Under the pieces are notes generated by a model that saw only the letters and a program-made list of their open reading frames with translations, had not been told where the DNA came from and searched no databases. Position numbers and translations under genes: made by a program. Below are positions 1 to 64,000 of a stretch of DNA of 64,000 nucleotides, piece by piece. Origin of the DNA: Bacillus sp. ISL-41 (lineage in GTDB: Bacteria > Bacillota > Bacilli > Bacillales > Cytobacillaceae); NCBI RefSeq assembly GCF_018613235.1, contig NZ_JAGGQP010000032.1:1-64000 (forward strand). The letters run 5' to 3'. Numbering within the stretch: position 1 is the first letter of the stretch; every line of letters begins with the position of its first letter.

Positions 1-93
1 CCGACAAGCGTTGGAGGGCCGACCAGTGAAGTCGTTCTTTGACTTCATTGGGCGGACCGAAACGTCTCGAGGGGCTAGGCGCTCGAGCTGGAC
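1..93 (+). repeat. BOX-like dispersed hairpin element, copy a (left-truncated)
   Basis: This copy runs straight into a second one in the same orientation at 94-216, giving a tandem pair with a 122 bp offset. The family has an outer dyad (GCGCC...AGCCCC against GGGGCTAGGCGC) and an inner dyad (GAAGTC...GACTTC), so an RNA copy would fold into a long hairpin. It recurs at 16323-16447 (inverted), 31361-31477 and, shortened, 47600-47646. The left end is cut by the window edge. No coding function is evident. Confidence 0.85.
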
Positions 94-216
94 ATAGAAA
101 AGCGCAAGCGCCTCGTTCAGCCCCGACAAGCGTTGGAGGGCAGACCGGTGAAGTCGTTCTTTGACTTCATTGGGCGGACCGAAACGTCTCGAGGGGCTAG
201 GCGCTGGAGCTAGACA
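94..216 (+). repeat. BOX-like dispersed hairpin element, copy b
   Basis: Full-length copy that starts at the GCGCAAGCGCC arm and ends with GGCGCTGGAGCT. It lies 35 bp downstream of the mutM stop codon, which is read on the minus strand. The same unit is found at 31361-31477 with few differences, which points to a mobile or recently amplified non-coding element. Confidence 0.85.
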
Positions 217-251
217 AATCTCGAAGTGACATGATATAAATTCTGATATTA

Positions 252-1082
252 TTATTTAAGCTTCTGGCACGAGGGACAGTAATGCGTTCCCCGTCCGCCA
301 ACGACGGTTTTCTCCAATGGTGTTCCGCAAGTCTTGCACGGTTCACCCTTGCGCCCGTATGCATAAAGCTGAAGCTGGAACATGCCAATCTGTCCTTGTG
401 AGTTCACATAGGAACGGATGGTGCTGCCGCCTTTCTCAACAGCTTCAGACAAAGTGCTGACGATTTCCTTATAAAGCACTGCCTCCTCATCTGGAGTCAG
501 AGAATTAGCAATCCTTTCCGGATGGATTTGCGCCCGGAACAGTGCCTCATCCACATAGATATTCCCGAGGCCAACAAGGATTTTCTGGTCAAGCAAAGCA
601 GGCTTTATTTTTCGATTTGTCCTTTTCAGCTTTTCTGACAGCCATTTCACGGAAAAATCGTCCGAGAATGGCTCTGGACCTAAATCAGCAAGAGGCTGCG
701 TTTCAAACTCTTTCCCTTTTTCATAAAGGTGCATCGTGCCAAATTTCCTGACATCCTTGTAGCGCAATTCTGTTCCATCGGTAAAATGGAAAATGACATG
801 CGTGTGCTTTTCCACAGGTTCATCAGCATTGAACACTCCATATTTCCCTTCCATCCTTAAGTGGGAAACGAGCGCGAAAACTTCCGTGTAAAAGATCAGG
901 AATTTGCCCCTCCGGCCAATCTCTTTTATTGTCTGGCCTTCCAATGCATCCTTAAACTGCTCGACCTCATTCGGGCGCTTAATCATCTTAGGCCAAAAAA
1001 CGGAGACTTGTTTGATTTCTTTGCCGATCGACAGGACTTCTAACGTCCGTCTGACGGTTTCGACCTCTGGTAGTTCAGGCAT
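252..1082 (-). CDS. mutM: Formamidopyrimidine-DNA glycosylase (Fpg/MutM)
   Basis: Base-excision repair enzyme that removes oxidised purines such as 8-oxoguanine and then cleaves the abasic site. The protein of 276 aa starts MPELPEVET, giving the catalytic N-terminal Pro (after Met removal) and the adjacent Glu. It ends with a zinc finger of the form CxxC-N16-CxxC (CKTC ... CPSC). The length is normal for the family. It follows polA by 41 bp on the same strand, as in B. subtilis, so the two repair genes are probably co-transcribed. A purine-rich Shine-Dalgarno (AAGGCGGG) precedes the ATG. No terminator is obvious before the repeats at 1-216. Confidence 0.97.
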   Translation of the reverse strand: MPELPEVETVRRTLEVLSIGKEIKQVSVFWPKMIKRPNEVEQFKDALEGQTIKEIGRRGKFLIFYTEVFALVSHLRMEGKYGVFNADEPVEKHTHVIFHFTDGTELRYKDVRKFGTMHLYEKGKEFETQPLADLGPEPFSDDFSVKWLSEKLKRTNRKIKPALLDQKILVGLGNIYVDEALFRAQIHPERIANSLTPDEEAVLYKEIVSTLSEAVEKGGSTIRSYVNSQGQIGMFQLQLYAYGRKGEPCKTCGTPLEKTVVGGRGTHYCPSCQKLK

Positions 1083-1123
1083 TTTTTATCCCGCCTTTCT
1101 CTGTAAGTATTCTGATGCAATTC

Positions 1124-3754
1124 CTATTTTGCGTCATACCACGTCGGGCCGTATGAAAAGTCCACCTTTAACGGTACTTTCAATTCAATGGCATTCTCCA
1201 TGACATCTGGCACTATTTCTTTCAGCAGTTCGATCTCATCCTCAGGTGCTTCAAAAATCAATTCATCATGTACCTGAAGAAGCAGTCTTGTCTTTACGCC
1301 CTCTTCGCGGAGCCTCTCTGCCATATCAATCATTGCCTTTTTAATAATATCTGCGGCACTGCCCTGGATCGGGGTGTTCATAGCCGTCCGTTCCGCAAAG
1401 CTTCTCAGGTTGAAGTTGCGGGCGGTAATTTCCGGAATATATCTGCGGCGATGCAATAATGTCTGGACATAGCCCTTGGCCTTTGCATCCTTGATAATCT
1501 CGTCCATATACTCCTTCACTCCAGGATAGCTTTCCAGATAGCGGTCAATGAATTCGCCCGCTTCCTTCCTTGTGATATTCAGGCTCTGGGATAATCCATA
1601 ATCACTGATTCCGTACACAATCCCAAAGTTGACCGCCTTCGCATGCCGGCGCATATTGGAAGTGACTTCATCTTTCCCTACATTGAACACTTCCATCGCC
1701 GTCTTCGTATGGATGTCTATATCATTCCGGAAGGCATCGATCAGTTTCTCATCTCCCGCAATGTGGGCGAGGACTCGCAGTTCGATTTGCGAATAGTCAG
1801 CCGCGAATATTACCCATCCTTTTTCTGAAGGGACGAATGCCTGCCTGATTTTCCGGCCTTCTTCAAGCCTGATTGGGATGTTCTGCAGGTTAGGGTCTGT
1901 TGAGCTTAATCTGCCTGTAGCTGTTAAAGCCTGGTTGAATCTTGTATGGACTTTTTCCGTCTCTTTATTGACGACCTTTTGCAGTCCTTCAATATAGGTA
2001 GATTGCAGCTTTCCCAGCTGGCGGTAGTTAAGAATTTCTTCAATGATTCTATGCTTCGGCGCCAATTTTTCAAGGACGTCCGCCGAAGTAGAATAACCGG
2101 TCTTCGTCTTTTTCGCAGCAGGCAGTCCCAGTTTTTCAAACAGAATGACACCTAATTGTTTAGGAGAGTTGATGTTGAATTGTTCTCCTGCCATTTCGAA
2201 AATCTTTGTCTCAATTTCGGCTAAACGCCCTTTGATTTCTTCGCCCATTTTATCCAGGCGGTCCATATCAAGCTTGACTCCCTGGTATTCCATATCCGCA
2301 AGCACAAGTGACAATGGCATTTCAAGGCTGCTGAACAGATCATGCTGGTCGTTGTCCCACAGCTCCTGCTCAAGCTTTTCTTTTAATGACACAAGTACAG
2401 CCGCCTTGCGCACAAGATGCTCTCCAAGGACGCTCTCCTCCGGAATTTTTCGTTTAGCACCTTTGCCATAGACAGTATCGTCTGACTGTACGCTCGTGAA
2501 TCCATGCTGTTTCGCGATTGCCGCAAGGTCGTCCGGCGACTCGGAAGGATTGATGATATAGGATGCCAGTGACACATCGAAGTCAGCACCCTTCAGGTGG
2601 ATGCCATGATGGCGCAGTGATACCTCAGATCGTTTCGCATCATAAACTGTTTTTTTGCAGGACTCATCCTCGGCCCATTTCTTGAACTCTTCAGACTCCA
2701 GGGCAACTTTTACAGGCAGGTAGAAGCTGCCGTTTTCATTTACAACAGCAAAGCCGATGATATCGGCGTAATGGTAGTTATCTTCAAGTACTTCAACATA
2801 AAAGCCATTTTCTTTTGCAAAAATATTTTGTTCAATTTTATCCAGCTGCTTGAACTCGATGTCTTCAAGCTCTGCAACATCTGCTTCCGCAACTGCGCCC
2901 AGCTTGTCCAGCAGGGAATTGAACCCGAGCTCCTTGAACATTTTCACGAGCTTCTCATTCTCTGCGCCTTCATACTCAAGCTCGCTCAACTCTAGTCCTA
3001 CAGGGGCTTCACGAGTGATGGTTGCGAGTTCCTTGCTCATGACAGCCTGGTCTCTGAACTCCTCCAGCTTTTCCTTAAGCTTTTTCCCGCTGACTTGTTC
3101 AACCGAATTTAAAAGGTTTTCAAGTGTGCCGTATTCCTTCAACAGCTTGATTGCCGTCTTTTCCCCTACACCAGGTACCCCCGGTATATTATCCGATGCA
3201 TCACCCATGAGACCTTTCATGTCAATGATCTGGCCGGCAGTCAGACCATATTTTTCCTTGATATGCTCAGGTGTATATTCTTCAATATCAGTGATCCCTT
3301 TTCTTGTGATACTGACTGTGGTCTTGTCAGAGCTCAGCTGGGTCAAGTCCTTGTCACCTGAAATGACCTTTGTTTCAAAGCCTTCTTTTTCAGCATGCAA
3401 ACTCAAGGTACCGATAATATCATCAGCTTCATAATTCTCCAGCTCATATTGCGAAATTCCATAGGCCGTCAGCAATTCACGGATAAATGGAAACTGCTCA
3501 GAAAGCTCCGGCGGCGTTTTCTGCCTTCCGCCCTTATACTCGCTGAAGGTTTTATGCCTGAAGGTCGTTTTCCCGGCATCAAAAGCAACAAGAATATGCG
3601 TGGGCTTCTCATCCTCGAGAATTTTCATCAGCATCATCGTAAAGCCATAAACTGCATTCGTATGTATTCCTTTTTCATTATTCAATAGCGGCAGTGCGAA
3701 AAACGCACGGTACGCAATACTGTTGCCATCTATCAACACAAGCTTTTTAGACAT
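1124..3754 (-). CDS. polA: DNA polymerase I
   Basis: Repair and Okazaki-fragment polymerase of 876 aa. An N-terminal 5'-3' exonuclease (FEN) domain of about 290 residues is followed by a 3'-5' exonuclease-like domain and a family A polymerase domain. Polymerase motifs visible are DYSQIELRVLAHIAGD (motif A), the O-helix RRHAKAVNFGIVYGISDYG and VHDELIFEAP (motif C). The proofreading domain lacks the usual DxE pair (GFYVEVLEDNYH in its place), as in the Geobacillus enzyme, so proofreading is probably absent. The reading frame stays open 39 codons further upstream into a repeat element, but AAGAGGAGG lies just before the ATG at 3754, so that start is chosen. Confidence 0.97.
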   Translation of the reverse strand: MSKKLVLIDGNSIAYRAFFALPLLNNEKGIHTNAVYGFTMMLMKILEDEKPTHILVAFDAGKTTFRHKTFSEYKGGRQKTPPELSEQFPFIRELLTAYGISQYELENYEADDIIGTLSLHAEKEGFETKVISGDKDLTQLSSDKTTVSITRKGITDIEEYTPEHIKEKYGLTAGQIIDMKGLMGDASDNIPGVPGVGEKTAIKLLKEYGTLENLLNSVEQVSGKKLKEKLEEFRDQAVMSKELATITREAPVGLELSELEYEGAENEKLVKMFKELGFNSLLDKLGAVAEADVAELEDIEFKQLDKIEQNIFAKENGFYVEVLEDNYHYADIIGFAVVNENGSFYLPVKVALESEEFKKWAEDESCKKTVYDAKRSEVSLRHHGIHLKGADFDVSLASYIINPSESPDDLAAIAKQHGFTSVQSDDTVYGKGAKRKIPEESVLGEHLVRKAAVLVSLKEKLEQELWDNDQHDLFSSLEMPLSLVLADMEYQGVKLDMDRLDKMGEEIKGRLAEIETKIFEMAGEQFNINSPKQLGVILFEKLGLPAAKKTKTGYSTSADVLEKLAPKHRIIEEILNYRQLGKLQSTYIEGLQKVVNKETEKVHTRFNQALTATGRLSSTDPNLQNIPIRLEEGRKIRQAFVPSEKGWVIFAADYSQIELRVLAHIAGDEKLIDAFRNDIDIHTKTAMEVFNVGKDEVTSNMRRHAKAVNFGIVYGISDYGLSQSLNITRKEAGEFIDRYLESYPGVKEYMDEIIKDAKAKGYVQTLLHRRRYIPEITARNFNLRSFAERTAMNTPIQGSAADIIKKAMIDMAERLREEGVKTRLLLQVHDELIFEAPEDEIELLKEIVPDVMENAIELKVPLKVDFSYGPTWYDAK

Positions 3755-3778
3755 GATATTCCTCCTCTTTGTTAAGAA

Positions 3779-4083
3779 GGCTCTGTTAAACAAGGCTGTT
3801 GATTTTCGTTCCAGTCGCTTCGCTTTCCGCGGGGAAGAATTATGAAAAAGCCCAACTGCCGGCTTTTTCAAACATCAAATTCTTCCTTGCAGTCGGGGAA
3901 CCTCCTCGGCGCTTTACGCTCCTGCGGAGTCTCCCCATGACTTGCTGATCCCGCAGGCCATTGATTTAGCTTCCTCGAACTTACCCACGCACGATGAAAA
4001 TGCGTTAGCATTTTCGGAGGAGTCTTCGCGCCTTCCACTACAATCAACAGGAGTAAAAACATCATTGACCTTTAACAGAGCCT
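3779..4083. repeat. MITE-like element with terminal inverted repeats, long copy
   Basis: Non-coding element between polA and hflC. The outer ends are AGGCTCTGTTAAA and TTTAACAGAGCCT; nested inside is a second dyad, CTGTTGATT (from 3796) and AATCAACAG (to 4050). The core with GCTTCGCTTTCCGCGGGG recurs at 33060-33250, and an almost emptied version sits at 10030-10111. This copy has about 63 bp extra between GCAGG and AGTCTTCGCG relative to the 33 kb copy. With the terminator at 4140-4197 it fills most of the 457 bp gap; I see no gene here. Confidence 0.8.
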
Positions 4084-4139
4084 AAAAGAAAAATCCGGTT
4101 CTTGCAAATTTTCGATTGCATGATTTTATATAGAAAAAA

Positions 4140-4197
4140 GACCGTTAGATTCCTTTCTATTTTATCATGAGAGATGATAGAAAGAAAAATAACGGCC
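4140..4197 (-). terminator. Rho-independent terminator after hflC
   Basis: Long imperfect hairpin: GACCGTTA pairs with TAACGGCC, and the stem is extended by TTTCTAT/ATAGAAA. On the minus strand it is followed by a run of six T. Confidence 0.8.
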
Positions 4198-4212
4198 TTT
4201 TGGTTGGCTCTA

Positions 4213-5142
4213 TTAATTTGTGTAACCCATCAGCATTCTTGCATACGGTGAATCAGATGGAAGGACAATAACGGTCTCGCCATTGATTGTCTTTTTATAG
4301 GATTCCAGTGTTCGGAACATCGTATAGAATTCTGGATCCTTGGAGAAAGTTTGGTTGTAAACTTTAGCAGCTTCCCCTTCCCCTTCACCTCGGATGGTTT
4401 CAGCGTCTGCCGATGCCTTTGCCAGAAGCTCTTTCACTTCCCTGTCCGTCTGGGCGATGACTCTGTTTTTCTGGGCATCCCCCATCGAAAGATATTCCTG
4501 CGCCTTAGACTCACGCTCAGAGATCATCCTTGTAAAAACAGACATTTCATTTTCTTTTGGCAGGTCGGTCCTCTTCATTCGGACATCTGTCACAACGACC
4601 CCATAATTGCCGCCAGCGAGCAGCTCATTGACTTTTTCAGTCACCCTGTCATTCAATGATCCGCGGGATGACTTTTCATCATTGATGATTTCGTCATAGT
4701 CCAGCTTACCAAGCTCAGAACGGACAACCGAATAGATGAATTCCTCCATTCTCGATTCCGCACCCTCCAGCGTTCTCGCATTGGAAATCATCTTTTTAGG
4801 ATCTTCAATTCGCCAGATGGCATAATTGTCGATCAACATTCTCTTTTTATCCTTCGTGTTGATCTCCGCCTGGGAAACATCATATGTCATCTGGTATTTA
4901 GGCAGAGTTGTGACACTCTGGATAAACGGGACTTTGTAATTTAAACCAGGTTCATCGATAATCCTGACAACCTCTCCAAATTGCCTTACCACTTTATACT
5001 CGCCTTGTTTCACGATGAAAACATTAGTGAAAATGAAGACAAGCAGTGCAATAAGGATGACCAGGAAAATTCCGAATTTGGTATATTTCCGCCAGGAACC
5101 ACCACTGCGTTCATTTATATCAATCACGTTTTGATCAGCCAT
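4213..5142 (-). CDS. hflC: SPFH/band-7 protease modulator HflC
   Basis: Membrane-anchored SPFH protein of about 309 aa, predicted to form a complex with HflK that modulates the FtsH protease. One transmembrane segment lies near the N terminus (FGIFLVILIALLVFIFTNVF), followed by the band-7 domain and a charged coiled-coil region rich in Glu/Ala. The frame is open 16 codons further upstream, but ATG at 5142 (MADQNVID) gives a short 8 bp overlap with hflK, typical of translational coupling. The Shine-Dalgarno is weak, so the start is moderately sure. hflKC beside polA is not, as far as I know, a B. subtilis 168 arrangement, so it is a lineage difference. Confidence 0.88.
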   Translation of the reverse strand: MADQNVIDINERSGGSWRKYTKFGIFLVILIALLVFIFTNVFIVKQGEYKVVRQFGEVVRIIDEPGLNYKVPFIQSVTTLPKYQMTYDVSQAEINTKDKKRMLIDNYAIWRIEDPKKMISNARTLEGAESRMEEFIYSVVRSELGKLDYDEIINDEKSSRGSLNDRVTEKVNELLAGGNYGVVVTDVRMKRTDLPKENEMSVFTRMISERESKAQEYLSMGDAQKNRVIAQTDREVKELLAKASADAETIRGEGEGEAAKVYNQTFSKDPEFYTMFRTLESYKKTINGETVIVLPSDSPYARMLMGYTN

Positions 5143-6103
5143 TATTCTTTTCACTGCCTTCCTTCTCTGACTTCGATTTATCTGCTTCAAGCGGGCGAAT
5201 CGGGAAATACTTCAGTGTATTGCCATCATCATTCATGATATAGATTTCCGCACCCGGCAGGACTTGCTCAAGGGTTTCCAAAATTAAACGCTGTCTTGTG
5301 ATGTCCGGATTGGTTTTGTATTCAACAAGCAGCTTGTTGAATACCGCCACGTCACCTCTAGCCCGTTCAATCCTCGCTGCTTTTTCCCCTTCCGCTCTTG
5401 AGATCAGCGCATCCTTTTCCCCTTGCGCTTCGTTCATCTTCTGATTACGGTACTTATTTGCTTCATTGTTTTTCGTGTTCATTGTTTCACGCGCATCCGT
5501 AACATCGGTAAAAGCCTTTCGCACTTCTTCATTTGGCAATTCAACATCCTGAAGCTTTACACCTAGGACGGATACACCCATATCATACTTTTCAATCAAT
5601 GAGGACAATAAGTCACGGACCTCTGCTTCGATTTCAGCTTTACCTGAAGTCAATGCGTCATCGATTAGAGAACTTCCGATAATGCTCCTAACAGACGCTG
5701 ATGTAGCGTCATATAAGATTTCTCTTGGATTATCTGCATTATACAAATATTTTTCAGGGTCAGTTATTTTCCATTGAACAACCAGGTCAGCAAGGACGAT
5801 ATTTTCGTCACCAGTAATCATTTTTGTTTCATCAGGAAATTCTTTGATTTCCCCATTCTTTTCCTCATAACCAAACTGCAGGCTGAATGTTTCTTTCGAT
5901 AATTTCTCGACACTCTGTATTGGCCAAGGCAGCTTAAAGTGCAAGCCCGGTTCGCTAATACCTTCCTCCACTTTTCCAAAAGTCAATATGACAGCCTGTT
6001 CTGACTCATCGACCGTATACCATGTCGTGAACGCTGAAACACCTAAAATAATGGCCAGGACGACAATCCCGCTCGTCACGTAAATTTGCTTTAAGCTCAC
6101 CAT
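5135..6103 (-). CDS. hflK: SPFH/band-7 protease modulator HflK
   Basis: Partner of HflC in a membrane SPFH complex thought to regulate FtsH. The 322 aa protein has an N-terminal membrane anchor (about residues 8-28), then the band-7 domain, then an Ala/Glu/Arg-rich helix (NKYRNQKMNEAQGEKDALIS). The C terminus is charged (KSKSEKEGSEKNNG). It is the first gene of a two-gene operon, hflK-hflC. The paralogy of the two proteins is plain from the shared AFTTWY/VFIV anchors and the 'EPGLHFKLPWPIQSV' / 'EPGLNYKVPFIQSV' motifs. Confidence 0.92.
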   Translation of the reverse strand: MVSLKQIYVTSGIVVLAIILGVSAFTTWYTVDESEQAVILTFGKVEEGISEPGLHFKLPWPIQSVEKLSKETFSLQFGYEEKNGEIKEFPDETKMITGDENIVLADLVVQWKITDPEKYLYNADNPREILYDATSASVRSIIGSSLIDDALTSGKAEIEAEVRDLLSSLIEKYDMGVSVLGVKLQDVELPNEEVRKAFTDVTDARETMNTKNNEANKYRNQKMNEAQGEKDALISRAEGEKAARIERARGDVAVFNKLLVEYKTNPDITRQRLILETLEQVLPGAEIYIMNDDGNTLKYFPIRPLEADKSKSEKEGSEKNNG

Positions 6104-6259
6104 CTCATTCCCCTCTTCCTATGTTTCTGTCTATGTTTGTTTTTACGTTTAAAAACCGTAAAAGTTTCAAAAGAATGATAACTGAGTAACAGTTTTGAAA
6201 CAATGGTGTTTTTTGGTTTTGTGAAGGGTTCAAAAACTGGGGGAAAAAGGAAATGAAAA

Positions 6260-6286
6260 AAGCACAAGCGGGGTTGGCTTGTGCTT
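6260..6286 (-). terminator. Hairpin with T run upstream of hflK
   Basis: AAGCACAAGC and GCTTGTGCTT form a 10 bp stem, followed on the minus strand by TTTTTT. It lies about 155 bp upstream of the hflK start and 300 bp beyond the phoR terminator, so it may stop read-through or act as a leader hairpin for hflKC. Confidence 0.6.
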
Positions 6287-6389
6287 CTTTCTCGCTCCTT
6301 GGATGAAGGGGTTTTCACTAATGATTGTAGCAAGGAAGTGTTAAGGAAAAATAAACCTGTTGTTAAGGGAATGTAAATTCTATATTAAA

Positions 6390-6569
6390 GGCTGTTTTCG
6401 TAAATTGTTGTTAAAATCCTAAAGCCGATTTTAACGTAATATAAATCTTTTAGTAGGTCGGTATAAAGTTTGCATGCTCTTTTCTCATTATTATAGTTAA
6501 CTTTGCAAAGAAACATCGTCATTCCATACTTTTTTGCGGAAAACAGCAACAAAGTTTGAGAAAAGAGCT
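6390..6569 (+). repeat. ~180 bp structured element, copy 1 (downstream of phoR)
   Basis: Begins GGCTGTTTTCGTAAATTGTTG and ends TTGAGAAAAGAGCT. The same element lies in opposite orientation at 9179-9360, upstream of phoP. Shared blocks include TTGTTGTTAAAATCCTAAAG, CCGATTTTAACGT, TAGGTCGGTAT and GCTCTTTTCTCAT, the last pairing with the terminal TGAGAAAAGAGC. The gap 6104-6659 contains only this element and two terminators; no gene is supported. Confidence 0.8.
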
Positions 6570-6586
6570 TTTTTAAAAAAGGAAAT

Positions 6587-6612
6587 AGCCCAATTCAGTT
6601 TCGAATTGGGCT
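6587..6612 (-). terminator. Rho-independent terminator of phoPR
   Basis: Perfect 10 bp stem AGCCCAATTC/GAATTGGGCT with a 6 nt loop, followed on the minus strand by ATTTCCTTTTTT. It lies 48 bp beyond the phoR stop. Confidence 0.88.
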
Positions 6613-6659
6613 GGGATGGTATGCTCATTGAATTAACACTCGAGAAAACTAACTTATCT

Positions 6660-8426
6660 TTATTGAGGCAGCTTCTTAAAAAGCTTGATCGTAAAAGTTG
6701 TTCCTTTGCCTATCTGGCTGTCGACTTCGATATGTCCTTTATGAGCTTCAACTATGTGTTTCACAATCGCCAGGCCAAGGCCCGTCCCTCCGGAGTTTCG
6801 ACTTCTTGCCCTGTCCACTCGGTAAAATCGTTCGAATATCCTCGTTATTTCACTTTTTTCAATCCCTATACCGGAATCCTTGACCACAACAGATACGGAA
6901 TCTTCCTGGACAGATAAAGAAATTCCAACCCTGCCGCCATTTGGGGTGTAGGTGATGGCATTGCTGACAAGGTTGATCAGCACTTGCTTCAGCCTGTCTG
7001 CATCTCCTTCAATAACCGCATTATCGCCCGATTGACCAAGTTTCAGAAGGATATCCTTTTGAGAAGCTTTTCCTTTTAAAATTTCGATGACCTCATTAGC
7101 TTCCTTTACAAGATCAACCTTTCCTATTGTCAGTCGGAAGCCTTGCTGCTCGATCTTAGACAGGTCTAGCAATTCCTGGATTAGTAACTGGAGACGGTCA
7201 CTTTCTTTTAAAATGATTTCAAGGAAAGCTTCCAGCGTATCTTTGTCATTCATCGCTCCATCCAGCAGCGTTTCCGAGAATCCTTTGATCGAGGTGATCG
7301 GCGTCTTAAGCTCATGCGAGACATTCGCCACGAAATCCTTCCTTATCTGTTCCAATTTTTTCAGTTCGGTAATGTCATGGAAAACCAGAAGGATTCCCTT
7401 CCAGACATTGTTTGTACCGATGATTGGAACTCCGTATACTTCGAAGTGCCGCCTTTCGATTTCCATAGGCAAAACAACTTGTTTCCGTACTTTTTGCTCG
7501 GTCATGAAAATCTCTTCAACCATATGGGAGATTTCTTCATGCTCAATAACTTCATAATAAAGCTTGTACAGGTATTCAGCAGGTTCTACATTAAAGATTT
7601 CCTTGTATGGCTTATTGACCAAGTTGATAAAGCCTCTGCTGTCTATCAGAATTAAACCGCTGCCCATGTTCTCAATAAGTGTCGTCAGTCTGTCCTGCTG
7701 GGATTCCTTTAGCTTCATTAGTTCCTGAAGATTTCTTGCCAGGATATTAATCGATGAACTCAGCATGCCCGTTTCGTCAATGTGATCTTCATAAGTCCTG
7801 GCCCGATAATTCCCTTTTGCCAGCTCGATCGCCACATTTGTCGCAGACTCGATTGGTTTCGTATATCGGTTAGTGATTCTTGTACCAAGAAGGATGATCA
7901 CAATCAACGCCATGCCAAGACTGATGGTCAGAATCCACCAGATTTGCCGGTAAGCTTTCTGCAGTTCATCAATCTTTGTTGTTAAAAATACATACCCCTC
8001 TTTTTTACCATCATGGATAAGCGGGTTCCAATAATAATGCAGATCAAAGCCCCCACCCACCTCAAGGTCACTCTGTTCCGACGGTGTGTCTTCCACGATG
8101 TCGCCAATTATATCCCTGTGCCGGTTGATTTTAGTGCTTGATAGTTCTCCCGTATCATGTTGGATATCACCCTCAAGATCAACAATCGTAATCCTTGCGT
8201 TAAGCAGATCGCTCATCCTTGAAATTTCTTCGTTATCCAGTGAGGCGAGCCCTCCATTTTGCTCGATATTGGAGGTCAGTAGATTAATTTCAATCTTCAG
8301 TCGTTCATTAAATGAATTTATATAATAATTTTTGAATAATTGCCCTAAAAGCAGCCCCAGGCCTATCAACACGATGATGATCAAGGTAATGAGGGCAAAC
8401 AGGAGACGAGTCCGGTACTTAGTCAT
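6660..8426 (-). CDS. phoR: Phosphate-starvation sensor histidine kinase PhoR
   Basis: Membrane sensor kinase of 588 aa that phosphorylates PhoP under phosphate limitation. Two transmembrane segments (about residues 9-31 and 162-183) flank an extracytoplasmic PAS-like domain. HAMP, cytoplasmic PAS (about 240-355), HisKA and HATPase domains follow. The phospho-acceptor His is near residue 371 in NVSHELKTPITSIKGF; N- and G-box motifs are NLVSNAITYTPNGG, DSGIGI and GGTGLGLAIVKHI. The start overlaps the phoP stop by 4 bp (ATGA), so the pair is translationally coupled. The identity rests on domain order and the citZ-icd-mdh-phoPR-polA synteny. Confidence 0.94.
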   Translation of the reverse strand: MTKYRTRLLFALITLIIIVLIGLGLLLGQLFKNYYINSFNERLKIEINLLTSNIEQNGGLASLDNEEISRMSDLLNARITIVDLEGDIQHDTGELSSTKINRHRDIIGDIVEDTPSEQSDLEVGGGFDLHYYWNPLIHDGKKEGYVFLTTKIDELQKAYRQIWWILTISLGMALIVIILLGTRITNRYTKPIESATNVAIELAKGNYRARTYEDHIDETGMLSSSINILARNLQELMKLKESQQDRLTTLIENMGSGLILIDSRGFINLVNKPYKEIFNVEPAEYLYKLYYEVIEHEEISHMVEEIFMTEQKVRKQVVLPMEIERRHFEVYGVPIIGTNNVWKGILLVFHDITELKKLEQIRKDFVANVSHELKTPITSIKGFSETLLDGAMNDKDTLEAFLEIILKESDRLQLLIQELLDLSKIEQQGFRLTIGKVDLVKEANEVIEILKGKASQKDILLKLGQSGDNAVIEGDADRLKQVLINLVSNAITYTPNGGRVGISLSVQEDSVSVVVKDSGIGIEKSEITRIFERFYRVDRARSRNSGGTGLGLAIVKHIVEAHKGHIEVDSQIGKGTTFTIKLFKKLPQ

Positions 8427-9139
8427 TCTCCCTTTGGTTCCTCCAGCTTATAACCAAGGCCTCGGATGGTTTTGATATAGGATGGCTTCTTTGTGTTTTG
8501 TTCAATTTTTTCACGCAAATGGCTTATATGTACATCGACAATTCTTGTATCCCCTGCAAAGTCATAATTCCAGACAGCACTGAGCAGCTGGTCACGTGTA
8601 AGAACCCGGCCTTTATTCTTCGACAGATAGAGAAGCAATTCGAATTCTTTCGGTGTCAGCTCAAGTAATTGTCCCATAAAATAAGCTTCATAGAATTCTG
8701 GCATGATTTTAAGCTCGCCAATTCTGATCTGTCCCTCGTCCTCCTGCTTTTCTTCCACTGGTTCATGCTGTGTCTGTGTCCTCCGGAGAATCGCCTTTAC
8801 CCTCGCTACAACCTCACGCGGACTGAATGGTTTGGTCATGTAATCATCAGCGCCTAACTCCAGGCCAAGCACCTTATCAAACTCATCATCCTTTGCCGTA
8901 AGCATTAAAATCGGCACATTGATTCTCATCTGTCTGAGCTGTTTGCATACTTCCATACCATCCAGCTTCGGGAGCATCAGATCCAAAATCATTAAATCCG
9001 GCTTCTCATCTGCTGCCAGGCGGATCCCTTCCTCACCGTCCATTCCAGTTACCACTGAATAGCCAGCCTGCTCGAGATTGTATTTCAGCAGTGTCACAAT
9101 CGATTGTTCATCATCCACAACCAAGACCTTCTTGTTCAT
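8423..9139 (-). CDS. phoP: Phosphate regulon response regulator PhoP
   Basis: OmpR-family response regulator of 238 aa. The receiver domain has acidic DD at the N terminus, phospho-acceptor Asp53 in LMILDLMLPKLDG and Lys103 in MTKPFSPREV. The C-terminal winged helix (ELTPKEFELLLYLSKNKGRV ... HISHLREKIEQ) binds DNA repeats of the TTAACA type. The ATG at 9139 is chosen because GGAGG lies 5-6 nt before it; the in-frame TTG at 9151 would put that Shine-Dalgarno inside the gene. Its promoter region overlaps the repeat element at 9179-9360. Confidence 0.95.
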   Translation of the reverse strand: MNKKVLVVDDEQSIVTLLKYNLEQAGYSVVTGMDGEEGIRLAADEKPDLMILDLMLPKLDGMEVCKQLRQMRINVPILMLTAKDDEFDKVLGLELGADDYMTKPFSPREVVARVKAILRRTQTQHEPVEEKQEDEGQIRIGELKIMPEFYEAYFMGQLLELTPKEFELLLYLSKNKGRVLTRDQLLSAVWNYDFAGDTRIVDVHISHLREKIEQNTKKPSYIKTIRGLGYKLEEPKGE

Positions 9140-9178
9140 ATGAGCCTCCAAAAAAGTTATTACCCCTGTTTCATCCAG

Positions 9179-9360
9179 GCTCTTTTCTCAAACTTTGCTG
9201 CTAGTGACTACAAAATTTAATTGAATGACCAATGTTTCACTACAAATTTAAAGTTTTTCATGAGAAAAGAGCTTGCAAACTTAATACCGACCTACAAATT
9301 GTCTTTTAATCACGTTAAAATCGGCTTTAGGATTTTAACAACAATCTTACGAAAACAGCC
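9179..9360 (-). repeat. ~180 bp structured element, copy 2 (upstream of phoP)
   Basis: Inverted counterpart of 6390-6569. Its inner end (GGCTCTTTTCTCAAACTTTG) is 40 bp from the phoP start codon and its outer end is CGAAAACAGCC. It contains the hairpin arms GCTCTTTTCTCA and TGAGAAAAGAGC. It fills most of the 318 bp between phoP and the MaoC-like gene, so the phoPR promoter must lie in or beside it. Confidence 0.8.
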
Positions 9361-9429
9361 TTCATCCAATAGCTCTATTTACATTATAATATCAATCCAA
9401 CAGGTAAAATCAAATTTAAAACTAAAAGA

Positions 9430-9450
9430 GATGCACAAATATTGTGCATC
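9430..9450 (-). terminator. Terminator after the MaoC-like gene
   Basis: GATGCACAA/TTGTGCATC stem with a 3 nt loop, followed on the minus strand by TCTTTTAG. Confidence 0.65.
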
Positions 9451-9458
9451 CCAAAAGT

Positions 9459-9935
9459 TTAAAAGTTTTCTAGTGCTTTACCATCCATACGCTGGACGGG
9501 GTATGGAGGACAGACGAGCAGTTTCCCCTTTACAACTGTCTCATCCTCTTCATTTTTTCCGATAATCGTAATCTCAACATTATGCTTGCTTTTGATCACT
9601 TCAGTTACTTCAAAAAAGAATTGGACTGTTCCATAATGGTAAACTGGCTTAACATACTCAATATCCTGTTTCAGAATATGGCTTCCTGGTCCTGGCAGAT
9701 ACTTTGAAACAGCCGAAGTGATGATTCCATTCAGCATGATTGCTGGAACTATAGGCTTTTCATATGGTGTCTGTGACGCATAATCATGCTGGATATATAA
9801 AGGATTCGCATCATTCGTCAATCCCAGATACAACAGGAGATCTTTGTCCTCGATTTTTTCTGTTAAAGTCAATTTTTCTCCGACAGTGATTTCTTCTATT
9901 TTCCTGCCAAGCTTACGTTTTCTTCCAAGCAGCAT
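9459..9935 (-). CDS. MaoC/hotdog-fold dehydratase-like protein
   Basis: Protein of 158 aa with the hotdog fold of (R)-specific enoyl-CoA hydratases. The segment GLTNDANPLYIQHDYA matches the hydratase motif (D-x-NPxH), but the usual His is replaced by Tyr, with His two residues later, so activity is uncertain. The region around KPIVPAIMLNGIITSAVSKYL fits the hydratase lid helix. It sits between mdh and phoP, where B. subtilis has no gene, and is separated from mdh by a terminator and an emptied MITE, so it is probably transcribed by itself. The substrate is unknown; a role in fatty acyl-CoA metabolism is inferred from the family only. Confidence 0.85.
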   Translation of the reverse strand: MLLGRKRKLGRKIEEITVGEKLTLTEKIEDKDLLLYLGLTNDANPLYIQHDYASQTPYEKPIVPAIMLNGIITSAVSKYLPGPGSHILKQDIEYVKPVYHYGTVQFFFEVTEVIKSKHNVEITIIGKNEEDETVVKGKLLVCPPYPVQRMDGKALENF

Positions 9936-10001
9936 AGCATTTACCCCTTTGCAATAGAAGTTCTGATCCCAAGTTCATATACTTTATAAACTGTGTAAAA
10001 A

Positions 10002-10023
10002 AATCGGGGAATATTCCCCGATT
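10002..10023 (-). terminator. Bidirectional terminator hairpin after mdh
   Basis: Perfect palindrome AATCGGGGAAT/ATTCCCCGATT flanked by runs of seven or more A or T on both sides. It lies downstream of mdh on the minus strand. Confidence 0.85.
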
Positions 10024-10029
10024 TTTTTT

Positions 10030-10111
10030 GCTGTGTTAGGTAGGCTGTTGATTTCCGTTCCAGGCGCTTCAATCAACAGGACAAAATAATAACAATTAAA
10101 CTTTAACACAG
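10030..10111. repeat. Internally deleted copy of the MITE-like element
   Basis: Outer ends GCTGTGTTA and TTAACACAGC enclose CTGTTGATTTCCGTTCCAGG joined almost directly to AATCAACAG. Compared with 3779-4083 and 33060-33250, everything between GCGCTTC and CAATCAACAGG is missing. It lies between mdh and its terminator. Confidence 0.75.
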
Positions 10112-10137
10112 CCTATTTACTAGTAATCTTTTATCGA

Positions 10138-11076
10138 TTAAGCAAGTACTGCCATGACGTTGCGGACAGCTTCTGCAGACTTATCAAGCGCTGCTTTTTC
10201 TTCTGCAGTCAATTCAAGCTCGATTACTTTCTCGATACCTCCTGCTCCAAGGATTGTTGGAACACCAAGGTAGATGCCTTCGTATCCATACTCTCCTTCT
10301 AGATAGGCAATAGAAGGCAATACACGTCGCTGATCTTTCAAGATTGCTTCGCACATTTCAACCAAAGAAGCCGCTGGCGCATAGTAAGCGCTGCCATTCC
10401 CAAGAAGGTTGACGATTTCGCCGCCGCCTTTGCGGGTGCGTTCAACGATAGCATCCAGGCGATCTTTTGGAATAAGTGTTTCAAGAGGAATGCCTCCTGC
10501 ATATGAATAACGCACAAGTGGAACCATGTCATCGCCATGGCCTCCAAGAACGAAACCTGTTACGTCCTTAACTGACAGGTTTAATTCCTGGGCAACAAAA
10601 GTACGAAAACGGGCAGTATCCAATACTCCCGATTGGCCGATTACGCGATTTTTAGGAAAGCCCGACTCTTTGAAAATAGTGTATGTCATCGCATCGACCG
10701 GATTAGTCAATACAACGATGAAACTTTCAGGAGAGTGCTTGGCGATTTCCTGGGCTACACTTTTCATGATTTTTTGGTTCGTCTGGACTAGGTCATCACG
10801 GCTCATGCCAGGTTTGCGTGCAATACCAGCTGTTACAACAACGATGTCTGAGCCTTTCGTATCTTCATAGCTGGAAGTACCGGTAATGTTAGCGTCAAAA
10901 CCCTGGACTGGGCTCGCTTCAAGCATATCAAGCGCTTTACCCTTTGTAGGGTTTTCCATTTGCGGGATATCGACTAATACTACATCCCCTAGTTCCTTCT
11001 GTGCTAGCAAGAATGCTGTTGTTGCTCCTGTGAATCCTCCACCAATGACTGAAATCTTTTTGCGTTTCAATGACAT
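10138..11076 (-). CDS. mdh: Malate dehydrogenase (NAD)
   Basis: TCA-cycle enzyme that interconverts malate and oxaloacetate. The 312 aa protein has an N-terminal Rossmann motif ([15 protein letters not shown]), the substrate-binding loop with [10 protein letters not shown] and the catalytic His in [11 protein letters not shown]. The length is normal for Bacillus LDH-like malate dehydrogenases. It is the last gene of the citZ-icd-mdh cluster, 90 bp after icd. A hairpin in that gap (11130-11156) could trim or attenuate the message. A GAGGAGG-type Shine-Dalgarno precedes the ATG. Confidence 0.97.
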
Positions 11077-11129
11077 AAGGCTTCCTCCTCAGAACGAATA
11101 TATTTTTAAAAATATATGTTATTTATGTA

Positions 11130-11156
11130 AAGGCTATCCTTATAAAGGATAGCCTT
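11130..11156 (-). terminator. Intercistronic hairpin between icd and mdh
   Basis: AAGGCTATCC/GGATAGCCTT, a 10 bp stem with a 7 nt loop. Only three T follow on the minus strand, so it is a weak terminator or an RNA-stabilising hairpin. Confidence 0.5.
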
Positions 11157-11166
11157 CCGCACATTT

Positions 11167-12435
11167 TTAGCCCATGTTCTTGATCAGTTCATCACCGAAC
11201 TCAGAAGTCTTGACTTCTGTAGCGCCATCCATCAAACGAGCAAAGTCATATGTTACAACCTTTGAAGCAATTGACTTCTCCATAGACTTGACGATCAGGT
11301 TCGCTGCTTCAGTCCAGCCAAGGTGCTCAAGCAGAAGTACGCCTGAAAGGATAACTGAAGATGGGTTAACTTTATCTAAACCAGCATATTTAGGAGCAGT
11401 ACCATGAGTAGCTTCGAAAATAGCGTGGCCAGTTTCATAGTTGATGTTCGCTCCAGGAGCGATACCGATACCGCCTACCTGTGCTGCAAGTGCATCAGAA
11501 ATGTAGTCTCCGTTAAGGTTCATTGTTGCAACAACATCGAACTCTTTCGGACGTGTAAGGATCTGCTGAAGGAAGATATCTGCAATCGCATCTTTAACGA
11601 TGATCTTGCCAGCAGCCTCTGCGTCAGATTGAGCTTTATTCGCTGCATCTGTACCCTGTTCATCTTTAATCTTGTCATACTGAGCCCAAGTGAATACCTT
11701 ATCCCCGAATTCCTTTTCAGCAAGTTCATAACCCCAGTTTTTGAACGCGCCTTCTGTGAATTTCATGATATTGCCTTTATGTACAAGCGTTACTGATTTA
11801 CGGCCTTCAGTGATGGCGTAATTGATCGCTGAACGTACAAGGCGCTCTGTTCCTTCTTTGGAAACAGGCTTGATACCAAGACCTGAAGTTTCAGGGAAAC
11901 GGATTTTGTTTACACCCATTTCATTTTGCAGGAATTCAAGAAGTTTCTTAGCTTCATCAGATCCGCTTGCATACTCGATACCAGCATAGATATCTTCAGT
12001 GTTTTCACGGAAAATAACCATGTCAGTGTCTTGCGGGCGTTTTACCGGAGAAGGAACACCTTCGAACCAGCGGACAGGACGCAGGCATACGAATAGATCC
12101 AATTCCTGGCGCAATGCAACGTTAAGGGAACGGATTCCGCCGCCGATAGGTGTTGTTAAAGGTCCTTTAATCGCGATTAAGTACTCATTGATTAACTCTA
12201 AAGTTTCGCTTGGCAGCCACTCACCAGTCTGGTTGAATGCCTTTTCTCCAGCAAAAACTTCTTTCCAGACAATTTTGCGCTCACCCTTGTATGCTTTTTC
12301 AACAGCAGCATCAAGAACGCGGACAGAAGCTGCCCAGATGTCAGGACCTGTACCGTCACCTTCGATAAAAGGAACGATTGGATTGTTTGGTACGTTTAAT
12401 ACTCCATCTTTAACTGTGATTTTTTCACCTTGCAT
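11167..12435 (-). CDS. icd: Isocitrate dehydrogenase (NADP)
   Basis: TCA-cycle enzyme that oxidises isocitrate to 2-oxoglutarate and yields NADPH. The 422 aa protein shows GDGTGPDIW at the N terminus, the substrate loop around [20 protein letters not shown], with the phosphorylatable-type Ser, and [12 protein letters not shown]. The C-terminal [20 protein letters not shown] and [17 protein letters not shown] bind metal and NADP. ATG at 12435 is preferred over an in-frame upstream codon because GGAGGGAGA lies just before it. It is part of the citZ-icd-mdh cluster. Confidence 0.97.
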
Positions 12436-12525
12436 GTTATTCTCTCCCTCCAAAATCCTCATTCATTAACAGAATCAAAGGTTAGCAGGCTAAGTTGCCA
12501 CTAACCTTGCACACGGAAATATCAG

Positions 12526-12562
12526 GCACCCTTTTCACCTATTAAGGAGCTGAAAAGGGTGC
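12526..12562 (-). terminator. Intercistronic hairpin between citZ and icd
   Basis: GCACCCTTTTCA pairs with TGAAAAGGGTGC around a 13 nt loop. No T run follows, so this is more likely an RNA processing or stability element than a strong terminator. Confidence 0.45.
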
Positions 12563-12635
12563 TTGAATTTCCTTACTCTCCTATTACAGCAATTTTTCAC
12601 TAAAAAGTAAAATATTGCTCCTCTATCTCTTTAAA

Positions 12636-13751
12636 TTATCTCATTTCAATAGCAACATATTCCTGTTTGCCAGGGCCTGTATAATCAGCACGAGGGCGGA
12701 TCAGTCGGTTATTGTCATACTGCTCAAGGATATGCGCAAGCCATCCAGATACACGGCTTACAGCAAAGATTGGCGTAAACAGGTCATGATCGATGCCAAG
12801 GCTGTGGTATACAGATGCCGAGTAGAAGTCAACATTCGGCGGAAGGTTCTTCTCGCCTGTCACGATTTCTTCAATCTTTGTGGACATTTCGTACCAGTGA
12901 GGTTCACCAGTCAGTCCAGTCAGCCTCTTGGACATTTCTCTCAAATGCTTCGCACGCGGATCGCCCAGACGATATACGCGGTGTCCAAAGCCCATGATTT
13001 TTTCCTTGTTCGCAAGCTTTCCACGGATTGCCGGCTCTACATTATCAAGAGTGCCGATTTCTGTCAGCATCTTCATAACTGCCTCATTTGCTCCTCCGTG
13101 AAGAGGTCCTTTCAATGCACCGATCGCTGCTGTGACTCCAGAATACACATCAGACAGAGTCGCAACACATACACGGGCTGTGAATGTTGAAGCATTAAGT
13201 TCATGGTCAGCATGAAGGACTAATGCCTTGTTCATTGCTTCTACTGCTATTTCATCAGGCTCTTCCCCAGTCAGCATGTATAGGAAGTTAGCCGCGAAAT
13301 TAAGGTCTTCTCTTGGCGCGATAGGCTCAAGACCCTTTCTTACTCTTGCGAAAGCAGTAACGATAGCCGGCATCTTAGCCTGCAGGCGGATCGCCTTGCG
13401 ATAATTAGATTCTTTTTCCATCACATCAGCTTCATCATCGTACAATCCTAAAAGAGATACAGCTGAGCGAACTGCAGCCATCGGATGGACTTTGTCAATC
13501 GGGTACATCTTGAAATGTTCCAGTACTTCTTTTGGCAAAGCTGCATTCTCTGCAAGCTGCTTCTTCAATTCGTCCAATTCTGCCGCTGTAGGAAGCTTGC
13601 GGTGCCATAATAAGTAAATCACTTCTTCGAAACTAGCATTTTCTGCTAGATCGTCAATGTCATAGCCTACATAAGTCAGCGTGTCATCGATAATAGAGCT
13701 GATAGAAGATGTTGTTGCCACTACCCCTTCAAGACCACGTGTTACTGTCAT
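12636..13751 (-). CDS. citZ: Citrate synthase
   Basis: Condenses acetyl-CoA and oxaloacetate to citrate, the first step of the TCA cycle. The 371 aa protein starts MTVTRGLEGVVA. It carries the catalytic His regions LHADHELNASTF and GPLHGGANEAV, with MGFGHRVYRLGDPRA and DFYSASVYHSLGI. ATG at 13751 is preferred to the in-frame codon 33 bp upstream because AAAGGAGAG lies 8 nt before it, and the protein then has the usual length. It is the first gene of citZ-icd-mdh, so its upstream region should hold the cluster promoter. Confidence 0.97.
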   Translation of the reverse strand: MTVTRGLEGVVATTSSISSIIDDTLTYVGYDIDDLAENASFEEVIYLLWHRKLPTAAELDELKKQLAENAALPKEVLEHFKMYPIDKVHPMAAVRSAVSLLGLYDDEADVMEKESNYRKAIRLQAKMPAIVTAFARVRKGLEPIAPREDLNFAANFLYMLTGEEPDEIAVEAMNKALVLHADHELNASTFTARVCVATLSDVYSGVTAAIGALKGPLHGGANEAVMKMLTEIGTLDNVEPAIRGKLANKEKIMGFGHRVYRLGDPRAKHLREMSKRLTGLTGEPHWYEMSTKIEEIVTGEKNLPPNVDFYSASVYHSLGIDHDLFTPIFAVSRVSGWLAHILEQYDNNRLIRPRADYTGPGKQEYVAIEMR

Positions 13752-14123
13752 ACTCAATCTCTCCTTTGTAGTTAATTTCCCCATATCCCATTTTGTCTGT
13801 ATGTTGGATTGCTGTTAAAAACAGCGATATCAGAAAATAGAAATTTCTGACACTTTATACGAAAAGCCGGACCATTCGCCGGCGACAGACCGATTTCAGC
13901 CGAAATGCCATTATATGATGCTATGGGTATCGAGCGCTTGCTCAGGCAACCGGCAAAAAGAAAATGCTTACATTTTGTTAAATAAAAAAACCGTGGATTC
14001 TCACTCCATCCCCAGGCCTATGTAGAGGGATGGAAGCAGTTACAAGTCCTATTATAAACAATTATCTGACATTTGTGAATGAAAACAACTTAAATCAATA
14101 TAAAATATTATTTTACAAAAAGG
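13752..14123. other. Gap upstream of citZ, no gene seen
   Basis: The stretch of 372 bp between citZ and the DUF441 gene has no plausible reading frame. It contains small GC-rich dyads (GCCGG...CCGGC at about 13868-13885 and CCATCCC...GGGATGG near 14012-14035). It must include the citZ promoter. I could not pick out a convincing CcpC or CcpA site. Confidence 0.5.
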
Positions 14124-14582
14124 CTATTTAAAGAATTCAAAGATTTTCATAGCTGCAAATGCGATACCTGCACCAATCAAAGGGCCTACTGCTACTCCTT
14201 TGAATAATGAAACGGCCAAAATTGTTCCCAGTACAAGTGCAGTTGTTATATGGGGATCTTCAGCCAGCAAGGTGACCCCGCCTTTTGCAAGCAGAGCAAC
14301 TGCCATTCCTGAAATCAGAGCGATCCATGCATAAGGTGACTTGAAAGCACCGCCTAAATCTTTGAAGCCGATATCACCACTGGCGATTGGTGCCAGGACA
14401 GCAATAGTGATTACCGTTACACCCCAGTTAATACCCTTTCCCTGCAGCAGCGAAAATGTCTTGGCTTCAAATCCGGCAATCTTCATCACAATCAGGACCA
14501 GCACCGCAAAGATTAGTGATTGGTTTTTCGCCAGAAAAGCGATCGCCAATAAAGTTAGTAAAAAAAGCATAGGCTCTAGCAT
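14124..14582 (-). CDS. ytwI: DUF441 family integral membrane protein (YtwI-like)
   Basis: Protein of 152 aa made almost wholly of membrane helices, with four to five hydrophobic segments and Gly-rich loops (LAPIASGDIGF, VAVGPLIGAG). DUF441 has no established function. The assignment to YtwI rests on size, family and position next to citZ and ytvI. GAAGGATG precedes the ATG. It is divergent from ytvI. Confidence 0.85.
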   Translation of the reverse strand: MLEPMLFLLTLLAIAFLAKNQSLIFAVLVLIVMKIAGFEAKTFSLLQGKGINWGVTVITIAVLAPIASGDIGFKDLGGAFKSPYAWIALISGMAVALLAKGGVTLLAEDPHITTALVLGTILAVSLFKGVAVGPLIGAGIAFAAMKIFEFFK

Positions 14583-14717
14583 AATTTTGTCATCCTTCCA
14601 CGGTTAAAACTATTGTAACATAATTAAAAATATTACACCAAACAAGTAGGGTTTAGATTAATGCACCTGCTGATTATACGCCTCAGGTGTTTGTTTAAAT
14701 TCGATTTTTTTTATATG

Positions 14718-14851
14718 GGCGGTTTCCGTAAACTTTGCAGCTTTCGCAATCCATGTTATGACTCTTTTACGCATTTAAGTTCGGAAGTCTCCTCTAAAAG
14801 AGCCAAGCTGCTTTTAACAATGAGGATGCAGGATCTTTACGAAAAGCTACC
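14718..14851. repeat. Possible degenerate third copy of the phoPR-flanking element
   Basis: Ends GGCGGTTTCCGTAAA and TTTACGAAAAGCTACC resemble the outer ends of 6390-6569. Internal CTCTTTTACGCA and CTAAAAGAG resemble its inner arms. The middle is not alignable by eye. It lies in the 529 bp divergent gap between the DUF441 gene and ytvI; the rest of the gap is AT-rich and holds no gene. Confidence 0.35.
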
Positions 14852-15111
14852 TTAATAAAGTAAATTTAATTATTCATAATTCCTTTTTCATTGGCGATAA
14901 GGATGCCAGGATTTCATTAGAAAACAAGATCCAATCCTGAATCAGGTCATAAACGGGATATTTTAGACTTTAAAGGATTTTTAAAAAATAAATCGAATCT
15001 TTTAAAAAGGAAAGCCGTATATTTTAGGTAATTTTCAGGACTGGCTTCAAAATTTTAAGATATGCAAAAAGTACCGGCAACCAGTTGGCCATTCCAAAAG
15101 GAGGAACCTGT

Positions 15112-16239
15112 TTGAATCCCGTATACCTTTATAGAACATTGCGTTTCATTTTTGTCATCGGTGCCGTTGTGGCCGGCGCGTTTGCACTTTTTTTCATTTC
15201 CAAGGTAACTTATCCATTCATCATCGGCTTCCTGATTGCCTTTATGATGAATCCGCTCGTCAATTTCTTCCAGACACAGGCAAAAATGCCAAGAGCCCTG
15301 GCAGTATTCATTTCCCTTTTGCTGATAATGCTGTTGTTCGCAGGATTGGTCACATTGCTTGTGGTGGAAATTGCTTCGGGTGCAGAATACCTTGCGAAAG
15401 TAGTCCCTGAACATCTGATTACCCTGATTGATTATATTGAACATTTATTTGCCGCTCAACTCATACCCATTTACAACCAGCTAACCGGTATGTTCCAAAG
15501 CCTTGAGTCAGGCCAGCAGGATACCATAATGGATAATATCCAGAATGTGGGCGCCACCATCGGAACAACGGCTGGGAATTTTATCAAGGACTTTTTTGAA
15601 AAAATCCCTAACATTCTGTCATGGTTCCCGAACGCAGCAACTGTCCTCATTTTCTCGCTGCTGGGTACTTTCTTTATAAGTAAGGACTGGTATAGATTAT
15701 CATCAATGGGCACTAAGCTTTTGCCTAATCGCGCAAGGACAAGCAGCAAGACTGTTTTTGACGATTTAAAAAAAGCCTTATTCGGATTTGTCAGGGCTCA
15801 GGCAACATTGGTTTCAATCACTACCGTCATCATTCTGATTGGTTTGCTGATCCTTCGTATCGATTATGCCATCACGATTGCTCTGGTTACCGGTATAGTC
15901 GATATCATTCCCTATCTCGGTACAGGTGCGGTTTTCGTCCCGTGGATTATCTATGAGGCGATTGCCGGCGAGATGAGTACAGCAATCGGGTTAGGTATTT
16001 TGTATGTTGTTGTATTGGTCCAGAGACAGATAATGGAGCCGAAAATTCTTTCATCAAGCATAGGCCTAGATCCGCTGGCGACCTTGATCGCTCTGTTCGT
16101 CGGCTTCAAGACCATCGGCTTCCTTGGACTCATCGTCGGTCCAGTCATCCTGGTGATTTTCAATACCCTTCAGCGCGCGAATGTATTCCAGGATATTTGG
16201 ACATTCATCAAGGGCAAAGACGAAATTATTGTTAAATAA
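15112..16239 (+). CDS. ytvI: AI-2E family transporter (YtvI)
   Basis: Polytopic membrane protein of 375 aa of the AI-2E/PerM family. An N-terminal helix pair, a soluble central segment and a C-terminal group of about five helices are visible (GLLILRIDYAITIALVTGI, DIIPYLGTGAVFVPWIIYEA). TTG at 15112 is chosen because AAAAGGAGG ends 8 nt before it; the upstream in-frame ATG at 15085 would put that site inside the gene. The sporulation link of the YtvI subfamily is a name-based annotation, and the cargo is unknown. It is a single-gene unit closed by the terminator at 16292. Confidence 0.88.
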   Translation: MNPVYLYRTLRFIFVIGAVVAGAFALFFISKVTYPFIIGFLIAFMMNPLVNFFQTQAKMPRALAVFISLLLIMLLFAGLVTLLVVEIASGAEYLAKVVPEHLITLIDYIEHLFAAQLIPIYNQLTGMFQSLESGQQDTIMDNIQNVGATIGTTAGNFIKDFFEKIPNILSWFPNAATVLIFSLLGTFFISKDWYRLSSMGTKLLPNRARTSSKTVFDDLKKALFGFVRAQATLVSITTVIILIGLLILRIDYAITIALVTGIVDIIPYLGTGAVFVPWIIYEAIAGEMSTAIGLGILYVVVLVQRQIMEPKILSSSIGLDPLATLIALFVGFKTIGFLGLIVGPVILVIFNTLQRANVFQDIWTFIKGKDEIIVK

Positions 16240-16291
16240 GGCTATCGTCAGTCTGAATGATGCGACCTGAAATCAAACGCTTATACTAAAA

Positions 16292-16317
16292 AACGCCAAC
16301 CGATAGGGGTTGGCGTT
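16292..16317 (+). terminator. Terminator after ytvI
   Basis: AACGCCAACC/GGTTGGCGTT stem with a 6 nt loop, followed by TTTTTCTATTT on the plus strand. Confidence 0.88.
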
Positions 16318-16322
16318 TTTCT

Positions 16323-16447
16323 ATTTGTCTAGCTTCAGCGCCTACCCCTCGAGTCACTTCGGTCCGCCCAATGAAGTCAAAGAAACGACTTCACTGAGCG
16401 GCCCTCCAGTGCTTGTCTGGGCTGACCAAGGCGCTTGCGCTTTTCTA
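16323..16447 (-). repeat. BOX-like dispersed hairpin element, inverted copy
   Basis: Reverse-complement copy of the element at 94-216 and 31361-31477, full length, inserted between the ytvI terminator and the end of fxsA. It keeps both dyads. Confidence 0.85.
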
Positions 16448-16449
16448 AG

Positions 16450-16836
16450 TTAACGAATGACTTTGATCGTACCTTTATCTATCCAGTTACGGAATAATTT
16501 CAGCATTAATGCCTTGAAAAACTTCCTGGTCGGTGGTGCCAGTAGTAAAAATCCGAGAGTGTCAGTAATGAAGCCCGGAGTAAGAAGAAGGGTACCGCCG
16601 ACGAGAATGCTCACCCCATCCAGGATGACATCTCCGGGCATCATGCCTCTGCTTAACTGGTCCTGAGTTCTTCTTATCGTTTCCAAACCCTGCTGCTTCG
16701 CCAAAAAAGCCCCGAGGAAACCTGTAAGGACGATGAGCAGAATCGTCGGCCATATGCCGATTGTTTGACCTGAAAGAAGCAGGATCCCTATCTCAGCAGC
16801 CGGAACAATAACTAAAAATAAAAAAATATATTTCAT
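16450..16836 (-). CDS. fxsA: FxsA family membrane protein
   Basis: Small membrane protein of 128 aa with helices at about 1-22, 26-45 and 70-95, and a basic tail (FRNWIDKGTIKVIR). E. coli FxsA (suppressor of phage exclusion) is the family name-giver; the role in Bacillus is unknown. ATG at 16836 has GAGGTGG just upstream, and the open frame beyond it has no Shine-Dalgarno. It lies downstream of pyk, as in B. subtilis (ytzA), but a terminator and repeat remnants separate the two. Confidence 0.88.
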   Translation of the reverse strand: MKYIFLFLVIVPAAEIGILLLSGQTIGIWPTILLIVLTGFLGAFLAKQQGLETIRRTQDQLSRGMMPGDVILDGVSILVGGTLLLTPGFITDTLGFLLLAPPTRKFFKALMLKLFRNWIDKGTIKVIR

Positions 16837-17031
16837 TCTCCACCTCAATGTTTTGGAATAGCGTGTCCTTCTATTATACGTGCCGGGATGGCGAGAATAC
16901 AATAATATGATTGCTGGAGATTTGTAATGAGAAGAACGAGTGAAGATATAAAGCATGACTGAACCTGGATTGCTCGAATTCGGACATCGAGCATGTTTAC
17001 ACGCTGCATTGTTTGAACTTGATTCTACTTT

Positions 17032-17113
17032 TGACAGCTTTTCATCGTTTTCTGTGAAACCTGTCTGAACTTAATGTGTCATCTACAGCCTTGAGCCGAA
17101 CACAACCCGTTGT
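17032..17113. repeat. Degenerate 52 bp repeat units of the TGACAG family
   Basis: A unit at 17032 has TTGACAGCTT and, 29 bp later, CTGTCTGAAC, exactly the spacing of the large array at 28805-29428. A second, decayed unit begins 52 bp downstream at 17084 (TACAGCCTTGAG). It lies in the 409 bp gap between pyk and fxsA. No gene is seen there. Confidence 0.6.
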
Positions 17114-17196
17114 GGTAACTTCGAAGGGACATTTCAGGCATGATCAGATTCGGTTTTGTCTGCCCATAAGGTGCCTTCATTAATCCTCATAAATAA

Positions 17197-17224
17197 AGCG
17201 TGAAATCAAAGTTGATTTCACGCT
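17197..17224 (-). terminator. Terminator after pyk
   Basis: AGCGTGAAATCAA/TTGATTTCACGCT, a 13 bp perfect stem with a 2 nt loop, followed on the minus strand by TTATTTAT. It lies 21 bp beyond the pyk stop. Confidence 0.75.
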
Positions 17225-17245
17225 AAATTTGGAACTTATCTTAGA

Positions 17246-19006
17246 TTATAAAACGCTGGCATGTCCTTTGTAGATGACACCTCTTGCAGAGTCAACGGTA
17301 ATTTCCTGGCCATCTTTAAATAGTTGCATGGCGTTTTCTACGCCAACGATGACTGGGATTCCAAGATTTAATCCGACTACTGCTGCGTGGCTTGTCAAGC
17401 CGCCTTCTTGCGTGATCAAGGCGCTGCACTTCTCAAGTGCCGGCACCATTTCACGGTCTGAACCGATTGTTACCAGGATGCTGCCTTGCTTTACCTTGCT
17501 GATCGCTTCTTGTGCATCCTTCGCGACAACTACTCTTCCGTATGCAGATTTACGTCCGATACCTTGAGCTTTTGCAAGGATATCGCCTACCACATGAATC
17601 TTCATCAGGTTCGTTGTGCCTGCTTCTCCAACCGGGACTCCTGCAGTGATGACGACGAGGTCACCGTGGGAAACAAGGCCGCTGTTCACACTTTCTTCTA
17701 CTGCGATTGCGAGCATTTCGTCTGTTGTTTCTGCTTTCTGGCCGAGTTGTGGATAAACTCCCCATACAAGAGCCAGGCGGCGAAGAACATGGTCATTCGA
17801 AGTCGCTGCAATGATTGGAGCCTTCGGGCGGTATTTGGAGATCATACGTGCTGTATGGCCGCTTTCAGTCGGCGTGATGATTGCATTGACTTCAAGATTC
17901 AACGCTGTATGTGCAACCGATTGTCCGATAGCATCCGTGATATTGTGCTCTGTGTCTTTGCTGCGAGCTGATAATAGCTCTTTATGATCAAGCGCTTGTT
18001 CTGCACGTGATGCGATGTTATGCATTGTCTGTACAGCTTCAACTGGATATTGTCCTGCAGCTGTTTCGCCGGAAAGCATGATGGCATCTGTACCGTCAAA
18101 GATCGCGTTTGCTACGTCACTTGCTTCCGCGCGTGTAGGACGAGGGTTGCGCTGCATAGAATCAAGCATCTGTGTTGCTGTGATAACAGGCTTTCCAAGT
18201 GTGTTGCACTTCTTGATCAGTTCTTTTTGCACAAGTGGTACTTCTTCAGCCGGGATTTCAACACCAAGGTCTCCACGGGCAACCATCAGGCCATCAGAAA
18301 CTTCAAGAATTTCATTGATGTTGTCGACGCCTTCCTGGTTTTCAATTTTCGGGATGATTTGGATATGAGTTCCGTTGTTTTCCTCAAGAAGCTGGCGGAT
18401 TTCCAACACGTCTGTCGCGCGGCGAACAAAAGATGCTGCGATAAAATCTACGCCTTGCTCGATACCGAAAAGAATATCCTTTGCGTCTTTTTCCGTGATT
18501 CCTGGCAAGTTAACAGATACACCAGGGACATTGACGCCTTTTTTATTCTTAAGTGTTCCGCTGTTGAGAACTCTGGTTTTAATTTCATTGCTGGACTTGT
18601 CGATGCTGATGACTTCCAGCCCGATCAATCCGTCATCAAGGAGAACCTTCGCCCCTGGATGTACATCATCAATCAACTGGTCATAAGTTACAGAAAACTT
18701 TTCTGCAGTACCTAGAACTTCTGTCATTGAAACGATGCACTCCTGGCCAGTCGTCAGCTCGATCGCTCCGTTTTCCATATCGTTCGTACGGATTTCCGGG
18801 CCTTTTGTATCAAGAAGAATACCAACATTTTTCCCTGTTTTACTTGCAGCTTCTCTGATATTCTTGATACGTGCTGCGTGTTCCTCGTGATTTCCGTGTG
18901 AAAAATTAAGACGGGAAACATTCATACCTGCTTCAATCAATTGAACCAATTTGTCTACACTTTCACTAGCGGGACCAATTGTACAAACAATTTTAGTTTT
19001 GCGCAT
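17246..19006 (-). CDS. pyk: Pyruvate kinase with C-terminal PEP-utilising domain
   Basis: Final glycolytic step, converting phosphoenolpyruvate and ADP to pyruvate and ATP. The 586 aa protein has the catalytic barrel ([45 protein letters not shown]) and the usual C domain. It also has the extra C-terminal phosphohistidine-like domain typical of Bacillus and Geobacillus enzymes ([21 protein letters not shown]). ATG at 19006 is chosen over the TTG at 19015 because the AGGAGG sits against that TTG. It is co-transcribed with pfkA (32 bp gap). Confidence 0.97.
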
Positions 19007-19038
19007 AGCTTGCAACCTCCTGGTTTACTGTAAAGAGA

Positions 19039-20007
<969 letters not shown>

Positions 20008-20270
20008 TCATTCAGTATGTACTGTACCAAAAACTAATCACTGTAGTATCCTGTTATTAGCTTATCTTATTATGAACAGAATACCCGGGAATATTTCTAA
20101 AATACCACGTAGAATACCGTATCTCAACTGAATCCTCAATATTGACAATAAGACGGAATTATCACGTAATTGCAAGCGCTTCAATAGGGTTTTTAGCCCA
20201 GCTGCCTCCGCATTGTTGACTGATTTTAGGTACTTATCCGAGTTGTCAAGCTTTAATTTTATAAAATAAA

Positions 20271-20302
20271 AAATAAAACGTGCAGATTGGCACGTTTTAT
20301 TT
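20271..20302 (-). terminator. Terminator overlapping the accA stop codon
   Basis: AAATAAAACGTGC/GCACGTTTTATTT, 13 bp perfect stem, 6 nt loop, followed on the minus strand by TTTTATTT. The accA TAA lies inside the upstream arm. Confidence 0.82.
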
Positions 20303-21274
20303 TACCCCTATAAATTCAGTTGGAAACGAAAACTCTCCAATTCGTTTGTATTTTTCATAGCGCTGGCTCAGCAGTGTTTCCTCATCCAGCACAAGCAATT
20401 CGGACATCGAATCTTTTAAAACTTTATCCATATACTTCGCCTGCTGCTTCAGATCTTTATGTGCTCCGCCTTTTACTTCGGGAATGATTTCATCAATGAT
20501 CCCAAGCCCCTTCAGATCCGGAGCTGTAATCTTCATCGTTTCGGCGGCTTTTTTCGCCAATGAAGAATCCTTCCAGAGAATGGCCGCTGCGCCTTCAGGT
20601 GAAATAACGGAGTAGGTCGAGTTTTCCAGCATGTGAATATAATTACCGACTCCAAGAGCCAGTGCTCCGCCGCTTCCGCCTTCGCCGATGACAACACAGA
20701 TTACCGGAACCGTAAGTCCAGCCATCTCGAATAGATTTCGGGCAATCGCTTCACTTTGCCCGCGCTCTTCTGCGGCTTTTCCGGGATAAGCTCCCTTCGT
20801 ATCGATGAAGCAGATGATTGGGCGCCTGAATTTTTCAGCTTGCTTCATCAAACGGAGAGCTTTTCTGTATCCTTCTGGATGTGGCATGCCAAAATTCCTG
20901 CGGATATTTTCCTTTGTATCCTTACCGCGCTGATGGCCAATGACTGTCACCGGATAGCCATGGAACTTCGCAATACCGCCAACGATAGCTTCATCATCTC
21001 CAAATGTCCTGTCACCATGACATTCGAAGAAATCGGTAAATAACAAAGAAATATATTCAAGTGTAGTAGGACGGCTCGGGTGACGGGCAATCTGCACCCT
21101 GTCCCATGGTTTCATGTTTTCGTAAATTTCCGATTCGAGCTTTTGGAGCCTCGCTTCAAGTTTATCTATTTCAGAAGTGAGATCGACATCCGCTGTCTTG
21201 GTAAATTCCTTTAGCTCGCTGATTTTTTTTCTTAGTTCCAACACCGGTTTCTCAAATTCTAGTTCTCCTGCCAT
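20297..21274 (-). CDS. accA: Acetyl-CoA carboxylase carboxyltransferase subunit alpha
   Basis: With AccD it transfers carboxyl from biotin to acetyl-CoA, giving malonyl-CoA for fatty acid synthesis. The 325 aa protein shows the crotonase-like fold with [38 protein letters not shown] and [16 protein letters not shown] (oxyanion and CoA site). Its start overlaps the accD end by 16 bp, so the two subunits are coupled. A leading coiled-coil (residues 1-60) is typical. Confidence 0.97.
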
Positions 21275-22137
21275 TCGAATGTCCCTCCTGGCTGATGGAT
21301 TTCAAGTATTCCCGCAATTTTCTCCTTCAGTTCTGTCCTCGGAATCACGGCATCTAGCTGACCATGCTTAAGCAAGAATTCCGACGTCTGGAAGTCTTCT
21401 GGAAGTTCTTCGCGGATTGTTTGTTCAATGATTCTTCGTCCTGCGAATCCGATCAAAGCTCCTGGTTCTGCAAGATTGTAATCCCCCAATGAGGCAAAGC
21501 TCGCGGAAACTCCTCCTGTTGTTGGGTGAGTCATGATCGAGATGATTAACCCGCCATTATCACTGAACCTTTTCAATGCTACGCTTGTTTTGGCCATTTG
21601 CATCAAGCTGAGGACACCTTCTTGCATCCTTGCTCCGCCCGATGCGGTAAAAATGATGAATGGAATGGATAATTCATCAGCTTTTTCAATAGCCCTCGTA
21701 ATCTTTTCGCCTACGACGGAACCCATGCTTCCCATCCTGAAAGTCGCATCCATAATCGCAATCGCGACATCACAGCCATTCACACTGCCTACCCCGGTTA
21801 CTACCGCTTCATTTAATCCTGTTTTTTCCCTGTCCTTTTCGAGCTTTTCCTCATATTCAGGGAAGCCCAATGGATTGCCTGAGACCATCTCGCGGTCCAG
21901 CTCGCGGAAGCTTCCTGCATCAAGGAAGCTATCAATCCGTTCTGCTGAATTCATCTGATGATGGTAACCGCATTGGAAACACACCTTACAATTTTTATTC
22001 AGTTCTTTTGTATACATGATTTTCTTGCAGTTCGGGCATTTCGTCATGATTCCTTCAGGAACATCCTGCTTCGCTGCTTCAGAAGGAATTGTCGCGTACT
22101 TTTTCTTTTTCGTTTTCGTAAAAAGCTCCTTAAGCAA
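21259..22137 (-). CDS. accD: Acetyl-CoA carboxylase carboxyltransferase subunit beta
   Basis: Beta subunit of 292 aa, with an N-terminal four-Cys zinc finger (CPNCKK ... [11 protein letters not shown]), then the carboxyltransferase domain ([40 protein letters not shown]). The start codon is TTG, preceded by GGAGGGGG. It is the first gene of accDA. A 14 bp perfect palindrome, TCCTAAATTTAGGA, lies 41 bp upstream at 22178-22191 and may be an operator. Confidence 0.96.
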
Positions 22138-22177
22138 GTTAAAACCCCCTCCGAATAATACTAGTTGTTTTGTAATA

Positions 22178-22191
22178 TCCTAAATTTAGGA
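22178..22191. promoter_or_regulatory. Perfect palindrome upstream of accD
   Basis: TCCTAAATTTAGGA is a 14 bp perfect dyad in the accDA leader. It does not match the FapR consensus well. A binding protein is unknown; it could also be chance in AT-rich DNA. Confidence 0.3.
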
Positions 22192-22277
22192 ACAAAGCAC
22201 TAAGTGGCCAGACCGCTATTTCAAAAAAGAAAGAGAGGCTGCCCTCCAGGCATCATAGGCATGTCCACAAGTATATA

Positions 22278-22301
22278 ACATCCTTTCATCAAAGGATGTT
22301 A
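22278..22301 (-). terminator. Hairpin after the FadR-type gene
   Basis: AACATCCTTT/AAAGGATGTT stem with a 4 nt loop, followed on the minus strand by ATATACTTG. The T run is poor, so termination is uncertain. Confidence 0.45.
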
Positions 22302-22311
22302 CTTCCTGTCG

Positions 22312-22935
22312 TCATTCTGTCGACATTTTCCGCAGCTTGCGATACCTTTCCAGGATCAGATCTCCTCTTTTTGTCTCAAGTGAGTCTGCCAGTTTGTGAT
22401 AATCTTCTTTTTCAGCATGTGATACTTTCAGCTGAAGTGCATTATAATAGTCATTCAGTATATACCAGATTCGATAAAAAAGATGATTGTCGGCAAGTTC
22501 GGCAATTTTCCTGAAAAATTCCTCGTCCTCAAAATTATGGTCATCTATCCAGACCTTTAATCTTCTGATTTCGTCTTCCTGTATCTTTTCAGCTGCCAGG
22601 TATAGACAATCGACCTCAATCATATTTTTTGTTTCGACAACATCATCTTTTGCTTTTTCATCCTGCAGGATAAAGGTGCTTAATAATTGGACAAGCTGGT
22701 TGCCGCGGAAGTCCCTGATGAATGTCCCTTCTCCCCTTCTCGTCTCAATCAAGCCGAGAAGCTCTAGGGCACGCAATGCCTCGCGAACGGAGGAGCGCCC
22801 GGCATTCAGGCGCTCTGAAAGTTCACGTTCGGATGGAATTTTATCCCCTGGCTTTAAGCCGTCTTTATTAATCATTTCCCTTAGCTGCCTGACGATTTCC
22901 ACATATACCTTTGTGCTTTTTTCAGGCTGTGCCAC
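22312..22935 (-). CDS. FadR-subfamily GntR transcriptional regulator
   Basis: Regulator of about 207 aa. The N-terminal winged helix-turn-helix is VYVEIVRQLREMI ... IPSERELSERLNAGRSSVRE ... GLIETRRGEGTFIRDF; an all-helical FCD-like effector domain follows. GTG at 22935 lies 7 bp after the malic enzyme stop, with AAAGGTGAG overlapping that stop; a TTG at 22959 would add 8 residues and overlap malic enzyme by 17 bp. Sandwiched between malic enzyme and accDA, it may respond to an organic acid or acyl-CoA and control one of these, but the ligand is not known. Confidence 0.88.
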   Translation of the reverse strand: MAQPEKSTKVYVEIVRQLREMINKDGLKPGDKIPSERELSERLNAGRSSVREALRALELLGLIETRRGEGTFIRDFRGNQLVQLLSTFILQDEKAKDDVVETKNMIEVDCLYLAAEKIQEDEIRRLKVWIDDHNFEDEEFFRKIAELADNHLFYRIWYILNDYYNALQLKVSHAEKEDYHKLADSLETKRGDLILERYRKLRKMSTE

Positions 22936-22942
22936 TAAGAGA

Positions 22943-24181
22943 TCACTCACCTTTTCCAATTAATGCAAGACGCATGGTGCGCTCTTTGACTTCTTCCGGA
23001 TCCACTTTAATTCGTGCGACGCCGGTTTCCATCGCCGCATTCGCAACAGCCGCCGCAACAGCAGGTGCCACACGCGGGTCAAACGGGCCTGGAATGACGT
23101 AATCACTTGAAAGCTCGGATTCCTCAATCAGGCTGGCGATCGCATTAACTGCTGCTACCTTCATCTTTTCATTAATATGGGTAGCCCTGGCATCCAATGC
23201 TCCGCGGAAGATTCCCGGGAATGCAAGAACATTATTCACCTGGTTAGGGAAGTCGGATCGGCCTGTACCTATGACTGCTGCTCCAGCTGCCTTGGCTTCA
23301 TCAGGCATGATTTCCGGCACTGGATTTGCCATAGCAAAAATAACAGGATCATTATTCATTGTCTGGACCATTTCAGAAGTCAGTGCCCCAGCGACAGAAA
23401 CTCCGATAAATACATCTGCTCCTTTGATGGCATCCGCGAGTGATCCTTCAACATTGTCACGGTTCGTGAACTTAGCCACTTCGTCCTTGATCGCATTCAT
23501 GCCGTTAGGGCGGCCTTCATAAATCGCACCCTTTGTATCGCACATGATGATGTCCCGGACTCCGTAAGAATAGAGAAGCTTAATGATCGCAATTCCAGCA
23601 GCTCCTGCTCCGTTCGCGACCACTTTAATTTCATTCATTTTTTTGCCGACAATTTTCAAGGCATTTACGAGACCAGCCACGGTGACAATCGCAGTTCCGT
23701 GCTGATCATCATGGAATACCGGAATATTCGTTTCTTTTTTCAAGCGTTCTTCTATAGCGAAACAGTTTGGAGCAGCGATGTCTTCCAGGTTGACTCCGCC
23801 AAAAGTCGGCTCAAGCAGCTTTACAGTCTCAACAATCTTATCAACATCTGTTGTATTCAAACAAATAGGAAAGGCATCGACTCCGGCAAAGCTCTTAAAA
23901 AGAACAGCTTTTCCTTCCATTACTGGAAGTGCGGCTTCAGGACCGATATTCCCCAGGCCCAATACGGCTGTGCCATCAGAAACAACGGCTACCATATTGC
24001 CCTTCATTGTATAATCAAAAACAGTTTCCGGCTTATCATATATTTCCTTGCAAGGCTCCGCCACCCCTGGCGAATAAGCAAGGCTTAAGTCCCTTGCATT
24101 CTTTACAGGCACTTTTGATTTTGACTCTAATTTCCCTTTGTTTACACGGTGCATGTGCAAAGCTTCTTCACGTAAAGTCAA
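22943..24181 (-). CDS. ytsJ: NAD(P)-dependent malic enzyme (YtsJ-like)
   Basis: Decarboxylates malate to pyruvate and gives NADPH or NADH. The 412 aa protein has the malic N-domain (LAYSPGVAEPCKEI, KMEGKAVLFK-like region) and an NAD-binding domain (VVANGAGAAGIAIIKLLYSYG, CDTKGAIYEGR). The catalytic metal-binding stretch is VFHDDQHGTAIV. The start codon is TTG with AAGGAGTGG about 9 nt before it. YtsJ is assumed from location next to dnaE and accDA; cofactor preference cannot be read from the sequence. It heads a unit with the FadR-type regulator. Confidence 0.94.
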   Translation of the reverse strand: MTLREEALHMHRVNKGKLESKSKVPVKNARDLSLAYSPGVAEPCKEIYDKPETVFDYTMKGNMVAVVSDGTAVLGLGNIGPEAALPVMEGKAVLFKSFAGVDAFPICLNTTDVDKIVETVKLLEPTFGGVNLEDIAAPNCFAIEERLKKETNIPVFHDDQHGTAIVTVAGLVNALKIVGKKMNEIKVVANGAGAAGIAIIKLLYSYGVRDIIMCDTKGAIYEGRPNGMNAIKDEVAKFTNRDNVEGSLADAIKGADVFIGVSVAGALTSEMVQTMNNDPVIFAMANPVPEIMPDEAKAAGAAVIGTGRSDFPNQVNNVLAFPGIFRGALDARATHINEKMKVAAVNAIASLIEESELSSDYVIPGPFDPRVAPAVAAAVANAAMETGVARIKVDPEEVKERTMRLALIGKGE

Positions 24182-24381
24182 CTCAGGTCCACTCCTTAGT
24201 TATAGGCTTTCTTCGTCAAAATTTGGCTTTTGCCGTACTCCATTCAGCTATGAACCAGAGAAGAGCAATATTTTCGCCAAAACGACAATAATAAAATACC
24301 TGGTTATAAAAAAAAGTCTTCAGTGGTCTGACCACACATATCCTTTTTCCAATATAACACATCTATTATACTTGTAAAGAA

Positions 24382-27300
24382 CTAATTTTTCAGTACAACA
24401 TTATTGTCACCCAATACCTTCTTTAGATCTTCCATACTTCCTCGTTCTGTGTTCACGCTGAACTCACCAGGCAGCAGCAGCGATTTTTCGGTTTCTTCGT
24501 TATACACTATTACCTGCACAGCACCTGGATGTTTTTTCAATAAAGCTTTGAGTTCTTTCATCTTTTTGGCACTGTCCGACCCTTTAGCAATCCGCAAATA
24601 TAAAACTGGCTCTTTTTTTGCTTCCCTATCAAGCTCAAGGACCTGGTTGACGATAAATTGGCTCTTCCCTTCCCGTTCATCGAACTTGCCTTCCAGCAGC
24701 GCCATTTTCCCCTGGCCTAAAACATTTCCATATTGCTTATAGACAGCCGGGAATACAACAGCATCTGTTTCCCCGCTAGCATCACTAATGGTAAGGAAAG
24801 CCATTGCTTCGCCTTTTTTCGTCCGGATTTTCTTATCCTCAGTGATATAGACGCCAAGCCTGACTTTGCTACCAGGAGGTTTTGAGGCTATCTTTTTGAC
24901 GCCGGCTGCGTTGAATTCCTTTTCATAAATGGAAGCAGGATGCTTTGATAAATAAACTCCAAGCACATCTTTTTCCAGACTAAGCTTGTCCTCAACTCGC
25001 ATCGGGTCGACCTCGGTATACTTTGGCTTCAGGGAGAACTCCGCTTCTGCGAACATATCAATCTGGCCGGAGTCATCAGGAGCTACTAGCTGTGCATGTT
25101 CAATCGCAACATCAACCGTTGCTAAAAGGACGGCGCGGTCCTGGCCAAATTCATCGAATGCGCCTGAATAAATCAGTGCTTCGAGCACTTTTCTTGTAGC
25201 AGCCTTTTGGGGCAAACGAATGCAAAAATCGAATATGTCCTTAAAAGGCTGGTTTCGTCTAGCCTGGAATATTTCCTTCAGTGAGGCGATTCCTACTCCT
25301 TTTATTCCGGCGAGGCTGTAGCGAACTGCATCCCCTTCTGGCTGGAAGCTGAAGGCACTCTTGTTGATCGAAGGAGGAAGAAGTTTGATCCCCATTTGCT
25401 GCAGCTCTCTTGCATATTGTGCGATTTTAACATCATTGCCGATTGCCGACGTCAGCAGCGCCGCCATAAAATAAAGCGGATAATGAGCTTTGAGGTACGC
25501 CAGCTGGTAGGCAATCATGCTATATGCAACCGCATGGCTTCGGTTAAAGCCATAGTTAGCAAATCGGACGATCAAATCATAGATAAGATTCGCTGTTTGC
25601 GAGTCATATCCTTTCTTTAAAGAACCATTCACAAAATGTTCACGTTCCTGGGCAAGAACTTCCTTCTTCTTCTTTGAAACTGCTCTCCTCAGCAAATCCG
25701 CTTCTCCCAGAGAAAATCCAGCCAGCTTTGAAGCAATCTGCATAATTTGCTCCTGATAAACGATGACCCCGTATGTTTCCCGGAGAATGGGTTCGAGGTC
25801 CTTATGGTAATAGTCTATAGGCTGCCTTCCATGTTTGCGGTCGATGAACAATGGGATATTTTCCATCGGACCTGGACGATAAAGGGCATTGACCGCGACA
25901 ATATCTTCAAACCTCGTTGGTTCCAGCCTTGTCAGTACCTTTCTCATCCCTTCAGATTCCAGCTGGAAGATACCTGTCGTTTCACCCCTTCCAAGCATCT
26001 CGAAGGTTAGCTTATCTTCAGCCGGGATATCGTGAATGTCCAGCTCGCGCCTTGTTTTTTGCTTGATGGACTGAAGGATCGAATCTATTAAGGTCAGGTT
26101 CCTCAGGCCCAGGAAGTCCATCTTCAACAAGCCTAATTCTTCAAGGTGATCCATTGAATATTGAGTAAGGAACACTTTCGACTGCCCGGATTGGATCGGC
26201 ACGACATTTGTAAGCGGCTGTTCGCTGATCACAACACCCGCAGCATGTGTGGACGTATGCCTAGGCAAACCTTCGAGTTTCATTGCCGTTTCAAGGATTC
26301 TTTTATTCTTGGACGATTCTTCGATAAAACTCCTTAACCCGGCAGACTCCTCGACTGCATCTTTCAGGGTAATGCCAAGCCTTGATGGCACAAGCCGAGA
26401 CAGACGATCGAGCTCCTTCGCGTTCAAGCCGAATACGCGGCCAACATCCCTTACCGCTGCTTTTGCAGCAAGTGTTCCAAAAGTTGCAATCTGTGCTACA
26501 TGAAGCTCCCCGTATTTTGACGCGACATATTCAATAACCTCGTCCCTGCGGTTATCAGGGAAGTCGATATCGATATCTGGCATTGAAATACGTTCTGGAT
26601 TCAGGAACCTTTCAAAGAGAAGATTATGTTCAATTGGGTCGGCATCCGTTATGTACAATACATATGAAACGATTGAACCAGCCGCGGATCCACGTCCCGG
26701 TCCGATGAGGATTCCTCTTTCCCGCGAGTATTTTATGAAATCCCAGACGATCAGGAAGTAATCGCTGAAATTCATTTTCTTAATGACTGACAACTCATAT
26801 GTCAGCCTGTCTTTGTGTTGTTGGGACGGATTTCCATATCGCTCTTCAAGTCCCTTAAAACATAATTCTTCGAGCATCCCATCAGCATTTTCCCCCGGTT
26901 CTGCCGGGTACTTTGGCAGATGCCTTGTTTCAAAATCAAGCATGACATTGCAGTAATCTGCTATTTTCAGGGTATTTTCCAATGCTTCTGGATACTCCGA
27001 AAACAGCTCGCCCATTTCTTTTGCCGGCTTTAGGTAAAATTCACTGCTGCCCAGCTTTTCACGGGTATCATCCTGGAGCTTCTCGCCATTTCTGATCGCC
27101 AGCAGGCATTCCTGGGCAAAAGAATCCTCTTTTTCCAGATAATGCACCTGGTTGGAAGCAGCCAGTGGGGTGTTGGTCTCCTTACCTATCCTTGCCAGCT
27201 GTTCAACCAGCTCCCCTTGTCCCGGGAGGCCCTGGTTTTGTAAGGCTAGGTAAAAATGATCCTTGCCGAATATCTGCTTATATAAATCCAGCGTCTTTAG

Positions 27301-27732
27301 CGCTTTCTCTTTTTCACCATTTGCTAAATAATACTCGATTTCTCCCTGGGTCCCCGGAGTGAGTGCAATTAGTCCAGAAGCGTAATGCTTCAGCCATTTC
27401 ACCGGTATTCCCTCAGGAGATTTTGTCTGTACAGCACTTGAAATCTTGATCAGGTTCTGGAACCCTTCGTTGTTTTTCGCAAGCAGCACAAGCGGAAAAG
27501 ACTCATGTTCCAAAGTCTGGCTGACAACGTCAACCGTCAGGCCCAGCAAAGGTTTGATCGAGTTCTTCAGGCATTCTTTGTAAAATGCGACTGTTCCATA
27601 CATTACATTGCGATCCGTCAGTGCGAGTGCGGAAAATCCTTTTGCCCTGGCATCGCGGACTAGCTGCTCTACTGTCGCCGTACTCGTGAGCAGGCTGTAT
27701 GCACTATAGACATGAAGGTGAATAAATGGCAT
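24382..27732 (-). CDS. dnaE: DNA polymerase III subunit alpha (DnaE)
   Basis: Replicative C-family polymerase of 1116 aa, used in Gram-positive bacteria beside PolC to extend RNA primers. The N-terminal PHP domain begins FIHLHVYSAYSLL. The polymerase active site includes GPGRGSAAGS and PDIDIDFPDNRRDEVI, followed by the fingers, tandem HhH (GIKGVGIASLKEI) and a C-terminal OB fold (KGEAMAFLTISDASGETDAV). The ATG at 27732 fits the start of the PHP domain, with AAGGGTG upstream; an ATG 30 bp earlier has no good Shine-Dalgarno. There is no proofreading domain insertion. Confidence 0.96.
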   Translation of the reverse strand: MPFIHLHVYSAYSLLTSTATVEQLVRDARAKGFSALALTDRNVMYGTVAFYKECLKNSIKPLLGLTVDVVSQTLEHESFPLVLLAKNNEGFQNLIKISSAVQTKSPEGIPVKWLKHYASGLIALTPGTQGEIEYYLANGEKEKALKTLDLYKQIFGKDHFYLALQNQGLPGQGELVEQLARIGKETNTPLAASNQVHYLEKEDSFAQECLLAIRNGEKLQDDTREKLGSSEFYLKPAKEMGELFSEYPEALENTLKIADYCNVMLDFETRHLPKYPAEPGENADGMLEELCFKGLEERYGNPSQQHKDRLTYELSVIKKMNFSDYFLIVWDFIKYSRERGILIGPGRGSAAGSIVSYVLYITDADPIEHNLLFERFLNPERISMPDIDIDFPDNRRDEVIEYVASKYGELHVAQIATFGTLAAKAAVRDVGRVFGLNAKELDRLSRLVPSRLGITLKDAVEESAGLRSFIEESSKNKRILETAMKLEGLPRHTSTHAAGVVISEQPLTNVVPIQSGQSKVFLTQYSMDHLEELGLLKMDFLGLRNLTLIDSILQSIKQKTRRELDIHDIPAEDKLTFEMLGRGETTGIFQLESEGMRKVLTRLEPTRFEDIVAVNALYRPGPMENIPLFIDRKHGRQPIDYYHKDLEPILRETYGVIVYQEQIMQIASKLAGFSLGEADLLRRAVSKKKKEVLAQEREHFVNGSLKKGYDSQTANLIYDLIVRFANYGFNRSHAVAYSMIAYQLAYLKAHYPLYFMAALLTSAIGNDVKIAQYARELQQMGIKLLPPSINKSAFSFQPEGDAVRYSLAGIKGVGIASLKEIFQARRNQPFKDIFDFCIRLPQKAATRKVLEALIYSGAFDEFGQDRAVLLATVDVAIEHAQLVAPDDSGQIDMFAEAEFSLKPKYTEVDPMRVEDKLSLEKDVLGVYLSKHPASIYEKEFNAAGVKKIASKPPGSKVRLGVYITEDKKIRTKKGEAMAFLTISDASGETDAVVFPAVYKQYGNVLGQGKMALLEGKFDEREGKSQFIVNQVLELDREAKKEPVLYLRIAKGSDSAKKMKELKALLKKHPGAVQVIVYNEETEKSLLLPGEFSVNTERGSMEDLKKVLGDNNVVLKN

Positions 27733-27901
27733 TTCTCTCACACCCTTAAAGGTTAGGTTCATCTTCTTTCATTATAGGCTTTTCAGGCAAAAAAAGAAAA
27801 TATGTTCTCATTTGTTCAAGGAAGTTTAAACATATTGATTGCAGATTGTCCATATGATGAATTACGAGGAAAAAATCTACCATTAACTGAGGGTGTTTTA
27901 T

Positions 27902-28231
27902 TTGAATCAGCCATTTGCTTCCCATCTGTTCGAAGCTTATTTTATCGCGCTCGGTGTTTTGCTTGGCGGCTCGCTGATTGGCGGATTGGCCGCTTTTTTG
28001 ACAGGACAGCCTTTAATGACGGAAATTGCGCGCTTCTCAAGTTCCATCCGGATATGGGCCATCATCGCTGCGATCGGCGGTACCTTTGATACTGTCTACA
28101 GCTTTGAACGCGGGCTTTTAAACGGTGAAACGAAAGATATTTTCAAGCAATTCCTTTTGATCCTCACAGCCATGGGCGGTGCACAGACAGGAGCACTGCT
28201 AATCAACTGGCTGACGCAGGAGCATGTTTGA
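27902..28231 (+). CDS. ytrH: Sporulation membrane protein YtrH
   Basis: Small membrane protein of 109 aa with three hydrophobic segments (FIALGVLLGGSLIGGLAAFL, IWAIIAAIGGTFDTVYS, FLLILTAMGGAQTGALLINW). In B. subtilis ytrHI is a mother-cell sporulation operon of the SigmaE regulon. TTG at 27902 follows GAGGG by 7 nt; a GTG at 27893 would add three residues. It overlaps or abuts ytrI and is divergent from dnaE. Confidence 0.88.
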   Translation: MNQPFASHLFEAYFIALGVLLGGSLIGGLAAFLTGQPLMTEIARFSSSIRIWAIIAAIGGTFDTVYSFERGLLNGETKDIFKQFLLILTAMGGAQTGALLINWLTQEHV

Positions 28232-28232
28232 A

Positions 28233-28736
28233 ATGAGGATTCCGCCATATTACCGCAGGCCTGAGTGGCAGAGATTTTTTTCTGGTATGGCCATAGGCGC
28301 TCTCCTGAGCTGGGTATTATTTTTATACATTAATGGTGTTTGGATGGAAAAACAGGCAAAAAAAATTGAGCAGCAGAAGGATGAAATAGCCGACCTGAAA
28401 AGCGATATCCAGATCTGGATGGAAGATTACGAAGAGCTAAACAAAAAGAATCAAGAGAATTTGACTGTCCAGGAGATCAAAGTGAAAATCGTCAATGATA
28501 AAAAATATAAGCAGCTTGATACCCTAAGCATCTACGAGATCGAGGAGGAAACCAAAGGGCAGTTGAACATGCTGCTTGCCAAGGATCTAGATTCGGTTTT
28601 TAAAAGCAGGGATTTGATCACCAAGGTCATTGAGAACAAATCCATCAAGGTGAATGACAAACGTTATAAGCTGAAAATCAAATCGATGGTCATCTATACT
28701 TCGGTGAGCATCCAGGTGGAGATTAGTTTGGATTGA
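28233..28736 (+). CDS. ytrI: Sporulation membrane protein YtrI
   Basis: Protein of 167 aa with a single N-terminal membrane helix (about residues 18-37), then a coiled-coil (EKQAKKIEQQKDEIADLKSD) and a C-terminal globular part of alternating charged strands. It follows ytrH with one base between stop and ATG; an alternative ATG at 28224 overlaps ytrH. The sporulation role comes from the B. subtilis homologue. The 52 bp repeat array begins 68 bp after its stop. Confidence 0.87.
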   Translation: MRIPPYYRRPEWQRFFSGMAIGALLSWVLFLYINGVWMEKQAKKIEQQKDEIADLKSDIQIWMEDYEELNKKNQENLTVQEIKVKIVNDKKYKQLDTLSIYEIEEETKGQLNMLLAKDLDSVFKSRDLITKVIENKSIKVNDKRYKLKIKSMVIYTSVSIQVEISLD

Positions 28737-28804
28737 TCGGGGAGCCAGTTTTCGTGCCTGGTTTGGGTCAAAACAAGGGAAAATCTTACGATTACAGTTG
28801 CTTT

Positions 28805-29428
28805 TGACAGCTTAGGAGCGTTTTGCATGATAGCTGTCACAATCCCGGATTTTTCTTGACAGCTTTAGGCTTTGAACCCTGAAACCTGTCACAATAACTG
28901 CGTTTTCTTGACAGCTTTGGGCTTTGAATCCTGAAACCTGTCACAATAATCACGTTTTCTTGACAGCTTTGAGCCTTGAACCCTGAAACCTGTCACAATA
29001 ATCACGTTTTCTTGACAGCTTTGGGCCTTGAACCCTGAAACCTGTCACAATAATCACGTTTTCTTGACAGCTTTGAGCTTTGAACCCTAAAACCTGTCAC
29101 AATAACTGCGTTTTCTTGACAGCTTCGGGCTTTGAATCCTGAAACCTGTCACAATAACTGCGTTTTCTTGACAGCTTTGGGCCTTGAACCCTGAAACCTG
29201 TCACAATAATCACGTTTTCTTGACAGCTTTGAGCTTTGAACCCTGAAACCTGTCACAATAATTACGTTTTCTTGACAGCTTTGAGCTTTGAACCCTGAAA
29301 CCTGTCACAATAATCACGTTTTCCTGACAGCTTTTAAGCTTGCCACGCATACCCTGACACGATTCCAGCTTAATTATGACAGCTTTAGAGCCTTTCGCAT
29401 AAAACCTGTCACGATTCCGGCTTACCTT
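28805..29428. repeat. Tandem array of twelve 52 bp units (TGACAG family)
   Basis: Units begin TGACAGCTT at 28805, 28857, 28909, 28961, 29013, 29065, 29117, 29169, 29221, 29273, 29325 and 29377, an exact 52 bp step throughout. Position 30 of each unit starts CTGTCAC, so every unit carries a TGACAG-N23-CTGTCA inverted repeat, followed by AATAA and a variable (T/A)CACG or CTGCG tract. Middle units are nearly identical; the first and last two are decayed. There is no open frame through it because TGA recurs. The array occupies most of the 830 bp between ytrI and the gene at 29567. Confidence 0.97.
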
Positions 29429-29566
29429 TAAGGAGTTCTAAGCAGTAGCTGTCAAATTCCCGCCAGAAAATAAAGGGAATTATCTCCAGTTCCCTTCAGT
29501 TTGTGTGACTCCTGATAAAAACGGGAAATATAAGCATATGCGAAGGAATGGACAGGAGGGATTCAT

Positions 29567-29890
29567 ATGAGTTTTAACAATGGAGCTGGAAACAGCGGCA
29601 GTGGTGTTGCCGGAGGTGTTTTCCCGGCGTACGCCATGAACAACGCTAATGGTGAAAACCAGGTAAAATTGAATGAGGACCAGTATGATATATATGTGAA
29701 TGATGATTTTGTCGGTCAAAAAAGCCTTAAAAATCAAGGTGAACATCTTTCAGACATCGATGACTTCTTAAAGCAGCAGGGAATCACTGATTTTACAGCT
29801 TCCCTTGACGGTGACCACTACAAGATCCATACCGATGGATTGAATTCGGAAATAAGGGATGCTTTAAAGGTTTATTTTAATAACAGATGA
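29567..29890 (+). CDS. Small hypothetical protein
   Basis: Protein of 107 aa that I do not recognise. The first 25 residues are rich in Gly, Asn and Ser (NNGAGNSGSGVAGG), then follows a compact acidic domain (QYDIYVNDDFVGQK ... DIDDFLKQQGITDFTASLDG). No signal peptide or membrane helix is seen. A strong Shine-Dalgarno (AGGAGGG) ends 6 nt before the ATG, and a terminator follows, so it is likely real and monocistronic. It stands 139 bp downstream of the 52 bp array. Confidence 0.75.
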   Translation: MSFNNGAGNSGSGVAGGVFPAYAMNNANGENQVKLNEDQYDIYVNDDFVGQKSLKNQGEHLSDIDDFLKQQGITDFTASLDGDHYKIHTDGLNSEIRDALKVYFNNR

Positions 29891-29902
29891 TGTTCATAAG
29901 TA

Positions 29903-29930
29903 AGGTGCGCTTCAGTATTGAAACGCACCT
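29903..29930 (+). terminator. Terminator between the 107 aa gene and nrnA (convergent)
   Basis: AGGTGCG...CGCACCT with an inner TTCA/TTGAA pairing, followed by a run of seven T on the plus strand. It may serve the minus strand as well. Confidence 0.8.
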
Positions 29931-29944
29931 TTTTTTGTTGTTCT

Positions 29945-30880
29945 CTATTCCTCACATGCTTTGATTAAGTCTGCAAGAACCCGTTCAACATCGTCCCATG
30001 AATAAATGGATGCACCTGCAGCCAGCGGATGGCCCCCGCCATTGTAATTTCTGGCGATTGAATTAATAACAGGCCCTTTGGAACGCAGGCGAACCCTGAT
30101 TTGATCTTCTTCCTCAATGAAGAATACCCATGCCTTGATGCCTCTAACATTGCCCAGCTCACTTACAAGCAATGATGCTTCAGATGGCTTGACTGAATAT
30201 TGATCAAGCAGCTCACGTTTCATCACTACCTTGGCCGCACCATTTTCCAGCAGTTCAAAGTTCTGGAGAATGTAACCATTCAACTTCACCACATTTGGCG
30301 CCAGCTCATACATTTTGTCATAAAGCTCTGTACGCGAGAAGTTATAGTGGATCAGTTCTCCTGCGTAAGCAAAAGTTTTGTTTGTAGTGCTCGGATAAAG
30401 GAACCGGCCAGTGTCGCCAACGATTCCGGCATACAGCAGTTTGGCTGCCTCATCTGACATCTTCAGGCCCTGGTCCTTGAAGGTAAGGTAAAACTCATAA
30501 ATCATTTCACTCGTAGAGCTTGCTGAAGTATCCACCCATTGAAGATCACCGTACGGATCTTCATTCGGATGATGGTCAATCTTGACAAGCTGCTCACCTA
30601 AACGGTAACGCTCATCACAAATCCGCTCGGCATTCGCTGTATCACAGACAATGACAAGCGCGCCTTTAAAAGTATCGTCCGAGATAGAGTCAAGCCTTCT
30701 CAAGTAATTAAGCGATGGCTCCTCTGTGCCGACAGTGTAAATATTCTTTTCAGGATAGGAAGTCTTCAGGATTTCAGCCAGCCCTCCCTGCGAACCGTAC
30801 GCATCAGGGTCCGGCCTTACATGACGATGGATAATGATCGTTTCATAATTTTCAATAGCCTCAAGTATTTGCTCTTTCAT
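29945..30880 (-). CDS. nrnA: Bifunctional oligoribonuclease and pAp phosphatase NrnA
   Basis: DHH/DHHA1 phosphoesterase of 311 aa that degrades nano-RNA and dephosphorylates 3'-phosphoadenosine 5'-phosphate. Metal-binding motifs are HRHVRPDPDAYGSQGG, VIVCDTANAERI and KIDHHPNEDPYGD; the DHHA1 motif is GGGHPLAAGA near the C terminus. B. subtilis NrnA (YtqI) is of the same size and genomic place. It is divergent from ytpI. Confidence 0.95.
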   Translation of the reverse strand: MKEQILEAIENYETIIIHRHVRPDPDAYGSQGGLAEILKTSYPEKNIYTVGTEEPSLNYLRRLDSISDDTFKGALVIVCDTANAERICDERYRLGEQLVKIDHHPNEDPYGDLQWVDTSASSTSEMIYEFYLTFKDQGLKMSDEAAKLLYAGIVGDTGRFLYPSTTNKTFAYAGELIHYNFSRTELYDKMYELAPNVVKLNGYILQNFELLENGAAKVVMKRELLDQYSVKPSEASLLVSELGNVRGIKAWVFFIEEEDQIRVRLRSKGPVINSIARNYNGGGHPLAAGASIYSWDDVERVLADLIKACEE

Positions 30881-31054
30881 AAAAATGCTCCTCCATCTTT
30901 TTCATATCTTAATTATGAACATATTTTTTGGAAAAGAAAAGCAGAAACCTCATCTGGCAAGTTACCGGCATTCTATCCCAGTCTTAACCTTTGCTTGGCA
31001 ATCTCCATGGATAAGCTGTAAAATAGAGTAGATTATGAATTTGGAGGAATTGCA

Positions 31055-31351
31055 ATGCCTATTCTCGTTTTATTGATCGTTCTTTCATTTGTCTTCTATA
31101 TCTTTTACAAGATTAAATATGTCCGCAGCAAAAGGCCTGCGGAGCGCAGCTGGCTTTCTGCCAAATCGAGCATTGCCCTGGGTTTGTTCGTCGCCTTATT
31201 CGGAATCAATCAATTGTTCCTTTTCCAGACTGCTGTCACATACATCGTGGGTGCTATTTTCATTGTCATTGGTTCATTGAGCGTCTGGGGCGGAATGAAA
31301 GCATACAAGTTCTACCTTCCACACGCTGCCAAGGAAGCCCAGGAAAATTAG
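31055..31351 (+). CDS. ytpI: YtpI family membrane protein
   Basis: Protein of 98 aa with three hydrophobic segments (about residues 3-18, 38-58 and 62-80) and a basic loop (KYVRSKRPAERSW). The function is unknown. TTTGGAGGAATTGCAATG gives a strong start. The name follows from size, topology and position beside nrnA. A BOX-like repeat starts 10 bp after the stop. Confidence 0.85.
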   Translation: MPILVLLIVLSFVFYIFYKIKYVRSKRPAERSWLSAKSSIALGLFVALFGINQLFLFQTAVTYIVGAIFIVIGSLSVWGGMKAYKFYLPHAAKEAQEN

Positions 31352-31360
31352 AGCACAACA

Positions 31361-31477
31361 AAAAGCGCAAGCGCCTTGTTCAGCCCCGACAAGCGCTGGA
31401 GGGCCGACCGGTGAAGTCCTTCTTTGACTTCATTGGGCGGAACGAAGCGACTCGAGGGGCTAGGCGCTGGAGCTGGA
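31361..31477 (+). repeat. BOX-like dispersed hairpin element, full copy
   Basis: Complete copy of the 94-216 element, from AAAAGCGCAAGCGCC to GGCGCTGGAGCTGGA, with GCGCTGGAG present near both ends as a direct repeat. It lies between ytpI and its likely terminator. Confidence 0.88.
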
Positions 31478-31538
31478 TTAAGAAAACTGCATGAAGTTAT
31501 CCACAACTAAATAATTTTATAATTTCCTAAGAAACAAC

Positions 31539-31566
31539 AAAGCCGATCCGGTTATGGATCGGCTTT
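31539..31566 (+). terminator. Terminator after ytpI (convergent with ytoI)
   Basis: AAAGCCGATCC/GGATCGGCTTT, 11 bp stem with a 6 nt loop, followed by TT on the plus strand. Confidence 0.75.
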
Positions 31567-31607
31567 TTACATCTATTAATGCCGATCGATCAGCATTTTC
31601 ACATACA

Positions 31608-32927
31608 TTAATGTCTGTCGATCAGCTGGCACATCATCATTGCCTTACCGACGAGAACGCCGTCATTGAAGGCTTCAATATCGACCTTACCGAACTTTCT
31701 TCCCACCTCTAGAACCTTCGGGTAAATCTCTATGACACTGTCAATCTGTACCGGCTTGATAAAATAGATCGTCATATTCTCGACAACCAGGTCACCTTTT
31801 TTATACCCCCGCAGCACACGGTTCGCGGCTTCTGTGACGATTGTTGTAAACACACCATATGAAATCGTCCCAAGGTGGTTCGTCATCTGCGGAGTTACCT
31901 GGCAGCGGAAAATGTCTTCATCCTTTGTTTTACCTTTTGCCAAAACCAGCTGGTTCGTAACCGTATCATCAAGCGTCTCCCCTACCTGCGGCTGTCGCTG
32001 GATCATCTGCAGAGCCTTCAACACATCCTGTCTGCTAACAATGCCCTGAATCCTGTTGGCATCGTCCACAACTGGCAGAACTTCAATGCCCTCCCACACC
32101 ATCATGTGAGCAGATGAGGCTACACTCGTCGAACCGCTTACGGTCATCGGTTGTTTTGTCATGATTTTCTCAATCAATGTATCCTGTTCATGCCCCATAA
32201 CGTCCTTCGATGTGATCATCCCGATTACTTTCATATTCTGGTCCACAACCGGAAAACGGCTGTGCAGGGATTCATCCTTGTGTCGATACCAATCTGACAC
32301 ACGGTCATTGGCCTTAAGGAAAATCGTATCAGTAACCGGTGTAAGAATATCCTCAACAAGGATAATTTCCTTTTTGATCAACTGATCGTAAATCGCACGG
32401 TTAATCATCGTCGCTACTGTAAAAGTATCATAGCTGCTGGAGATGATTGGCAGCTGCAATTCATCGGCCAATTTCTTCACATGGTCTTCAGTATCAAAAC
32501 CACCGGTCACTAAAACAGCTGCTCCTGCCCGCAATGCCTGCTCATGCGCTTTGTCGCGGTTCCCGACGATCAGCAAGTTGCCCGCTCCAGTGTAGCGCAT
32601 CATCGCTTCAAGCTTCATCGCCCCGATGACGAATTTGTTCAATGTTTTATGAAGCCCGGCACGTCCGCCCAGTACTTGTCCATCTACGATATTGACGACC
32701 TCCGCAAAGGTAAGCTTCTCTATGTTTTCTTTCTTTTTCCGTTCAATCCGGATGGTGCCGACACGCTCAATCGTGCTGACATACCCTTTATTTTCAGCAT
32801 CCTTAATGGCTCTATATGCAGTTCCTTCGCTTACGTTCAGCGCCTTGGCGATTTGGCGTACCGATATCTTTTCTCCTATTGGCAATTCATCTATATATTG
32901 AAGTATTTGTTCATGCTTAGTTGCCAA
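31608..32927 (-). CDS. ytoI: DRTGG/CBS domain regulator YtoI
   Basis: Protein of 439 aa with an unusual domain string. An N-terminal helix-turn-helix (GEKISVRQIAKALNVSEGTAYRAIK) is followed by a DRTGG domain (about 75-175), two CBS domains (MTKQPMTVSGSTSVASSAHM; GIVSRQDVLKAL) and a C-terminal hotdog domain (QMTNHLGTISYGVFTTIVTEAANRVL). Such proteins probably sense adenine nucleotides through CBS and may bind DNA. TTG at 32927 is chosen since GGGTGA lies just upstream and the length then equals the B. subtilis homologue; upstream ATG codons lack a Shine-Dalgarno. The ligand is unknown. Confidence 0.9.
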   Translation of the reverse strand: MATKHEQILQYIDELPIGEKISVRQIAKALNVSEGTAYRAIKDAENKGYVSTIERVGTIRIERKKKENIEKLTFAEVVNIVDGQVLGGRAGLHKTLNKFVIGAMKLEAMMRYTGAGNLLIVGNRDKAHEQALRAGAAVLVTGGFDTEDHVKKLADELQLPIISSSYDTFTVATMINRAIYDQLIKKEIILVEDILTPVTDTIFLKANDRVSDWYRHKDESLHSRFPVVDQNMKVIGMITSKDVMGHEQDTLIEKIMTKQPMTVSGSTSVASSAHMMVWEGIEVLPVVDDANRIQGIVSRQDVLKALQMIQRQPQVGETLDDTVTNQLVLAKGKTKDEDIFRCQVTPQMTNHLGTISYGVFTTIVTEAANRVLRGYKKGDLVVENMTIYFIKPVQIDSVIEIYPKVLEVGRKFGKVDIEAFNDGVLVGKAMMMCQLIDRH

Positions 32928-33059
32928 GACTTTCACCCTTTTTAATAATTTTCCGTACAAAGTAGTTCTATCCATTATTATTATAAGGTTTATAAGGGTT
33001 GGATTCAATTTAATTAGGAATCGAGGAATTTGCTTCTTAAAATGCGCTTATAAATCAGG

Positions 33060-33250
33060 CTGTTGATTTTCGTTCCAGGCGCTTCGCTTTCCGCGGGGAA
33101 GAATAATGAAAAATCCCAAAGGCCGGATTTTTCAAAAACCAATTCTTCCTTGCAGTCGGGGAGCCTCCTCGGCGCTTTATGCGCCTGCGGGGTCTCCCCA
33201 TGACTTGCTGATCCCGCAGGAGTCTACGCGCCTTCCACTACAATCAACAG
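33060..33250. repeat. MITE-like element, short copy without outer ends
   Basis: Core CTGTTGATT ... AATCAACAG shared with 3796-4050, about 85 percent alike by eye but lacking the 63 bp extra segment and the TTTAACAGAGCC outer ends. It fills most of the 381 bp between ytoI and the small membrane protein gene; no gene is seen. Confidence 0.78.
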
Positions 33251-33294
33251 GATGTAAAAACAACATTTAGCATACACATCCTATAAAAATAAAA

Positions 33295-33317
33295 ACTGGC
33301 TGATCCACTCAGCCAGT
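33295..33317 (-). terminator. Terminator overlapping the 3' end of the 82 aa gene
   Basis: ACTGGCTGA/TCAGCCAGT stem, 5 nt loop, followed on the minus strand by TTTTTATTTTTA. The stop codon of the gene lies within the stem. Confidence 0.8.
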
Positions 33318-33557
33318 GTAAACGCGCGATTTTCTTTTTAAGCTGTTTTCCATCTTCTTGCTGCCTGCACTAGAACGTTTTTTCGGCGTGTATAAAAAGG
33401 CTGCCAGATTTCCCGCGAAGACCAGCAGAGCCAGGAACAGCCATGAACCGGCAAATAAAGCCTCTTTTCCTCCCATCTGGAAGTTGAGCTCCGGCATTCC
33501 TATGTAAAGCATCATGCCGCACAAAAGCAAGTAGAGCAAGTAACGGTTCTTCTTCAT
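33309..33557 (-). CDS. Small two-helix membrane protein
   Basis: Protein of 82 aa with two membrane helices (YLLYLLLCGMMLYIGM and ALFAGSWLFLALLVFAGNLA) and a strongly basic C-terminal tail (KKRSSAGSKKMENSLKRKSR). I do not recognise a family. AGGAGGGGG precedes the ATG and a terminator overlaps the end, so it is probably expressed as a single gene. Confidence 0.75.
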   Translation of the reverse strand: MKKNRYLLYLLLCGMMLYIGMPELNFQMGGKEALFAGSWLFLALLVFAGNLAAFLYTPKKRSSAGSKKMENSLKRKSRVYTG

Positions 33558-33630
33558 TTTCCCCCTCCTACAGGTTGTCTTGGTTTATATCTATGCTTCC
33601 AGAGCCAAAATTAGCATGTCAAAAAGAAAA

Positions 33631-33654
33631 AGCTGCACAACTTTTTGTGCAGCT
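33631..33654 (-). terminator. Terminator after ytkL
   Basis: AGCTGCACAA/TTGTGCAGCT, 10 bp perfect stem, 4 nt loop, then TTTTTCTTTTT on the minus strand. Confidence 0.88.
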
Positions 33655-33662
33655 CGTAACTT

Positions 33663-34343
33663 CTATAAATCAATTGACTCTCCTGCTTCGAGAACAGTGC
33701 CTTTATTTTTCTTAAGCATTTTTACAAAAGCATGCGGATCCTGCTTGATTGGCGGGAATGTGTTGAAGTGAATCGGCACCACTTGCTTCGCGTTCAGGAA
33801 TTCCGCTGCCAATGCCGCATCTTCCGGCCCCATTGTAAAATTGTCGCCGATCGGCAGGAATGCCAGGTCAATTGGATGTCTCTCTCCAATCAGCTTCATG
33901 TCTGAAAACAGCCCCGTATCACCTGCATGGAACACTGTCTTTCCTTCTGCCATGAACAGAATTCCAGCAGGCATGCCGCCATAAAGGATTTCATTGTTTT
34001 CTGTGACCATGCCTGTTCCATGGAAGGCCGGTGTCATTTTGACCTTACCAAAATCAAATTCATAAGCTCCGCCAATTGACATGCCGTGGGTGTTCAAGCC
34101 CTTCCAGCTTAAATATGTAGCCACTTCGAAATTGGCGATTACTAGCGCATCATGCTTTTTCGCCAGCTCGACCGTATCGCCAAGATGGTCGCGATGGGCA
34201 TGGGTGAGGATGATGACGTCCGGCTTCACATTTTCCACCTTCAGATCGGTCAGGTCGTTGCCTGTAATGAATGGATCAATCAAGATTGTTTTCCCATTTG
34301 ATTCGATTTTAACAACCGAATGTCCGTGATAAGATACTTTCAT
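33663..34343 (-). CDS. ytkL: Metal-dependent hydrolase, UPF0173/beta-lactamase fold (YtkL)
   Basis: Protein of 226 aa with the metallo-beta-lactamase fold. The metal-binding motif [10 protein letters not shown] is near residue 50, with further His/Asp at [12 protein letters not shown] and PIHFNTFPP. The N-terminal [15 protein letters not shown] is typical of UPF0173. The substrate is unknown. AAAGGAGCG precedes the ATG, and a long hairpin (34365-34427) lies directly upstream of that site. Confidence 0.92.
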
Positions 34344-34364
34344 ATTATCGCTCCTTTCATTCTA

Positions 34365-34427
34365 GGCTTTTTGGCAAAGGCTGTTGCATCAAACCAGCGG
34401 CAACCTGCAGCCTTAGCACAAAAAGCC
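34365..34427. repeat. Long hairpin element upstream of ytkL
   Basis: GGCTTTTT pairs with AAAAAGCC, AAGGCTG with CAGCCTT and GTTGC with GCAAC, so nearly the whole 63 bp folds on itself. It lies in the divergent ytkL/peptidase region, about 10 nt upstream of the ytkL Shine-Dalgarno. Confidence 0.65.
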
Positions 34428-34574
34428 CTTTCACTAAAATTATTTCAACACGCACTGTCTATCTCCTTCTACCAATTTCTTTTTACCCAACAACCTCTTT
34501 CGTTAAAAGTTTTACTTTTCACCTGTGAATTGCTACTCTCATAGTGTGATGTACATATCAGAGGAGGAATTTCT

Positions 34575-35672
34575 ATGACGGAAAGATTGGCTGCGTTATC
34601 AGGATGGATGAAGGACAATGGTGTCGATGTCACTTTTGTTACATCTCCTGACAATGTATTTTACCTAAGCGGATTTTTAAGCGACCCTCACGAAAGACTG
34701 CTGGCTGTAGCGGTATTCCAGGATGCCGAGCCTTTCATGATTTGCCCGGCAATGGATAAGGAAAATGCGAAAAACGCCGGATGGGAGCTTGAAATCATCG
34801 GCTACAGTGATACGGATGATTCAATGGAGCTTGCTCATAATGCGATTAAAAAGCGCGTTCCTTCTATTAAGAAAACTGCGATTGAGAAGGAACAATTGAA
34901 TGTGGAGCGTTATGAAAAAATGGCTGGCCTGTTTGGCGGCTCCGAATTCGTTTCTGCAGAAGAAAAACTGCGCCTGATGCGAATGATCAAATCAGAAGAA
35001 GAATTGCAGAAATTGAGAGTTGCATGTGAGCTGGCCGACTTTGCCATCCAGACAGGGGTAAATGAAATCCAGGAAGGCAAAACCGAGCTAGATGTCCTTG
35101 CAGCGATTGAATATGAATTGAAGAAAAAAGGCGTAACAGAAATGTCGTTTTCAACGATGGTCCTTACTGGTAAAAATGCCGCAGCTCCGCACGGGACGCC
35201 TGGCCTGACAAAGATCAAGAAAGGTGACCTCGTCTTGTTTGACCTTGGTGTTGTGATGGATGGCTATTGTTCTGATATCACAAGGACCGTTGCTTACGGT
35301 GAGATCAACAAACAGCAGGAAGAAATTTATAACACCGTTTTAAAAGCACAGCTGAAAGCCCTGGATACTGCAGGAGCTGGTGTTGCATGCTCGGAGGTTG
35401 ACCTTGCTGCACGCCGTGTGATTGAAGAAGCTGGATACGGCGACTACTTCCCTCACCGCCTTGGGCACGGACTCGGAGTAAGCGTCCACGAATATCCATC
35501 ATTGACCAGCACGAATCCTTTAAAAATGGAAAAAGGAATGGTGTTCACCGCTGAGCCTGGGATTTATGTACCTGGCGTTGCAGGCGTAAGAATTGAAGAT
35601 GATGTCGTCATCACCGAGGATGGAATCGAAATTTTAACGAAATTCCCTAAAGAATTGGTCGTTGTATCGTAA
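34575..35672 (+). CDS. M24 family Xaa-Pro peptidase
   Basis: Metallopeptidase of 365 aa with the creatinase/aminopeptidase-P arrangement. An N-terminal creatinase-like domain (1-130) is followed by the pita-bread catalytic domain. The metal ligands are visible as LFDLGVVMDGYCSDITRTV (two Asp), FPHRLGHGLGVSVHE (His), TAEPGIYVPG (Glu) and VRIEDDVVIT (Glu). It probably removes X-Pro dipeptides or N-terminal residues next to Pro. GAGGAGG lies 7 nt before the ATG. Similar to PepQ/YkvY proteins; the exact orthologue is uncertain. Confidence 0.92.
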   Translation: MTERLAALSGWMKDNGVDVTFVTSPDNVFYLSGFLSDPHERLLAVAVFQDAEPFMICPAMDKENAKNAGWELEIIGYSDTDDSMELAHNAIKKRVPSIKKTAIEKEQLNVERYEKMAGLFGGSEFVSAEEKLRLMRMIKSEEELQKLRVACELADFAIQTGVNEIQEGKTELDVLAAIEYELKKKGVTEMSFSTMVLTGKNAAAPHGTPGLTKIKKGDLVLFDLGVVMDGYCSDITRTVAYGEINKQQEEIYNTVLKAQLKALDTAGAGVACSEVDLAARRVIEEAGYGDYFPHRLGHGLGVSVHEYPSLTSTNPLKMEKGMVFTAEPGIYVPGVAGVRIEDDVVITEDGIEILTKFPKELVVVS

Positions 35673-35683
35673 AATAAACCAAA

Positions 35684-35713
35684 AACCGCCTGAGGTCACA
35701 AATCCAGGCGGTT
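35684..35713 (+). terminator. Terminator after the Xaa-Pro peptidase gene
   Basis: AACCGCCTG/CAGGCGGTT stem with a 12 nt loop, followed by TGTTTTGG. It is weaker on the T run than its neighbours. Confidence 0.7.
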
Positions 35714-35800
35714 TGTTTTGGTGATTTTAGCGGAAATATTCTTTTTTATAGCGCCTTTCTGCGAAAATATCTTTTTCTATAGGCGACTTTCATTTTTATA

Positions 35801-35914
35801 TGTACGAAATTTTTTTATTATAGCGAGTTTCACTTTTATATAGCGAGTTTTTATCTTTTATAGCGACTTTCACCTTTTTATAGCGAGTTTCGACTTTTTA
35901 TAGCGAGTTGGAAA
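35801..35914. repeat. Array of 20 bp repeats (TAGCGAGTTTC)
   Basis: Units beginning TAGCGAGTTT or TAGCGACTTT start at 35821, 35841, 35861, 35881 and 35901, exactly 20 bp apart, each ending in a CACTTTTATA-like AT tract. A decayed unit precedes at 35801, and looser variants run from about 35749. It lies between the convergent peptidase and queF genes and fills that 299 bp gap with the two terminators. Confidence 0.88.
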
Positions 35915-35940
35915 ATATCCGCGTTTTTTTCCAGTAAAAA

Positions 35941-35965
35941 AAGAGCAGCACAAGCAGCTGCTCTT
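35941..35965 (-). terminator. Terminator after queF
   Basis: AAGAGCAGC/GCTGCTCTT stem, followed on the minus strand by TTTTTAC. Confidence 0.85.
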
Positions 35966-35971
35966 CCCTAT

Positions 35972-36469
35972 TTAGCGATTATCCACTTTTTCCGGATACA
36001 TATCGTGGTTCATCATCCGGTAGTTTGCCATTTCTTCATACTTCGTTCCAGGCTTGCCGTAGTTAGTATACGGATCGATCGAGATGCCGCCTCTTGGCGT
36101 GAATTTGCCCCAAACCTCAATATACCTTGGATCCATCAGCTTGATCAGGTCATTCATGATGATGTTCATGCAATCTTCGTGAAAATCACCATGGTTCCTG
36201 AAGCTGAATAAATATAATTTCAGCGCTTTGCTTTCGACCATTAATTTATCAGGAATGTAGCTGATGTAAATCGAAGCAAAATCAGGCTGGCCTGTGATCG
36301 GGCAAAGGCTCGTGAATTCCGGGGTATTGAATTTTACAAAGTAATCCCGATATGGGTGCTTATTTTCAAACGTTTCAAGGATTTCAGGTGAGTACTCAAA
36401 CAAGTATTTTGTTCCCTGATTGCCTAGCAGTGTCAAATCTTTCATTTCTTCATCTTTTCTTCCAGCCAT
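35972..36469 (-). CDS. queF: NADPH-dependent 7-cyano-7-deazaguanine (preQ0) reductase
   Basis: Reduces the nitrile of preQ0 to preQ1 in queuosine biosynthesis. The 165 aa protein is of the short (unimodular) type. The catalytic Cys56 is in [12 protein letters not shown] with Asp63 close by; [21 protein letters not shown] carries the substrate-binding Glu and His. AGGAGGC precedes the ATG. It stands alone, without queC, queD and queE, and is preceded by a preQ1 riboswitch, so its product represses it. Confidence 0.96.
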
Positions 36470-36530
36470 TTTAAAGCCTCCTATTTGATCTGCAAACGCT
36501 TTTGAGGCCCAGGAACTCTGCTTATCAAAT

Positions 36531-36613
36531 AAAAAACCATATCCTCTGGGATATGGTTGAAATTTTTCAAAGCCATAGTTTTTTATAGAGGGTGTCCGCT
36601 ATGAACCTCTCCC
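36531..36613 (-). promoter_or_regulatory. preQ1-I riboswitch with terminator, controlling queF
   Basis: Read on the minus strand from 36613, the aptamer contains AGAGGTTCATAGCGGACACC, then CTCTATAAAAAACTA, the hallmark of the preQ1-I class: an AGAGG/CCTCT stem, a C-rich loop and an A-rich tail for the pseudoknot. It is followed by a terminator stem CCATATCC/GGATATGG (36537-36556) and a run of six T. This predicts transcription termination when preQ1 is bound, 60 bp before queF. Confidence 0.92.
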
Positions 36614-36730
36614 GCGAATGCAGGATGATTTATTTATTTTTATATAGCAACTATAATGAAATCCCCTTTCAAAGTCAAAAGAAAATTTTGAGAGGAAATA
36701 TGACAAATTCATGTATTTCCATTTTTTATT

Positions 36731-36767
36731 TTTACATATGTTCACGAGGTTATTTACATATGTTCAC
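36731..36767 (+). promoter_or_regulatory. Direct repeats in the deoC upstream region
   Basis: TTTACATATGTTCAC occurs at 36731-36745 and again at 36753-36767, 22 bp apart (about two helical turns). Each has the ACATATGT dyad at its core. They may be operators for a DeoR-like repressor of the deoC-cdd operon; the protein is not in the window. Confidence 0.4.
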
Positions 36768-36832
36768 CTACCTGATATATTATTCATGTAAGTGACACAT
36801 AATAAATTTGGGCTATATATTTTTCATTTAGA

Positions 36833-36845
36833 TGAAAGCGTTTCA
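36833..36845 (+). promoter_or_regulatory. cre-like site upstream of deoC
   Basis: TGAAAGCGTTTCA, one base shorter than the usual 14 bp CcpA cre consensus, lies 31 bp before the deoC start. B. subtilis deoxyribonucleoside genes are under CcpA control, so the position is sensible. Strictly it is a near-match. Confidence 0.45.
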
Positions 36846-36876
36846 ACTATTTTTTTACAGAAAGGGTTTGAACTTA

Positions 36877-37551
36877 ATGACAAACGATTTAGCAAGAATG
36901 ATTGACCACACATTACTTAAAGCAAATGCAACCGAAGCGGAGATTGTAAAGCTGGCTGAGGAAGCAAAAGAATATAAATTTGCTTCTGTTTGCGTTAACC
37001 CGACATGGGTACAGAAGGCTGCTGAAATTCTTAAGGATGCTGAAGAAGTAAAAGTTTGCACAGTAATCGGCTTCCCTCTGGGTGCTACAACTTCAGAAAC
37101 AAAAGCATTCGAAACAAAGAATGCAATCGAAAACGGCGCGACTGAAGTCGATATGGTCATCAATATCGGTGCTTTGAAAGACAAGCAATACGATTTGGTT
37201 GAAAAGGATATCAAAGCAGTAGTTGACGCTGCAAAAGGGAAAGCACTGACAAAGGTCATCATCGAAACTTGCCTTCTTAACGACGAGGAAAAAGAAATCG
37301 CATGCAAGCTTTCTGTCAAAGCAGGCGCAGATTTCGTCAAGACTTCAACTGGTTTCTCAACAGGCGGAGCGACTGTAGAAGATATCGCTCTAATGAGAAA
37401 AACTGTTGGCCCTGATGTTGGGGTTAAAGCTTCCGGCGGAGTCAGAAGTCTTGAAGATGCACAGAACATGATCGAAGCTGGCGCAACAAGAATCGGCGCA
37501 AGCTCTGGCGTGGCAATCGTTAATGGCCTGACTTCAGACTCTTCATACTAA
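36877..37551 (+). CDS. deoC: Deoxyribose-phosphate aldolase
   Basis: Cleaves 2-deoxyribose 5-phosphate to glyceraldehyde 3-phosphate and acetaldehyde in deoxyribonucleoside catabolism. The 224 aa protein has the Schiff-base Lys155 in [11 protein letters not shown] and the second Lys184 in [15 protein letters not shown] at the N terminus is typical. ATG at 36877 ([12 protein letters not shown]) is preceded by AAAGGG; the in-frame ATG 45 bp upstream lies on the cre-like site and has no Shine-Dalgarno. It is followed by cdd 36 bp later. Confidence 0.96.
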
Positions 37552-37557
37552 GATTAA

Positions 37558-38010
<453 letters not shown>

Positions 38011-38035
38011 ATTGATTATTTTAAGTTAACAAGGG

Positions 38036-38054
38036 GCAACTCCTAAAGAGTTGC
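38036..38054 (+). terminator. Terminator after deoC-cdd
   Basis: GCAACTC/GAGTTGC stem with a 5 nt loop, followed by TCTTTCTT. It ends the deoC-cdd unit 22 bp before the AAGGAGG of the next gene. Confidence 0.7.
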
Positions 38055-38083
38055 TCTTTCTTATTTGAACGTTTAAGGAGGAA

Positions 38084-38109
38084 AGAGCTGCCCCAATTAT
38101 TGGGCGGCA
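38084..38109 (+). promoter_or_regulatory. Hairpin between Shine-Dalgarno and start codon of the UreI/AmiS gene
   Basis: AAGGAGG at 38075-38081 is 34 bp before the ATG, too far for normal initiation. The intervening GCTGCCC(C)AA/TTGGGCGGC forms a strong hairpin (38087-38108) with a 3 nt loop. If folded, it would bring the site within about 12 nt of the ATG. No ATG, GTG or TTG occurs in frame between. Confidence 0.6.
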
Positions 38110-38115
38110 TACATC

Positions 38116-38730
38116 ATGGGAGACGCAGGTTTATTACTATCAGGCGCAGCACTCTTCCTGAACAGCTTGATGCTTTTAGGAAAGGCTAACGCTAAAAGTG
38201 TAGCAGTATTCAATTTATTCATCGGGGCATTACAAGTAATTGTGCCCTTTTACTTGATTGCCGTATCAGACCAGAATAATTGGACGGTCTACAGTCTGGC
38301 AAGCATCTTTCTATTTGGTTTTACTTATTTATATGTCGGATTGACCTTGTGGAACAACCTTGATGGCACCGGCCTTGGCTGGTATTCCCTCTGGGTTGCC
38401 GTCCTCGCCATCATTTATGCTGCGATTGCCTATATTCATTTTAATGACATTGTCAACGCGCTTACATGGTTGATGTGGGCCTACCTCTGGTTCCTGTTCT
38501 TCTTATCAATGGGATTGAACAAGAAAATAGATGCATATATAGGAAAAGTAGCGATGGTCCAGTCTTGGCTGACATTGACATTCCCGGCACTGCTGTCGAT
38601 GACTGGCTTATGGAAAACAGACCAGGTTGCCACTGCCTGGGTTTACTTCTCAATTGCTGCTTTTGTTTATTTTGCTTATATTACATTAAAGCTAAAGAAA
38701 GCATCTGCCAGAACAGAAAAATTCGCATAA
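38116..38730 (+). CDS. AmiS/UreI family transporter
   Basis: Membrane protein of 204 aa with six predicted helices, of the family that includes the Helicobacter acid-gated urea channel UreI and the amide channel AmiS. Helices begin near residues 4, 31, 57, 84, 109 and 168. No urease or amidase gene lies near it; its neighbours are deoC-cdd and ppaC. The cargo could be urea, an amide or ammonia. It has a distant Shine-Dalgarno bridged by a hairpin (see 38084-38109). Confidence 0.88.
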   Translation: MGDAGLLLSGAALFLNSLMLLGKANAKSVAVFNLFIGALQVIVPFYLIAVSDQNNWTVYSLASIFLFGFTYLYVGLTLWNNLDGTGLGWYSLWVAVLAIIYAAIAYIHFNDIVNALTWLMWAYLWFLFFLSMGLNKKIDAYIGKVAMVQSWLTLTFPALLSMTGLWKTDQVATAWVYFSIAAFVYFAYITLKLKKASARTEKFA

Positions 38731-38738
38731 CCAAAAAA

Positions 38739-38772
38739 AACCGTCCTGCCAGTTTAATCGGCCAGGACGGTT
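38739..38772 (+). terminator. Bidirectional terminator between the UreI/AmiS gene and ppaC
   Basis: AACCGTCCTG and CAGGACGGTT form the stem of a hairpin with a 14 nt loop, flanked by runs of A on the left and T on the right, so it can work in both directions. Confidence 0.8.
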
Positions 38773-38785
38773 TTTCTATCATAAT

Positions 38786-39715
38786 TTACTTCGCAATTAC
38801 GTTTGTCAATACTGGAACGACCTGCTTCTTGCGGGAAACAACGCCCTTTAGTGTCGCAGTATTATCTTCAAGAGTTACATTGAATGCTTCCTCAACAGCT
38901 GCTGCCTTTTTACCAATTGCAAGCGCTGCAGAATCATTCGTCAATATATCAGTGATGACCAACAAGAACAGATCCAGGTTCTTTTCAGTTATCTTATTGA
39001 TCAAAGCTTCTTCAAGCTCTACCTTGCGCAAAAGAACATCATTGACATCCACTGTGTTTACCTGTGCGATTTCAACCTTAGATTCTCCCATCTGGAATTC
39101 CTTGGCGTCAAGGGAAATAAGCCCTTCGATTGTTTTGCTGCTAAGATCCGCACCAGCCTTCAGCATTTCAAGACCGTATTCCTCAGCATCCACTCCTGCG
39201 ATTTCAGCCAATTCACGTGCAGCTGCAACGTCCTGGTCTGTGCAAGTCGGGGACTTGAACAATAATGAATCAGAGATGATCGCTGATAACATTAGTCCAG
39301 CGATATTCTTTTCGATTTCCACATTGTTTTCTTTGTACATCTTATTTAGGATTGTAGCTGTGCAGCCTACTGGCTCAACACGGAAATATAGTGGATCACT
39401 CGTTTCGAAATTCGCCACACGGTGGTGGTCGATAACCTCAACGATTTGAACATCTGTAATATCATCAGCGCTCTGCTGGCGTTCATTGTGGTCAACAAGG
39501 ATTACCTTGTCCACTTCTTCCGAAACTCTTCCTGCAAGGCGTGGTGCTTCAGCTTTGAAGTAATCAAGAGCATACTGAGTTTCACCATTAACCTGGCCCA
39601 AACGTACCGCTTCCGCATCGACACCAAGCTGTTGCTTCAAGTTAGCATAGGCAATGGCAGAGCAGATTGTATCCGTATCAGGATTTTTATGTCCAAAAAC
39701 AAGTACTTTTTCCAT
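38786..39715 (-). CDS. ppaC: Manganese-dependent inorganic pyrophosphatase
   Basis: Family II pyrophosphatase of 309 aa (DHH superfamily), hydrolysing the pyrophosphate made by biosynthesis. Motifs are [22 protein letters not shown] and [12 protein letters not shown]; the C-terminal DHHA2 domain includes [13 protein letters not shown]. The second of two adjacent ATG codons (39715) gives a better distance from GAGGAG and the family's usual 309 aa. It is transcribed alone. Confidence 0.96.
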
Positions 39716-39873
39716 CATGACACTCCTCAATAACAAATTAACACGGTCATTCTAGCAACTAGAACCCGTATATCCCATAAATAATATACGCTAAAATTGA
39801 AAGATTTTAAACAGCTTTGTGCTAAATAGCATTGGTTTTCACTGCTGCTATAACGGAAAGAGAGTAAATAAAA

Positions 39874-39897
39874 GATCCGGAATATTTCATCCGGATC
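39874..39897 (-). terminator. Terminator after ald
   Basis: GATCCGG/CCGGATC stem around a 10 nt loop; followed on the minus strand by TTTTATTT. Confidence 0.7.
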
Positions 39898-39905
39898 AAG
39901 AAAAA

Positions 39906-41027
39906 TCAAATTTGCTCTAATAATGTTTTTGTTTCAGAGTATACAAGGTTATGCGCTTCTGCTACTGCCTGGTAAGTCACATAGCCATTGAGCGTGTTGA
40001 TTCCCTTAAGCAATGCTTCGTTGTCCAGGCAAGCCTGCTTGTAGCCTTTGTTCGCAATCTGGACAGCGTATGGCACTGTCACGTTCGTCAAGGCGATTGT
40101 GGATGTTCTAGGAACTGCACCCGGCATGTTGGCAACTGCGTAGTGAACAACGCCGTGCTTTTCATAAGTAGGGTTATCATGTGTTGTGATTCTGTCTGTT
40201 GTCTCGAAGATTCCACCCTGGTCGATTGCGATATCGACAACGACTGATCCTGGGTTCATCGACTGGATCATTTCCTCTGTCACAAGCTTAGGAGCCTTCG
40301 CACCTGGAATCAATACAGCACCGATTACTAGGTCAGATGCTTTGACTGCTTCAGCAATATTCAAAGGGTTGGACATTAGCGTTGTAATGTCAGAACCGAA
40401 GATATCATCCAGCTGACGAAGACGGTCTGGGTTCAAGTCGATCATTGTGACCTGAGCACCAAGGCCGACAGCCATTTTAGCAGCGTTTGTTCCAGCTACA
40501 CCGCCGCCGATGATTGTTACTTTCCCTCTTTGTACACCTGGAACTCCTCCAAGCAGGATTCCTTTTCCACCGTGAACTTTTTCAAGGAACTGTGCACCGA
40601 TTTGTGTAGACATACGGCCAGCAACCTCACTCATAGGAGTAAGCAATGGAAGCGAACCGTTAGCCAGCTGTACCGTTTCATAGGCAATACCGACAACCTT
40701 ATTCTCGATCAATGCCTTAGTCAGTTCTGGTTCTGGAGCAAGATGCAAATATGTAAATAAAATTAAGCCTTCACGGAAATGCCCGTATTCTTCTGCAAGA
40801 GGTTCTTTAACCTTCATGACCATATCCTGTGCCCATGCTTCTTCTGCACTTCCAACGATCAGAGCACCGGCAGCTTTATAATCTTCATCTGTAAAACTTG
40901 AGCCAATTCCAGCTCCAGTCTCAATGAAAACTTCGTGCCCGAAATTTACTAGGTTAACTACTCCTGCAGGCGTCATAGCCACACGATTTTCATTATTTTT
41001 TATCTCTTTAGGTACACCGATACGCAT
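39906..41027 (-). CDS. ald: Alanine dehydrogenase
   Basis: NAD-linked oxidative deamination of L-alanine to pyruvate, needed for alanine use and sporulation in Bacillus. The 373 aa protein starts [20 protein letters not shown]. It carries the catalytic Lys ([11 protein letters not shown]) and His ([13 protein letters not shown]), and a Rossmann [24 protein letters not shown] lies 10 nt before the ATG. Near-perfect palindrome TGAAAACACTTTCA (41121-41134) lies about 95 bp upstream and could be a CcpA or other operator. Confidence 0.96.
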
Positions 41028-41120
41028 TATTGCATACCTCCTATATAATAATTGCCTACCATTTCAGCCTTGCCACCACTATATCATTTTTTCAATGAGT
41101 AAAGAAATATTGAGGCAAGA

Positions 41121-41134
41121 TGAAAACACTTTCA
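41121..41134 (-). promoter_or_regulatory. cre-like palindrome upstream of ald
   Basis: TGAAAGTGTTTTCA on the minus strand has the cre TGAAA...TTTTCA arms but TG in place of the central CG. It may bind CcpA weakly or another regulator. Confidence 0.35.
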
Positions 41135-41242
41135 TTTTAGTAGAAAAAAATGCTTTTGGCAAAACAATTCGTACAAATTTCCCTAAAATATACTATTCTG
41201 TATATTTTTAATTTTTGAGGAAGTGGTAATGGAAAATGAAAA

Positions 41243-41272
41243 GGCTTGCCGAGCGTTGGTTCTCAGCAAGCC
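41243..41272 (-). terminator. Terminator after the 51 aa gene
   Basis: GGCTTGC and GCAAGCC form a stem with an inner GAG/CTC pair, followed on the minus strand by TTTTCATTTT. It is 88 bp beyond the small gene. Confidence 0.7.
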
Positions 41273-41360
41273 ACCCTATCCTTTCAGCCAGACTATTTTC
41301 AATTTTCAATAGAGAGGTTAGCAAGCGTTATGAAAGCCTGTAACTATGGAAATAAAGCTT

Positions 41361-41516
41361 TTATCTATGTTCCTCGTTGTTTTCTGCTGCTGCTTTCATC
41401 TGTTCCTGCGGGACTACTCCGCTGTTGTATGAATCCATGATTTGCTGACTTACCTGCATGACACCCTGATCATCGTAATCGTAAAATGACTGGCCGCGCT
41501 GTTCCTTTTTATCCAT
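41361..41516 (-). CDS. Small hydrophilic protein of 51 aa
   Basis: Translates as MDKKEQRGQSFYDYDDQGVM followed by QVSQQIMDSYNSGVVPQE and an Ala/Glu-rich end (AAAENNEEHR). A textbook AAGGAGG lies 7 nt before the ATG and a terminator follows, so it is very likely a real gene although short. It is soluble, Gln/Asp-rich and without Cys. I do not recognise the family. Low complexity and a position between ald and the stress gene suggest a sporulation or stress protein, but that is a guess. Confidence 0.8.
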   Translation of the reverse strand: MDKKEQRGQSFYDYDDQGVMQVSQQIMDSYNSGVVPQEQMKAAAENNEEHR

Positions 41517-41621
41517 GTGAAATCCTCCTTAAATATGATGCTTGCATCTATAGTTTTCGTTGGATTGTCACAGCTATACCAAAGAAACTGTTGTATAATA
41601 TAGGTAAAGGAGGCGAGAACT

Positions 41622-42071
41622 ATGGCACTTTATTATAAGAACATTTTAGTTGCCGTTGATGGTTCTAAACAAGCAGCATGGGCTTTTAAAAAAGCCATTG
41701 AAATCGCAAAAAGAAACGACGCGAGTCTGGTCATGACCCACATAATCGATTTACGCACCTTTGCTACTGTAGAGGCATATGACCGCACCATCTCAGAGCG
41801 TGCGACACAGTTTGCTACAGAGTTGATGGAAAGCTACAAACAGCAGGCACTCGAAGCTGGTATCAAAGATGTAGAGTATGACATCGATTATGGATCACCA
41901 AAGGTCAAGATTGCGAAAGATGTTGCAAAAAAATACAACGCCGACCTGATTATTTGCGGAGCAACAGGCATGAACGCAGTGGAACGCTTCTTCATCGGAA
42001 GTGTTTCAGAGCACATCACCCGCTATGCATCATGTGATGTCCTGGTTGTCCGGACTGACAAAGAGAATTAA
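41622..42071 (+). CDS. Universal stress protein (UspA family)
   Basis: Protein of 149 aa with the ATP-binding G2xG9xGS motif (GATGMNAVERFFIGSVSEHI) and AVDGS near the N terminus. UspA proteins are cytosolic dimers induced by starvation and stress. AAAGGAGG is 9 nt before the ATG. It is a single gene between the 51 aa gene and argH, closed by the shared terminator at 42089. Confidence 0.95.
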   Translation: MALYYKNILVAVDGSKQAAWAFKKAIEIAKRNDASLVMTHIIDLRTFATVEAYDRTISERATQFATELMESYKQQALEAGIKDVEYDIDYGSPKVKIAKDVAKKYNADLIICGATGMNAVERFFIGSVSEHITRYASCDVLVVRTDKEN

Positions 42072-42088
42072 CCTGACTGACATACAAA

Positions 42089-42124
42089 AAGCACGAAGTA
42101 TCTTCATTACGATACTTCGTGCTT
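42089..42124 (+). terminator. Bidirectional terminator between the usp gene and argH
   Basis: AAGCACGAAGTATC/GATACTTCGTGCTT, 14 bp perfect stem with an 8 nt loop, flanked by A and T runs on either side. Confidence 0.88.
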
Positions 42125-42131
42125 TTTTCCA

Positions 42132-43502
42132 TTATAATGACTTTTTTGCTTTCTCAATCTGAAGTTTCACTTGTGAAAAACCTGTGCCTCCAGCACTGTT
42201 TCGTCTTTTCACTGCATTATAAGGATTCAATGCCTCGAAAATATCTTCTTCGAACAATGGGTTCATGGATTTGTAGGCTTCCAGTGGCAGGTCTGCAAGA
42301 TAGCAGCCTTTTTGGATACATTCAAGGACCAGCTTGCCGACGATTTCATGTGCTTCACGGAAAGGTACGCCTTTCGCCGCCAGATAATCAGCCAGCTCTG
42401 TCGCATTTGAAAAATCTTTTTTGACTGATTCTCCCATTTCCCCCGATTTCACCTTCATCGTACTGACCATGCCAGCGAAAATTTTAAGGGAGCCCTTCAC
42501 TGTTTTAACCGTATCAAACATGCCCTCTTTATCTTCCTGCATATCTTTGTTGTACGCCAGCGGCAAGCCCTTCAATACCGTTAGGAGTCCCATCAGGCTT
42601 CCATAGACACGGCCTGTTTTACCGCGGATCAGTTCAGCCATATCCGGATTCTTCTTCTGCGGCATGATGCTGCTCCCTGTGGTAAAGGCATCTGAAAGCT
42701 CAATGAACTGAAATTCCTCGCTCGACCAGAGGATAAGTTCTTCGCACAATCGTGACAGATGCATCATTAAAATCGAGCTATCTGAGAGGAACTCGAGAAT
42801 AAAATCACGATCGCTAACAGCATCCAGGCTATTTTCATAAATGCCCTCAAACCCCAGAATTTCTGCTGTCATATGGCGGTCTATCGGAAAAGTAGTTCCG
42901 GCAAGCGCCCCCGCCCCAAGCGGAGACAGATTGATTCTTTTCATGCTATCCGCAAATCGCTGTTTATCGCGATCAAGCATCCAAAAGTACGCCATCAGAT
43001 GATGGGCAAAAGAGATCGGCTGTGCCCTTTGCAAGTGAGTATACCCGGGCATCAATGTCTCAATATTTTGTTCTGCCTGTTGTACCAGGGTTCTTTGGAA
43101 CTCAGAGATCAGCTCGACGATTTCAGATACCTGCTCCTTCAGATATAAATGCATATCCGTTGCCACCTGGTCGTTTCTGCTTCTTGCCGTATGGAGCTTG
43201 CCGCCGGTTGGACCAATCAATTCTGTCAGGTGTTGCTCAATATTCAAATGGATATCCTCAAGTTTGGCTGAGTATTTCAGCTCACCATTACTTGCTTGCT
43301 TCTCCAGTTTCCTTAATCCTTGAATAATGTTGTCTGCTTCAGCTTCTGATATGATTCCGCACTTCGCAAGCATAGTTGCATGGGCGATACTGCCTTCGAT
43401 ATCCTGCTTCGCCAGTTCCTGGTCAAAGCCGATCGATGCCCCGAATTCATCGACCCATTCCTCAGCGGAGCCGGTGAATCTGCCTCCCCATAATTTCTTC
43501 AC
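42132..43502 (-). CDS. argH: Argininosuccinate lyase
   Basis: Last enzyme of arginine synthesis, giving arginine and fumarate. The 456 aa protein shows the fumarase-family signature [12 protein letters not shown] and [13 protein letters not shown]. The GTG start at 43502 overlaps the argG stop by 4 bp (GTGA), with AAGGTGACA before it. An upstream in-frame ATG lies deep in argG and is rejected. It is the second gene of argGH. Confidence 0.97.
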
Positions 43503-44704
43503 ACTGTCACCTTCTTGCCCTGGACCATACTGTGAACAACTGTTGGCAGTCCCCACAGGTTAATGAATCCAACGGCAGCATTATGGTCGAACTCATCGTC
43601 TGCAGTGTAAGTGGCCAGCTTTTCATTGTATAGAGAATATGGAGATTTTCTGCCTTCAATGATTGCATGCCCCTTGAAAAGCTTGACACGGACAGTACCC
43701 GTCACATGCTTCTGTGTTGATTTCAAGAACGCTGCCAGGGCATCCTGAAGCGGTGAAAACCAGAGCCCTTCGTAAATCAATTCTGTCATCTTCTTCTCAA
43801 TAACCGGCTTGAAATGGGCTACCTCTTTTACAAGTGTGATATCCTCCAGTTCCTTATGCGCCTTAATCAAGGTGATCGCAGCAGGAGCTTCGTACACTTC
43901 ACGTGACTTAATGCCGACTAGACGGTTTTCCACATGGTCAATCCTTCCGACACCATGCTTTCCTGCAATACTGTTAAGCTCAAGAATCAATTCTGAAAGA
44001 GGATAAGTTTTGCCATCAATAGCTGTTGGAACACCCTCAACAAATTCAATCTCGATGATATCCGGTGTATCCGGCGTGTCTTCAAGTTCCGCTGTCAATT
44101 CATAAGCCTCTACTGGTGGGGCCTGCCAAGGATCCTCTAAGATTCCGCATTCATTGCTTCTTCCCCAAAGGTTCTGGTCAATTGAGAACGGGCTATCTAG
44201 ATTGATTGGAATCGGGATGCCATTGTTGGCTGCATAAGCAATTTCCTCCTCACGTGACCATTTCCACTCACGGACAGGAGCAATGACCTTAAGATCTGGA
44301 TTCAATGCTTTGATTGAAACCTCAAATCGCACCTGGTCATTTCCTTTACCAGTGCAGCCATGCGCAACAGCTGTTGCACCCTCCATTTCAGCTACTTCTA
44401 CTAGTTTCTTAGAAATTAAGGGACGAGATAATGCTGATACGAGCGGATATTTGCCTTCGTATAATGCATGGGCCTGCAGGGCGAAAAGTGCATATTCATT
44501 GGCGAATTCTTCTTTGACATCCAAAACGTATGATTGGATCGCGCCGACCTTCAAAGCTTTTTCTTTTATGAACTGAAGATCCTTTCCCTCACCAACATCA
44601 AGACAGCAAGCTATTACAGCGTAACCCTGGTCCTTCAGCCATTTGATCGCAACAGATGTATCAAGCCCGCCGGAATAAGCAAGCACCACTTTATTTTCAG
44701 TCAT
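43499..44704 (-). CDS. argG: Argininosuccinate synthase
   Basis: Joins citrulline and aspartate with ATP to argininosuccinate. The 401 aa protein has the P-loop-like [16 protein letters not shown], the substrate site [16 protein letters not shown] and [22 protein letters not shown] precedes the ATG. The leader carries an apparent ARG box (44723-44760), so repression by ArgR/AhrC is expected. Confidence 0.97.
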
Positions 44705-44722
44705 TTTTCATACTCCTTTTTG

Positions 44723-44760
44723 TCGAATATTTATACATAAATATAAATTTTTATTCATGT
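44723..44760 (-). promoter_or_regulatory. Candidate ARG box(es) of argGH
   Basis: Reading the minus strand, CATGAATAAAAATT (44759-44746) matches the Bacillus ARG box CATGAATAAAAATKCAAK over most positions, and a second half-similar stretch, TATGTATAAATATTCGA, follows immediately. This fits arginine-dependent repression. Confidence 0.6.
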
Positions 44761-44913
44761 TTATAAACTTAACAGGTTTTTGGGCACATTTCAAGATAAA
44801 ATATGTTTTTTTTTAATCCAGTACATCTGCTCATAAATCAGACTGGTCTGGAAGCAGGATTAAAAGTATAGTAGAATGTAAGCAAGATTACCGGAATGGG
44901 GGCACCATCAGAA

Positions 44914-45231
44914 ATGGAACAATTTTTTCTTTTTAACAGCCGACTGGGCATTCCCCTGCCAGACCTACAAGGTAACTGGGAAGATTACAACCTTGATACA
45001 CGGCACGCAATTCTCCTCCATTGGGAAAAAATTCGCGGCAGCATACCTGACCGGATCGCAGAGCTCGAAAAAACAATCAACCTGAAGCAAGCTCAGCTTT
45101 CCGATGAAAGCGACTTCATCCGCTCCTGTGAATTGAACAGCGAAATTTCCGAGCTTGCGTCCATCATCAATGACCTCTGGCTCTGGTATCGCACCCAGCA
45201 GGACATTTCAGCTGAGAAAATACATCGATAA
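44914..45231 (+). CDS. Small hypothetical protein with helical C-terminal half
   Basis: Protein of 105 aa, not recognised. The N terminus is MEQFFLFNSRLGIPLPDLQG, and the rest is helical with a coiled-coil-like pattern (ELEKTINLKQAQLSDESDFI). ATG at 44914 has GGGGG about 12 nt upstream; an ATG at 44896 adds six residues. It faces away from argG and ends at a good terminator. The homologue between argG and moaB in other Bacilli may be related, but I cannot confirm this. Confidence 0.72.
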   Translation: MEQFFLFNSRLGIPLPDLQGNWEDYNLDTRHAILLHWEKIRGSIPDRIAELEKTINLKQAQLSDESDFIRSCELNSEISELASIINDLWLWYRTQQDISAEKIHR

Positions 45232-45250
45232 TACTTTCATTTGCATAAAA

Positions 45251-45277
45251 AATAGCCTGGATCAGCTCCAGGCTATT
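45251..45277 (+). terminator. Terminator after the 105 aa gene
   Basis: AATAGCCTGG/CCAGGCTATT, 10 bp stem with a 7 nt loop, then TTTTGTG. Confidence 0.85.
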
Positions 45278-45423
45278 TTTTGTGTTTATTTTTATTGAAG
45301 AAATAAACGGCTGCTATTAAAATAACGCCCCTGTTAATCACAACATATTGTTTTCGATTTCCTATGGTTTAACCAATTAAGGATGCTGCCAATCATTACA
45401 AAAACAAACCGTGATTACAAACT

Positions 45424-45948
45424 TCATGTATGCTGCCTTGTAAGTTTTTTTCCCATAATGACATAAGCTTCACCTGTTTCATTTGGATAAAAGGCATCAT
45501 TTAAAACAGTCCACCCCAGGTATTCATATAGACCTCGGGCAGATTCATTATTATGTTGCGTTGTTAAAACCGCTGTTTTATGTTCTGCACCATCTACCAG
45601 CCGGGTTACCAATTGCTTTGCTAATCCTTGATTCCTAAATGCTGGATGCACCCCTAACTCAACGAATTCAAAACAATCTTCTAGCCAATTTCGATACTCT
45701 TCTTGGTTAAAAGCTTTTGTCAGCAGCCCATGATAATACTGACCTGGCTGAGAAAAGTAACCATAGGCATAACCAGCCACAACCCCCTGCTCAGAAATTG
45801 CCACAATGCCTCTATAGCCCTCATAACCCGAATGCCTCACCACTCGATCCCTAATGGAACTATCTTCTTGGTCCCATACTTGTTGGTATAAGTCCGCAAC
45901 TTGGTTCAATAACTCTTCGTCTCTAATAATTTCTCGATACTCGAACAT
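45424..45948 (-). CDS. GNAT family N-acetyltransferase
   Basis: Protein of 174 aa with the GNAT fold. The acetyl-CoA site is VHPAFRNQGLAKQLVTRL (Q/RxxGxA), preceded by the core beta strand FEFVELG and followed by NNESARGLYEYLGW. The substrate is unknown. GGGGGAAG lies before the ATG. It is single, between the 105 aa gene and moaB; two 52 bp repeat units lie 26 bp upstream of its start. Confidence 0.9.
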   Translation of the reverse strand: MFEYREIIRDEELLNQVADLYQQVWDQEDSSIRDRVVRHSGYEGYRGIVAISEQGVVAGYAYGYFSQPGQYYHGLLTKAFNQEEYRNWLEDCFEFVELGVHPAFRNQGLAKQLVTRLVDGAEHKTAVLTTQHNNESARGLYEYLGWTVLNDAFYPNETGEAYVIMGKKLTRQHT

Positions 45949-45973
45949 CTTGTATGCTTCCCCCTTGCTATTT

Positions 45974-46077
45974 TGACAGCTTTTCTTGTGTTTGAGTCAA
46001 ACCTGTCTTAAGTTGGCTCTTCTTTTGACAGCTTTTCTCGTTTCCCACTCAAACTTGTCTGAATTGAAGCCGCTGCT
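45974..46077. repeat. Two 52 bp units of the TGACAG family
   Basis: TTTTGACAGC occurs at 45972-45981 and 46024-46033, 52 bp apart. In each unit (A)CCTGTCT or CTTGTCT follows at position 30, the same spacing as at 28805-29428. They lie directly upstream of the acetyltransferase gene. Confidence 0.8.
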
Positions 46078-46167
46078 AACAGATCAAAAAACCATTTTCC
46101 TTTTCTCTGGAAACTCCATTCAGTTATTCAACCAAATTACCCAAATTCCTTTTAAAAAACAAAAAAA

Positions 46168-46191
46168 GATGAAATCTGTTAAGATTCCATC
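46168..46191 (-). terminator. Terminator after moaB
   Basis: GATGAAATCT/AGATTCCATC stem with one G:T pair and a 4 nt loop, followed on the minus strand by TTTTTTTG. Confidence 0.78.
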
Positions 46192-46200
46192 CACAATTAG

Positions 46201-46713
46201 TTATAAATCCTTTGTCAATTCTCTTACTACGTGTCCAATTTCGGGAATGATCAGTTTTTCCATTGCCAGGCGTACAGCACCTGTTGAGCCTGGTGTTGAG
46301 AAGACGGCACGGTCATTCACTACTCCGGCTGCTGCGCGCGATAGCAGGGCAGCCGAACCGATATCCTCGGTATAGCTGAGCATGCGGAAAATCTCACCGA
46401 ATCCGGGTATTTCTTTTTCGAAGACGCTTTGGACTGTCTCGATTGTGACGTCACGTTTTGCAATCCCAGTGCCTCCATTTGTCAGCACTACATCCACATC
46501 AGTATTATTGCAGCCTTTCAGCACTTCTGATTTAATCGGTTCTGCCTCATCTTTGACAATCACGTAATCAACAATCTTATGACCTGCGGCCTCGAGCATT
46601 TCCATCATCAATTTACCGCTCTTATCTGTTTCCGGCGTTCTAGTGTCGCTTACTGTTATGACTTTGCAGCGCACCTGGCTCGGTGCAGCTTGCTTGTGTT
46701 CCTGAGTACTCAT
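46201..46713 (-). CDS. moaB: Molybdenum cofactor biosynthesis protein MoaB
   Basis: MogA/MoaB family protein of 170 aa, expected to adenylylate molybdopterin in cofactor maturation. The core motif is VVLTNGGTGIAKRDVTIETV, with SDTRTPETDKSG near the N terminus and FSTPGSTGAVRLAM near the C terminus. It starts 4 bp after the ecsC-like gene, with AAGGAG inside that gene's end. No other moa gene lies in the window. Confidence 0.93.
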   Translation of the reverse strand: MSTQEHKQAAPSQVRCKVITVSDTRTPETDKSGKLMMEMLEAAGHKIVDYVIVKDEAEPIKSEVLKGCNNTDVDVVLTNGGTGIAKRDVTIETVQSVFEKEIPGFGEIFRMLSYTEDIGSAALLSRAAAGVVNDRAVFSTPGSTGAVRLAMEKLIIPEIGHVVRELTKDL

Positions 46714-46717
46714 AACC

Positions 46718-47554
46718 CTATAGAGCTCCTTTTTCTTTGAAATATCTCATCTGGTAAAATTTATGGGCGAAGTCAGTAACCCTTCTCGTCAATTGATAGT
46801 TTGCCCCTGCTCCAATCGCCATGCTGATCACCGGCATGCCCTGGACATGCTTTTTGCGGAACATCAGGATCGCCATTCCCTTGAAAATCTGTTTGATTGG
46901 CTGTTCCAGCCAAGTTACGTCCGTCAGGTCATCATTGCCTTCATAGAAATAATAGTCCTCTGCCTGTTCGAGGTCATTTTTCAACTCTTCCCAGCCAGCG
47001 CTCTGCATCCTTGAAGGCATTGTCGCCGTATGGAAAACCTTCAAAGCGACCATCATTTCAAATGGAGTATTCACTTCGAATCCATACGTCATCGCAACCA
47101 GCTGGACAATTCGCAGATTTATGACCGCCATCGCCGGCATATCTGCCCCTAGTACAAGGTTTCCACCGCTTCCCGACATACCGCCCTGGACAAAAGAATA
47201 GAGTCTGTGGCGGGCAATTTGCTGCCTGGCAATGAAATCAAGCTGTTCAATCGGCAGCTCCCTTAAATCCTCAATCGTTTCAAGGTCAGGCTGGAAAACC
47301 CGCCCGGCAGAAAGAATGCGTTCCTTGGCATCCATCTGCAGCTGTGAACCCTGAATTAGAGAGTGAAGATGGAAAAGCCAGCCGTCGAACAAAGTAAAAA
47401 AGCGTTCCTGAACCTCTTCTGGCAAAAGCGAAAAAGACCGTTCAAGATATCGATCATACGCCAATTCAAAATCATTCGGTTCATAATCGTAGAGATTGTT
47501 TTCCCAAGCACTTAATTCATCCAGCACCTTTTGTTCCCGTTGAGTCAAAGGCAT
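46718..47554 (-). CDS. EcsC family protein
   Basis: Protein of 278 aa of the EcsC family (function unknown, sometimes linked to ABC transporter EcsAB or protein secretion). It has mainly helical stretches (EQLDFIARQQIARHRLYSF, VINLRIVQLVAMTYGFEV) and no obvious signal peptide. ATG at 47554 has GGAGG 8 nt before it; the open frame further upstream runs into a repeat remnant. It forms a unit with moaB. Confidence 0.87.
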   Translation of the reverse strand: MPLTQREQKVLDELSAWENNLYDYEPNDFELAYDRYLERSFSLLPEEVQERFFTLFDGWLFHLHSLIQGSQLQMDAKERILSAGRVFQPDLETIEDLRELPIEQLDFIARQQIARHRLYSFVQGGMSGSGGNLVLGADMPAMAVINLRIVQLVAMTYGFEVNTPFEMMVALKVFHTATMPSRMQSAGWEELKNDLEQAEDYYFYEGNDDLTDVTWLEQPIKQIFKGMAILMFRKKHVQGMPVISMAIGAGANYQLTRRVTDFAHKFYQMRYFKEKGAL

Positions 47555-47599
47555 TGAAAAACCTCCAGCATATCTGAATTTTCTTCCAGTATAGCACAA

Positions 47600-47646
47600 G
47601 AAAAGCAGAAGCGCCTTGGTCAGCCCCGACAAGCGCTGGAGCTTGA
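47600..47646 (+). repeat. Shortened BOX-like element
   Basis: Begins AGAAAAGCAGAAGCGCC and reads AAGCGCTGGAG directly into CTTGAC. In the full copies GCGCTGGAG occurs near both ends, so the middle was probably lost by recombination between these direct repeats. It lies upstream of the ecsC-like gene. Confidence 0.75.
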
Positions 47647-47675
47647 CTAAATCCAAAATTCCACTCTACACAAAA

Positions 47676-47701
47676 AGGCAGAAGCATCTGCGCTTCTGCC
47701 T
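47676..47701 (-). terminator. Terminator after ackA
   Basis: AGGCAGAAGC/GCTTCTGCCT, 10 bp stem, 6 nt loop, followed on the minus strand by TTTTTGTG. Confidence 0.85.
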
Positions 47702-47714
47702 GAAAAAGTGTGAT

Positions 47715-48902
47715 TTATTTAGCCAAACGCACGACATCACGAGCGATCATGACTTCCTCATCTGTCGGGATGACCATTACTTTTACTGGAGAATGCGGGT
47801 AGCTGATGAAAGCTTCTTCGCCGCGAACTTTGTTCAAAGCTGGATCCCAGTAGATGCCCATGAACTCAAGGCCCTGCAGGACGCGTGCACGGATTGCTGT
47901 ACTATTTTCACCAATACCTGCCGTAAAGATAATTGCGTCAACACCGCACATGCGTGCTGCATATGAACCGATGTATTTATGGATTCTGTCCGCAAAAACT
48001 TTCAAGGCAAGCTCAGCACGGTCATTTCCTTTTTCTGCTTCGTCTTCGATGTCGCGAAGGTCACTTGAGAATCCTGATACACCAAGCATACCGCTCTCTT
48101 TATTAAGGACATCCAATACTTCATCAGCCGTTTTATCTGTTTTTTCCATGATATATGGAATCAAAGCAGGGTCGATGTTACCCGAACGAGTCCCCATCGT
48201 CACACCCGCAAGCGGAGTGAAGCCCATTGACGTATCGATTGACTTGCCGCCCTCGATAGCCGCGATACTTGCACCGTTTCCAAGGTGGCAGGAAATCAGG
48301 CGCAGGTGCTCAACCGGACGCCCAAGCATTTCTGCTGCACGCTGGGAAACATACTTGTGTGAAGTACCATGGAAGCCGTACTTTCGGATTCCATACTTTT
48401 TATAGTAGTCGTATGGAAGACTGTATAGGAAAGAGTTCTCAGGCATTGTCTGGTGGAAAGCTGTATCAAACACCGCAACAGCCGGAACATTCGGAAGTAC
48501 CTGCTGGAATGCGCGAATACCAGTCAAGTTAGCTGGATTGTGCAGTGGCGCAAGCTCTGAAAGCTCTTCGATTTTTTGTAAAACCTCTTCGGTAATTAAT
48601 ATCGAATCATTGAACTCTTCACCGCCGTGAACAACACGGTGGCCGATTCCTTCGATTTCATCAAGAGACTGGATGATTCCTAAAGACGTTAGTTTATCAA
48701 GAAGGATTTTTACCGCTACCTCATGATCCGGGATATCAGTAACTTCCTTGTTCTTTTCGCCATTAACAGAGATAGTGAAAATGGAATCTTTCAATCCGAT
48801 TCTTTCCACGATCCCTTTAGTGATGACCTCTTCGCTGGGCATTTCGAACAATTGGAACTTTAGTGACGAACTGCCGGCATTAATTGCAATGATTTTGGAC
48901 AT
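47715..48902 (-). CDS. ackA: Acetate kinase
   Basis: Converts acetyl phosphate and ADP to acetate and ATP in overflow metabolism. The 395 aa protein shows [38 protein letters not shown] and the ATPase-fold motif [19 protein letters not shown] is 7 nt before the ATG. The 293 bp upstream of it hold no gene and no cre site I could pick out with confidence. Confidence 0.97.
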
Positions 48903-49174
48903 TTGTACCGCTCCTTTTATATAACAACCTGATTAAAAATACAGTTAATAGTACACAGTTATTGTGTGCCACAGGCCGCAATTATATCTCTCATTTTCTC
49001 ATTTAAACACTGTCTTTTTCACATTTCAAGCAAAGCTTTTCTAAATAGGAAATGAGTTTTTATTCAGATACTTCTAAGGATTAGAAAAAAACATTGCCAT
49101 GTTTTATATACCCGAAACTATGAGGAAAAAGCACAAACTCGAGGTGCAATGTCCTTGCGCTATAAAAGTAAAAA

Positions 49175-49198
49175 AGAACCGGAATTCCATCCGGTTCT
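49175..49198 (-). terminator. Terminator at the end of ytxK
   Basis: AGAACCGG/CCGGTTCT stem with an 8 nt loop, followed on the minus strand by TTTTTTAC. It overlaps the ytxK stop. Confidence 0.8.
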
Positions 49199-50192
49199 AT
49201 TGCTGTTCCGTTTTATTATCTTTAAACCATTGATCGATTTTATTCAGCATCCTGTTCACGGCTGGGCCGTCAGATAGCTTTGGAAGCTCAGCAAGGAGTG
49301 CTTGTTTTGGCGCTTTCACTTCTGCACCATTCTTTTGCAGAATAAGGATACTTTTAGCTGCCTGCTTGTTTTTAAACAATGAAGCCGGAAGCTGCAAAAT
49401 GCCCTGGACAATTAGATGGTTTTTAATGAACTCATGAAGCATTGGGGCTTGTTCACTTTCAAAAAGACCATTAGGTATCATGAAAAACAAATATCCGCCT
49501 TCTTTTACATGCTTCGTACTTTGCTCAATGAACATGTGATGAGAGTATGTATGGCCTTCTTTTGCTTTTACCTCATATTGCTCAGCTCGAAGGTCATTCG
49601 GATAGTAGCCGACTGGAAGGTCACAAATGACTGCTTCCGCCGGATCAACGAATAATGGTTCAAGGCTGTCTTGATTGAAAAACTCGACCGGATGCTTTTG
49701 TAAATTAGCATTTACGAAAGCCAGCCGGATCAGCAAGTCATCAATTTCAACACCGACAGACTCGATTACCTTATCATTCTGCTGGTTCAATACCGTCGCC
49801 AGCAGGTTCCCAGTTCCAACCGCAGGGTCAAGCAGCCTAAATGACTTCTTGTCGACAAACTTATTAACCAGGTAGCCAATGAACATGCCGACAGAATCAG
49901 GTGTCATTTGATGGTTCGGTTGAACGTGCTCCTTCATTCCTTTCAAAATTGCAAGCTGGAAACCTTTGCGGATTTCTTCTTTGCTAAAAGAATCAAGGTT
50001 AGTCTCCTTATATACTTTTTCAAGACGTTTTGTTGTGACTTCGTTCAGTTCGTCCTGGAGCACTGTGCCCTGGAACATGTTTTCCCCGCTTTCAGCCAGC
50101 GCCTCTAAGTATGTACATGATAACTCTTCTTTTAAAATATCTGCAGTTGTATTGAATGCAGTAAATAATTGTTCGACCGGAGTCATACTCAC
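49197..50192 (-). CDS. ytxK: Class I SAM-dependent DNA methyltransferase-like protein (YtxK)
   Basis: Protein of about 331 aa resembling the N6-adenine methyltransferase subunit of type I restriction systems. The SAM site is FRLLDPAVGTGNLLATVL; the catalytic NPPY-like motif reads VICDLPVGYYP instead, so activity on adenine is doubtful. No restriction or specificity subunit is nearby. GTG at 50192 has GGAGG 7 nt upstream; ATG at 50186 is an alternative that gives 329 aa. The 50315-50460 repeats lie just upstream. Confidence 0.88.
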   Translation of the reverse strand: MSMTPVEQLFTAFNTTADILKEELSCTYLEALAESGENMFQGTVLQDELNEVTTKRLEKVYKETNLDSFSKEEIRKGFQLAILKGMKEHVQPNHQMTPDSVGMFIGYLVNKFVDKKSFRLLDPAVGTGNLLATVLNQQNDKVIESVGVEIDDLLIRLAFVNANLQKHPVEFFNQDSLEPLFVDPAEAVICDLPVGYYPNDLRAEQYEVKAKEGHTYSHHMFIEQSTKHVKEGGYLFFMIPNGLFESEQAPMLHEFIKNHLIVQGILQLPASLFKNKQAAKSILILQKNGAEVKAPKQALLAELPKLSDGPAVNRMLNKIDQWFKDNKTEQQ

Positions 50193-50314
50193 TTTTCTTC
50201 CTCCTGATTTGAATAGATATTTATATATTTTAGCCGTGTTTCGCCTTGTGTACAAGGCATATGGCTGGAAAGGAAATGGAGAGGATTCAGGTGCTAAATT
50301 CCATGCTGATATTC

Positions 50315-50460
50315 TATCGGACATTTTCACTGTTTTCGTTCTTCTTTTGTCCGATAGAGCACTTTTATCGGACACTTTCTCCATTCTCCGACCTCTGTTT
50401 GTCCAATAGAGCCCTCCTATCGGACATTTTCACTGCTTTCGCCCTTCTGTTTGTCCGATA
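50315..50460. repeat. Array of three 51-52 bp units (TATCGGACA family)
   Basis: TATCGGACA begins units at 50315, 50366 and 50418 (51 and 52 bp steps). In each, TGTCCGATA or TGTCCAATA follows 33-34 bp later, giving an inverted repeat with a T/C-rich centre. The sequence differs from the 28.8 kb array but has the same period and dyad plan. It lies between the tpx terminator and the ytxK start. Confidence 0.88.
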
Positions 50461-50479
50461 ACAGTTATTTTCAAAGTAA

Positions 50480-50510
50480 AACAAGCCGCAGTTCCTTTCT
50501 GCGGCTTGTT
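50480..50510 (-). terminator. Terminator after tpx
   Basis: AACAAGCCGCAG/CTGCGGCTTGTT, 12 bp perfect stem with a 7 nt loop, then TTTACTTTG on the minus strand. Confidence 0.82.
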
Positions 50511-50525
50511 CCAATGTTGTGTGTA

Positions 50526-51026
50526 TTAGTTTGCTTGCTGTGCAGCTTCTACTGCTGCTTCGTAATCCGGATGGTCTGTTGCTTCGCTTACATACTCAAC
50601 ATATGTTACTTTGTCGTTTGAATCGACAACAAATACTGCGCGAGCGAGCAGACGTAGTTCCTTGATTGCTACTCCGAAAGCTTCTCCGAATGAAAGCTCG
50701 CGATGGTCAGATAGAGTCTGGACATTATCGATTCCAGCCGCTCCGCACCAGCGCTTTTGAGCGAATGGAAGGTCTACGCTGACTGTCAGAATTTTAACGT
50801 TATCAAGGTTGGCAGCTTCCTCATTGAAACGGCGAGTCTGCGCGTCACAAACTCCTGTGTCTAGTGAAGGAACAACACTGATCAAACGTACTTGTCCTTT
50901 TGAATCCTGAAGTGTCACTTCGGAAAGATCGTTTGCAAGCACTTTGAAATCTGGTGCCTGGTCTCCTACCTTTACTTCATTTCCTAGCAATGTAACTGGG
51001 TTCCCCTTAAATGTAACAGATGCCAT
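50526..51026 (-). CDS. tpx: Thiol peroxidase (Tpx)
   Basis: Atypical 2-Cys peroxiredoxin of 166 aa that reduces hydroperoxides with thioredoxin. Peroxidatic Cys60 is in [15 protein letters not shown] and resolving Cys94 in [18 protein letters not shown] lies before the ATG. It is single, between ytfJ and ytxK, as in B. subtilis. Confidence 0.97.
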
Positions 51027-51151
51027 ACCTGCTCATCCTCCTTGTCCATTATATGTACAGTGTTAATATATCTTTTAAAGAATTTTTTTGCAATTATTTT
51101 AAATAAAGCGCAAAATCACTTCGCCCCGGTCAGTCTCCTGACACAAGCAAA

Positions 51152-51176
51152 CTGCCTCTTCATTTTGAAAAGGCAG
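51152..51176 (-). terminator. Hairpin after ytfI-ytfJ
   Basis: CTGCCTCTTCA pairs with TGAAAAGGCAG across a 3 nt loop; only TTT follows on the minus strand, so termination is moderate. It is 8 bp beyond the ytfJ stop. Confidence 0.6.
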
Positions 51177-51183
51177 CCTAGTC

Positions 51184-51699
51184 CTAAATATCAAGATCAG
51201 TTTTCGGGCCATTATAGTCATTTTGCTTTTGATCCTTGTTCTGACTGCTATCCTGGCTGTTCTGGCTGTTCTGGTCTTTCTTTGACATCATTTGCTGGAT
51301 TTTTTCCACTGCCTGAGGGGCAAGGTCCAGAATCTTTTCATACAAATGTGTATTTTCATCAAGATGAAGCATTTTTACACCCTTGGAGTTGACGATTAAG
51401 AAGGCAATTGGCGTGATTGACACACCGCCGCCGCTTCCTCCTCCGAATGGGTGCTGGGCTCCTCCGGATTGTCCCCCAGAGCCGCCTGATCCACCAGATC
51501 CGCCAGATCCTCCCTTCGAGCCTTCCAGAACAAATTCACTTCCACCGGCCGCAAAACCGAAACCTACCTTTGAAACTGTCAGGATTACACTTCCATCCGG
51601 TGTTTCTACGGGGTCCCCAATGATTGTGTTGACATCAATCATTTCTTTCAAGCTTTCCATGGCAGTTGTCATTAGTCCTTGAATTGGATGGTCGGACAT
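51184..51699 (-). CDS. ytfJ: Sporulation protein YtfJ (GerW)
   Basis: Protein of 171 aa of the GerW family, needed for normal germination in B. subtilis. The conserved N-terminal part is HPIQGLMTTAMESLKEMIDV; a GSGGSGG-type linker (about residues 63-95) is followed by VSITPIAFLIVNSKGVKMLHL and a Gln/Asn/Asp-rich tail. It is read 18 bp after ytfI on the same strand. The Gly-rich linker is longer than in many homologues. Confidence 0.92.
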   Translation of the reverse strand: MSDHPIQGLMTTAMESLKEMIDVNTIIGDPVETPDGSVILTVSKVGFGFAAGGSEFVLEGSKGGSGGSGGSGGSGGQSGGAQHPFGGGSGGGVSITPIAFLIVNSKGVKMLHLDENTHLYEKILDLAPQAVEKIQQMMSKKDQNSQNSQDSSQNKDQKQNDYNGPKTDLDI

Positions 51700-51717
51700 T
51701 CCTGTTTCCTCCTTATT

Positions 51718-52413
51718 TTAGACAGAATTAGAATTATCACCGGAAAGAGCGGATAATGGCTTTGATTTAAATTCAGGCCAGCCGCCTCTCCAATATTTAA
51801 CCAGCTTTATTCCTGCTAAAATAGCATGCCCGACTCTGACTTGAATCATACATTTAAAACTAGTAATTGATACGGTTTGCTGGAAGCTCGGTGTGATCGT
51901 CATGACAGGCATCTCTTTCATTTTCATATAGTTGCTCAGAAGCCCGATCACTCCGCCTTTGACTGCCCAAAAGGCACCTGTAATGACTCCTGTGGCTGCT
52001 GCATCCGATACTCCAACCATGGTGTGCCATTCAATATTCCTGATGGTCACCTTCTTTAAAAAAAGCCGGATGATTTTATGGAGGCCTGCGATATGGGTGA
52101 TCAGCTGCTTGAAATCATGCAGGCTATCAAGTAAATCCTTTTTATCAACCTGAGTGGTTTTTTGTTGTTTCATATTTTCATCGGGACCTGTTTTGACTTT
52201 TTGTTCAGCAATGATAGTGGGAGAATTATCATCGATTTTAACAACCGGCACCTCTATCTTGAACTTGATTAAACCGCTCCATGCTTTAATCGTTACCTTA
52301 AAATGGTCATTATCATTGCCGTGGAAATAATCTAAGAAAATCTTAACTTTTGTAAAAAGGATTATAAGTACAAGCACCGTGAGAAGCAGTATGGCAAGCA
52401 GCACCCATTTCAT
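51718..52413 (-). CDS. ytfI: DUF2953 membrane protein (YtfI)
   Basis: Protein of 231 aa with an N-terminal membrane helix (WVLLAILLLTVLVLIILFT) and a soluble domain of unknown function. The ATG at 52413 has GGAGGACG right before it; a TTG codon 12 bp upstream is rejected because it would overlap this site. It is the first gene of ytfI-ytfJ, probably expressed in sporulation. No enzymatic motif is visible. Confidence 0.88.
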   Translation of the reverse strand: MKWVLLAILLLTVLVLIILFTKVKIFLDYFHGNDNDHFKVTIKAWSGLIKFKIEVPVVKIDDNSPTIIAEQKVKTGPDENMKQQKTTQVDKKDLLDSLHDFKQLITHIAGLHKIIRLFLKKVTIRNIEWHTMVGVSDAAATGVITGAFWAVKGGVIGLLSNYMKMKEMPVMTITPSFQQTVSITSFKCMIQVRVGHAILAGIKLVKYWRGGWPEFKSKPLSALSGDNSNSV

Positions 52414-52465
52414 CGTCCTCCACAACCTTTCAGCTTATTATTATCAACAAAAAGGCAAAAAAATA

Positions 52466-52483
52466 AACCTGCCGCAGCAGGTT
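52466..52483 (-). terminator. Terminator after yteJ
   Basis: AACCTGC/GCAGGTT stem with a 4 nt loop, followed on the minus strand by TATTTTTTTGC. Confidence 0.8.
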
Positions 52484-52487
52484 CATT

Positions 52488-53126
52488 CTAACGTGGTTCA
52501 TATATGACTGTTGTATCTGCGAACAGATCATGCAGCCCCTGTTTCTTTTTCGTAAAAGCAACGACCACATATAAAATCATAATGGTCGCAGATATGAAAC
52601 GGCCAATCCATTCGCGAAAAATAACGGTTCCCCAGGAAAGTCCCTTGCCGTCCAGTTCGACTACTTTCAAACCAAAGACCATTTTTCCGAGAGTTTGGCC
52701 GGAAAATTTAGTCATTAACACAAAGTATAGATAGAAGACAATTGCCGTAGCAATGGCCATCGGTGAAAAAATTCCATCTTCGATCAAGGATACATCCAGT
52801 GCCCGAAACACTGGATTGATGATCATCCGGTTGATGCTCCCGATTACAATCAAGTCAAGCAAATACGCCCAAAAACGTGTCCAGAAACCCGCATAGAGAC
52901 CGGCATATATATGATTCTCCGGTTCAATCCCGCCTTTTATATAAATATCAGCTTCCGGAATGTCCTGAATTTGTATATTGCCAGAATCAGACTGGAGTGC
53001 TGGACGGTCGGTTTCCGATTGATAACCCGATCTGTTTTCAGAGGGTTCAGAACTATTCATGATATCGTTACCATCTTCCGTTTGAGATGGTACATTTTCC
53101 CGATCTTTAAAGTCATCCGAATTCAT
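52488..53126 (-). CDS. yteJ: RDD family membrane protein (YteJ)
   Basis: Protein of 212 aa with a hydrophilic Ser/Asp/Glu-rich N terminus (about 1-70) and then the RDD domain with three membrane helices (FWTRFWAYLLDLIVIGS, ATAIVFYLYFVLM, FISATIMILYVVVAF). The RDD signature is RFWAYLLD. The function is unknown. It is 12 bp after sppA, with its AAGGAGGGGG inside the sppA end, so the pair is co-translated. Confidence 0.9.
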   Translation of the reverse strand: MNSDDFKDRENVPSQTEDGNDIMNSSEPSENRSGYQSETDRPALQSDSGNIQIQDIPEADIYIKGGIEPENHIYAGLYAGFWTRFWAYLLDLIVIGSINRMIINPVFRALDVSLIEDGIFSPMAIATAIVFYLYFVLMTKFSGQTLGKMVFGLKVVELDGKGLSWGTVIFREWIGRFISATIMILYVVVAFTKKKQGLHDLFADTTVIYEPR

Positions 53127-53138
53127 TTTTCCCCCTCC

Positions 53139-54149
53139 TTATTCCGCATATAAATACATGAGGCGCGGAGAATTAGGCTGGGACAATAGCTTCATTAAGC
53201 CTGCCATTTCTGCGTCTTTCCCCATTATTTTTTGGGCACCCATGCTGAAAAATGAACCAAAGCCCATGCTTTCTGTGTATTTAACGACAGTAGCGTCGCC
53301 AAGGTTTTGGTCATTCCTGACACTGTCGATGACATCCTCAAGATAACCAAATCCATCGATCAAATTCAGCTGCTTTGCCTGGCGTCCATCATAAATCCGG
53401 CCATCCGCAATTTCCTTGACCCGTGCAACAGACATGTCGCGTCCTTCCGAAATGACTTTAACGAATCCCTCGTATGAGTTGTCAATCATCGATTGGAGGA
53501 TTTCACGCTCCTCCTCTGTCATCGGTCTGGATGGGCTCATGATATCCTTGTATGGCCCGCTTTTGATTGTTGTGAATTCGACCCCATACTTTTCTGCAAG
53601 ACCGGCATAATTGACTCCCTGCATGATGACACCCAGCGATCCAGTAAGCGTCTCAGGGCTGGCAAAAATTTTATCTGCCGGAGCAGACACATAATAACCG
53701 CCAGAAGCGGCCATCGACCCCATCGATACATAAACCGGTTTTTTCGTTTCCTTCTGGATTTCCTTGATCTTGTCATGGATTTGCGCACTTTCCACGACGC
53801 CGCCGCCAGGAGAGTTCACTTGCAGGATGATCGCCTTGACATCATCTGCTTCCTTGACATAATCAAGCTGTTCCATGAACGCCCTATGATTATAGAGTGG
53901 ACTTTCAAAAAATGATTCAGCATCACCAGTATCCTGGATCACTCCATTGATGGACAATACTGCTATTTTTGAGAGCATGTCACCTTCTTCGATAATTTCT
54001 TCCGCAAACATTTCTTCCGATACTGCAAACATATCTGTAAAAGCACTTTCTGCGTCACTGAAAGCGAATGTAGACAGAAGATTTATAACTGTTGATGCAA
54101 TGAATAATCCGACGGCAATCCCTAAAGCCGCCCACCTTTTACCATTCAT
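53139..54149 (-). CDS. sppA: Signal peptide peptidase SppA
   Basis: Membrane-bound protease of 336 aa that degrades cleaved signal peptides. An N-terminal helix (about 8-28) anchors it. The catalytic Ser149 is in GSMAASGGYYVSAP and the general-base Lys201 in KSGPYKDIMSP, a Ser-Lys dyad on the crotonase fold. In B. subtilis SppA also confers lantibiotic resistance. It heads sppA-yteJ and is divergent from the NAD kinase gene. Confidence 0.96.
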   Translation of the reverse strand: MNGKRWAALGIAVGLFIASTVINLLSTFAFSDAESAFTDMFAVSEEMFAEEIIEEGDMLSKIAVLSINGVIQDTGDAESFFESPLYNHRAFMEQLDYVKEADDVKAIILQVNSPGGGVVESAQIHDKIKEIQKETKKPVYVSMGSMAASGGYYVSAPADKIFASPETLTGSLGVIMQGVNYAGLAEKYGVEFTTIKSGPYKDIMSPSRPMTEEEREILQSMIDNSYEGFVKVISEGRDMSVARVKEIADGRIYDGRQAKQLNLIDGFGYLEDVIDSVRNDQNLGDATVVKYTESMGFGSFFSMGAQKIMGKDAEMAGLMKLLSQPNSPRLMYLYAE

Positions 54150-54292
54150 ATTGAAGCCCCCTTGTAAGTTTCTGTACTTTCACAACCTTATGAAAAAATG
54201 ATAAACTGATGTCAATAACATTTATTTTAGCAAAAGTTTTTAAAAGTGGGTAAAAATATGGAAGAATTACATAATGTTTGGAGGAATTTATA

Positions 54293-55093
54293 ATGCCAGA
54301 TCGCCGCAATATTTATTTTCACCATACGCCAGACACAACCATGCTGGAAAAAGTTGAGCCTTTATATGAGCTGGCTCGCCGCTATGATTTCAATATCGTG
54401 AATGACCATCGTACCGCAAATATCATCGTAAGCATTGGTGATGACGGTACCTTCCTTCAGGCTGTCAGAAAGACAGGCTTCCGAGATGATTGTCTGTATG
54501 CCGGCATTTCGATCACCGGCTCTCTGAATATGTACTGTGATTTCCATCTTGAAGACACAGATAAAATGATTGAAGCAATCACAAATGCCCAAATCGAGGT
54601 CAGGCGCTACCCGACCATCGAGGTAACAATCGATGAGGAAACAACATTCGGCTGCCTGAATGAGTTCAGCGTCCGTTCAGCGATCATCAAAGCTTTTGTG
54701 ATGGATGTATTCATCGACGACAAGCATTTTGAAACATTCCGTGGAGACGGGATGATCGTCGCAACTCCTACAGGAAGTACAGCGTACAACAAGTCGGTCA
54801 ATGGCGCAGTCGTCGACCCGCTGCTCCCTTGCATGCAGGTGAGCGAGCTCGCTTCAGTCAACAACAACCATTACCGTACACTCGGCTCATCTTTTATCCT
54901 TAGCGGTGACCGCAAGCTTACCTTCAAGGTTGCCCAGGACGGCAATGATTATCCAATCATGGGAATGGACAACGAAGCGGTGAGCATCCAGCATGTCGAG
55001 AAATTCGATGTAAAGCTGAGCAACAAAATCATCAAGACTGTTAAACTCAAGGACAACTCTTTCTGGGAAAAAGTGAAGAGGAGCTTTTTATAA
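54293..55093 (+). CDS. nadK: NAD kinase (NadK2 type, YtdI/PpnKB-like)
   Basis: Phosphorylates NAD to NADP. The 266 aa protein has the signature SIGDDGTFLQA in place of the more usual GGDGT, and the conserved CLNEFSVR and FRGDGMIVATPTGSTAY. The GD variant is shared, as I recall, by other Bacillus NadK2 proteins. GGAGG is 8 nt before the ATG at 54293. It lies next to sppA, as in B. subtilis. Confidence 0.94.
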   Translation: MPDRRNIYFHHTPDTTMLEKVEPLYELARRYDFNIVNDHRTANIIVSIGDDGTFLQAVRKTGFRDDCLYAGISITGSLNMYCDFHLEDTDKMIEAITNAQIEVRRYPTIEVTIDEETTFGCLNEFSVRSAIIKAFVMDVFIDDKHFETFRGDGMIVATPTGSTAYNKSVNGAVVDPLLPCMQVSELASVNNNHYRTLGSSFILSGDRKLTFKVAQDGNDYPIMGMDNEAVSIQHVEKFDVKLSNKIIKTVKLKDNSFWEKVKRSFL

Positions 55094-55113
55094 GCGGCAA
55101 GTCTTAGAGGCCA

Positions 55114-55143
55114 AAAAAGCCCAGAGTGAACTCTGGGCTTTTT
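55114..55143 (+). terminator. Bidirectional terminator after nadK
   Basis: AAAAAGCCCAGAG/CTCTGGGCTTTTT, 13 bp perfect stem with a 4 nt loop. It also follows the 67 aa gene on the minus strand. Confidence 0.9.
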
Positions 55144-55181
55144 AAGAATGGACCTTTTTAGACTTCTAACAACAAATACTA

Positions 55182-55385
55182 TCACTCAATTTTATTGATA
55201 TTGATTCTTTTCTGAGCCTGCCAGGTATTGATCAAGCTTGGAACTCCTGCTAATAAACTCACCATAAAACTCCACATCACATATCTCCATTCTCCTGTGA
55301 AAACAGAGACACCAAGAAAGAAAACAAGCTGTCCAACAAGCGCAAACCAAGTAGCAATCCAGGCAAACCTTAAATTCTCCTTCAT
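55182..55385 (-). CDS. Small membrane protein of 67 aa
   Basis: Two membrane helices (IATWFALVGQLVFFLGVSV and VMWSFMVSLLAGVPSLIN) and a basic C-terminal end (QAQKRININK). Unrecognised. GGGAGTGG before the ATG and a good terminator on either side suggest that it is real. Confidence 0.7.
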   Translation of the reverse strand: MKENLRFAWIATWFALVGQLVFFLGVSVFTGEWRYVMWSFMVSLLAGVPSLINTWQAQKRININKIE

Positions 55386-55468
55386 TTCACCACTCCCGAC
55401 TCAGCAATCTATTCTGTTAAGAATATTTTAACATATTTTCCCTTAATTTGTATCTACACAATGAGAAA

Positions 55469-55494
55469 AGAGCTGCAGAATCGTCCGCAGCTCT
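55469..55494 (-). terminator. Terminator after rarD
   Basis: AGAGCTGC/GCAGCTCT stem with a 10 nt loop, followed on the minus strand by TTTTCTC. Confidence 0.72.
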
Positions 55495-55499
55495 CTTTT

Positions 55500-56435
55500 T
55501 TACATAGGCATTCCTTTTTCTTTTTTCCACTTAACCGTCAATGCTGCGGCCATCTTAGTCCTTGATAAGGAGTAGAGAATCAATGCCGACCAGATAAAGG
55601 TAAAGGCCAGCAGGTGGACGGACGAGAATGTTTCGTGATAGACGAAAATCCCTAGGATGAGCGTCAATGTTGGAGCAATATACTGCAGGATACCCAGTGT
55701 TGCGAGCGGAATCCTTTGCGCTCCTTTCGCGAAAAATAGCAAGGGAACTGCCGTAGCCGCCCCTGCACCTGCAAGCAGCAGGGTAGTCGACATTGAACCC
55801 GCAAACAGGGAGTTCGTTCCCTGGATCATAAGGTAACCAATGTAGATAGCTGCGAGCGGCATAACGACCAGTGTTTCGAGTGCGAGACCTACAGCAGAAT
55901 CCACCTTTATCAGTTTTTTAGCCAATCCGTACAAACCAAAGGAGATTGCAAGTGTTAAAGCGATCCATGGGAATTGTCCGTAGGAAATTGTCATGATCAG
56001 CACACCGATTCCTGCAAGCGCAAACGATATATATTGCAGCAAGGAAAGACGTTCCTTCAGGAATACCATCCCTAGCAGGACGCTTACGAGCGGATTGATA
56101 TAATAACCTAGGCTTGCTTCAATCATCTGGTCTGTATTGACTGCCCAAATATACATGAACCAGTTAATACTGATTAGCATCGATGCCACAGCCAGGGCAA
56201 CGAATTGCTTTTTATTTTGGGCCAACCCAAGTAATGTCCCAGTGAAAAGTCCCCATTTCTTATTAAGGACTAGAATGACAGCAATGAAGAAAAACGACCA
56301 GAACACACGGTTAGCCAGGATTTCATCAGCATTTACATGATTCAATAGCTTCCAATAAATAGGAAGGACACCCCATAATATATAAGAAAAAGCTGCGTAT
56401 AAAACTCCAGCTTGTTGTTCGGTCCTTTTATCCAT
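55500..56435 (-). CDS. rarD: RarD/EamA family transporter
   Basis: Polytopic inner membrane protein of 311 aa of the drug/metabolite transporter superfamily, with ten predicted helices in two EamA repeats (about 11-140 and 150-300). The N-terminal signature is AAFSYILWGVLPIYWKLL. The substrate is unknown (the family name comes from chloramphenicol sensitivity). The 56.5-57.3 kb repeat array starts 101 bp upstream of its start. Confidence 0.9.
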   Translation of the reverse strand: MDKRTEQQAGVLYAAFSYILWGVLPIYWKLLNHVNADEILANRVFWSFFFIAVILVLNKKWGLFTGTLLGLAQNKKQFVALAVASMLISINWFMYIWAVNTDQMIEASLGYYINPLVSVLLGMVFLKERLSLLQYISFALAGIGVLIMTISYGQFPWIALTLAISFGLYGLAKKLIKVDSAVGLALETLVVMPLAAIYIGYLMIQGTNSLFAGSMSTTLLLAGAGAATAVPLLFFAKGAQRIPLATLGILQYIAPTLTLILGIFVYHETFSSVHLLAFTFIWSALILYSLSRTKMAAALTVKWKKEKGMPM

Positions 56436-56535
56436 CCGAACAGCCCCCTAATCTTTCTAGACTCGAAATAATATCATTATAAAGGCGGAAGCTAGGACTG
56501 ACAATCATTTTTTGGCGTTAATTGCAGACAAAATT

Positions 56536-57263
56536 TGCGGACATGGCTTCTTCTCGTGTTTCCATAAGGATGATGGATGACGCTTTTTGCTGGTTCCGCT
56601 TCTTTTGGTGTCTCCATAAGGGCAATGGATGTCGCTTTTTTCTGACCCTGCGCCTTTTGGTGTCTCCATAAGGGGTGTGGATGACGCTTTTTGCTGGTTC
56701 CGCTTCTTTTTGTGTCTCCATAAGGGCAATGGATGACGCTTTTTGCTGGTTCCGCTTCTTTTGGTGTCTCCATAAGGGCAATGGATGACGCTTTTTGCTG
56801 GTTCCGCTTCTTTTGGTGTCTCCATAAGGACAATGGATGTCGCTTTTTGCTGGTTCCGCTTCTTTTTGTGTCTCCATAAGGGCAATGGATGCCGCTTTTT
56901 GCTGGTTCCGCTTCTTTTTGTGTCTCCATAAGGGCAATGGATGTCGCTTTTTGCTGGTTCCGCTTCTTTTTGTGTCTCTATAAGGGCAATGGATGACGCT
57001 TTTTGCTGGTTCCGCTTCTTTTTGTGTCTCCATAAGGGCAATGGATGACGCTTTTTGCTGGTTCCGCTTCTTTTTGTGTCTCCATAAGGGCAATGGATGC
57101 CGCTTTTTGCTGGTTCCGCTTCTTTTTGTGTCTCCATAAGGGCAATGGATGCCGCTTTTTGCTGGTTCCGCTTCTTTTGGTGTCTCCATAAGGGTAATGG
57201 ATGCCGCTTTTTGCTGGTTCCGCTTCTTTTTGTGTCTCCATAAGGGCAATGGATGCCGCTTTT
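56536..57263. repeat. Tandem array of fourteen 52 bp units (CCATAAGGGCAATGG family)
   Basis: CCATAAGG occurs at 56562, 56614, 56666, 56718, 56770, 56822, 56874, 56926, 56978 (one base changed), 57030, 57082, 57134, 57186 and 57238, always 52 bp apart. Within each unit GTCTCCAT is followed by ATGG and GAC/GTC/GCC, an imperfect dyad, then TTTTTGCTGGTTCCGCTTCT. Unit 3 is diverged and the left edge decays. The array fills most of the 855 bp gap upstream of rarD. No minus-strand frame has a stop inside it. Confidence 0.97.
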
Positions 57264-57273
57264 CTCAAAAAAA

Positions 57274-57295
57274 AATAACCCATACTCGGGTTATT
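57274..57295 (-). terminator. Terminator after the HesB-like gene
   Basis: AATAACCC/GGGTTATT stem with a 6 nt loop, followed on the minus strand by TTTTTTTTTG. It lies between that gene and the repeat array. Confidence 0.85.
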
Positions 57296-57611
57296 TTTCG
57301 TTTCGTGATTTAAGCTTAAAGTTATAGCCAAATGTCTCTTCAGCAGAGGATATTTTATAGCCAAACCCTGGCTTGAAATCCAGGAAGATTTTATCCGGGA
57401 GAGATTCCACCGACTTTTTTGGCACAAAAAAGTTAATGCCGCTTTCTGTTATCACTTCATCATCATCCCGCTTTTCCTCTATTTGCAATTGGATGTCCGT
57501 CGCGATCGAACATGTTCCAACAAACTCTGCAAGAATTCTAATTCCTTCGTTTTCGCTGAATTGGACCTTGTTTAACTCTTCCAATGCAGCCTTCCTGATT
57601 TGGATTTCCAT
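57291..57611 (-). CDS. HesB/IscA-like protein lacking the C-terminal CxC
   Basis: Protein of 106 aa with the HesB-like fold (iron-sulfur biosynthesis family). Only one Cys is present, in EFVGTCSIATDIQL; the usual CxC/GCGE tail is missing, so it probably does not carry a cluster in the way of IscA. GAAAGGGTGATC lies just before the ATG. It lies between the acyl-CoA synthetase and the large repeat array; its role is unknown. Confidence 0.85.
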   Translation of the reverse strand: MEIQIRKAALEELNKVQFSENEGIRILAEFVGTCSIATDIQLQIEEKRDDDEVITESGINFFVPKKSVESLPDKIFLDFKPGFGYKISSAEETFGYNFKLKSRNEK

Positions 57612-57692
57612 AGATGATCACCCTTTCTATTTTAAATATACCCAAGTTTTCATCCTCAACGCATCCGATGCCTTTCCCTATGTGCAAAATAC

Positions 57693-57719
57693 AAAAAGCA
57701 GACACTTGGCCTGCTTTTT
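57693..57719 (-). terminator. Terminator after the acyl-CoA synthetase gene
   Basis: AAAAAGCAG/CTGCTTTTT stem with a 9 nt loop; T run on the minus strand. Confidence 0.72.
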
Positions 57720-57730
57720 GTTATTACTAT

Positions 57731-59311
57731 TTATTTTGCGCCTTCCAATTCCTTCTTGCGCAATTCAATGCGGCGAATTTTACCGGAAGTTGTCTTTGGG
57801 AGTTCTTCAAGAAACTCGATCTTCCGCGGATACTTATATGGTGCGGTCAATTCTTTTACGTGCTGCTGCAGCTCAGCAACAAGGTTCTCCTGTTCAGGGC
57901 TGACGCCGTCACGCAGGACAACAAAAGCCTTGACGATATGGCCGCGAATTTCATCAGGTGATGCAACTACAGCACATTCTTTTACATAAGGATGCTTTAC
58001 AAGGGCATCCTCAACTTCGAAAGGCCCGATCGTATATCCAGAACTGATGATGATGTCATCGCCGCGTCCCTCAAACCAAAAGTAGCCTTCTTCATCTTTG
58101 CTCGCTTTGTCCCCTGTTACATAGTAATCGCCGCGGAACTGCATCGCTGTCCGCTCAGGATCCTTGTAATAGTTCTTGAATAACGCTGGTGTTTCAACAT
58201 GGACAGCGATATCCCCGACTTCTCCTGGAGTACAAGGCTCACCGTTTTCATTGATAATTTCAACGCGGTTTCCAGGCGTTGGCTTGCCCATCGAGCCCGG
58301 TCTTAGTTCCATGCCTTTCGTCACGCCGACAAGCAGAGTATTTTCCGTCTGCCCATATCCATCGCGTACCTCAACATTGAAATGCTTTTTAAATGTATCA
58401 ATTACTTCACGATTAAGTGGTTCTCCTGCAGAAACAGCACTGTGGAGCCCTGGCAGATTAAAGTCACTTAAGTTTTCTACCTTTGCCATCAGACGGTACT
58501 CCGTCGGTGTACAGCAAAGGACATTCACATTGTATTTTTGTAAAAGTGATAAATATTTTTGCGGCTCGAACTTGCCCTGGTAAACCAGGCCGGTTGCCCC
58601 TGTCCCCATAACGGATAAAAACGGACTCCAGATCCACTTTTGCCAGCCAGGACCTGCAGTGGCCCAGACCGTATCACCATCCTCAATGCCAAGCCAGTTT
58701 GTCGCTGCTGTGCGAAGATGCGCATATGCCCATCCATGTGTATGGACGACTCCCTTTGGATTGCCGGTTGTTCCTGAGGTATAGCTAAGGAATGCCATAT
58801 CATCTCTTTCTGTATTTGCCAGCTCAAGCTCATCCGATGCAGTTTCCATTTCTGCATCCAAATGGATCCAGCCTTCTTTTTCATCTCCAATAACAAACTT
58901 AGGAAGTTTATCGGCTTCCTCGATTCCAGCGAATTCATTTGTAAAAGGTGCAAAACTGACAATTGCTTTTACATCACCATGGTTGATTCGATATTGAAAA
59001 TCTTTCATTCTTAGCATTTCCGAACTAGGAATGACGACCAATCCCATTTTCAATGACGCAATATAAACTTGGTAGGCCTCAATCAATCTTGGCACTACGA
59101 CCAGTACAACATCCCCCTGCTGCAAACCATGTTTCAAGAAAACGTTTCCAATTCTATTCGCATTATTTAGAAGGTCACGGTATGTAATCTCTTTTGTAGT
59201 GCCTTCTTCATTTTCCCAGATAATCGCTTTTCTTACCTGATCCTGTGCGTAACGCTCCATTTCAGATACCAGATTATACTTTTGCGGCGCAATCAATTGT
59301 TCCCTGTTCAT
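57731..59311 (-). CDS. ytcI: Acyl-CoA synthetase (AMP-forming), YtcI-like
   Basis: ANL-superfamily ligase of 526 aa that adenylates a carboxylic acid and transfers it to CoA. The ATP-binding P-loop is FLSYTSGTTGNPKGVVHTHG, with DGYGQTEN in the hinge region and the C-terminal TTSGKIRRIEL (acetylatable Lys). Its size and the absence of a long N-terminal extension separate it from classical acetyl-CoA synthetase. The ATG at 59311 has AGGGGG just before it. Substrate chain length cannot be read here. Confidence 0.92.
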   Translation of the reverse strand: MNREQLIAPQKYNLVSEMERYAQDQVRKAIIWENEEGTTKEITYRDLLNNANRIGNVFLKHGLQQGDVVLVVVPRLIEAYQVYIASLKMGLVVIPSSEMLRMKDFQYRINHGDVKAIVSFAPFTNEFAGIEEADKLPKFVIGDEKEGWIHLDAEMETASDELELANTERDDMAFLSYTSGTTGNPKGVVHTHGWAYAHLRTAATNWLGIEDGDTVWATAGPGWQKWIWSPFLSVMGTGATGLVYQGKFEPQKYLSLLQKYNVNVLCCTPTEYRLMAKVENLSDFNLPGLHSAVSAGEPLNREVIDTFKKHFNVEVRDGYGQTENTLLVGVTKGMELRPGSMGKPTPGNRVEIINENGEPCTPGEVGDIAVHVETPALFKNYYKDPERTAMQFRGDYYVTGDKASKDEEGYFWFEGRGDDIIISSGYTIGPFEVEDALVKHPYVKECAVVASPDEIRGHIVKAFVVLRDGVSPEQENLVAELQQHVKELTAPYKYPRKIEFLEELPKTTSGKIRRIELRKKELEGAK

Positions 59312-59458
59312 ACTCTTCCCCCTAATCATGTTTTTTAAGGCTGTTCCGCATAGCGAATCATTGCCTGTCTATCCCCACTTCTCATTATACAAAATTATTT
59401 AAAAATTTAAAATTATATGATAACACTTTTTTAATATAATAAATTTCGCGCAAAAAAA

Positions 59459-59480
59459 GAGCAGGGCATCTGCCCCGCTC
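59459..59480 (-). terminator. Terminator after the SASP gene
   Basis: GAGCAGGGCA/TGCCCCGCTC stem with one mismatch, followed on the minus strand by TTTTTTTG. Confidence 0.85.
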
Positions 59481-59507
59481 CTTGTAGCCATATTATTCAT
59501 TTTTTAA

Positions 59508-59714
59508 TTAGCGAGAGAATCCGCCACCAAGTTGTTGTTCAGCCATTTGAACTAAACGCTTAGTAATCTCTCCACCTACAGAACCGTTAGCGCGAGAAGT
59601 AGTTTCTCCGCCCAACTGTACACCAAATTCAGAAGCGATTTCGTACTTCATTTGGTCAAGAGCTTGTGATACTCCAGGTACTAGAAGTTGATTTGAGCTG
59701 TTGTTGTTTGCCAT
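59508..59714 (-). CDS. sspA: Alpha/beta-type small acid-soluble spore protein
   Basis: Spore DNA-binding protein of 68 aa. It has the GPR protease site [11 protein letters not shown] and the second conserved block [19 protein letters not shown]. In spores it coats DNA and shields it from UV and heat. ATG at 59714 has AAGGAGGTG directly before it; the in-frame ATG 42 bp upstream is rejected. The sspA symbol follows synteny with thiI and is not certain among several paralogues. Confidence 0.94.
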
Positions 59715-59805
59715 GTGTTTCACCTCCTTGTGAGTATAGAATGTGTAGAAACACATGGCTTAATTCAAAACTTTAATTGGTAATTGTTCACAAATTTATC
59801 ACAAT

Positions 59806-61014
59806 CTAAAATAGGTCATTCATTGTATCATCCACTGTTTCCGAAGCTGGTTTGAGGACCATACGCTCAGTGCCTTCAACTGCCCTCTGGATCATTTCCT
59901 CGAAATTGAAAAAGCTCTCAAAGTTCTGGACTTTATCCAGCTTTGGCTTTGTTTTTGGTGATGAAGGAACAAAAACGGTACAGCAATCCTCATAGGGGCG
60001 GATTGAAATATCGTGGGTATCAATTTCATGGGCGATATCCATGATTTGCAGTTTGTCCATAGTGATTAAAGGCCGGATGATCGGCGTATTAGTCACTTCA
60101 TTGATAGCATACATGCTTTCAAGCGTCTGGCTGGCAACCTGGCCAAGACTTTCACCAGTGATGATCGCAAGGCCGCCCTGTTTTTCCCTAAGGGCGTCCG
60201 TGATGCGCAACATTAGTCTTCTAGTCGTTGTCATCGTGTAGTTTTCCGGTATTTGCTTATGGATGGCCTGCTGGATTTCAGTGAATGGCACTATATGAAG
60301 CGCAAAATGGCCATTAACCTCGGCAAGCTTTTCAGAAAGGTCGATTACCTTCTGCTTGGCGCGTTCACTTGTAAAAGGCGGGCTGAAAAAATGGACACCT
60401 TCGACTTCGAGTCCCCTTTTCATCGTCAGATAGCCGGCAACAGGGCTGTCAATTCCGCCGGAAAGCATCAGCATTCCTTTGCCGCCGGATGCAGCAGGAA
60501 GCCCTCCCGCACCCTTGATCGTTTCGGCAGAGATGTAGGCTGCTTCTTTCCTGATTTCGATCTGGAGATTGATATCTGGCTTCCGTACATCCACTTTCAA
60601 GTCTTCAACATTCCTTAAGATATGACCGCCAAATTCCGAATTGATCCCGTTTGTGTCCAATTCAAATGTCTTGTCCGATCGTTTAGCGGTTATTTTAAAA
60701 GTCTTGCCAGGCTTATGGATTTTCCTGAAAAGCTCCAGCGCCACATCTTTCATTTTTTCGAGATCTTTTTCTACTTTAATTGCCGGGCTGAAGGATTGGA
60801 TCCCGAATATGCCCTTCAATTTCTCGCTAATCCCATCGCTATCTTCACCGTTAAGGAGGATGAACATGCGGTCGCGTTCTGCCTTGATGGCTGCGTTCGG
60901 ATAGTCGCTTAAGGCTCTCTTGATATTCTTCCTGAGACGATCGATGAATTTATTCCTGTTTCTTCCTTTTGTCGATATTTCTCCATACCGAACCAAAATA
61001 CGGTCATACATCAT
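59806..61014 (-). CDS. thiI: tRNA 4-thiouridine synthase ThiI
   Basis: Adenylates tRNA uridine-8 and transfers sulfur to it; also in thiazole synthesis in some species. The 402 aa protein starts MMYDRILVRYGEIS, has a THUMP domain (about 60-165) and the PP-loop MLMLSGGIDSPVAGYL. It lacks the C-terminal rhodanese domain, as in B. subtilis. Its ATG overlaps the iscS stop (ATGATG), so the partner desulfurase and ThiI are co-translated. Confidence 0.95.
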   Translation of the reverse strand: MMYDRILVRYGEISTKGRNRNKFIDRLRKNIKRALSDYPNAAIKAERDRMFILLNGEDSDGISEKLKGIFGIQSFSPAIKVEKDLEKMKDVALELFRKIHKPGKTFKITAKRSDKTFELDTNGINSEFGGHILRNVEDLKVDVRKPDINLQIEIRKEAAYISAETIKGAGGLPAASGGKGMLMLSGGIDSPVAGYLTMKRGLEVEGVHFFSPPFTSERAKQKVIDLSEKLAEVNGHFALHIVPFTEIQQAIHKQIPENYTMTTTRRLMLRITDALREKQGGLAIITGESLGQVASQTLESMYAINEVTNTPIIRPLITMDKLQIMDIAHEIDTHDISIRPYEDCCTVFVPSSPKTKPKLDKVQNFESFFNFEEMIQRAVEGTERMVLKPASETVDDTMNDLF

Positions 61015-62156
61015 TTCTTTACTACCTCGCTTAAATGTTTTACTGTATCTGCAATTGCCTTTGCGGCTATTTCTGCTTCTTCCACTGTATTGCTGTATGT
61101 CAGGCTGACCCTGATCGCGCTCTCCGCTTCCGACAGAGGCACTCCCATTGCCAGCAAGGTCTTGCTGGCAGCTTTCTTCTTTGAAGAGCAAGCGCTTGTT
61201 GTTGATACATAAATATTCTTTTCTTCCAGCGCATGCACAAAGGTTTCCGCCTTCAATCCACGGATTGAGAAGTTAAGGATATGGGGCGCGCTATTTTCTT
61301 TTGGAGTGTGAATGGTTATTTCCTTGATTTGGCTGATTCCACTTCTTAATGTTTCCATTGCCGCAACCATTTGATTCAGACTTTCTTTTCTATGTTCAAA
61401 TGTCATTCTTAGTGCCTTTGACATCGCAACAATGCCCGCTACATTTTCTGTTCCGCTCCGCTGCTTCCACTCCTGATTCCCGCCGGAAAATAATGGGGAG
61501 AGGGTGACCCCTTCTTTGATGAACAACGCGCCTGTCCCTTTCAGGCCATGGAATTTATGACCCGAGATGGTGGAAAGGTGGATTCCAGCTTCGTAAAAAT
61601 CCAGAGGCGCCTTTCCAACTCCCTGAACGAAATCAACATGGAAAAACGCTTTAGGATACTTTTTAAGCAAGCTTCCAATTTGCTTTACAGGCTGAATCGT
61701 GCCGACTTCATTATTGACATGGATCACGGAAACGAGGATGGTATCATCACGCATTTCTCTCTCAATCGAATCCGCGCTGATAAAGCCATTACCATCGGGC
61801 TTTACATAAGTGATCTCAAAGCCGAGCGATTCCAGCTGGATCATGGCATTTTGGATCGAAGCATGTTCAATGCTTGTTGTAATGATATGCCGGCCTCTTT
61901 CCCGATGGGCCATAGCGATCCCTTTTACCGCTAGATTATTGCTTTCCGTTCCTCCGGATGTGAACAGGATTTCTGCTTCTTTTACATTCAGCAGCCTGGC
62001 GACCTGGGAACGTGCCTGCTGCAGCAGCTTCTCAGACTGGCCGCCAATTTTATGAAGTGATGAAGGATTACCGAAAAAATCCTCTGAGACCTTTACAAAT
62101 GAGTCTAATACTTCTTTATAGGGTTTAGTTGTGGCACTGTTGTCTAAGTAAATCAT
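61011..62156 (-). CDS. nifZ: Cysteine desulfurase (NifZ/IscS type) partnering ThiI
   Basis: PLP enzyme of 381 aa that takes sulfur from cysteine. The PLP-Lys is in ISGHKFHGLKGTG and the catalytic Cys in STTSACSSKKKAASKTLL. In B. subtilis the NifZ paralogue next to thiI feeds 4-thiouridine synthesis. It precedes thiI with an overlapping stop and start, matching that role. General iron-sulfur supply is usually by SufS. Confidence 0.93.
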   Translation of the reverse strand: MIYLDNSATTKPYKEVLDSFVKVSEDFFGNPSSLHKIGGQSEKLLQQARSQVARLLNVKEAEILFTSGGTESNNLAVKGIAMAHRERGRHIITTSIEHASIQNAMIQLESLGFEITYVKPDGNGFISADSIEREMRDDTILVSVIHVNNEVGTIQPVKQIGSLLKKYPKAFFHVDFVQGVGKAPLDFYEAGIHLSTISGHKFHGLKGTGALFIKEGVTLSPLFSGGNQEWKQRSGTENVAGIVAMSKALRMTFEHRKESLNQMVAAMETLRSGISQIKEITIHTPKENSAPHILNFSIRGLKAETFVHALEEKNIYVSTTSACSSKKKAASKTLLAMGVPLSEAESAIRVSLTYSNTVEEAEIAAKAIADTVKHLSEVVKK

Positions 62157-62274
62157 CGTATCCCCCCTTGTTGTTCATGCTAACTAAAAATCTTATCATA
62201 AGAAGTAATTAATGAAAATAAATGGAATGGATATTTTATAGTATGCCCCAAGGCAGGTGTCACCCAAAAAAACA

Positions 62275-62293
62275 GGTCTCCATTGCGGAGACC
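62275..62293 (-). terminator. Terminator after ezrA
   Basis: GGTCTCC/GGAGACC stem with a 5 nt loop and flanking AACA/TGTT, followed on the minus strand by TTTTTTTGG. Confidence 0.82.
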
Positions 62294-62304
62294 CATGTTT
62301 TACA

Positions 62305-63996
62305 TCACTCTTTTTCAGATAACATTTGCTCAATTCTATTCAAGGCACCAGGATCCACTTCTTCGATTGAAGTCGCCGCCTGTTCAAGGGCTTCACGATA
62401 ATCGTAATTGCGGAAATGTTCTTCTGCTTCCCGAAGTCCGCGGTCAACCGAAGGATATCGGCTTCGGTATCTGTTGCCATATTGGATGACCCGCTCGGCC
62501 AGCATGACGGTCTCAACGATTTCTTCAGTCGATGCTTCCAGCTTTTCAACTGTCAGCACAGAGATTTCAAGATACTGTTGGACAACAGGAATATCAAGAG
62601 GCTTTTCCTCAAGCTTTTCATTGACTTGTTTGATGCTCTCATTGGCATCTTCAAGAAGATATTTATATTCCTGTGACAAACCAGGCATATTGCTTTTAGA
62701 GACGGTGCGGATCAGTTCAGAAATCTTTTTCGACAGATCCCAGACTTTTTCCCTTGCCGCCATTTCGTCCTTCCTGAGGGCACTCAACTTCTCCATCAAT
62801 ACTTTTTGCTCTTGGACCAGCTTATCAAGCTGCTCTTTCGCTTCTTCAAGCTCCTGTTTAATCAGGCTTTGCGCTGTATCATTTTCGGTGATTCTGTGGT
62901 CGATCAGCTCGAACCGCTTTAGCAGGCCTTTGAGCTGCTGCTCTACATTCGTTTGTGCTGATAGCTCTTTATCATTAAGGTGGTAGCTCTCCTGGATATG
63001 CTTTGTCTCTTCTTTCATCGTCTTGCTTTCTGTTATTGCTTTTACGAGAATTTCCTTTGCTTCATGTTCGGTCTTCGTAATGTATTGTTTAGCCATGACT
63101 TCCTCTTCAAGGAGATCGAATAGCTTCTCAATACGTTCCTTCAACCCCTGGATCCCTTGTTCAGCGACTTCAACATCGCCTTTCTCCAGAGAAGCTATAT
63201 ATTCATTTAGTTCTTTGCTGATTTCCTCAACTTCTTTATCAGCGTTCAGATGGTCAAGTACATAACCTTTTGCAGTCATTTCTCTGACTCCGTCCTTCAG
63301 CTCGCTGACCTGGGAAGGTATGACTGATTGGCAGTCATGCAGCAGCGCGGGAATCGATTCCATTTTACTGGATACCTGTTCAAGCATTGACTGGATGGAC
63401 AGGACAATTTCCCTTGCTTCAAGGTAGTTGCCATTCTCTGTTTTCTCATCAAACTCAACAAATTTCACCTGGATGTTTTCAAGCATCGCCTCAAGACTTG
63501 CCTCGGCGCTTCCGAAGCTGTGACGGTGCGAAAGAAGGTTTTTCTTATTATCCCTGTAATGCTCCTTCAGGCCATCGATTTCCTCACGGTTCTTTTCTTC
63601 ACTTCCGACAAGTTCATTCAATTCTCCGAGGATCTTTTTAATCTTATCCTCTGTCTCCGTAAGCCTACGGTCAATGACTGCCAAAGATTCCTTCGCCTTC
63701 TTGAACCGGTACTTATCGATATACTCTTCCGCATCAAACAGATAATCTTCGATGCCCGGCAGCTTGGATGTCACAAGTTCATCCCACTCCTGGCGCCAAC
63801 GCTCGAAAAGCTCCTCTGTCTGGCCCGTCATGTTCAACTGTTTTACCTTTGACATTTCATCAAGTACAGGACGGTTCATGATATCAATTTTCCATGATTC
63901 ATACCTGTCGACCTCGCTGTAATACTTGCGTTTCATAAAATATCCGCTTAAAAAAAGAATTATTAATAAAGCAATTCCGCCAATTATGTACTCCAT
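62305..63996 (-). CDS. ezrA: Septation ring formation regulator EzrA
   Basis: Cell division protein of 563 aa that restrains FtsZ ring assembly at the poles. One N-terminal membrane helix (about residues 4-22, IIGGIALLIILFLSGYF) is followed by spectrin-like helical repeats with long coiled-coil stretches (EAKEQLDKLVQEQKVLMEKL). The full gene is inside the window: the ATG is at 63996, four bases before the end. It is the first gene of this minus-strand stretch in view. Confidence 0.96.
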   Translation of the reverse strand: MEYIIGGIALLIILFLSGYFMKRKYYSEVDRYESWKIDIMNRPVLDEMSKVKQLNMTGQTEELFERWRQEWDELVTSKLPGIEDYLFDAEEYIDKYRFKKAKESLAVIDRRLTETEDKIKKILGELNELVGSEEKNREEIDGLKEHYRDNKKNLLSHRHSFGSAEASLEAMLENIQVKFVEFDEKTENGNYLEAREIVLSIQSMLEQVSSKMESIPALLHDCQSVIPSQVSELKDGVREMTAKGYVLDHLNADKEVEEISKELNEYIASLEKGDVEVAEQGIQGLKERIEKLFDLLEEEVMAKQYITKTEHEAKEILVKAITESKTMKEETKHIQESYHLNDKELSAQTNVEQQLKGLLKRFELIDHRITENDTAQSLIKQELEEAKEQLDKLVQEQKVLMEKLSALRKDEMAAREKVWDLSKKISELIRTVSKSNMPGLSQEYKYLLEDANESIKQVNEKLEEKPLDIPVVQQYLEISVLTVEKLEASTEEIVETVMLAERVIQYGNRYRSRYPSVDRGLREAEEHFRNYDYREALEQAATSIEEVDPGALNRIEQMLSEKE

Positions 63997-64000
63997 TGTT

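Follow-up and report, generated by a model that had tools for sequence, protein, structure and literature searches.

The window, a 64,000-nucleotide stretch of Bacillus sp. ISL-41, contains four intergenic tandem arrays with a repeat unit close to 52 bp, together with a single isolated unit and an array of shorter period (Table 1). A lag scan (lags 12-300 bp, 70% identity over 40 bp) recovered period 52 and its multiples at all four, beginning at 50332 for the third, and the sole other periods were 20/40/60 at the shorter-period array and 122 at positions 1-229. TRF agreed on the long arrays and additionally listed short or low-copy repeats. The 28.8-kb array, with its units in leading-strand orientation on the minus strand, lies between two plus-strand ORFs lacking Pfam matches, which we take to be ytrI and a 107-aa gene, as named in an earlier note on this DNA. 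By Pfam, the neighbors of the 46.0-kb array are MoaB-type (PF00994) and GNAT (PF00583) genes, those of the 50.3-kb array are Redoxin (presumably tpx) and YtxK-like (PF21106) genes and those of the 56.5-kb array are Fe-S_biosyn and EamA genes, presumably HesB-like and rarD-like, respectively. The earlier note had placed four of its five loci after gene terminators and, by eye, a terminator-like hairpin with a T-run indeed precedes the array after moaB, tpx and the HesB-like gene. It had also counted five 52-bp loci; four are intergenic arrays, while the fifth, between pyk and fxsA (16980-17200), amounts to one decayed unit. At least four repeats within 800 nt, the published threshold for 52-nt tandem repeats, occur in the 28.8- and 56.5-kb arrays; the 46.0- and 50.3-kb arrays have about two to three copies each.

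Table 1 Repeat features of the window
Feature	Position	Strand	Remarks
Decayed CTGTCA..TGACAG unit	17010..17074	-	Single, no tandem; between pyk and fxsA
52-bp array, CTGTCA..TGACAG family	28821..29424	-	~10 good units and a decayed tail
20-bp array, TCGCTATAAAA on minus strand	35807..35920	-	Other published size class
52-bp array, CTGTCA..TGACAG family	45963..46068	-	~2 units; moaB / GNAT acetyltransferase gap
TGTCCGATA..TATCGGACA family array	50297..50461	-	~2.8 units; tpx terminator / ytxK gap
52-bp array, CCAT family	56534..57276	-	~14 units; HesB-like / rarD-like gap

A dyad had been attributed to every unit. An ungapped search supported this for the TGACAG and TATCGGACA arrays, where the dyad was significant against shuffled units (p 0.005-0.045), and failed for the CCATAAGGGCAATGG array at 56.5 kb (p 0.52), whose unit folds as a bulged hairpin instead.

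The earlier note would have called the shared period coincidence had a genome scan shown no excess of it; an excess was present in the roughly one quarter of the genome that was scanned. Besides the window, this 1.13-Mb sample took in up to 20 kb from the start of each of 40 contigs and longer portions of another four, and 37 of its 64 non-coding tandem arrays had a period of 51-53 bp; three 2-mer shuffles of the same 1.13 Mb gave no arrays. Array density in the sample is inflated, as repeats are over-represented at contig ends. Across genomes of at least 95% completeness, array models matched at least 96 of 299 genomes sampled within the order, at least 20 of 348 from the class and at least 4 of 398 from the phylum, numbers that are floors from overlapping draws with 10-15 candidates scored per genome. 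The class is confined in its distribution, a point that the earlier note had proposed to examine. Four class-level matches (L259 and L271-L273) showed no tandem array in a lag scan and were left out of the support. Plasmid and phage records searched with the 28.8-kb array alone yielded no match, and one exact pattern searched in viral contigs matched 37 contigs once each, which we attribute to chance.

The window harbors three families, and 74 arrays from the same genome and its relatives fell into 37 families at 68% identity. The arrays had been described as lacking sequence likeness, a view that changed on aligning them by their dyads: most families then show the pattern GTC-stem-7 nt-stem-GAC with A-rich flanks. 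Two window families fit this ungapped skeleton, which derives from an alignment with some misplaced dyad centers, and the third fits it with a one-base bulge (GTC-A(bulge)-TCCAT-7 nt-ATGGA-GAC at 56.5 kb). Among the 37 families, G occupies position -12 in 31, T position -11 in 28 and C position -10 in 24, a count covering 52-bp periods, odd centers and at least two copies and therefore excluding the CCAT array of the window. Standard pairs, with G-U counted, filled 80.3% of stem cells in 44 two-unit sequences (of 64 thinned candidates), compared to 55.6% in shuffled and 31-42% in slid controls; the value is inflated because dyad centers and sequences were chosen for how well they pair, and the controls correct for this in part. 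In an independent set of 27 published consensus repeats, 16 had at least 7 of 10 pairs, as did 9% of their shuffles, and 11 fell below this number.

The dyad is also constrained within arrays. In 37 arrays with at least four full copies and GT at -12/-11, the minor-base fraction was 0.034 in the stem, 0.129 in the center and 0.101 in the linker (stem versus linker, p 5e-11), with positions 14-18 beyond the stem also low. Unpaired stem bases changed more than paired ones at the same position (pooled odds ratio 2.12; slid controls 0.94-1.33), an effect absent at k=4. In the best explanation, most or all 52-bp arrays considered here would belong to one superfamily.

The repeat length is also constrained across genomes, as had been proposed: nearly all core spacings in the genome and in related loci were 51-53 bp. 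The same core recurs at 61-63 bp in three genera of one family of Bacilli, and a few odd spacings occur (~56 in G530, 48 and 65 in G763). The 61-63-bp form is one helical turn longer and lends some support to the suggested phasing over five turns; because two spacing modes alone were seen, the agreement could be luck, with an estimated chance of about 1 in 5 to 1 in 10. The core rarely stands alone, with 151 isolated matches in 1.40 Mb against ~115 expected by chance.

Orientation was assessed in four single-contig genomes (G072, G076, G078 and G306), in which 78 of 79 arrays among the matches listed fit two half-circle arcs. The arcs were fitted to the data, and for G076 and G306 the top-scoring one of 1,000 shuffles of strand did as well as the observed arrangement. 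The sole opposing array lies at 1.98 Mb in G306 (L243). These polarity counts are drawn from listed matches; G351, G393, G418, G292, G261 and G339 were searched and left uncounted. Among 20 arrays retrieved from three of the four genomes, local GC skew agreed at 18. Across the genome and related loci, 92 of 98 arrays with a 51-53-bp period had their purine-rich strand as the leading strand by GC skew, with strands called from the GC skew of short stretches and coding arrays in L072 and L075 dropped beforehand. The leading-strand purine fraction was 0.61 in arrays and 0.52 in other intergenic DNA. Orientation along replication is a feature that the earlier note had missed.

Because a hidden mirror-symmetric core coincides with an orientation that nearly always follows replication, these results suggest that the arrays act as DNA in chromosome replication or organization. 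We favor, at a probability of roughly 0.4, the reading that they are helically phased, polar sites for a putative oligomerizing protein; a multimeric DNA binder, one of the options raised in the earlier note, remains the best reading. Each unit would constitute a polar site made of an A-rich flank, a dyad of ~25-29 bp and then a purine-rich linker that would set the period of five helical turns. Within the dyad, two inverted half-sites would carry conserved GTC/GAC outer ends, freely covarying inner arms and a variable 7-bp center. The putative protein, probably dimeric, would bind duplex units on one helix face. Cooperative binding may explain the tandem arrangement, and the arrays may be oriented because the complex works alongside the fork or a DNA translocase, with a possible role in replication, segregation or nucleoid organization. 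The free divergence of inner arms between families of one genome is hard to accommodate for one sequence-reading protein. On a more speculative level, the arrays may belong to a previously unrecognized chromosome-wide Bacilli system of dozens of phased, replication-oriented duplex sites, in which a putative oligomeric protein would work with the fork or a translocase and the repeat length would equal whole turns, five mostly and six in one family. Polar protein sites of this kind would represent a new layer of chromosome organization in Bacilli.

The main rival, in our view somewhat less probable, is a selfish DNA-hairpin satellite that would fold as single-stranded DNA at the fork, on the lagging-strand template. 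Slippage or template switching would expand it, and single-stranded fragments annealing at forks would carry it to other loci. Polarity would then be automatic, as would be consistent with the orientation data, and the 52-bp length would be inherited rather than selected. It would account for a stem that covaries without conservation of inner-arm sequence, for the spread of one family over many loci of the genome and for the turnover seen among relatives, where the same intergenic site can hold different families and copy number varies between species; the moaB/GNAT gap, for example, contains 7-11 units in L001, L002, L004 and L006, and in L008 another family occupies it. An origin-to-terminus gradient was sought in G072, G078 and G306, and the distribution was uniform, again as expected of a satellite. 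As single-stranded DNA, the TGTCCGATA unit gives a strong fold (z -6.8), whereas CTGTCA, the commonest family (z -1.9 and -1.4), and the CCAT family (z -1.6 and -2.4, one value per strand) do only somewhat better than shuffled sequence. Further points against this rival are a T.C mismatch retained in the GGTCAC families, seen by eye in the alignment with some misplaced centers, and the constrained flanks beyond the stem. Dispersed single copies scarcely exceed chance. The hairpin-nuclease subunit SbcD (TIGR00619) does not track the arrays, with matches in 50 of 50 genomes and scores above the cut-off in 26 of the 30 array-bearing genomes and 17 of the 20 array-free ones, the latter defined by no match of the array model (R1) at E 0.001. 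If this rival were correct, the arrays would show repeats spreading without an enzyme of their own.

The discoverers of the 52-nt repeats suggested a role as RNA, in which transcribed hairpin arrays would regulate or sequester other RNAs or Hfq, and B. coagulans 52-nt repeats are visible in RNA-seq (Subirana and Messeguer 2021, PMC8161180). In most cases the purine-rich strand is also the sense strand for a neighboring gene, and 16 of 19 replication-oriented arrays have a co-directional upstream ORF. Orientation persists, however, at four loci where both neighbors face the opposite way (the 28.8-kb array, L082, L175 and L177, the last with a GC skew near zero), and three window arrays sit after the terminators noted by eye. 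Rfam at gathering scores gave no match in the window. Stem mismatches across families comprised 13 G.T (expected ~30) and 12 A.C (expected ~38), summed over k=4-13, and those within arrays 13 G.T versus 11 A.C. As G.T is tolerated no better than A.C on either strand, the stem constraint looks like one on DNA rather than RNA, and we consider an RNA role improbable.

Single-strand transposition yields hairpins with replication polarity, the combination seen in the arrays, and non-autonomous hairpins mobilized by a Y1 (HUH) transposase would form a Gram-positive counterpart of REP/RAYT. This is very unlikely: the transposase (PF01797) was detected in 28 of the 30 array-bearing genomes and 16 of the 20 array-free ones, showing no association, and had no match in the array-rich G321 and G444, and isolated units are few. 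Reverse transcriptase (PF00078) was present in 18 of 30 array-bearing and 10 of 20 array-free genomes and in none of the sequence of our own genome, so it is not needed. The linked gene anticipated in the earlier note was thus not found among PF01797, TIGR00619 and PF00078. Neutral tandem duplication with a coincidental 52-bp length would fit the rapid copy-number turnover but is hardly credible given the genome-wide excess, the common skeleton and the polarity.

Several known systems resemble the arrays in part. REP/BIME elements with RAYT are hairpin repeats between genes, sometimes in tandem, and the arrays are likewise intergenic hairpin repeats; they differ in that single copies are barely above chance and show no dependence on a Y1 transposase. 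Membership in this group was rejected on the PF01797 counts, as was membership among structured non-coding RNAs on the Rfam and G.U results. SRS/SpoIIIE, KOPS/FtsK and Ter/RTP involve skewed segregation or replication motifs oriented by replichore. The arrays share this orientation, but as tandem 52-bp dyads rather than scattered short words. Dyad and linker alternate in tandem as in CRISPR, a comparison drawn in PMC8161180, but here the linker is itself repeated instead of being a unique spacer, and a genome holds dozens of arrays.

Although the earlier note knew of no named system, the class has been described in Bacillus under the name 52-nt tandem repeats, with function left open, a nucleoid protein or small RNA being proposed (PMC8161180). 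The arrays agree with that account in period (51-53 in the window), non-coding location, species-specific sequences, several families per genome, patchy distribution and coexistence with a 20-21-nt class. B. selenatarsenatis, tabulated there with 82 tandem repeats, is a near relative. The main text of PMC8161180 reports short motifs and their reverse frequently within one repeat and no sequence conservation between families, and it does not use the words palindrome, hairpin or intergenic. The cross-family skeleton, covariation, replication polarity and 61-63-bp form do not appear to be described there, and as far as we searched, within reach of a literature search, the orientation, DNA constraint, within-array dyad constraint and 61-63-bp form are new. 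The published puzzle of a constant size without sequence conservation now has a structure: one dyad core, a polarity and a spacing rule.

A lag scan covered 1.13 Mb of the host genome (4.62 Mb in 57 contigs), comprising the window, 40 contigs (first 20 kb or all) and larger parts of four more; by its best ackA relatives, the host is a Mesobacillus near M. selenatarsenatis. The scan returned 83 tandem arrays, 37 with a period of 51–53 bp, and the identical 37 recurred among the 64 non-coding arrays (not inside a longer ORF), where the next commonest periods were 20–21 and 41–42 bp (n = 5 each). Three shuffles of the sample yielded no tandem array, bearing out the excess of 52-bp periods suspected in the earlier note; array density in the sample is inflated because repeats are over-represented at contig ends. 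This genome's preference for a 52-bp period is not in doubt. Four of the five array loci claimed in the window carry 52-bp arrays, while the fifth (pyk/fxsA) holds one decayed unit. A mechanical ORF list places several long overlapping minus-strand ORFs across the 14-unit array (56492–57427), which arise because the unit seemingly has no stops on that strand (by eye) and are probably not genes.

Aligned at the dyad centre in GC-skew leading orientation, consensus units of different families fall into register: A-rich flank, GTC at −12 to −10, two inner arms around a 7-base centre, GAC or GCC, and purine-rich linker. Clustering at 68% identity grouped 74 arrays into 37 families, 31 with G at −12. 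In an ungapped alignment of 44 two-unit sequences, 80.3% of stem cells were paired (shuffled, 55.6%; displaced centre, 31–42%) and 219 cells were changed on both sides, versus 76 in shuffles. Because dyad centres had been picked for pairing, a published set of 27 consensus repeats was also tested; when these are set in that geometry (with a centre of 6 bases in one case), 16 have at least 7 of 10 pairs, a level that 9% of shuffles of this set attain. The families had been called unrelated; given the common skeleton, we infer that most or all of them form one superfamily. The dyad attributed to every unit was not significant for the CCATAAGGGCAATGG family in an ungapped search but the unit folds as a bulged hairpin (GTC, a single-base bulge, TCCAT, a loop of 7 bases, ATGGA, GAC).

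Variation within 37 arrays was lowest in the stem (0.034) and highest in the centre (0.129) and linker (0.101). At the same stem place, changes were rarer when paired than unpaired (pooled odds ratio 2.12; displaced centre, 0.94–1.33), with the reverse at k = 4 from the dyad centre; single changes at unpaired places restored the pair in 44/101 cases versus 23–33% with displaced centres. G·T and A·C mismatches were about equally rare, a result that disfavours an RNA stem, whichever strand is considered; the constraint would operate at the DNA level. As single-stranded DNA, the TGTCCGATA unit folds strongly (z −6.8), the CCAT unit modestly (−1.6 and −2.4) and the CTGTCA unit hardly (−1.9 and −1.4, two strands). 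Since folding strength varies so among units, half-site matching seems to matter above hairpin stability.

The arrays are also oriented. AGCTGTC-N19-GACAGGTT (at most one mismatch) has 166 plus-strand and 129 minus-strand matches in the host genome, its reversed form none, and among the matches listed (11 contigs) it occupies a single strand per contig. Two half-circle arcs accommodate 78 of 79 arrays in four single-contig genomes (G072, G076, G078 and G306); strand shuffles fit a mean of 12.5–15.8 of 17–22 arrays, and the observed fit equalled the best of 1,000 in G076 and G306. Twenty arrays were fetched from G072, G078 and G306, and local GC skew was concordant for 18 of them, the discordant loci being L238 (skew 0.016) and L243 (G306, 1.98 Mb), a true reversal and the sole arc exception. 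Among 98 arrays with a 51–53-bp period at host and related loci, the purine-rich strand coincided with the leading strand, as assigned by GC skew, in 92. Both neighbours of the 20 fetched arrays were co-directional with replication at 10 and mixed at 10, so replication and transcription are separable only at four loci with both neighbours opposed (28.8 kb in the window, L082, L175 and L177); skew is weak beside L082 and near zero at L177.

R1, a search model of two consecutive units, matched 96/299 genomes (42/112 genera) in an order-level draw, 20/348 in a class-level draw (9 of those 20 within the order) and 4/398 in a phylum-level draw (three in the host's family, one marginal). Single weak matches (72–83 nt, E 2e-5 to 3e-4) occurred in one genus (L271 in G690, L272 in G769, and G784); the stretches fetched for L271 and L272 held no tandem array. 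Among relatives, the moaB site carries 7–11 units of the window's family in L001, L002, L004 and L006 and another family in L008. By eye, the tpx/ytxK gap contains units in the window and, to varying degree, L001–L006, with none seen in L007 and L009–L018; Cytobacillus L031 and L032 have 20–21-nt type repeats (GCGGATAAA) where Mesobacillus has a 52-bp array. The 28.8-kb array had no match in plasmid and phage records. Presence of PF01797, TIGR00619 or PF00078 did not track arrays across 30 array-bearing and 20 array-free genomes (R1, E 0.001), leaving none of the three as the linked gene once envisaged.

Core-to-core distance was 52 in 388 cases in the host sample and 119 among 80 relatives; other host distances were 51 (n = 11) and 53 (n = 2), along with several close to multiples. 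The same core recurs at 62 (61–63) in three genera, one by a single match, of a family within the class that has 2.1–2.5-Mb genomes; this spacing is 52 bp plus one helical turn. Odd spacings also occurred: ~56 in G530, by one match, and both 48 and 65 in G763. The two modes are suggestive, not proof, of helical phasing. With a probability of roughly 0.4, the units would serve as predicted protein-binding sites phased along the helix, a reading that draws on polarity, duplex-type constraint, conserved flanks, near-absence of single units and turn-wise spacing. A fork-coupled hairpin satellite, which we consider only somewhat less likely, would likewise be consistent with polarity, and with dispersal and turnover.

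The three 20-bp arrays tabulated below all point the same way with respect to the leading strand as judged by GC skew (3/3); the 20–21-nt size class may be polar as well.

Other repeats in the window and in fetched loci (L146, L163)
Feature	Position	Identity
20-bp array with TCGCTATAAAA	window 35807–35920	
20-bp array with TCGCTATAAAA	L146 18347–18423	
20-bp array with TCGCTATAAAA	L163 13138–13247	
Dispersed repeat around AAGCGCAAGCGCCT..CAGCCCCGACAAGCG	window 1–228, 31359–31491, 47599–47641	copies 87–93%
Second dispersed family (AGGCTGTTGATTTTCGTTCCAGGCGCTTC)	window 3777–4059, 10042–10098, 33041–33269	pieces mostly 84–97%, one 78%

A full-text literature search, with most subscription papers outside its reach, found, among the results listed, no follow-up on array orientation or a common core. 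The class itself, for which the earlier note knew no named system, is already published: Subirana and Messeguer surveyed 176 genomes and reported 51–53-nt repeats in ~30% of Bacillus species, B. selenatarsenatis included in their tables, and a second class of 20–21 nt (PMC8161180). That paper describes no sequence conservation among repeats and puts forward either a nucleoid protein that polymerises or a small RNA (PMC8161180); those of B. coagulans are transcribed (PMC8625621).
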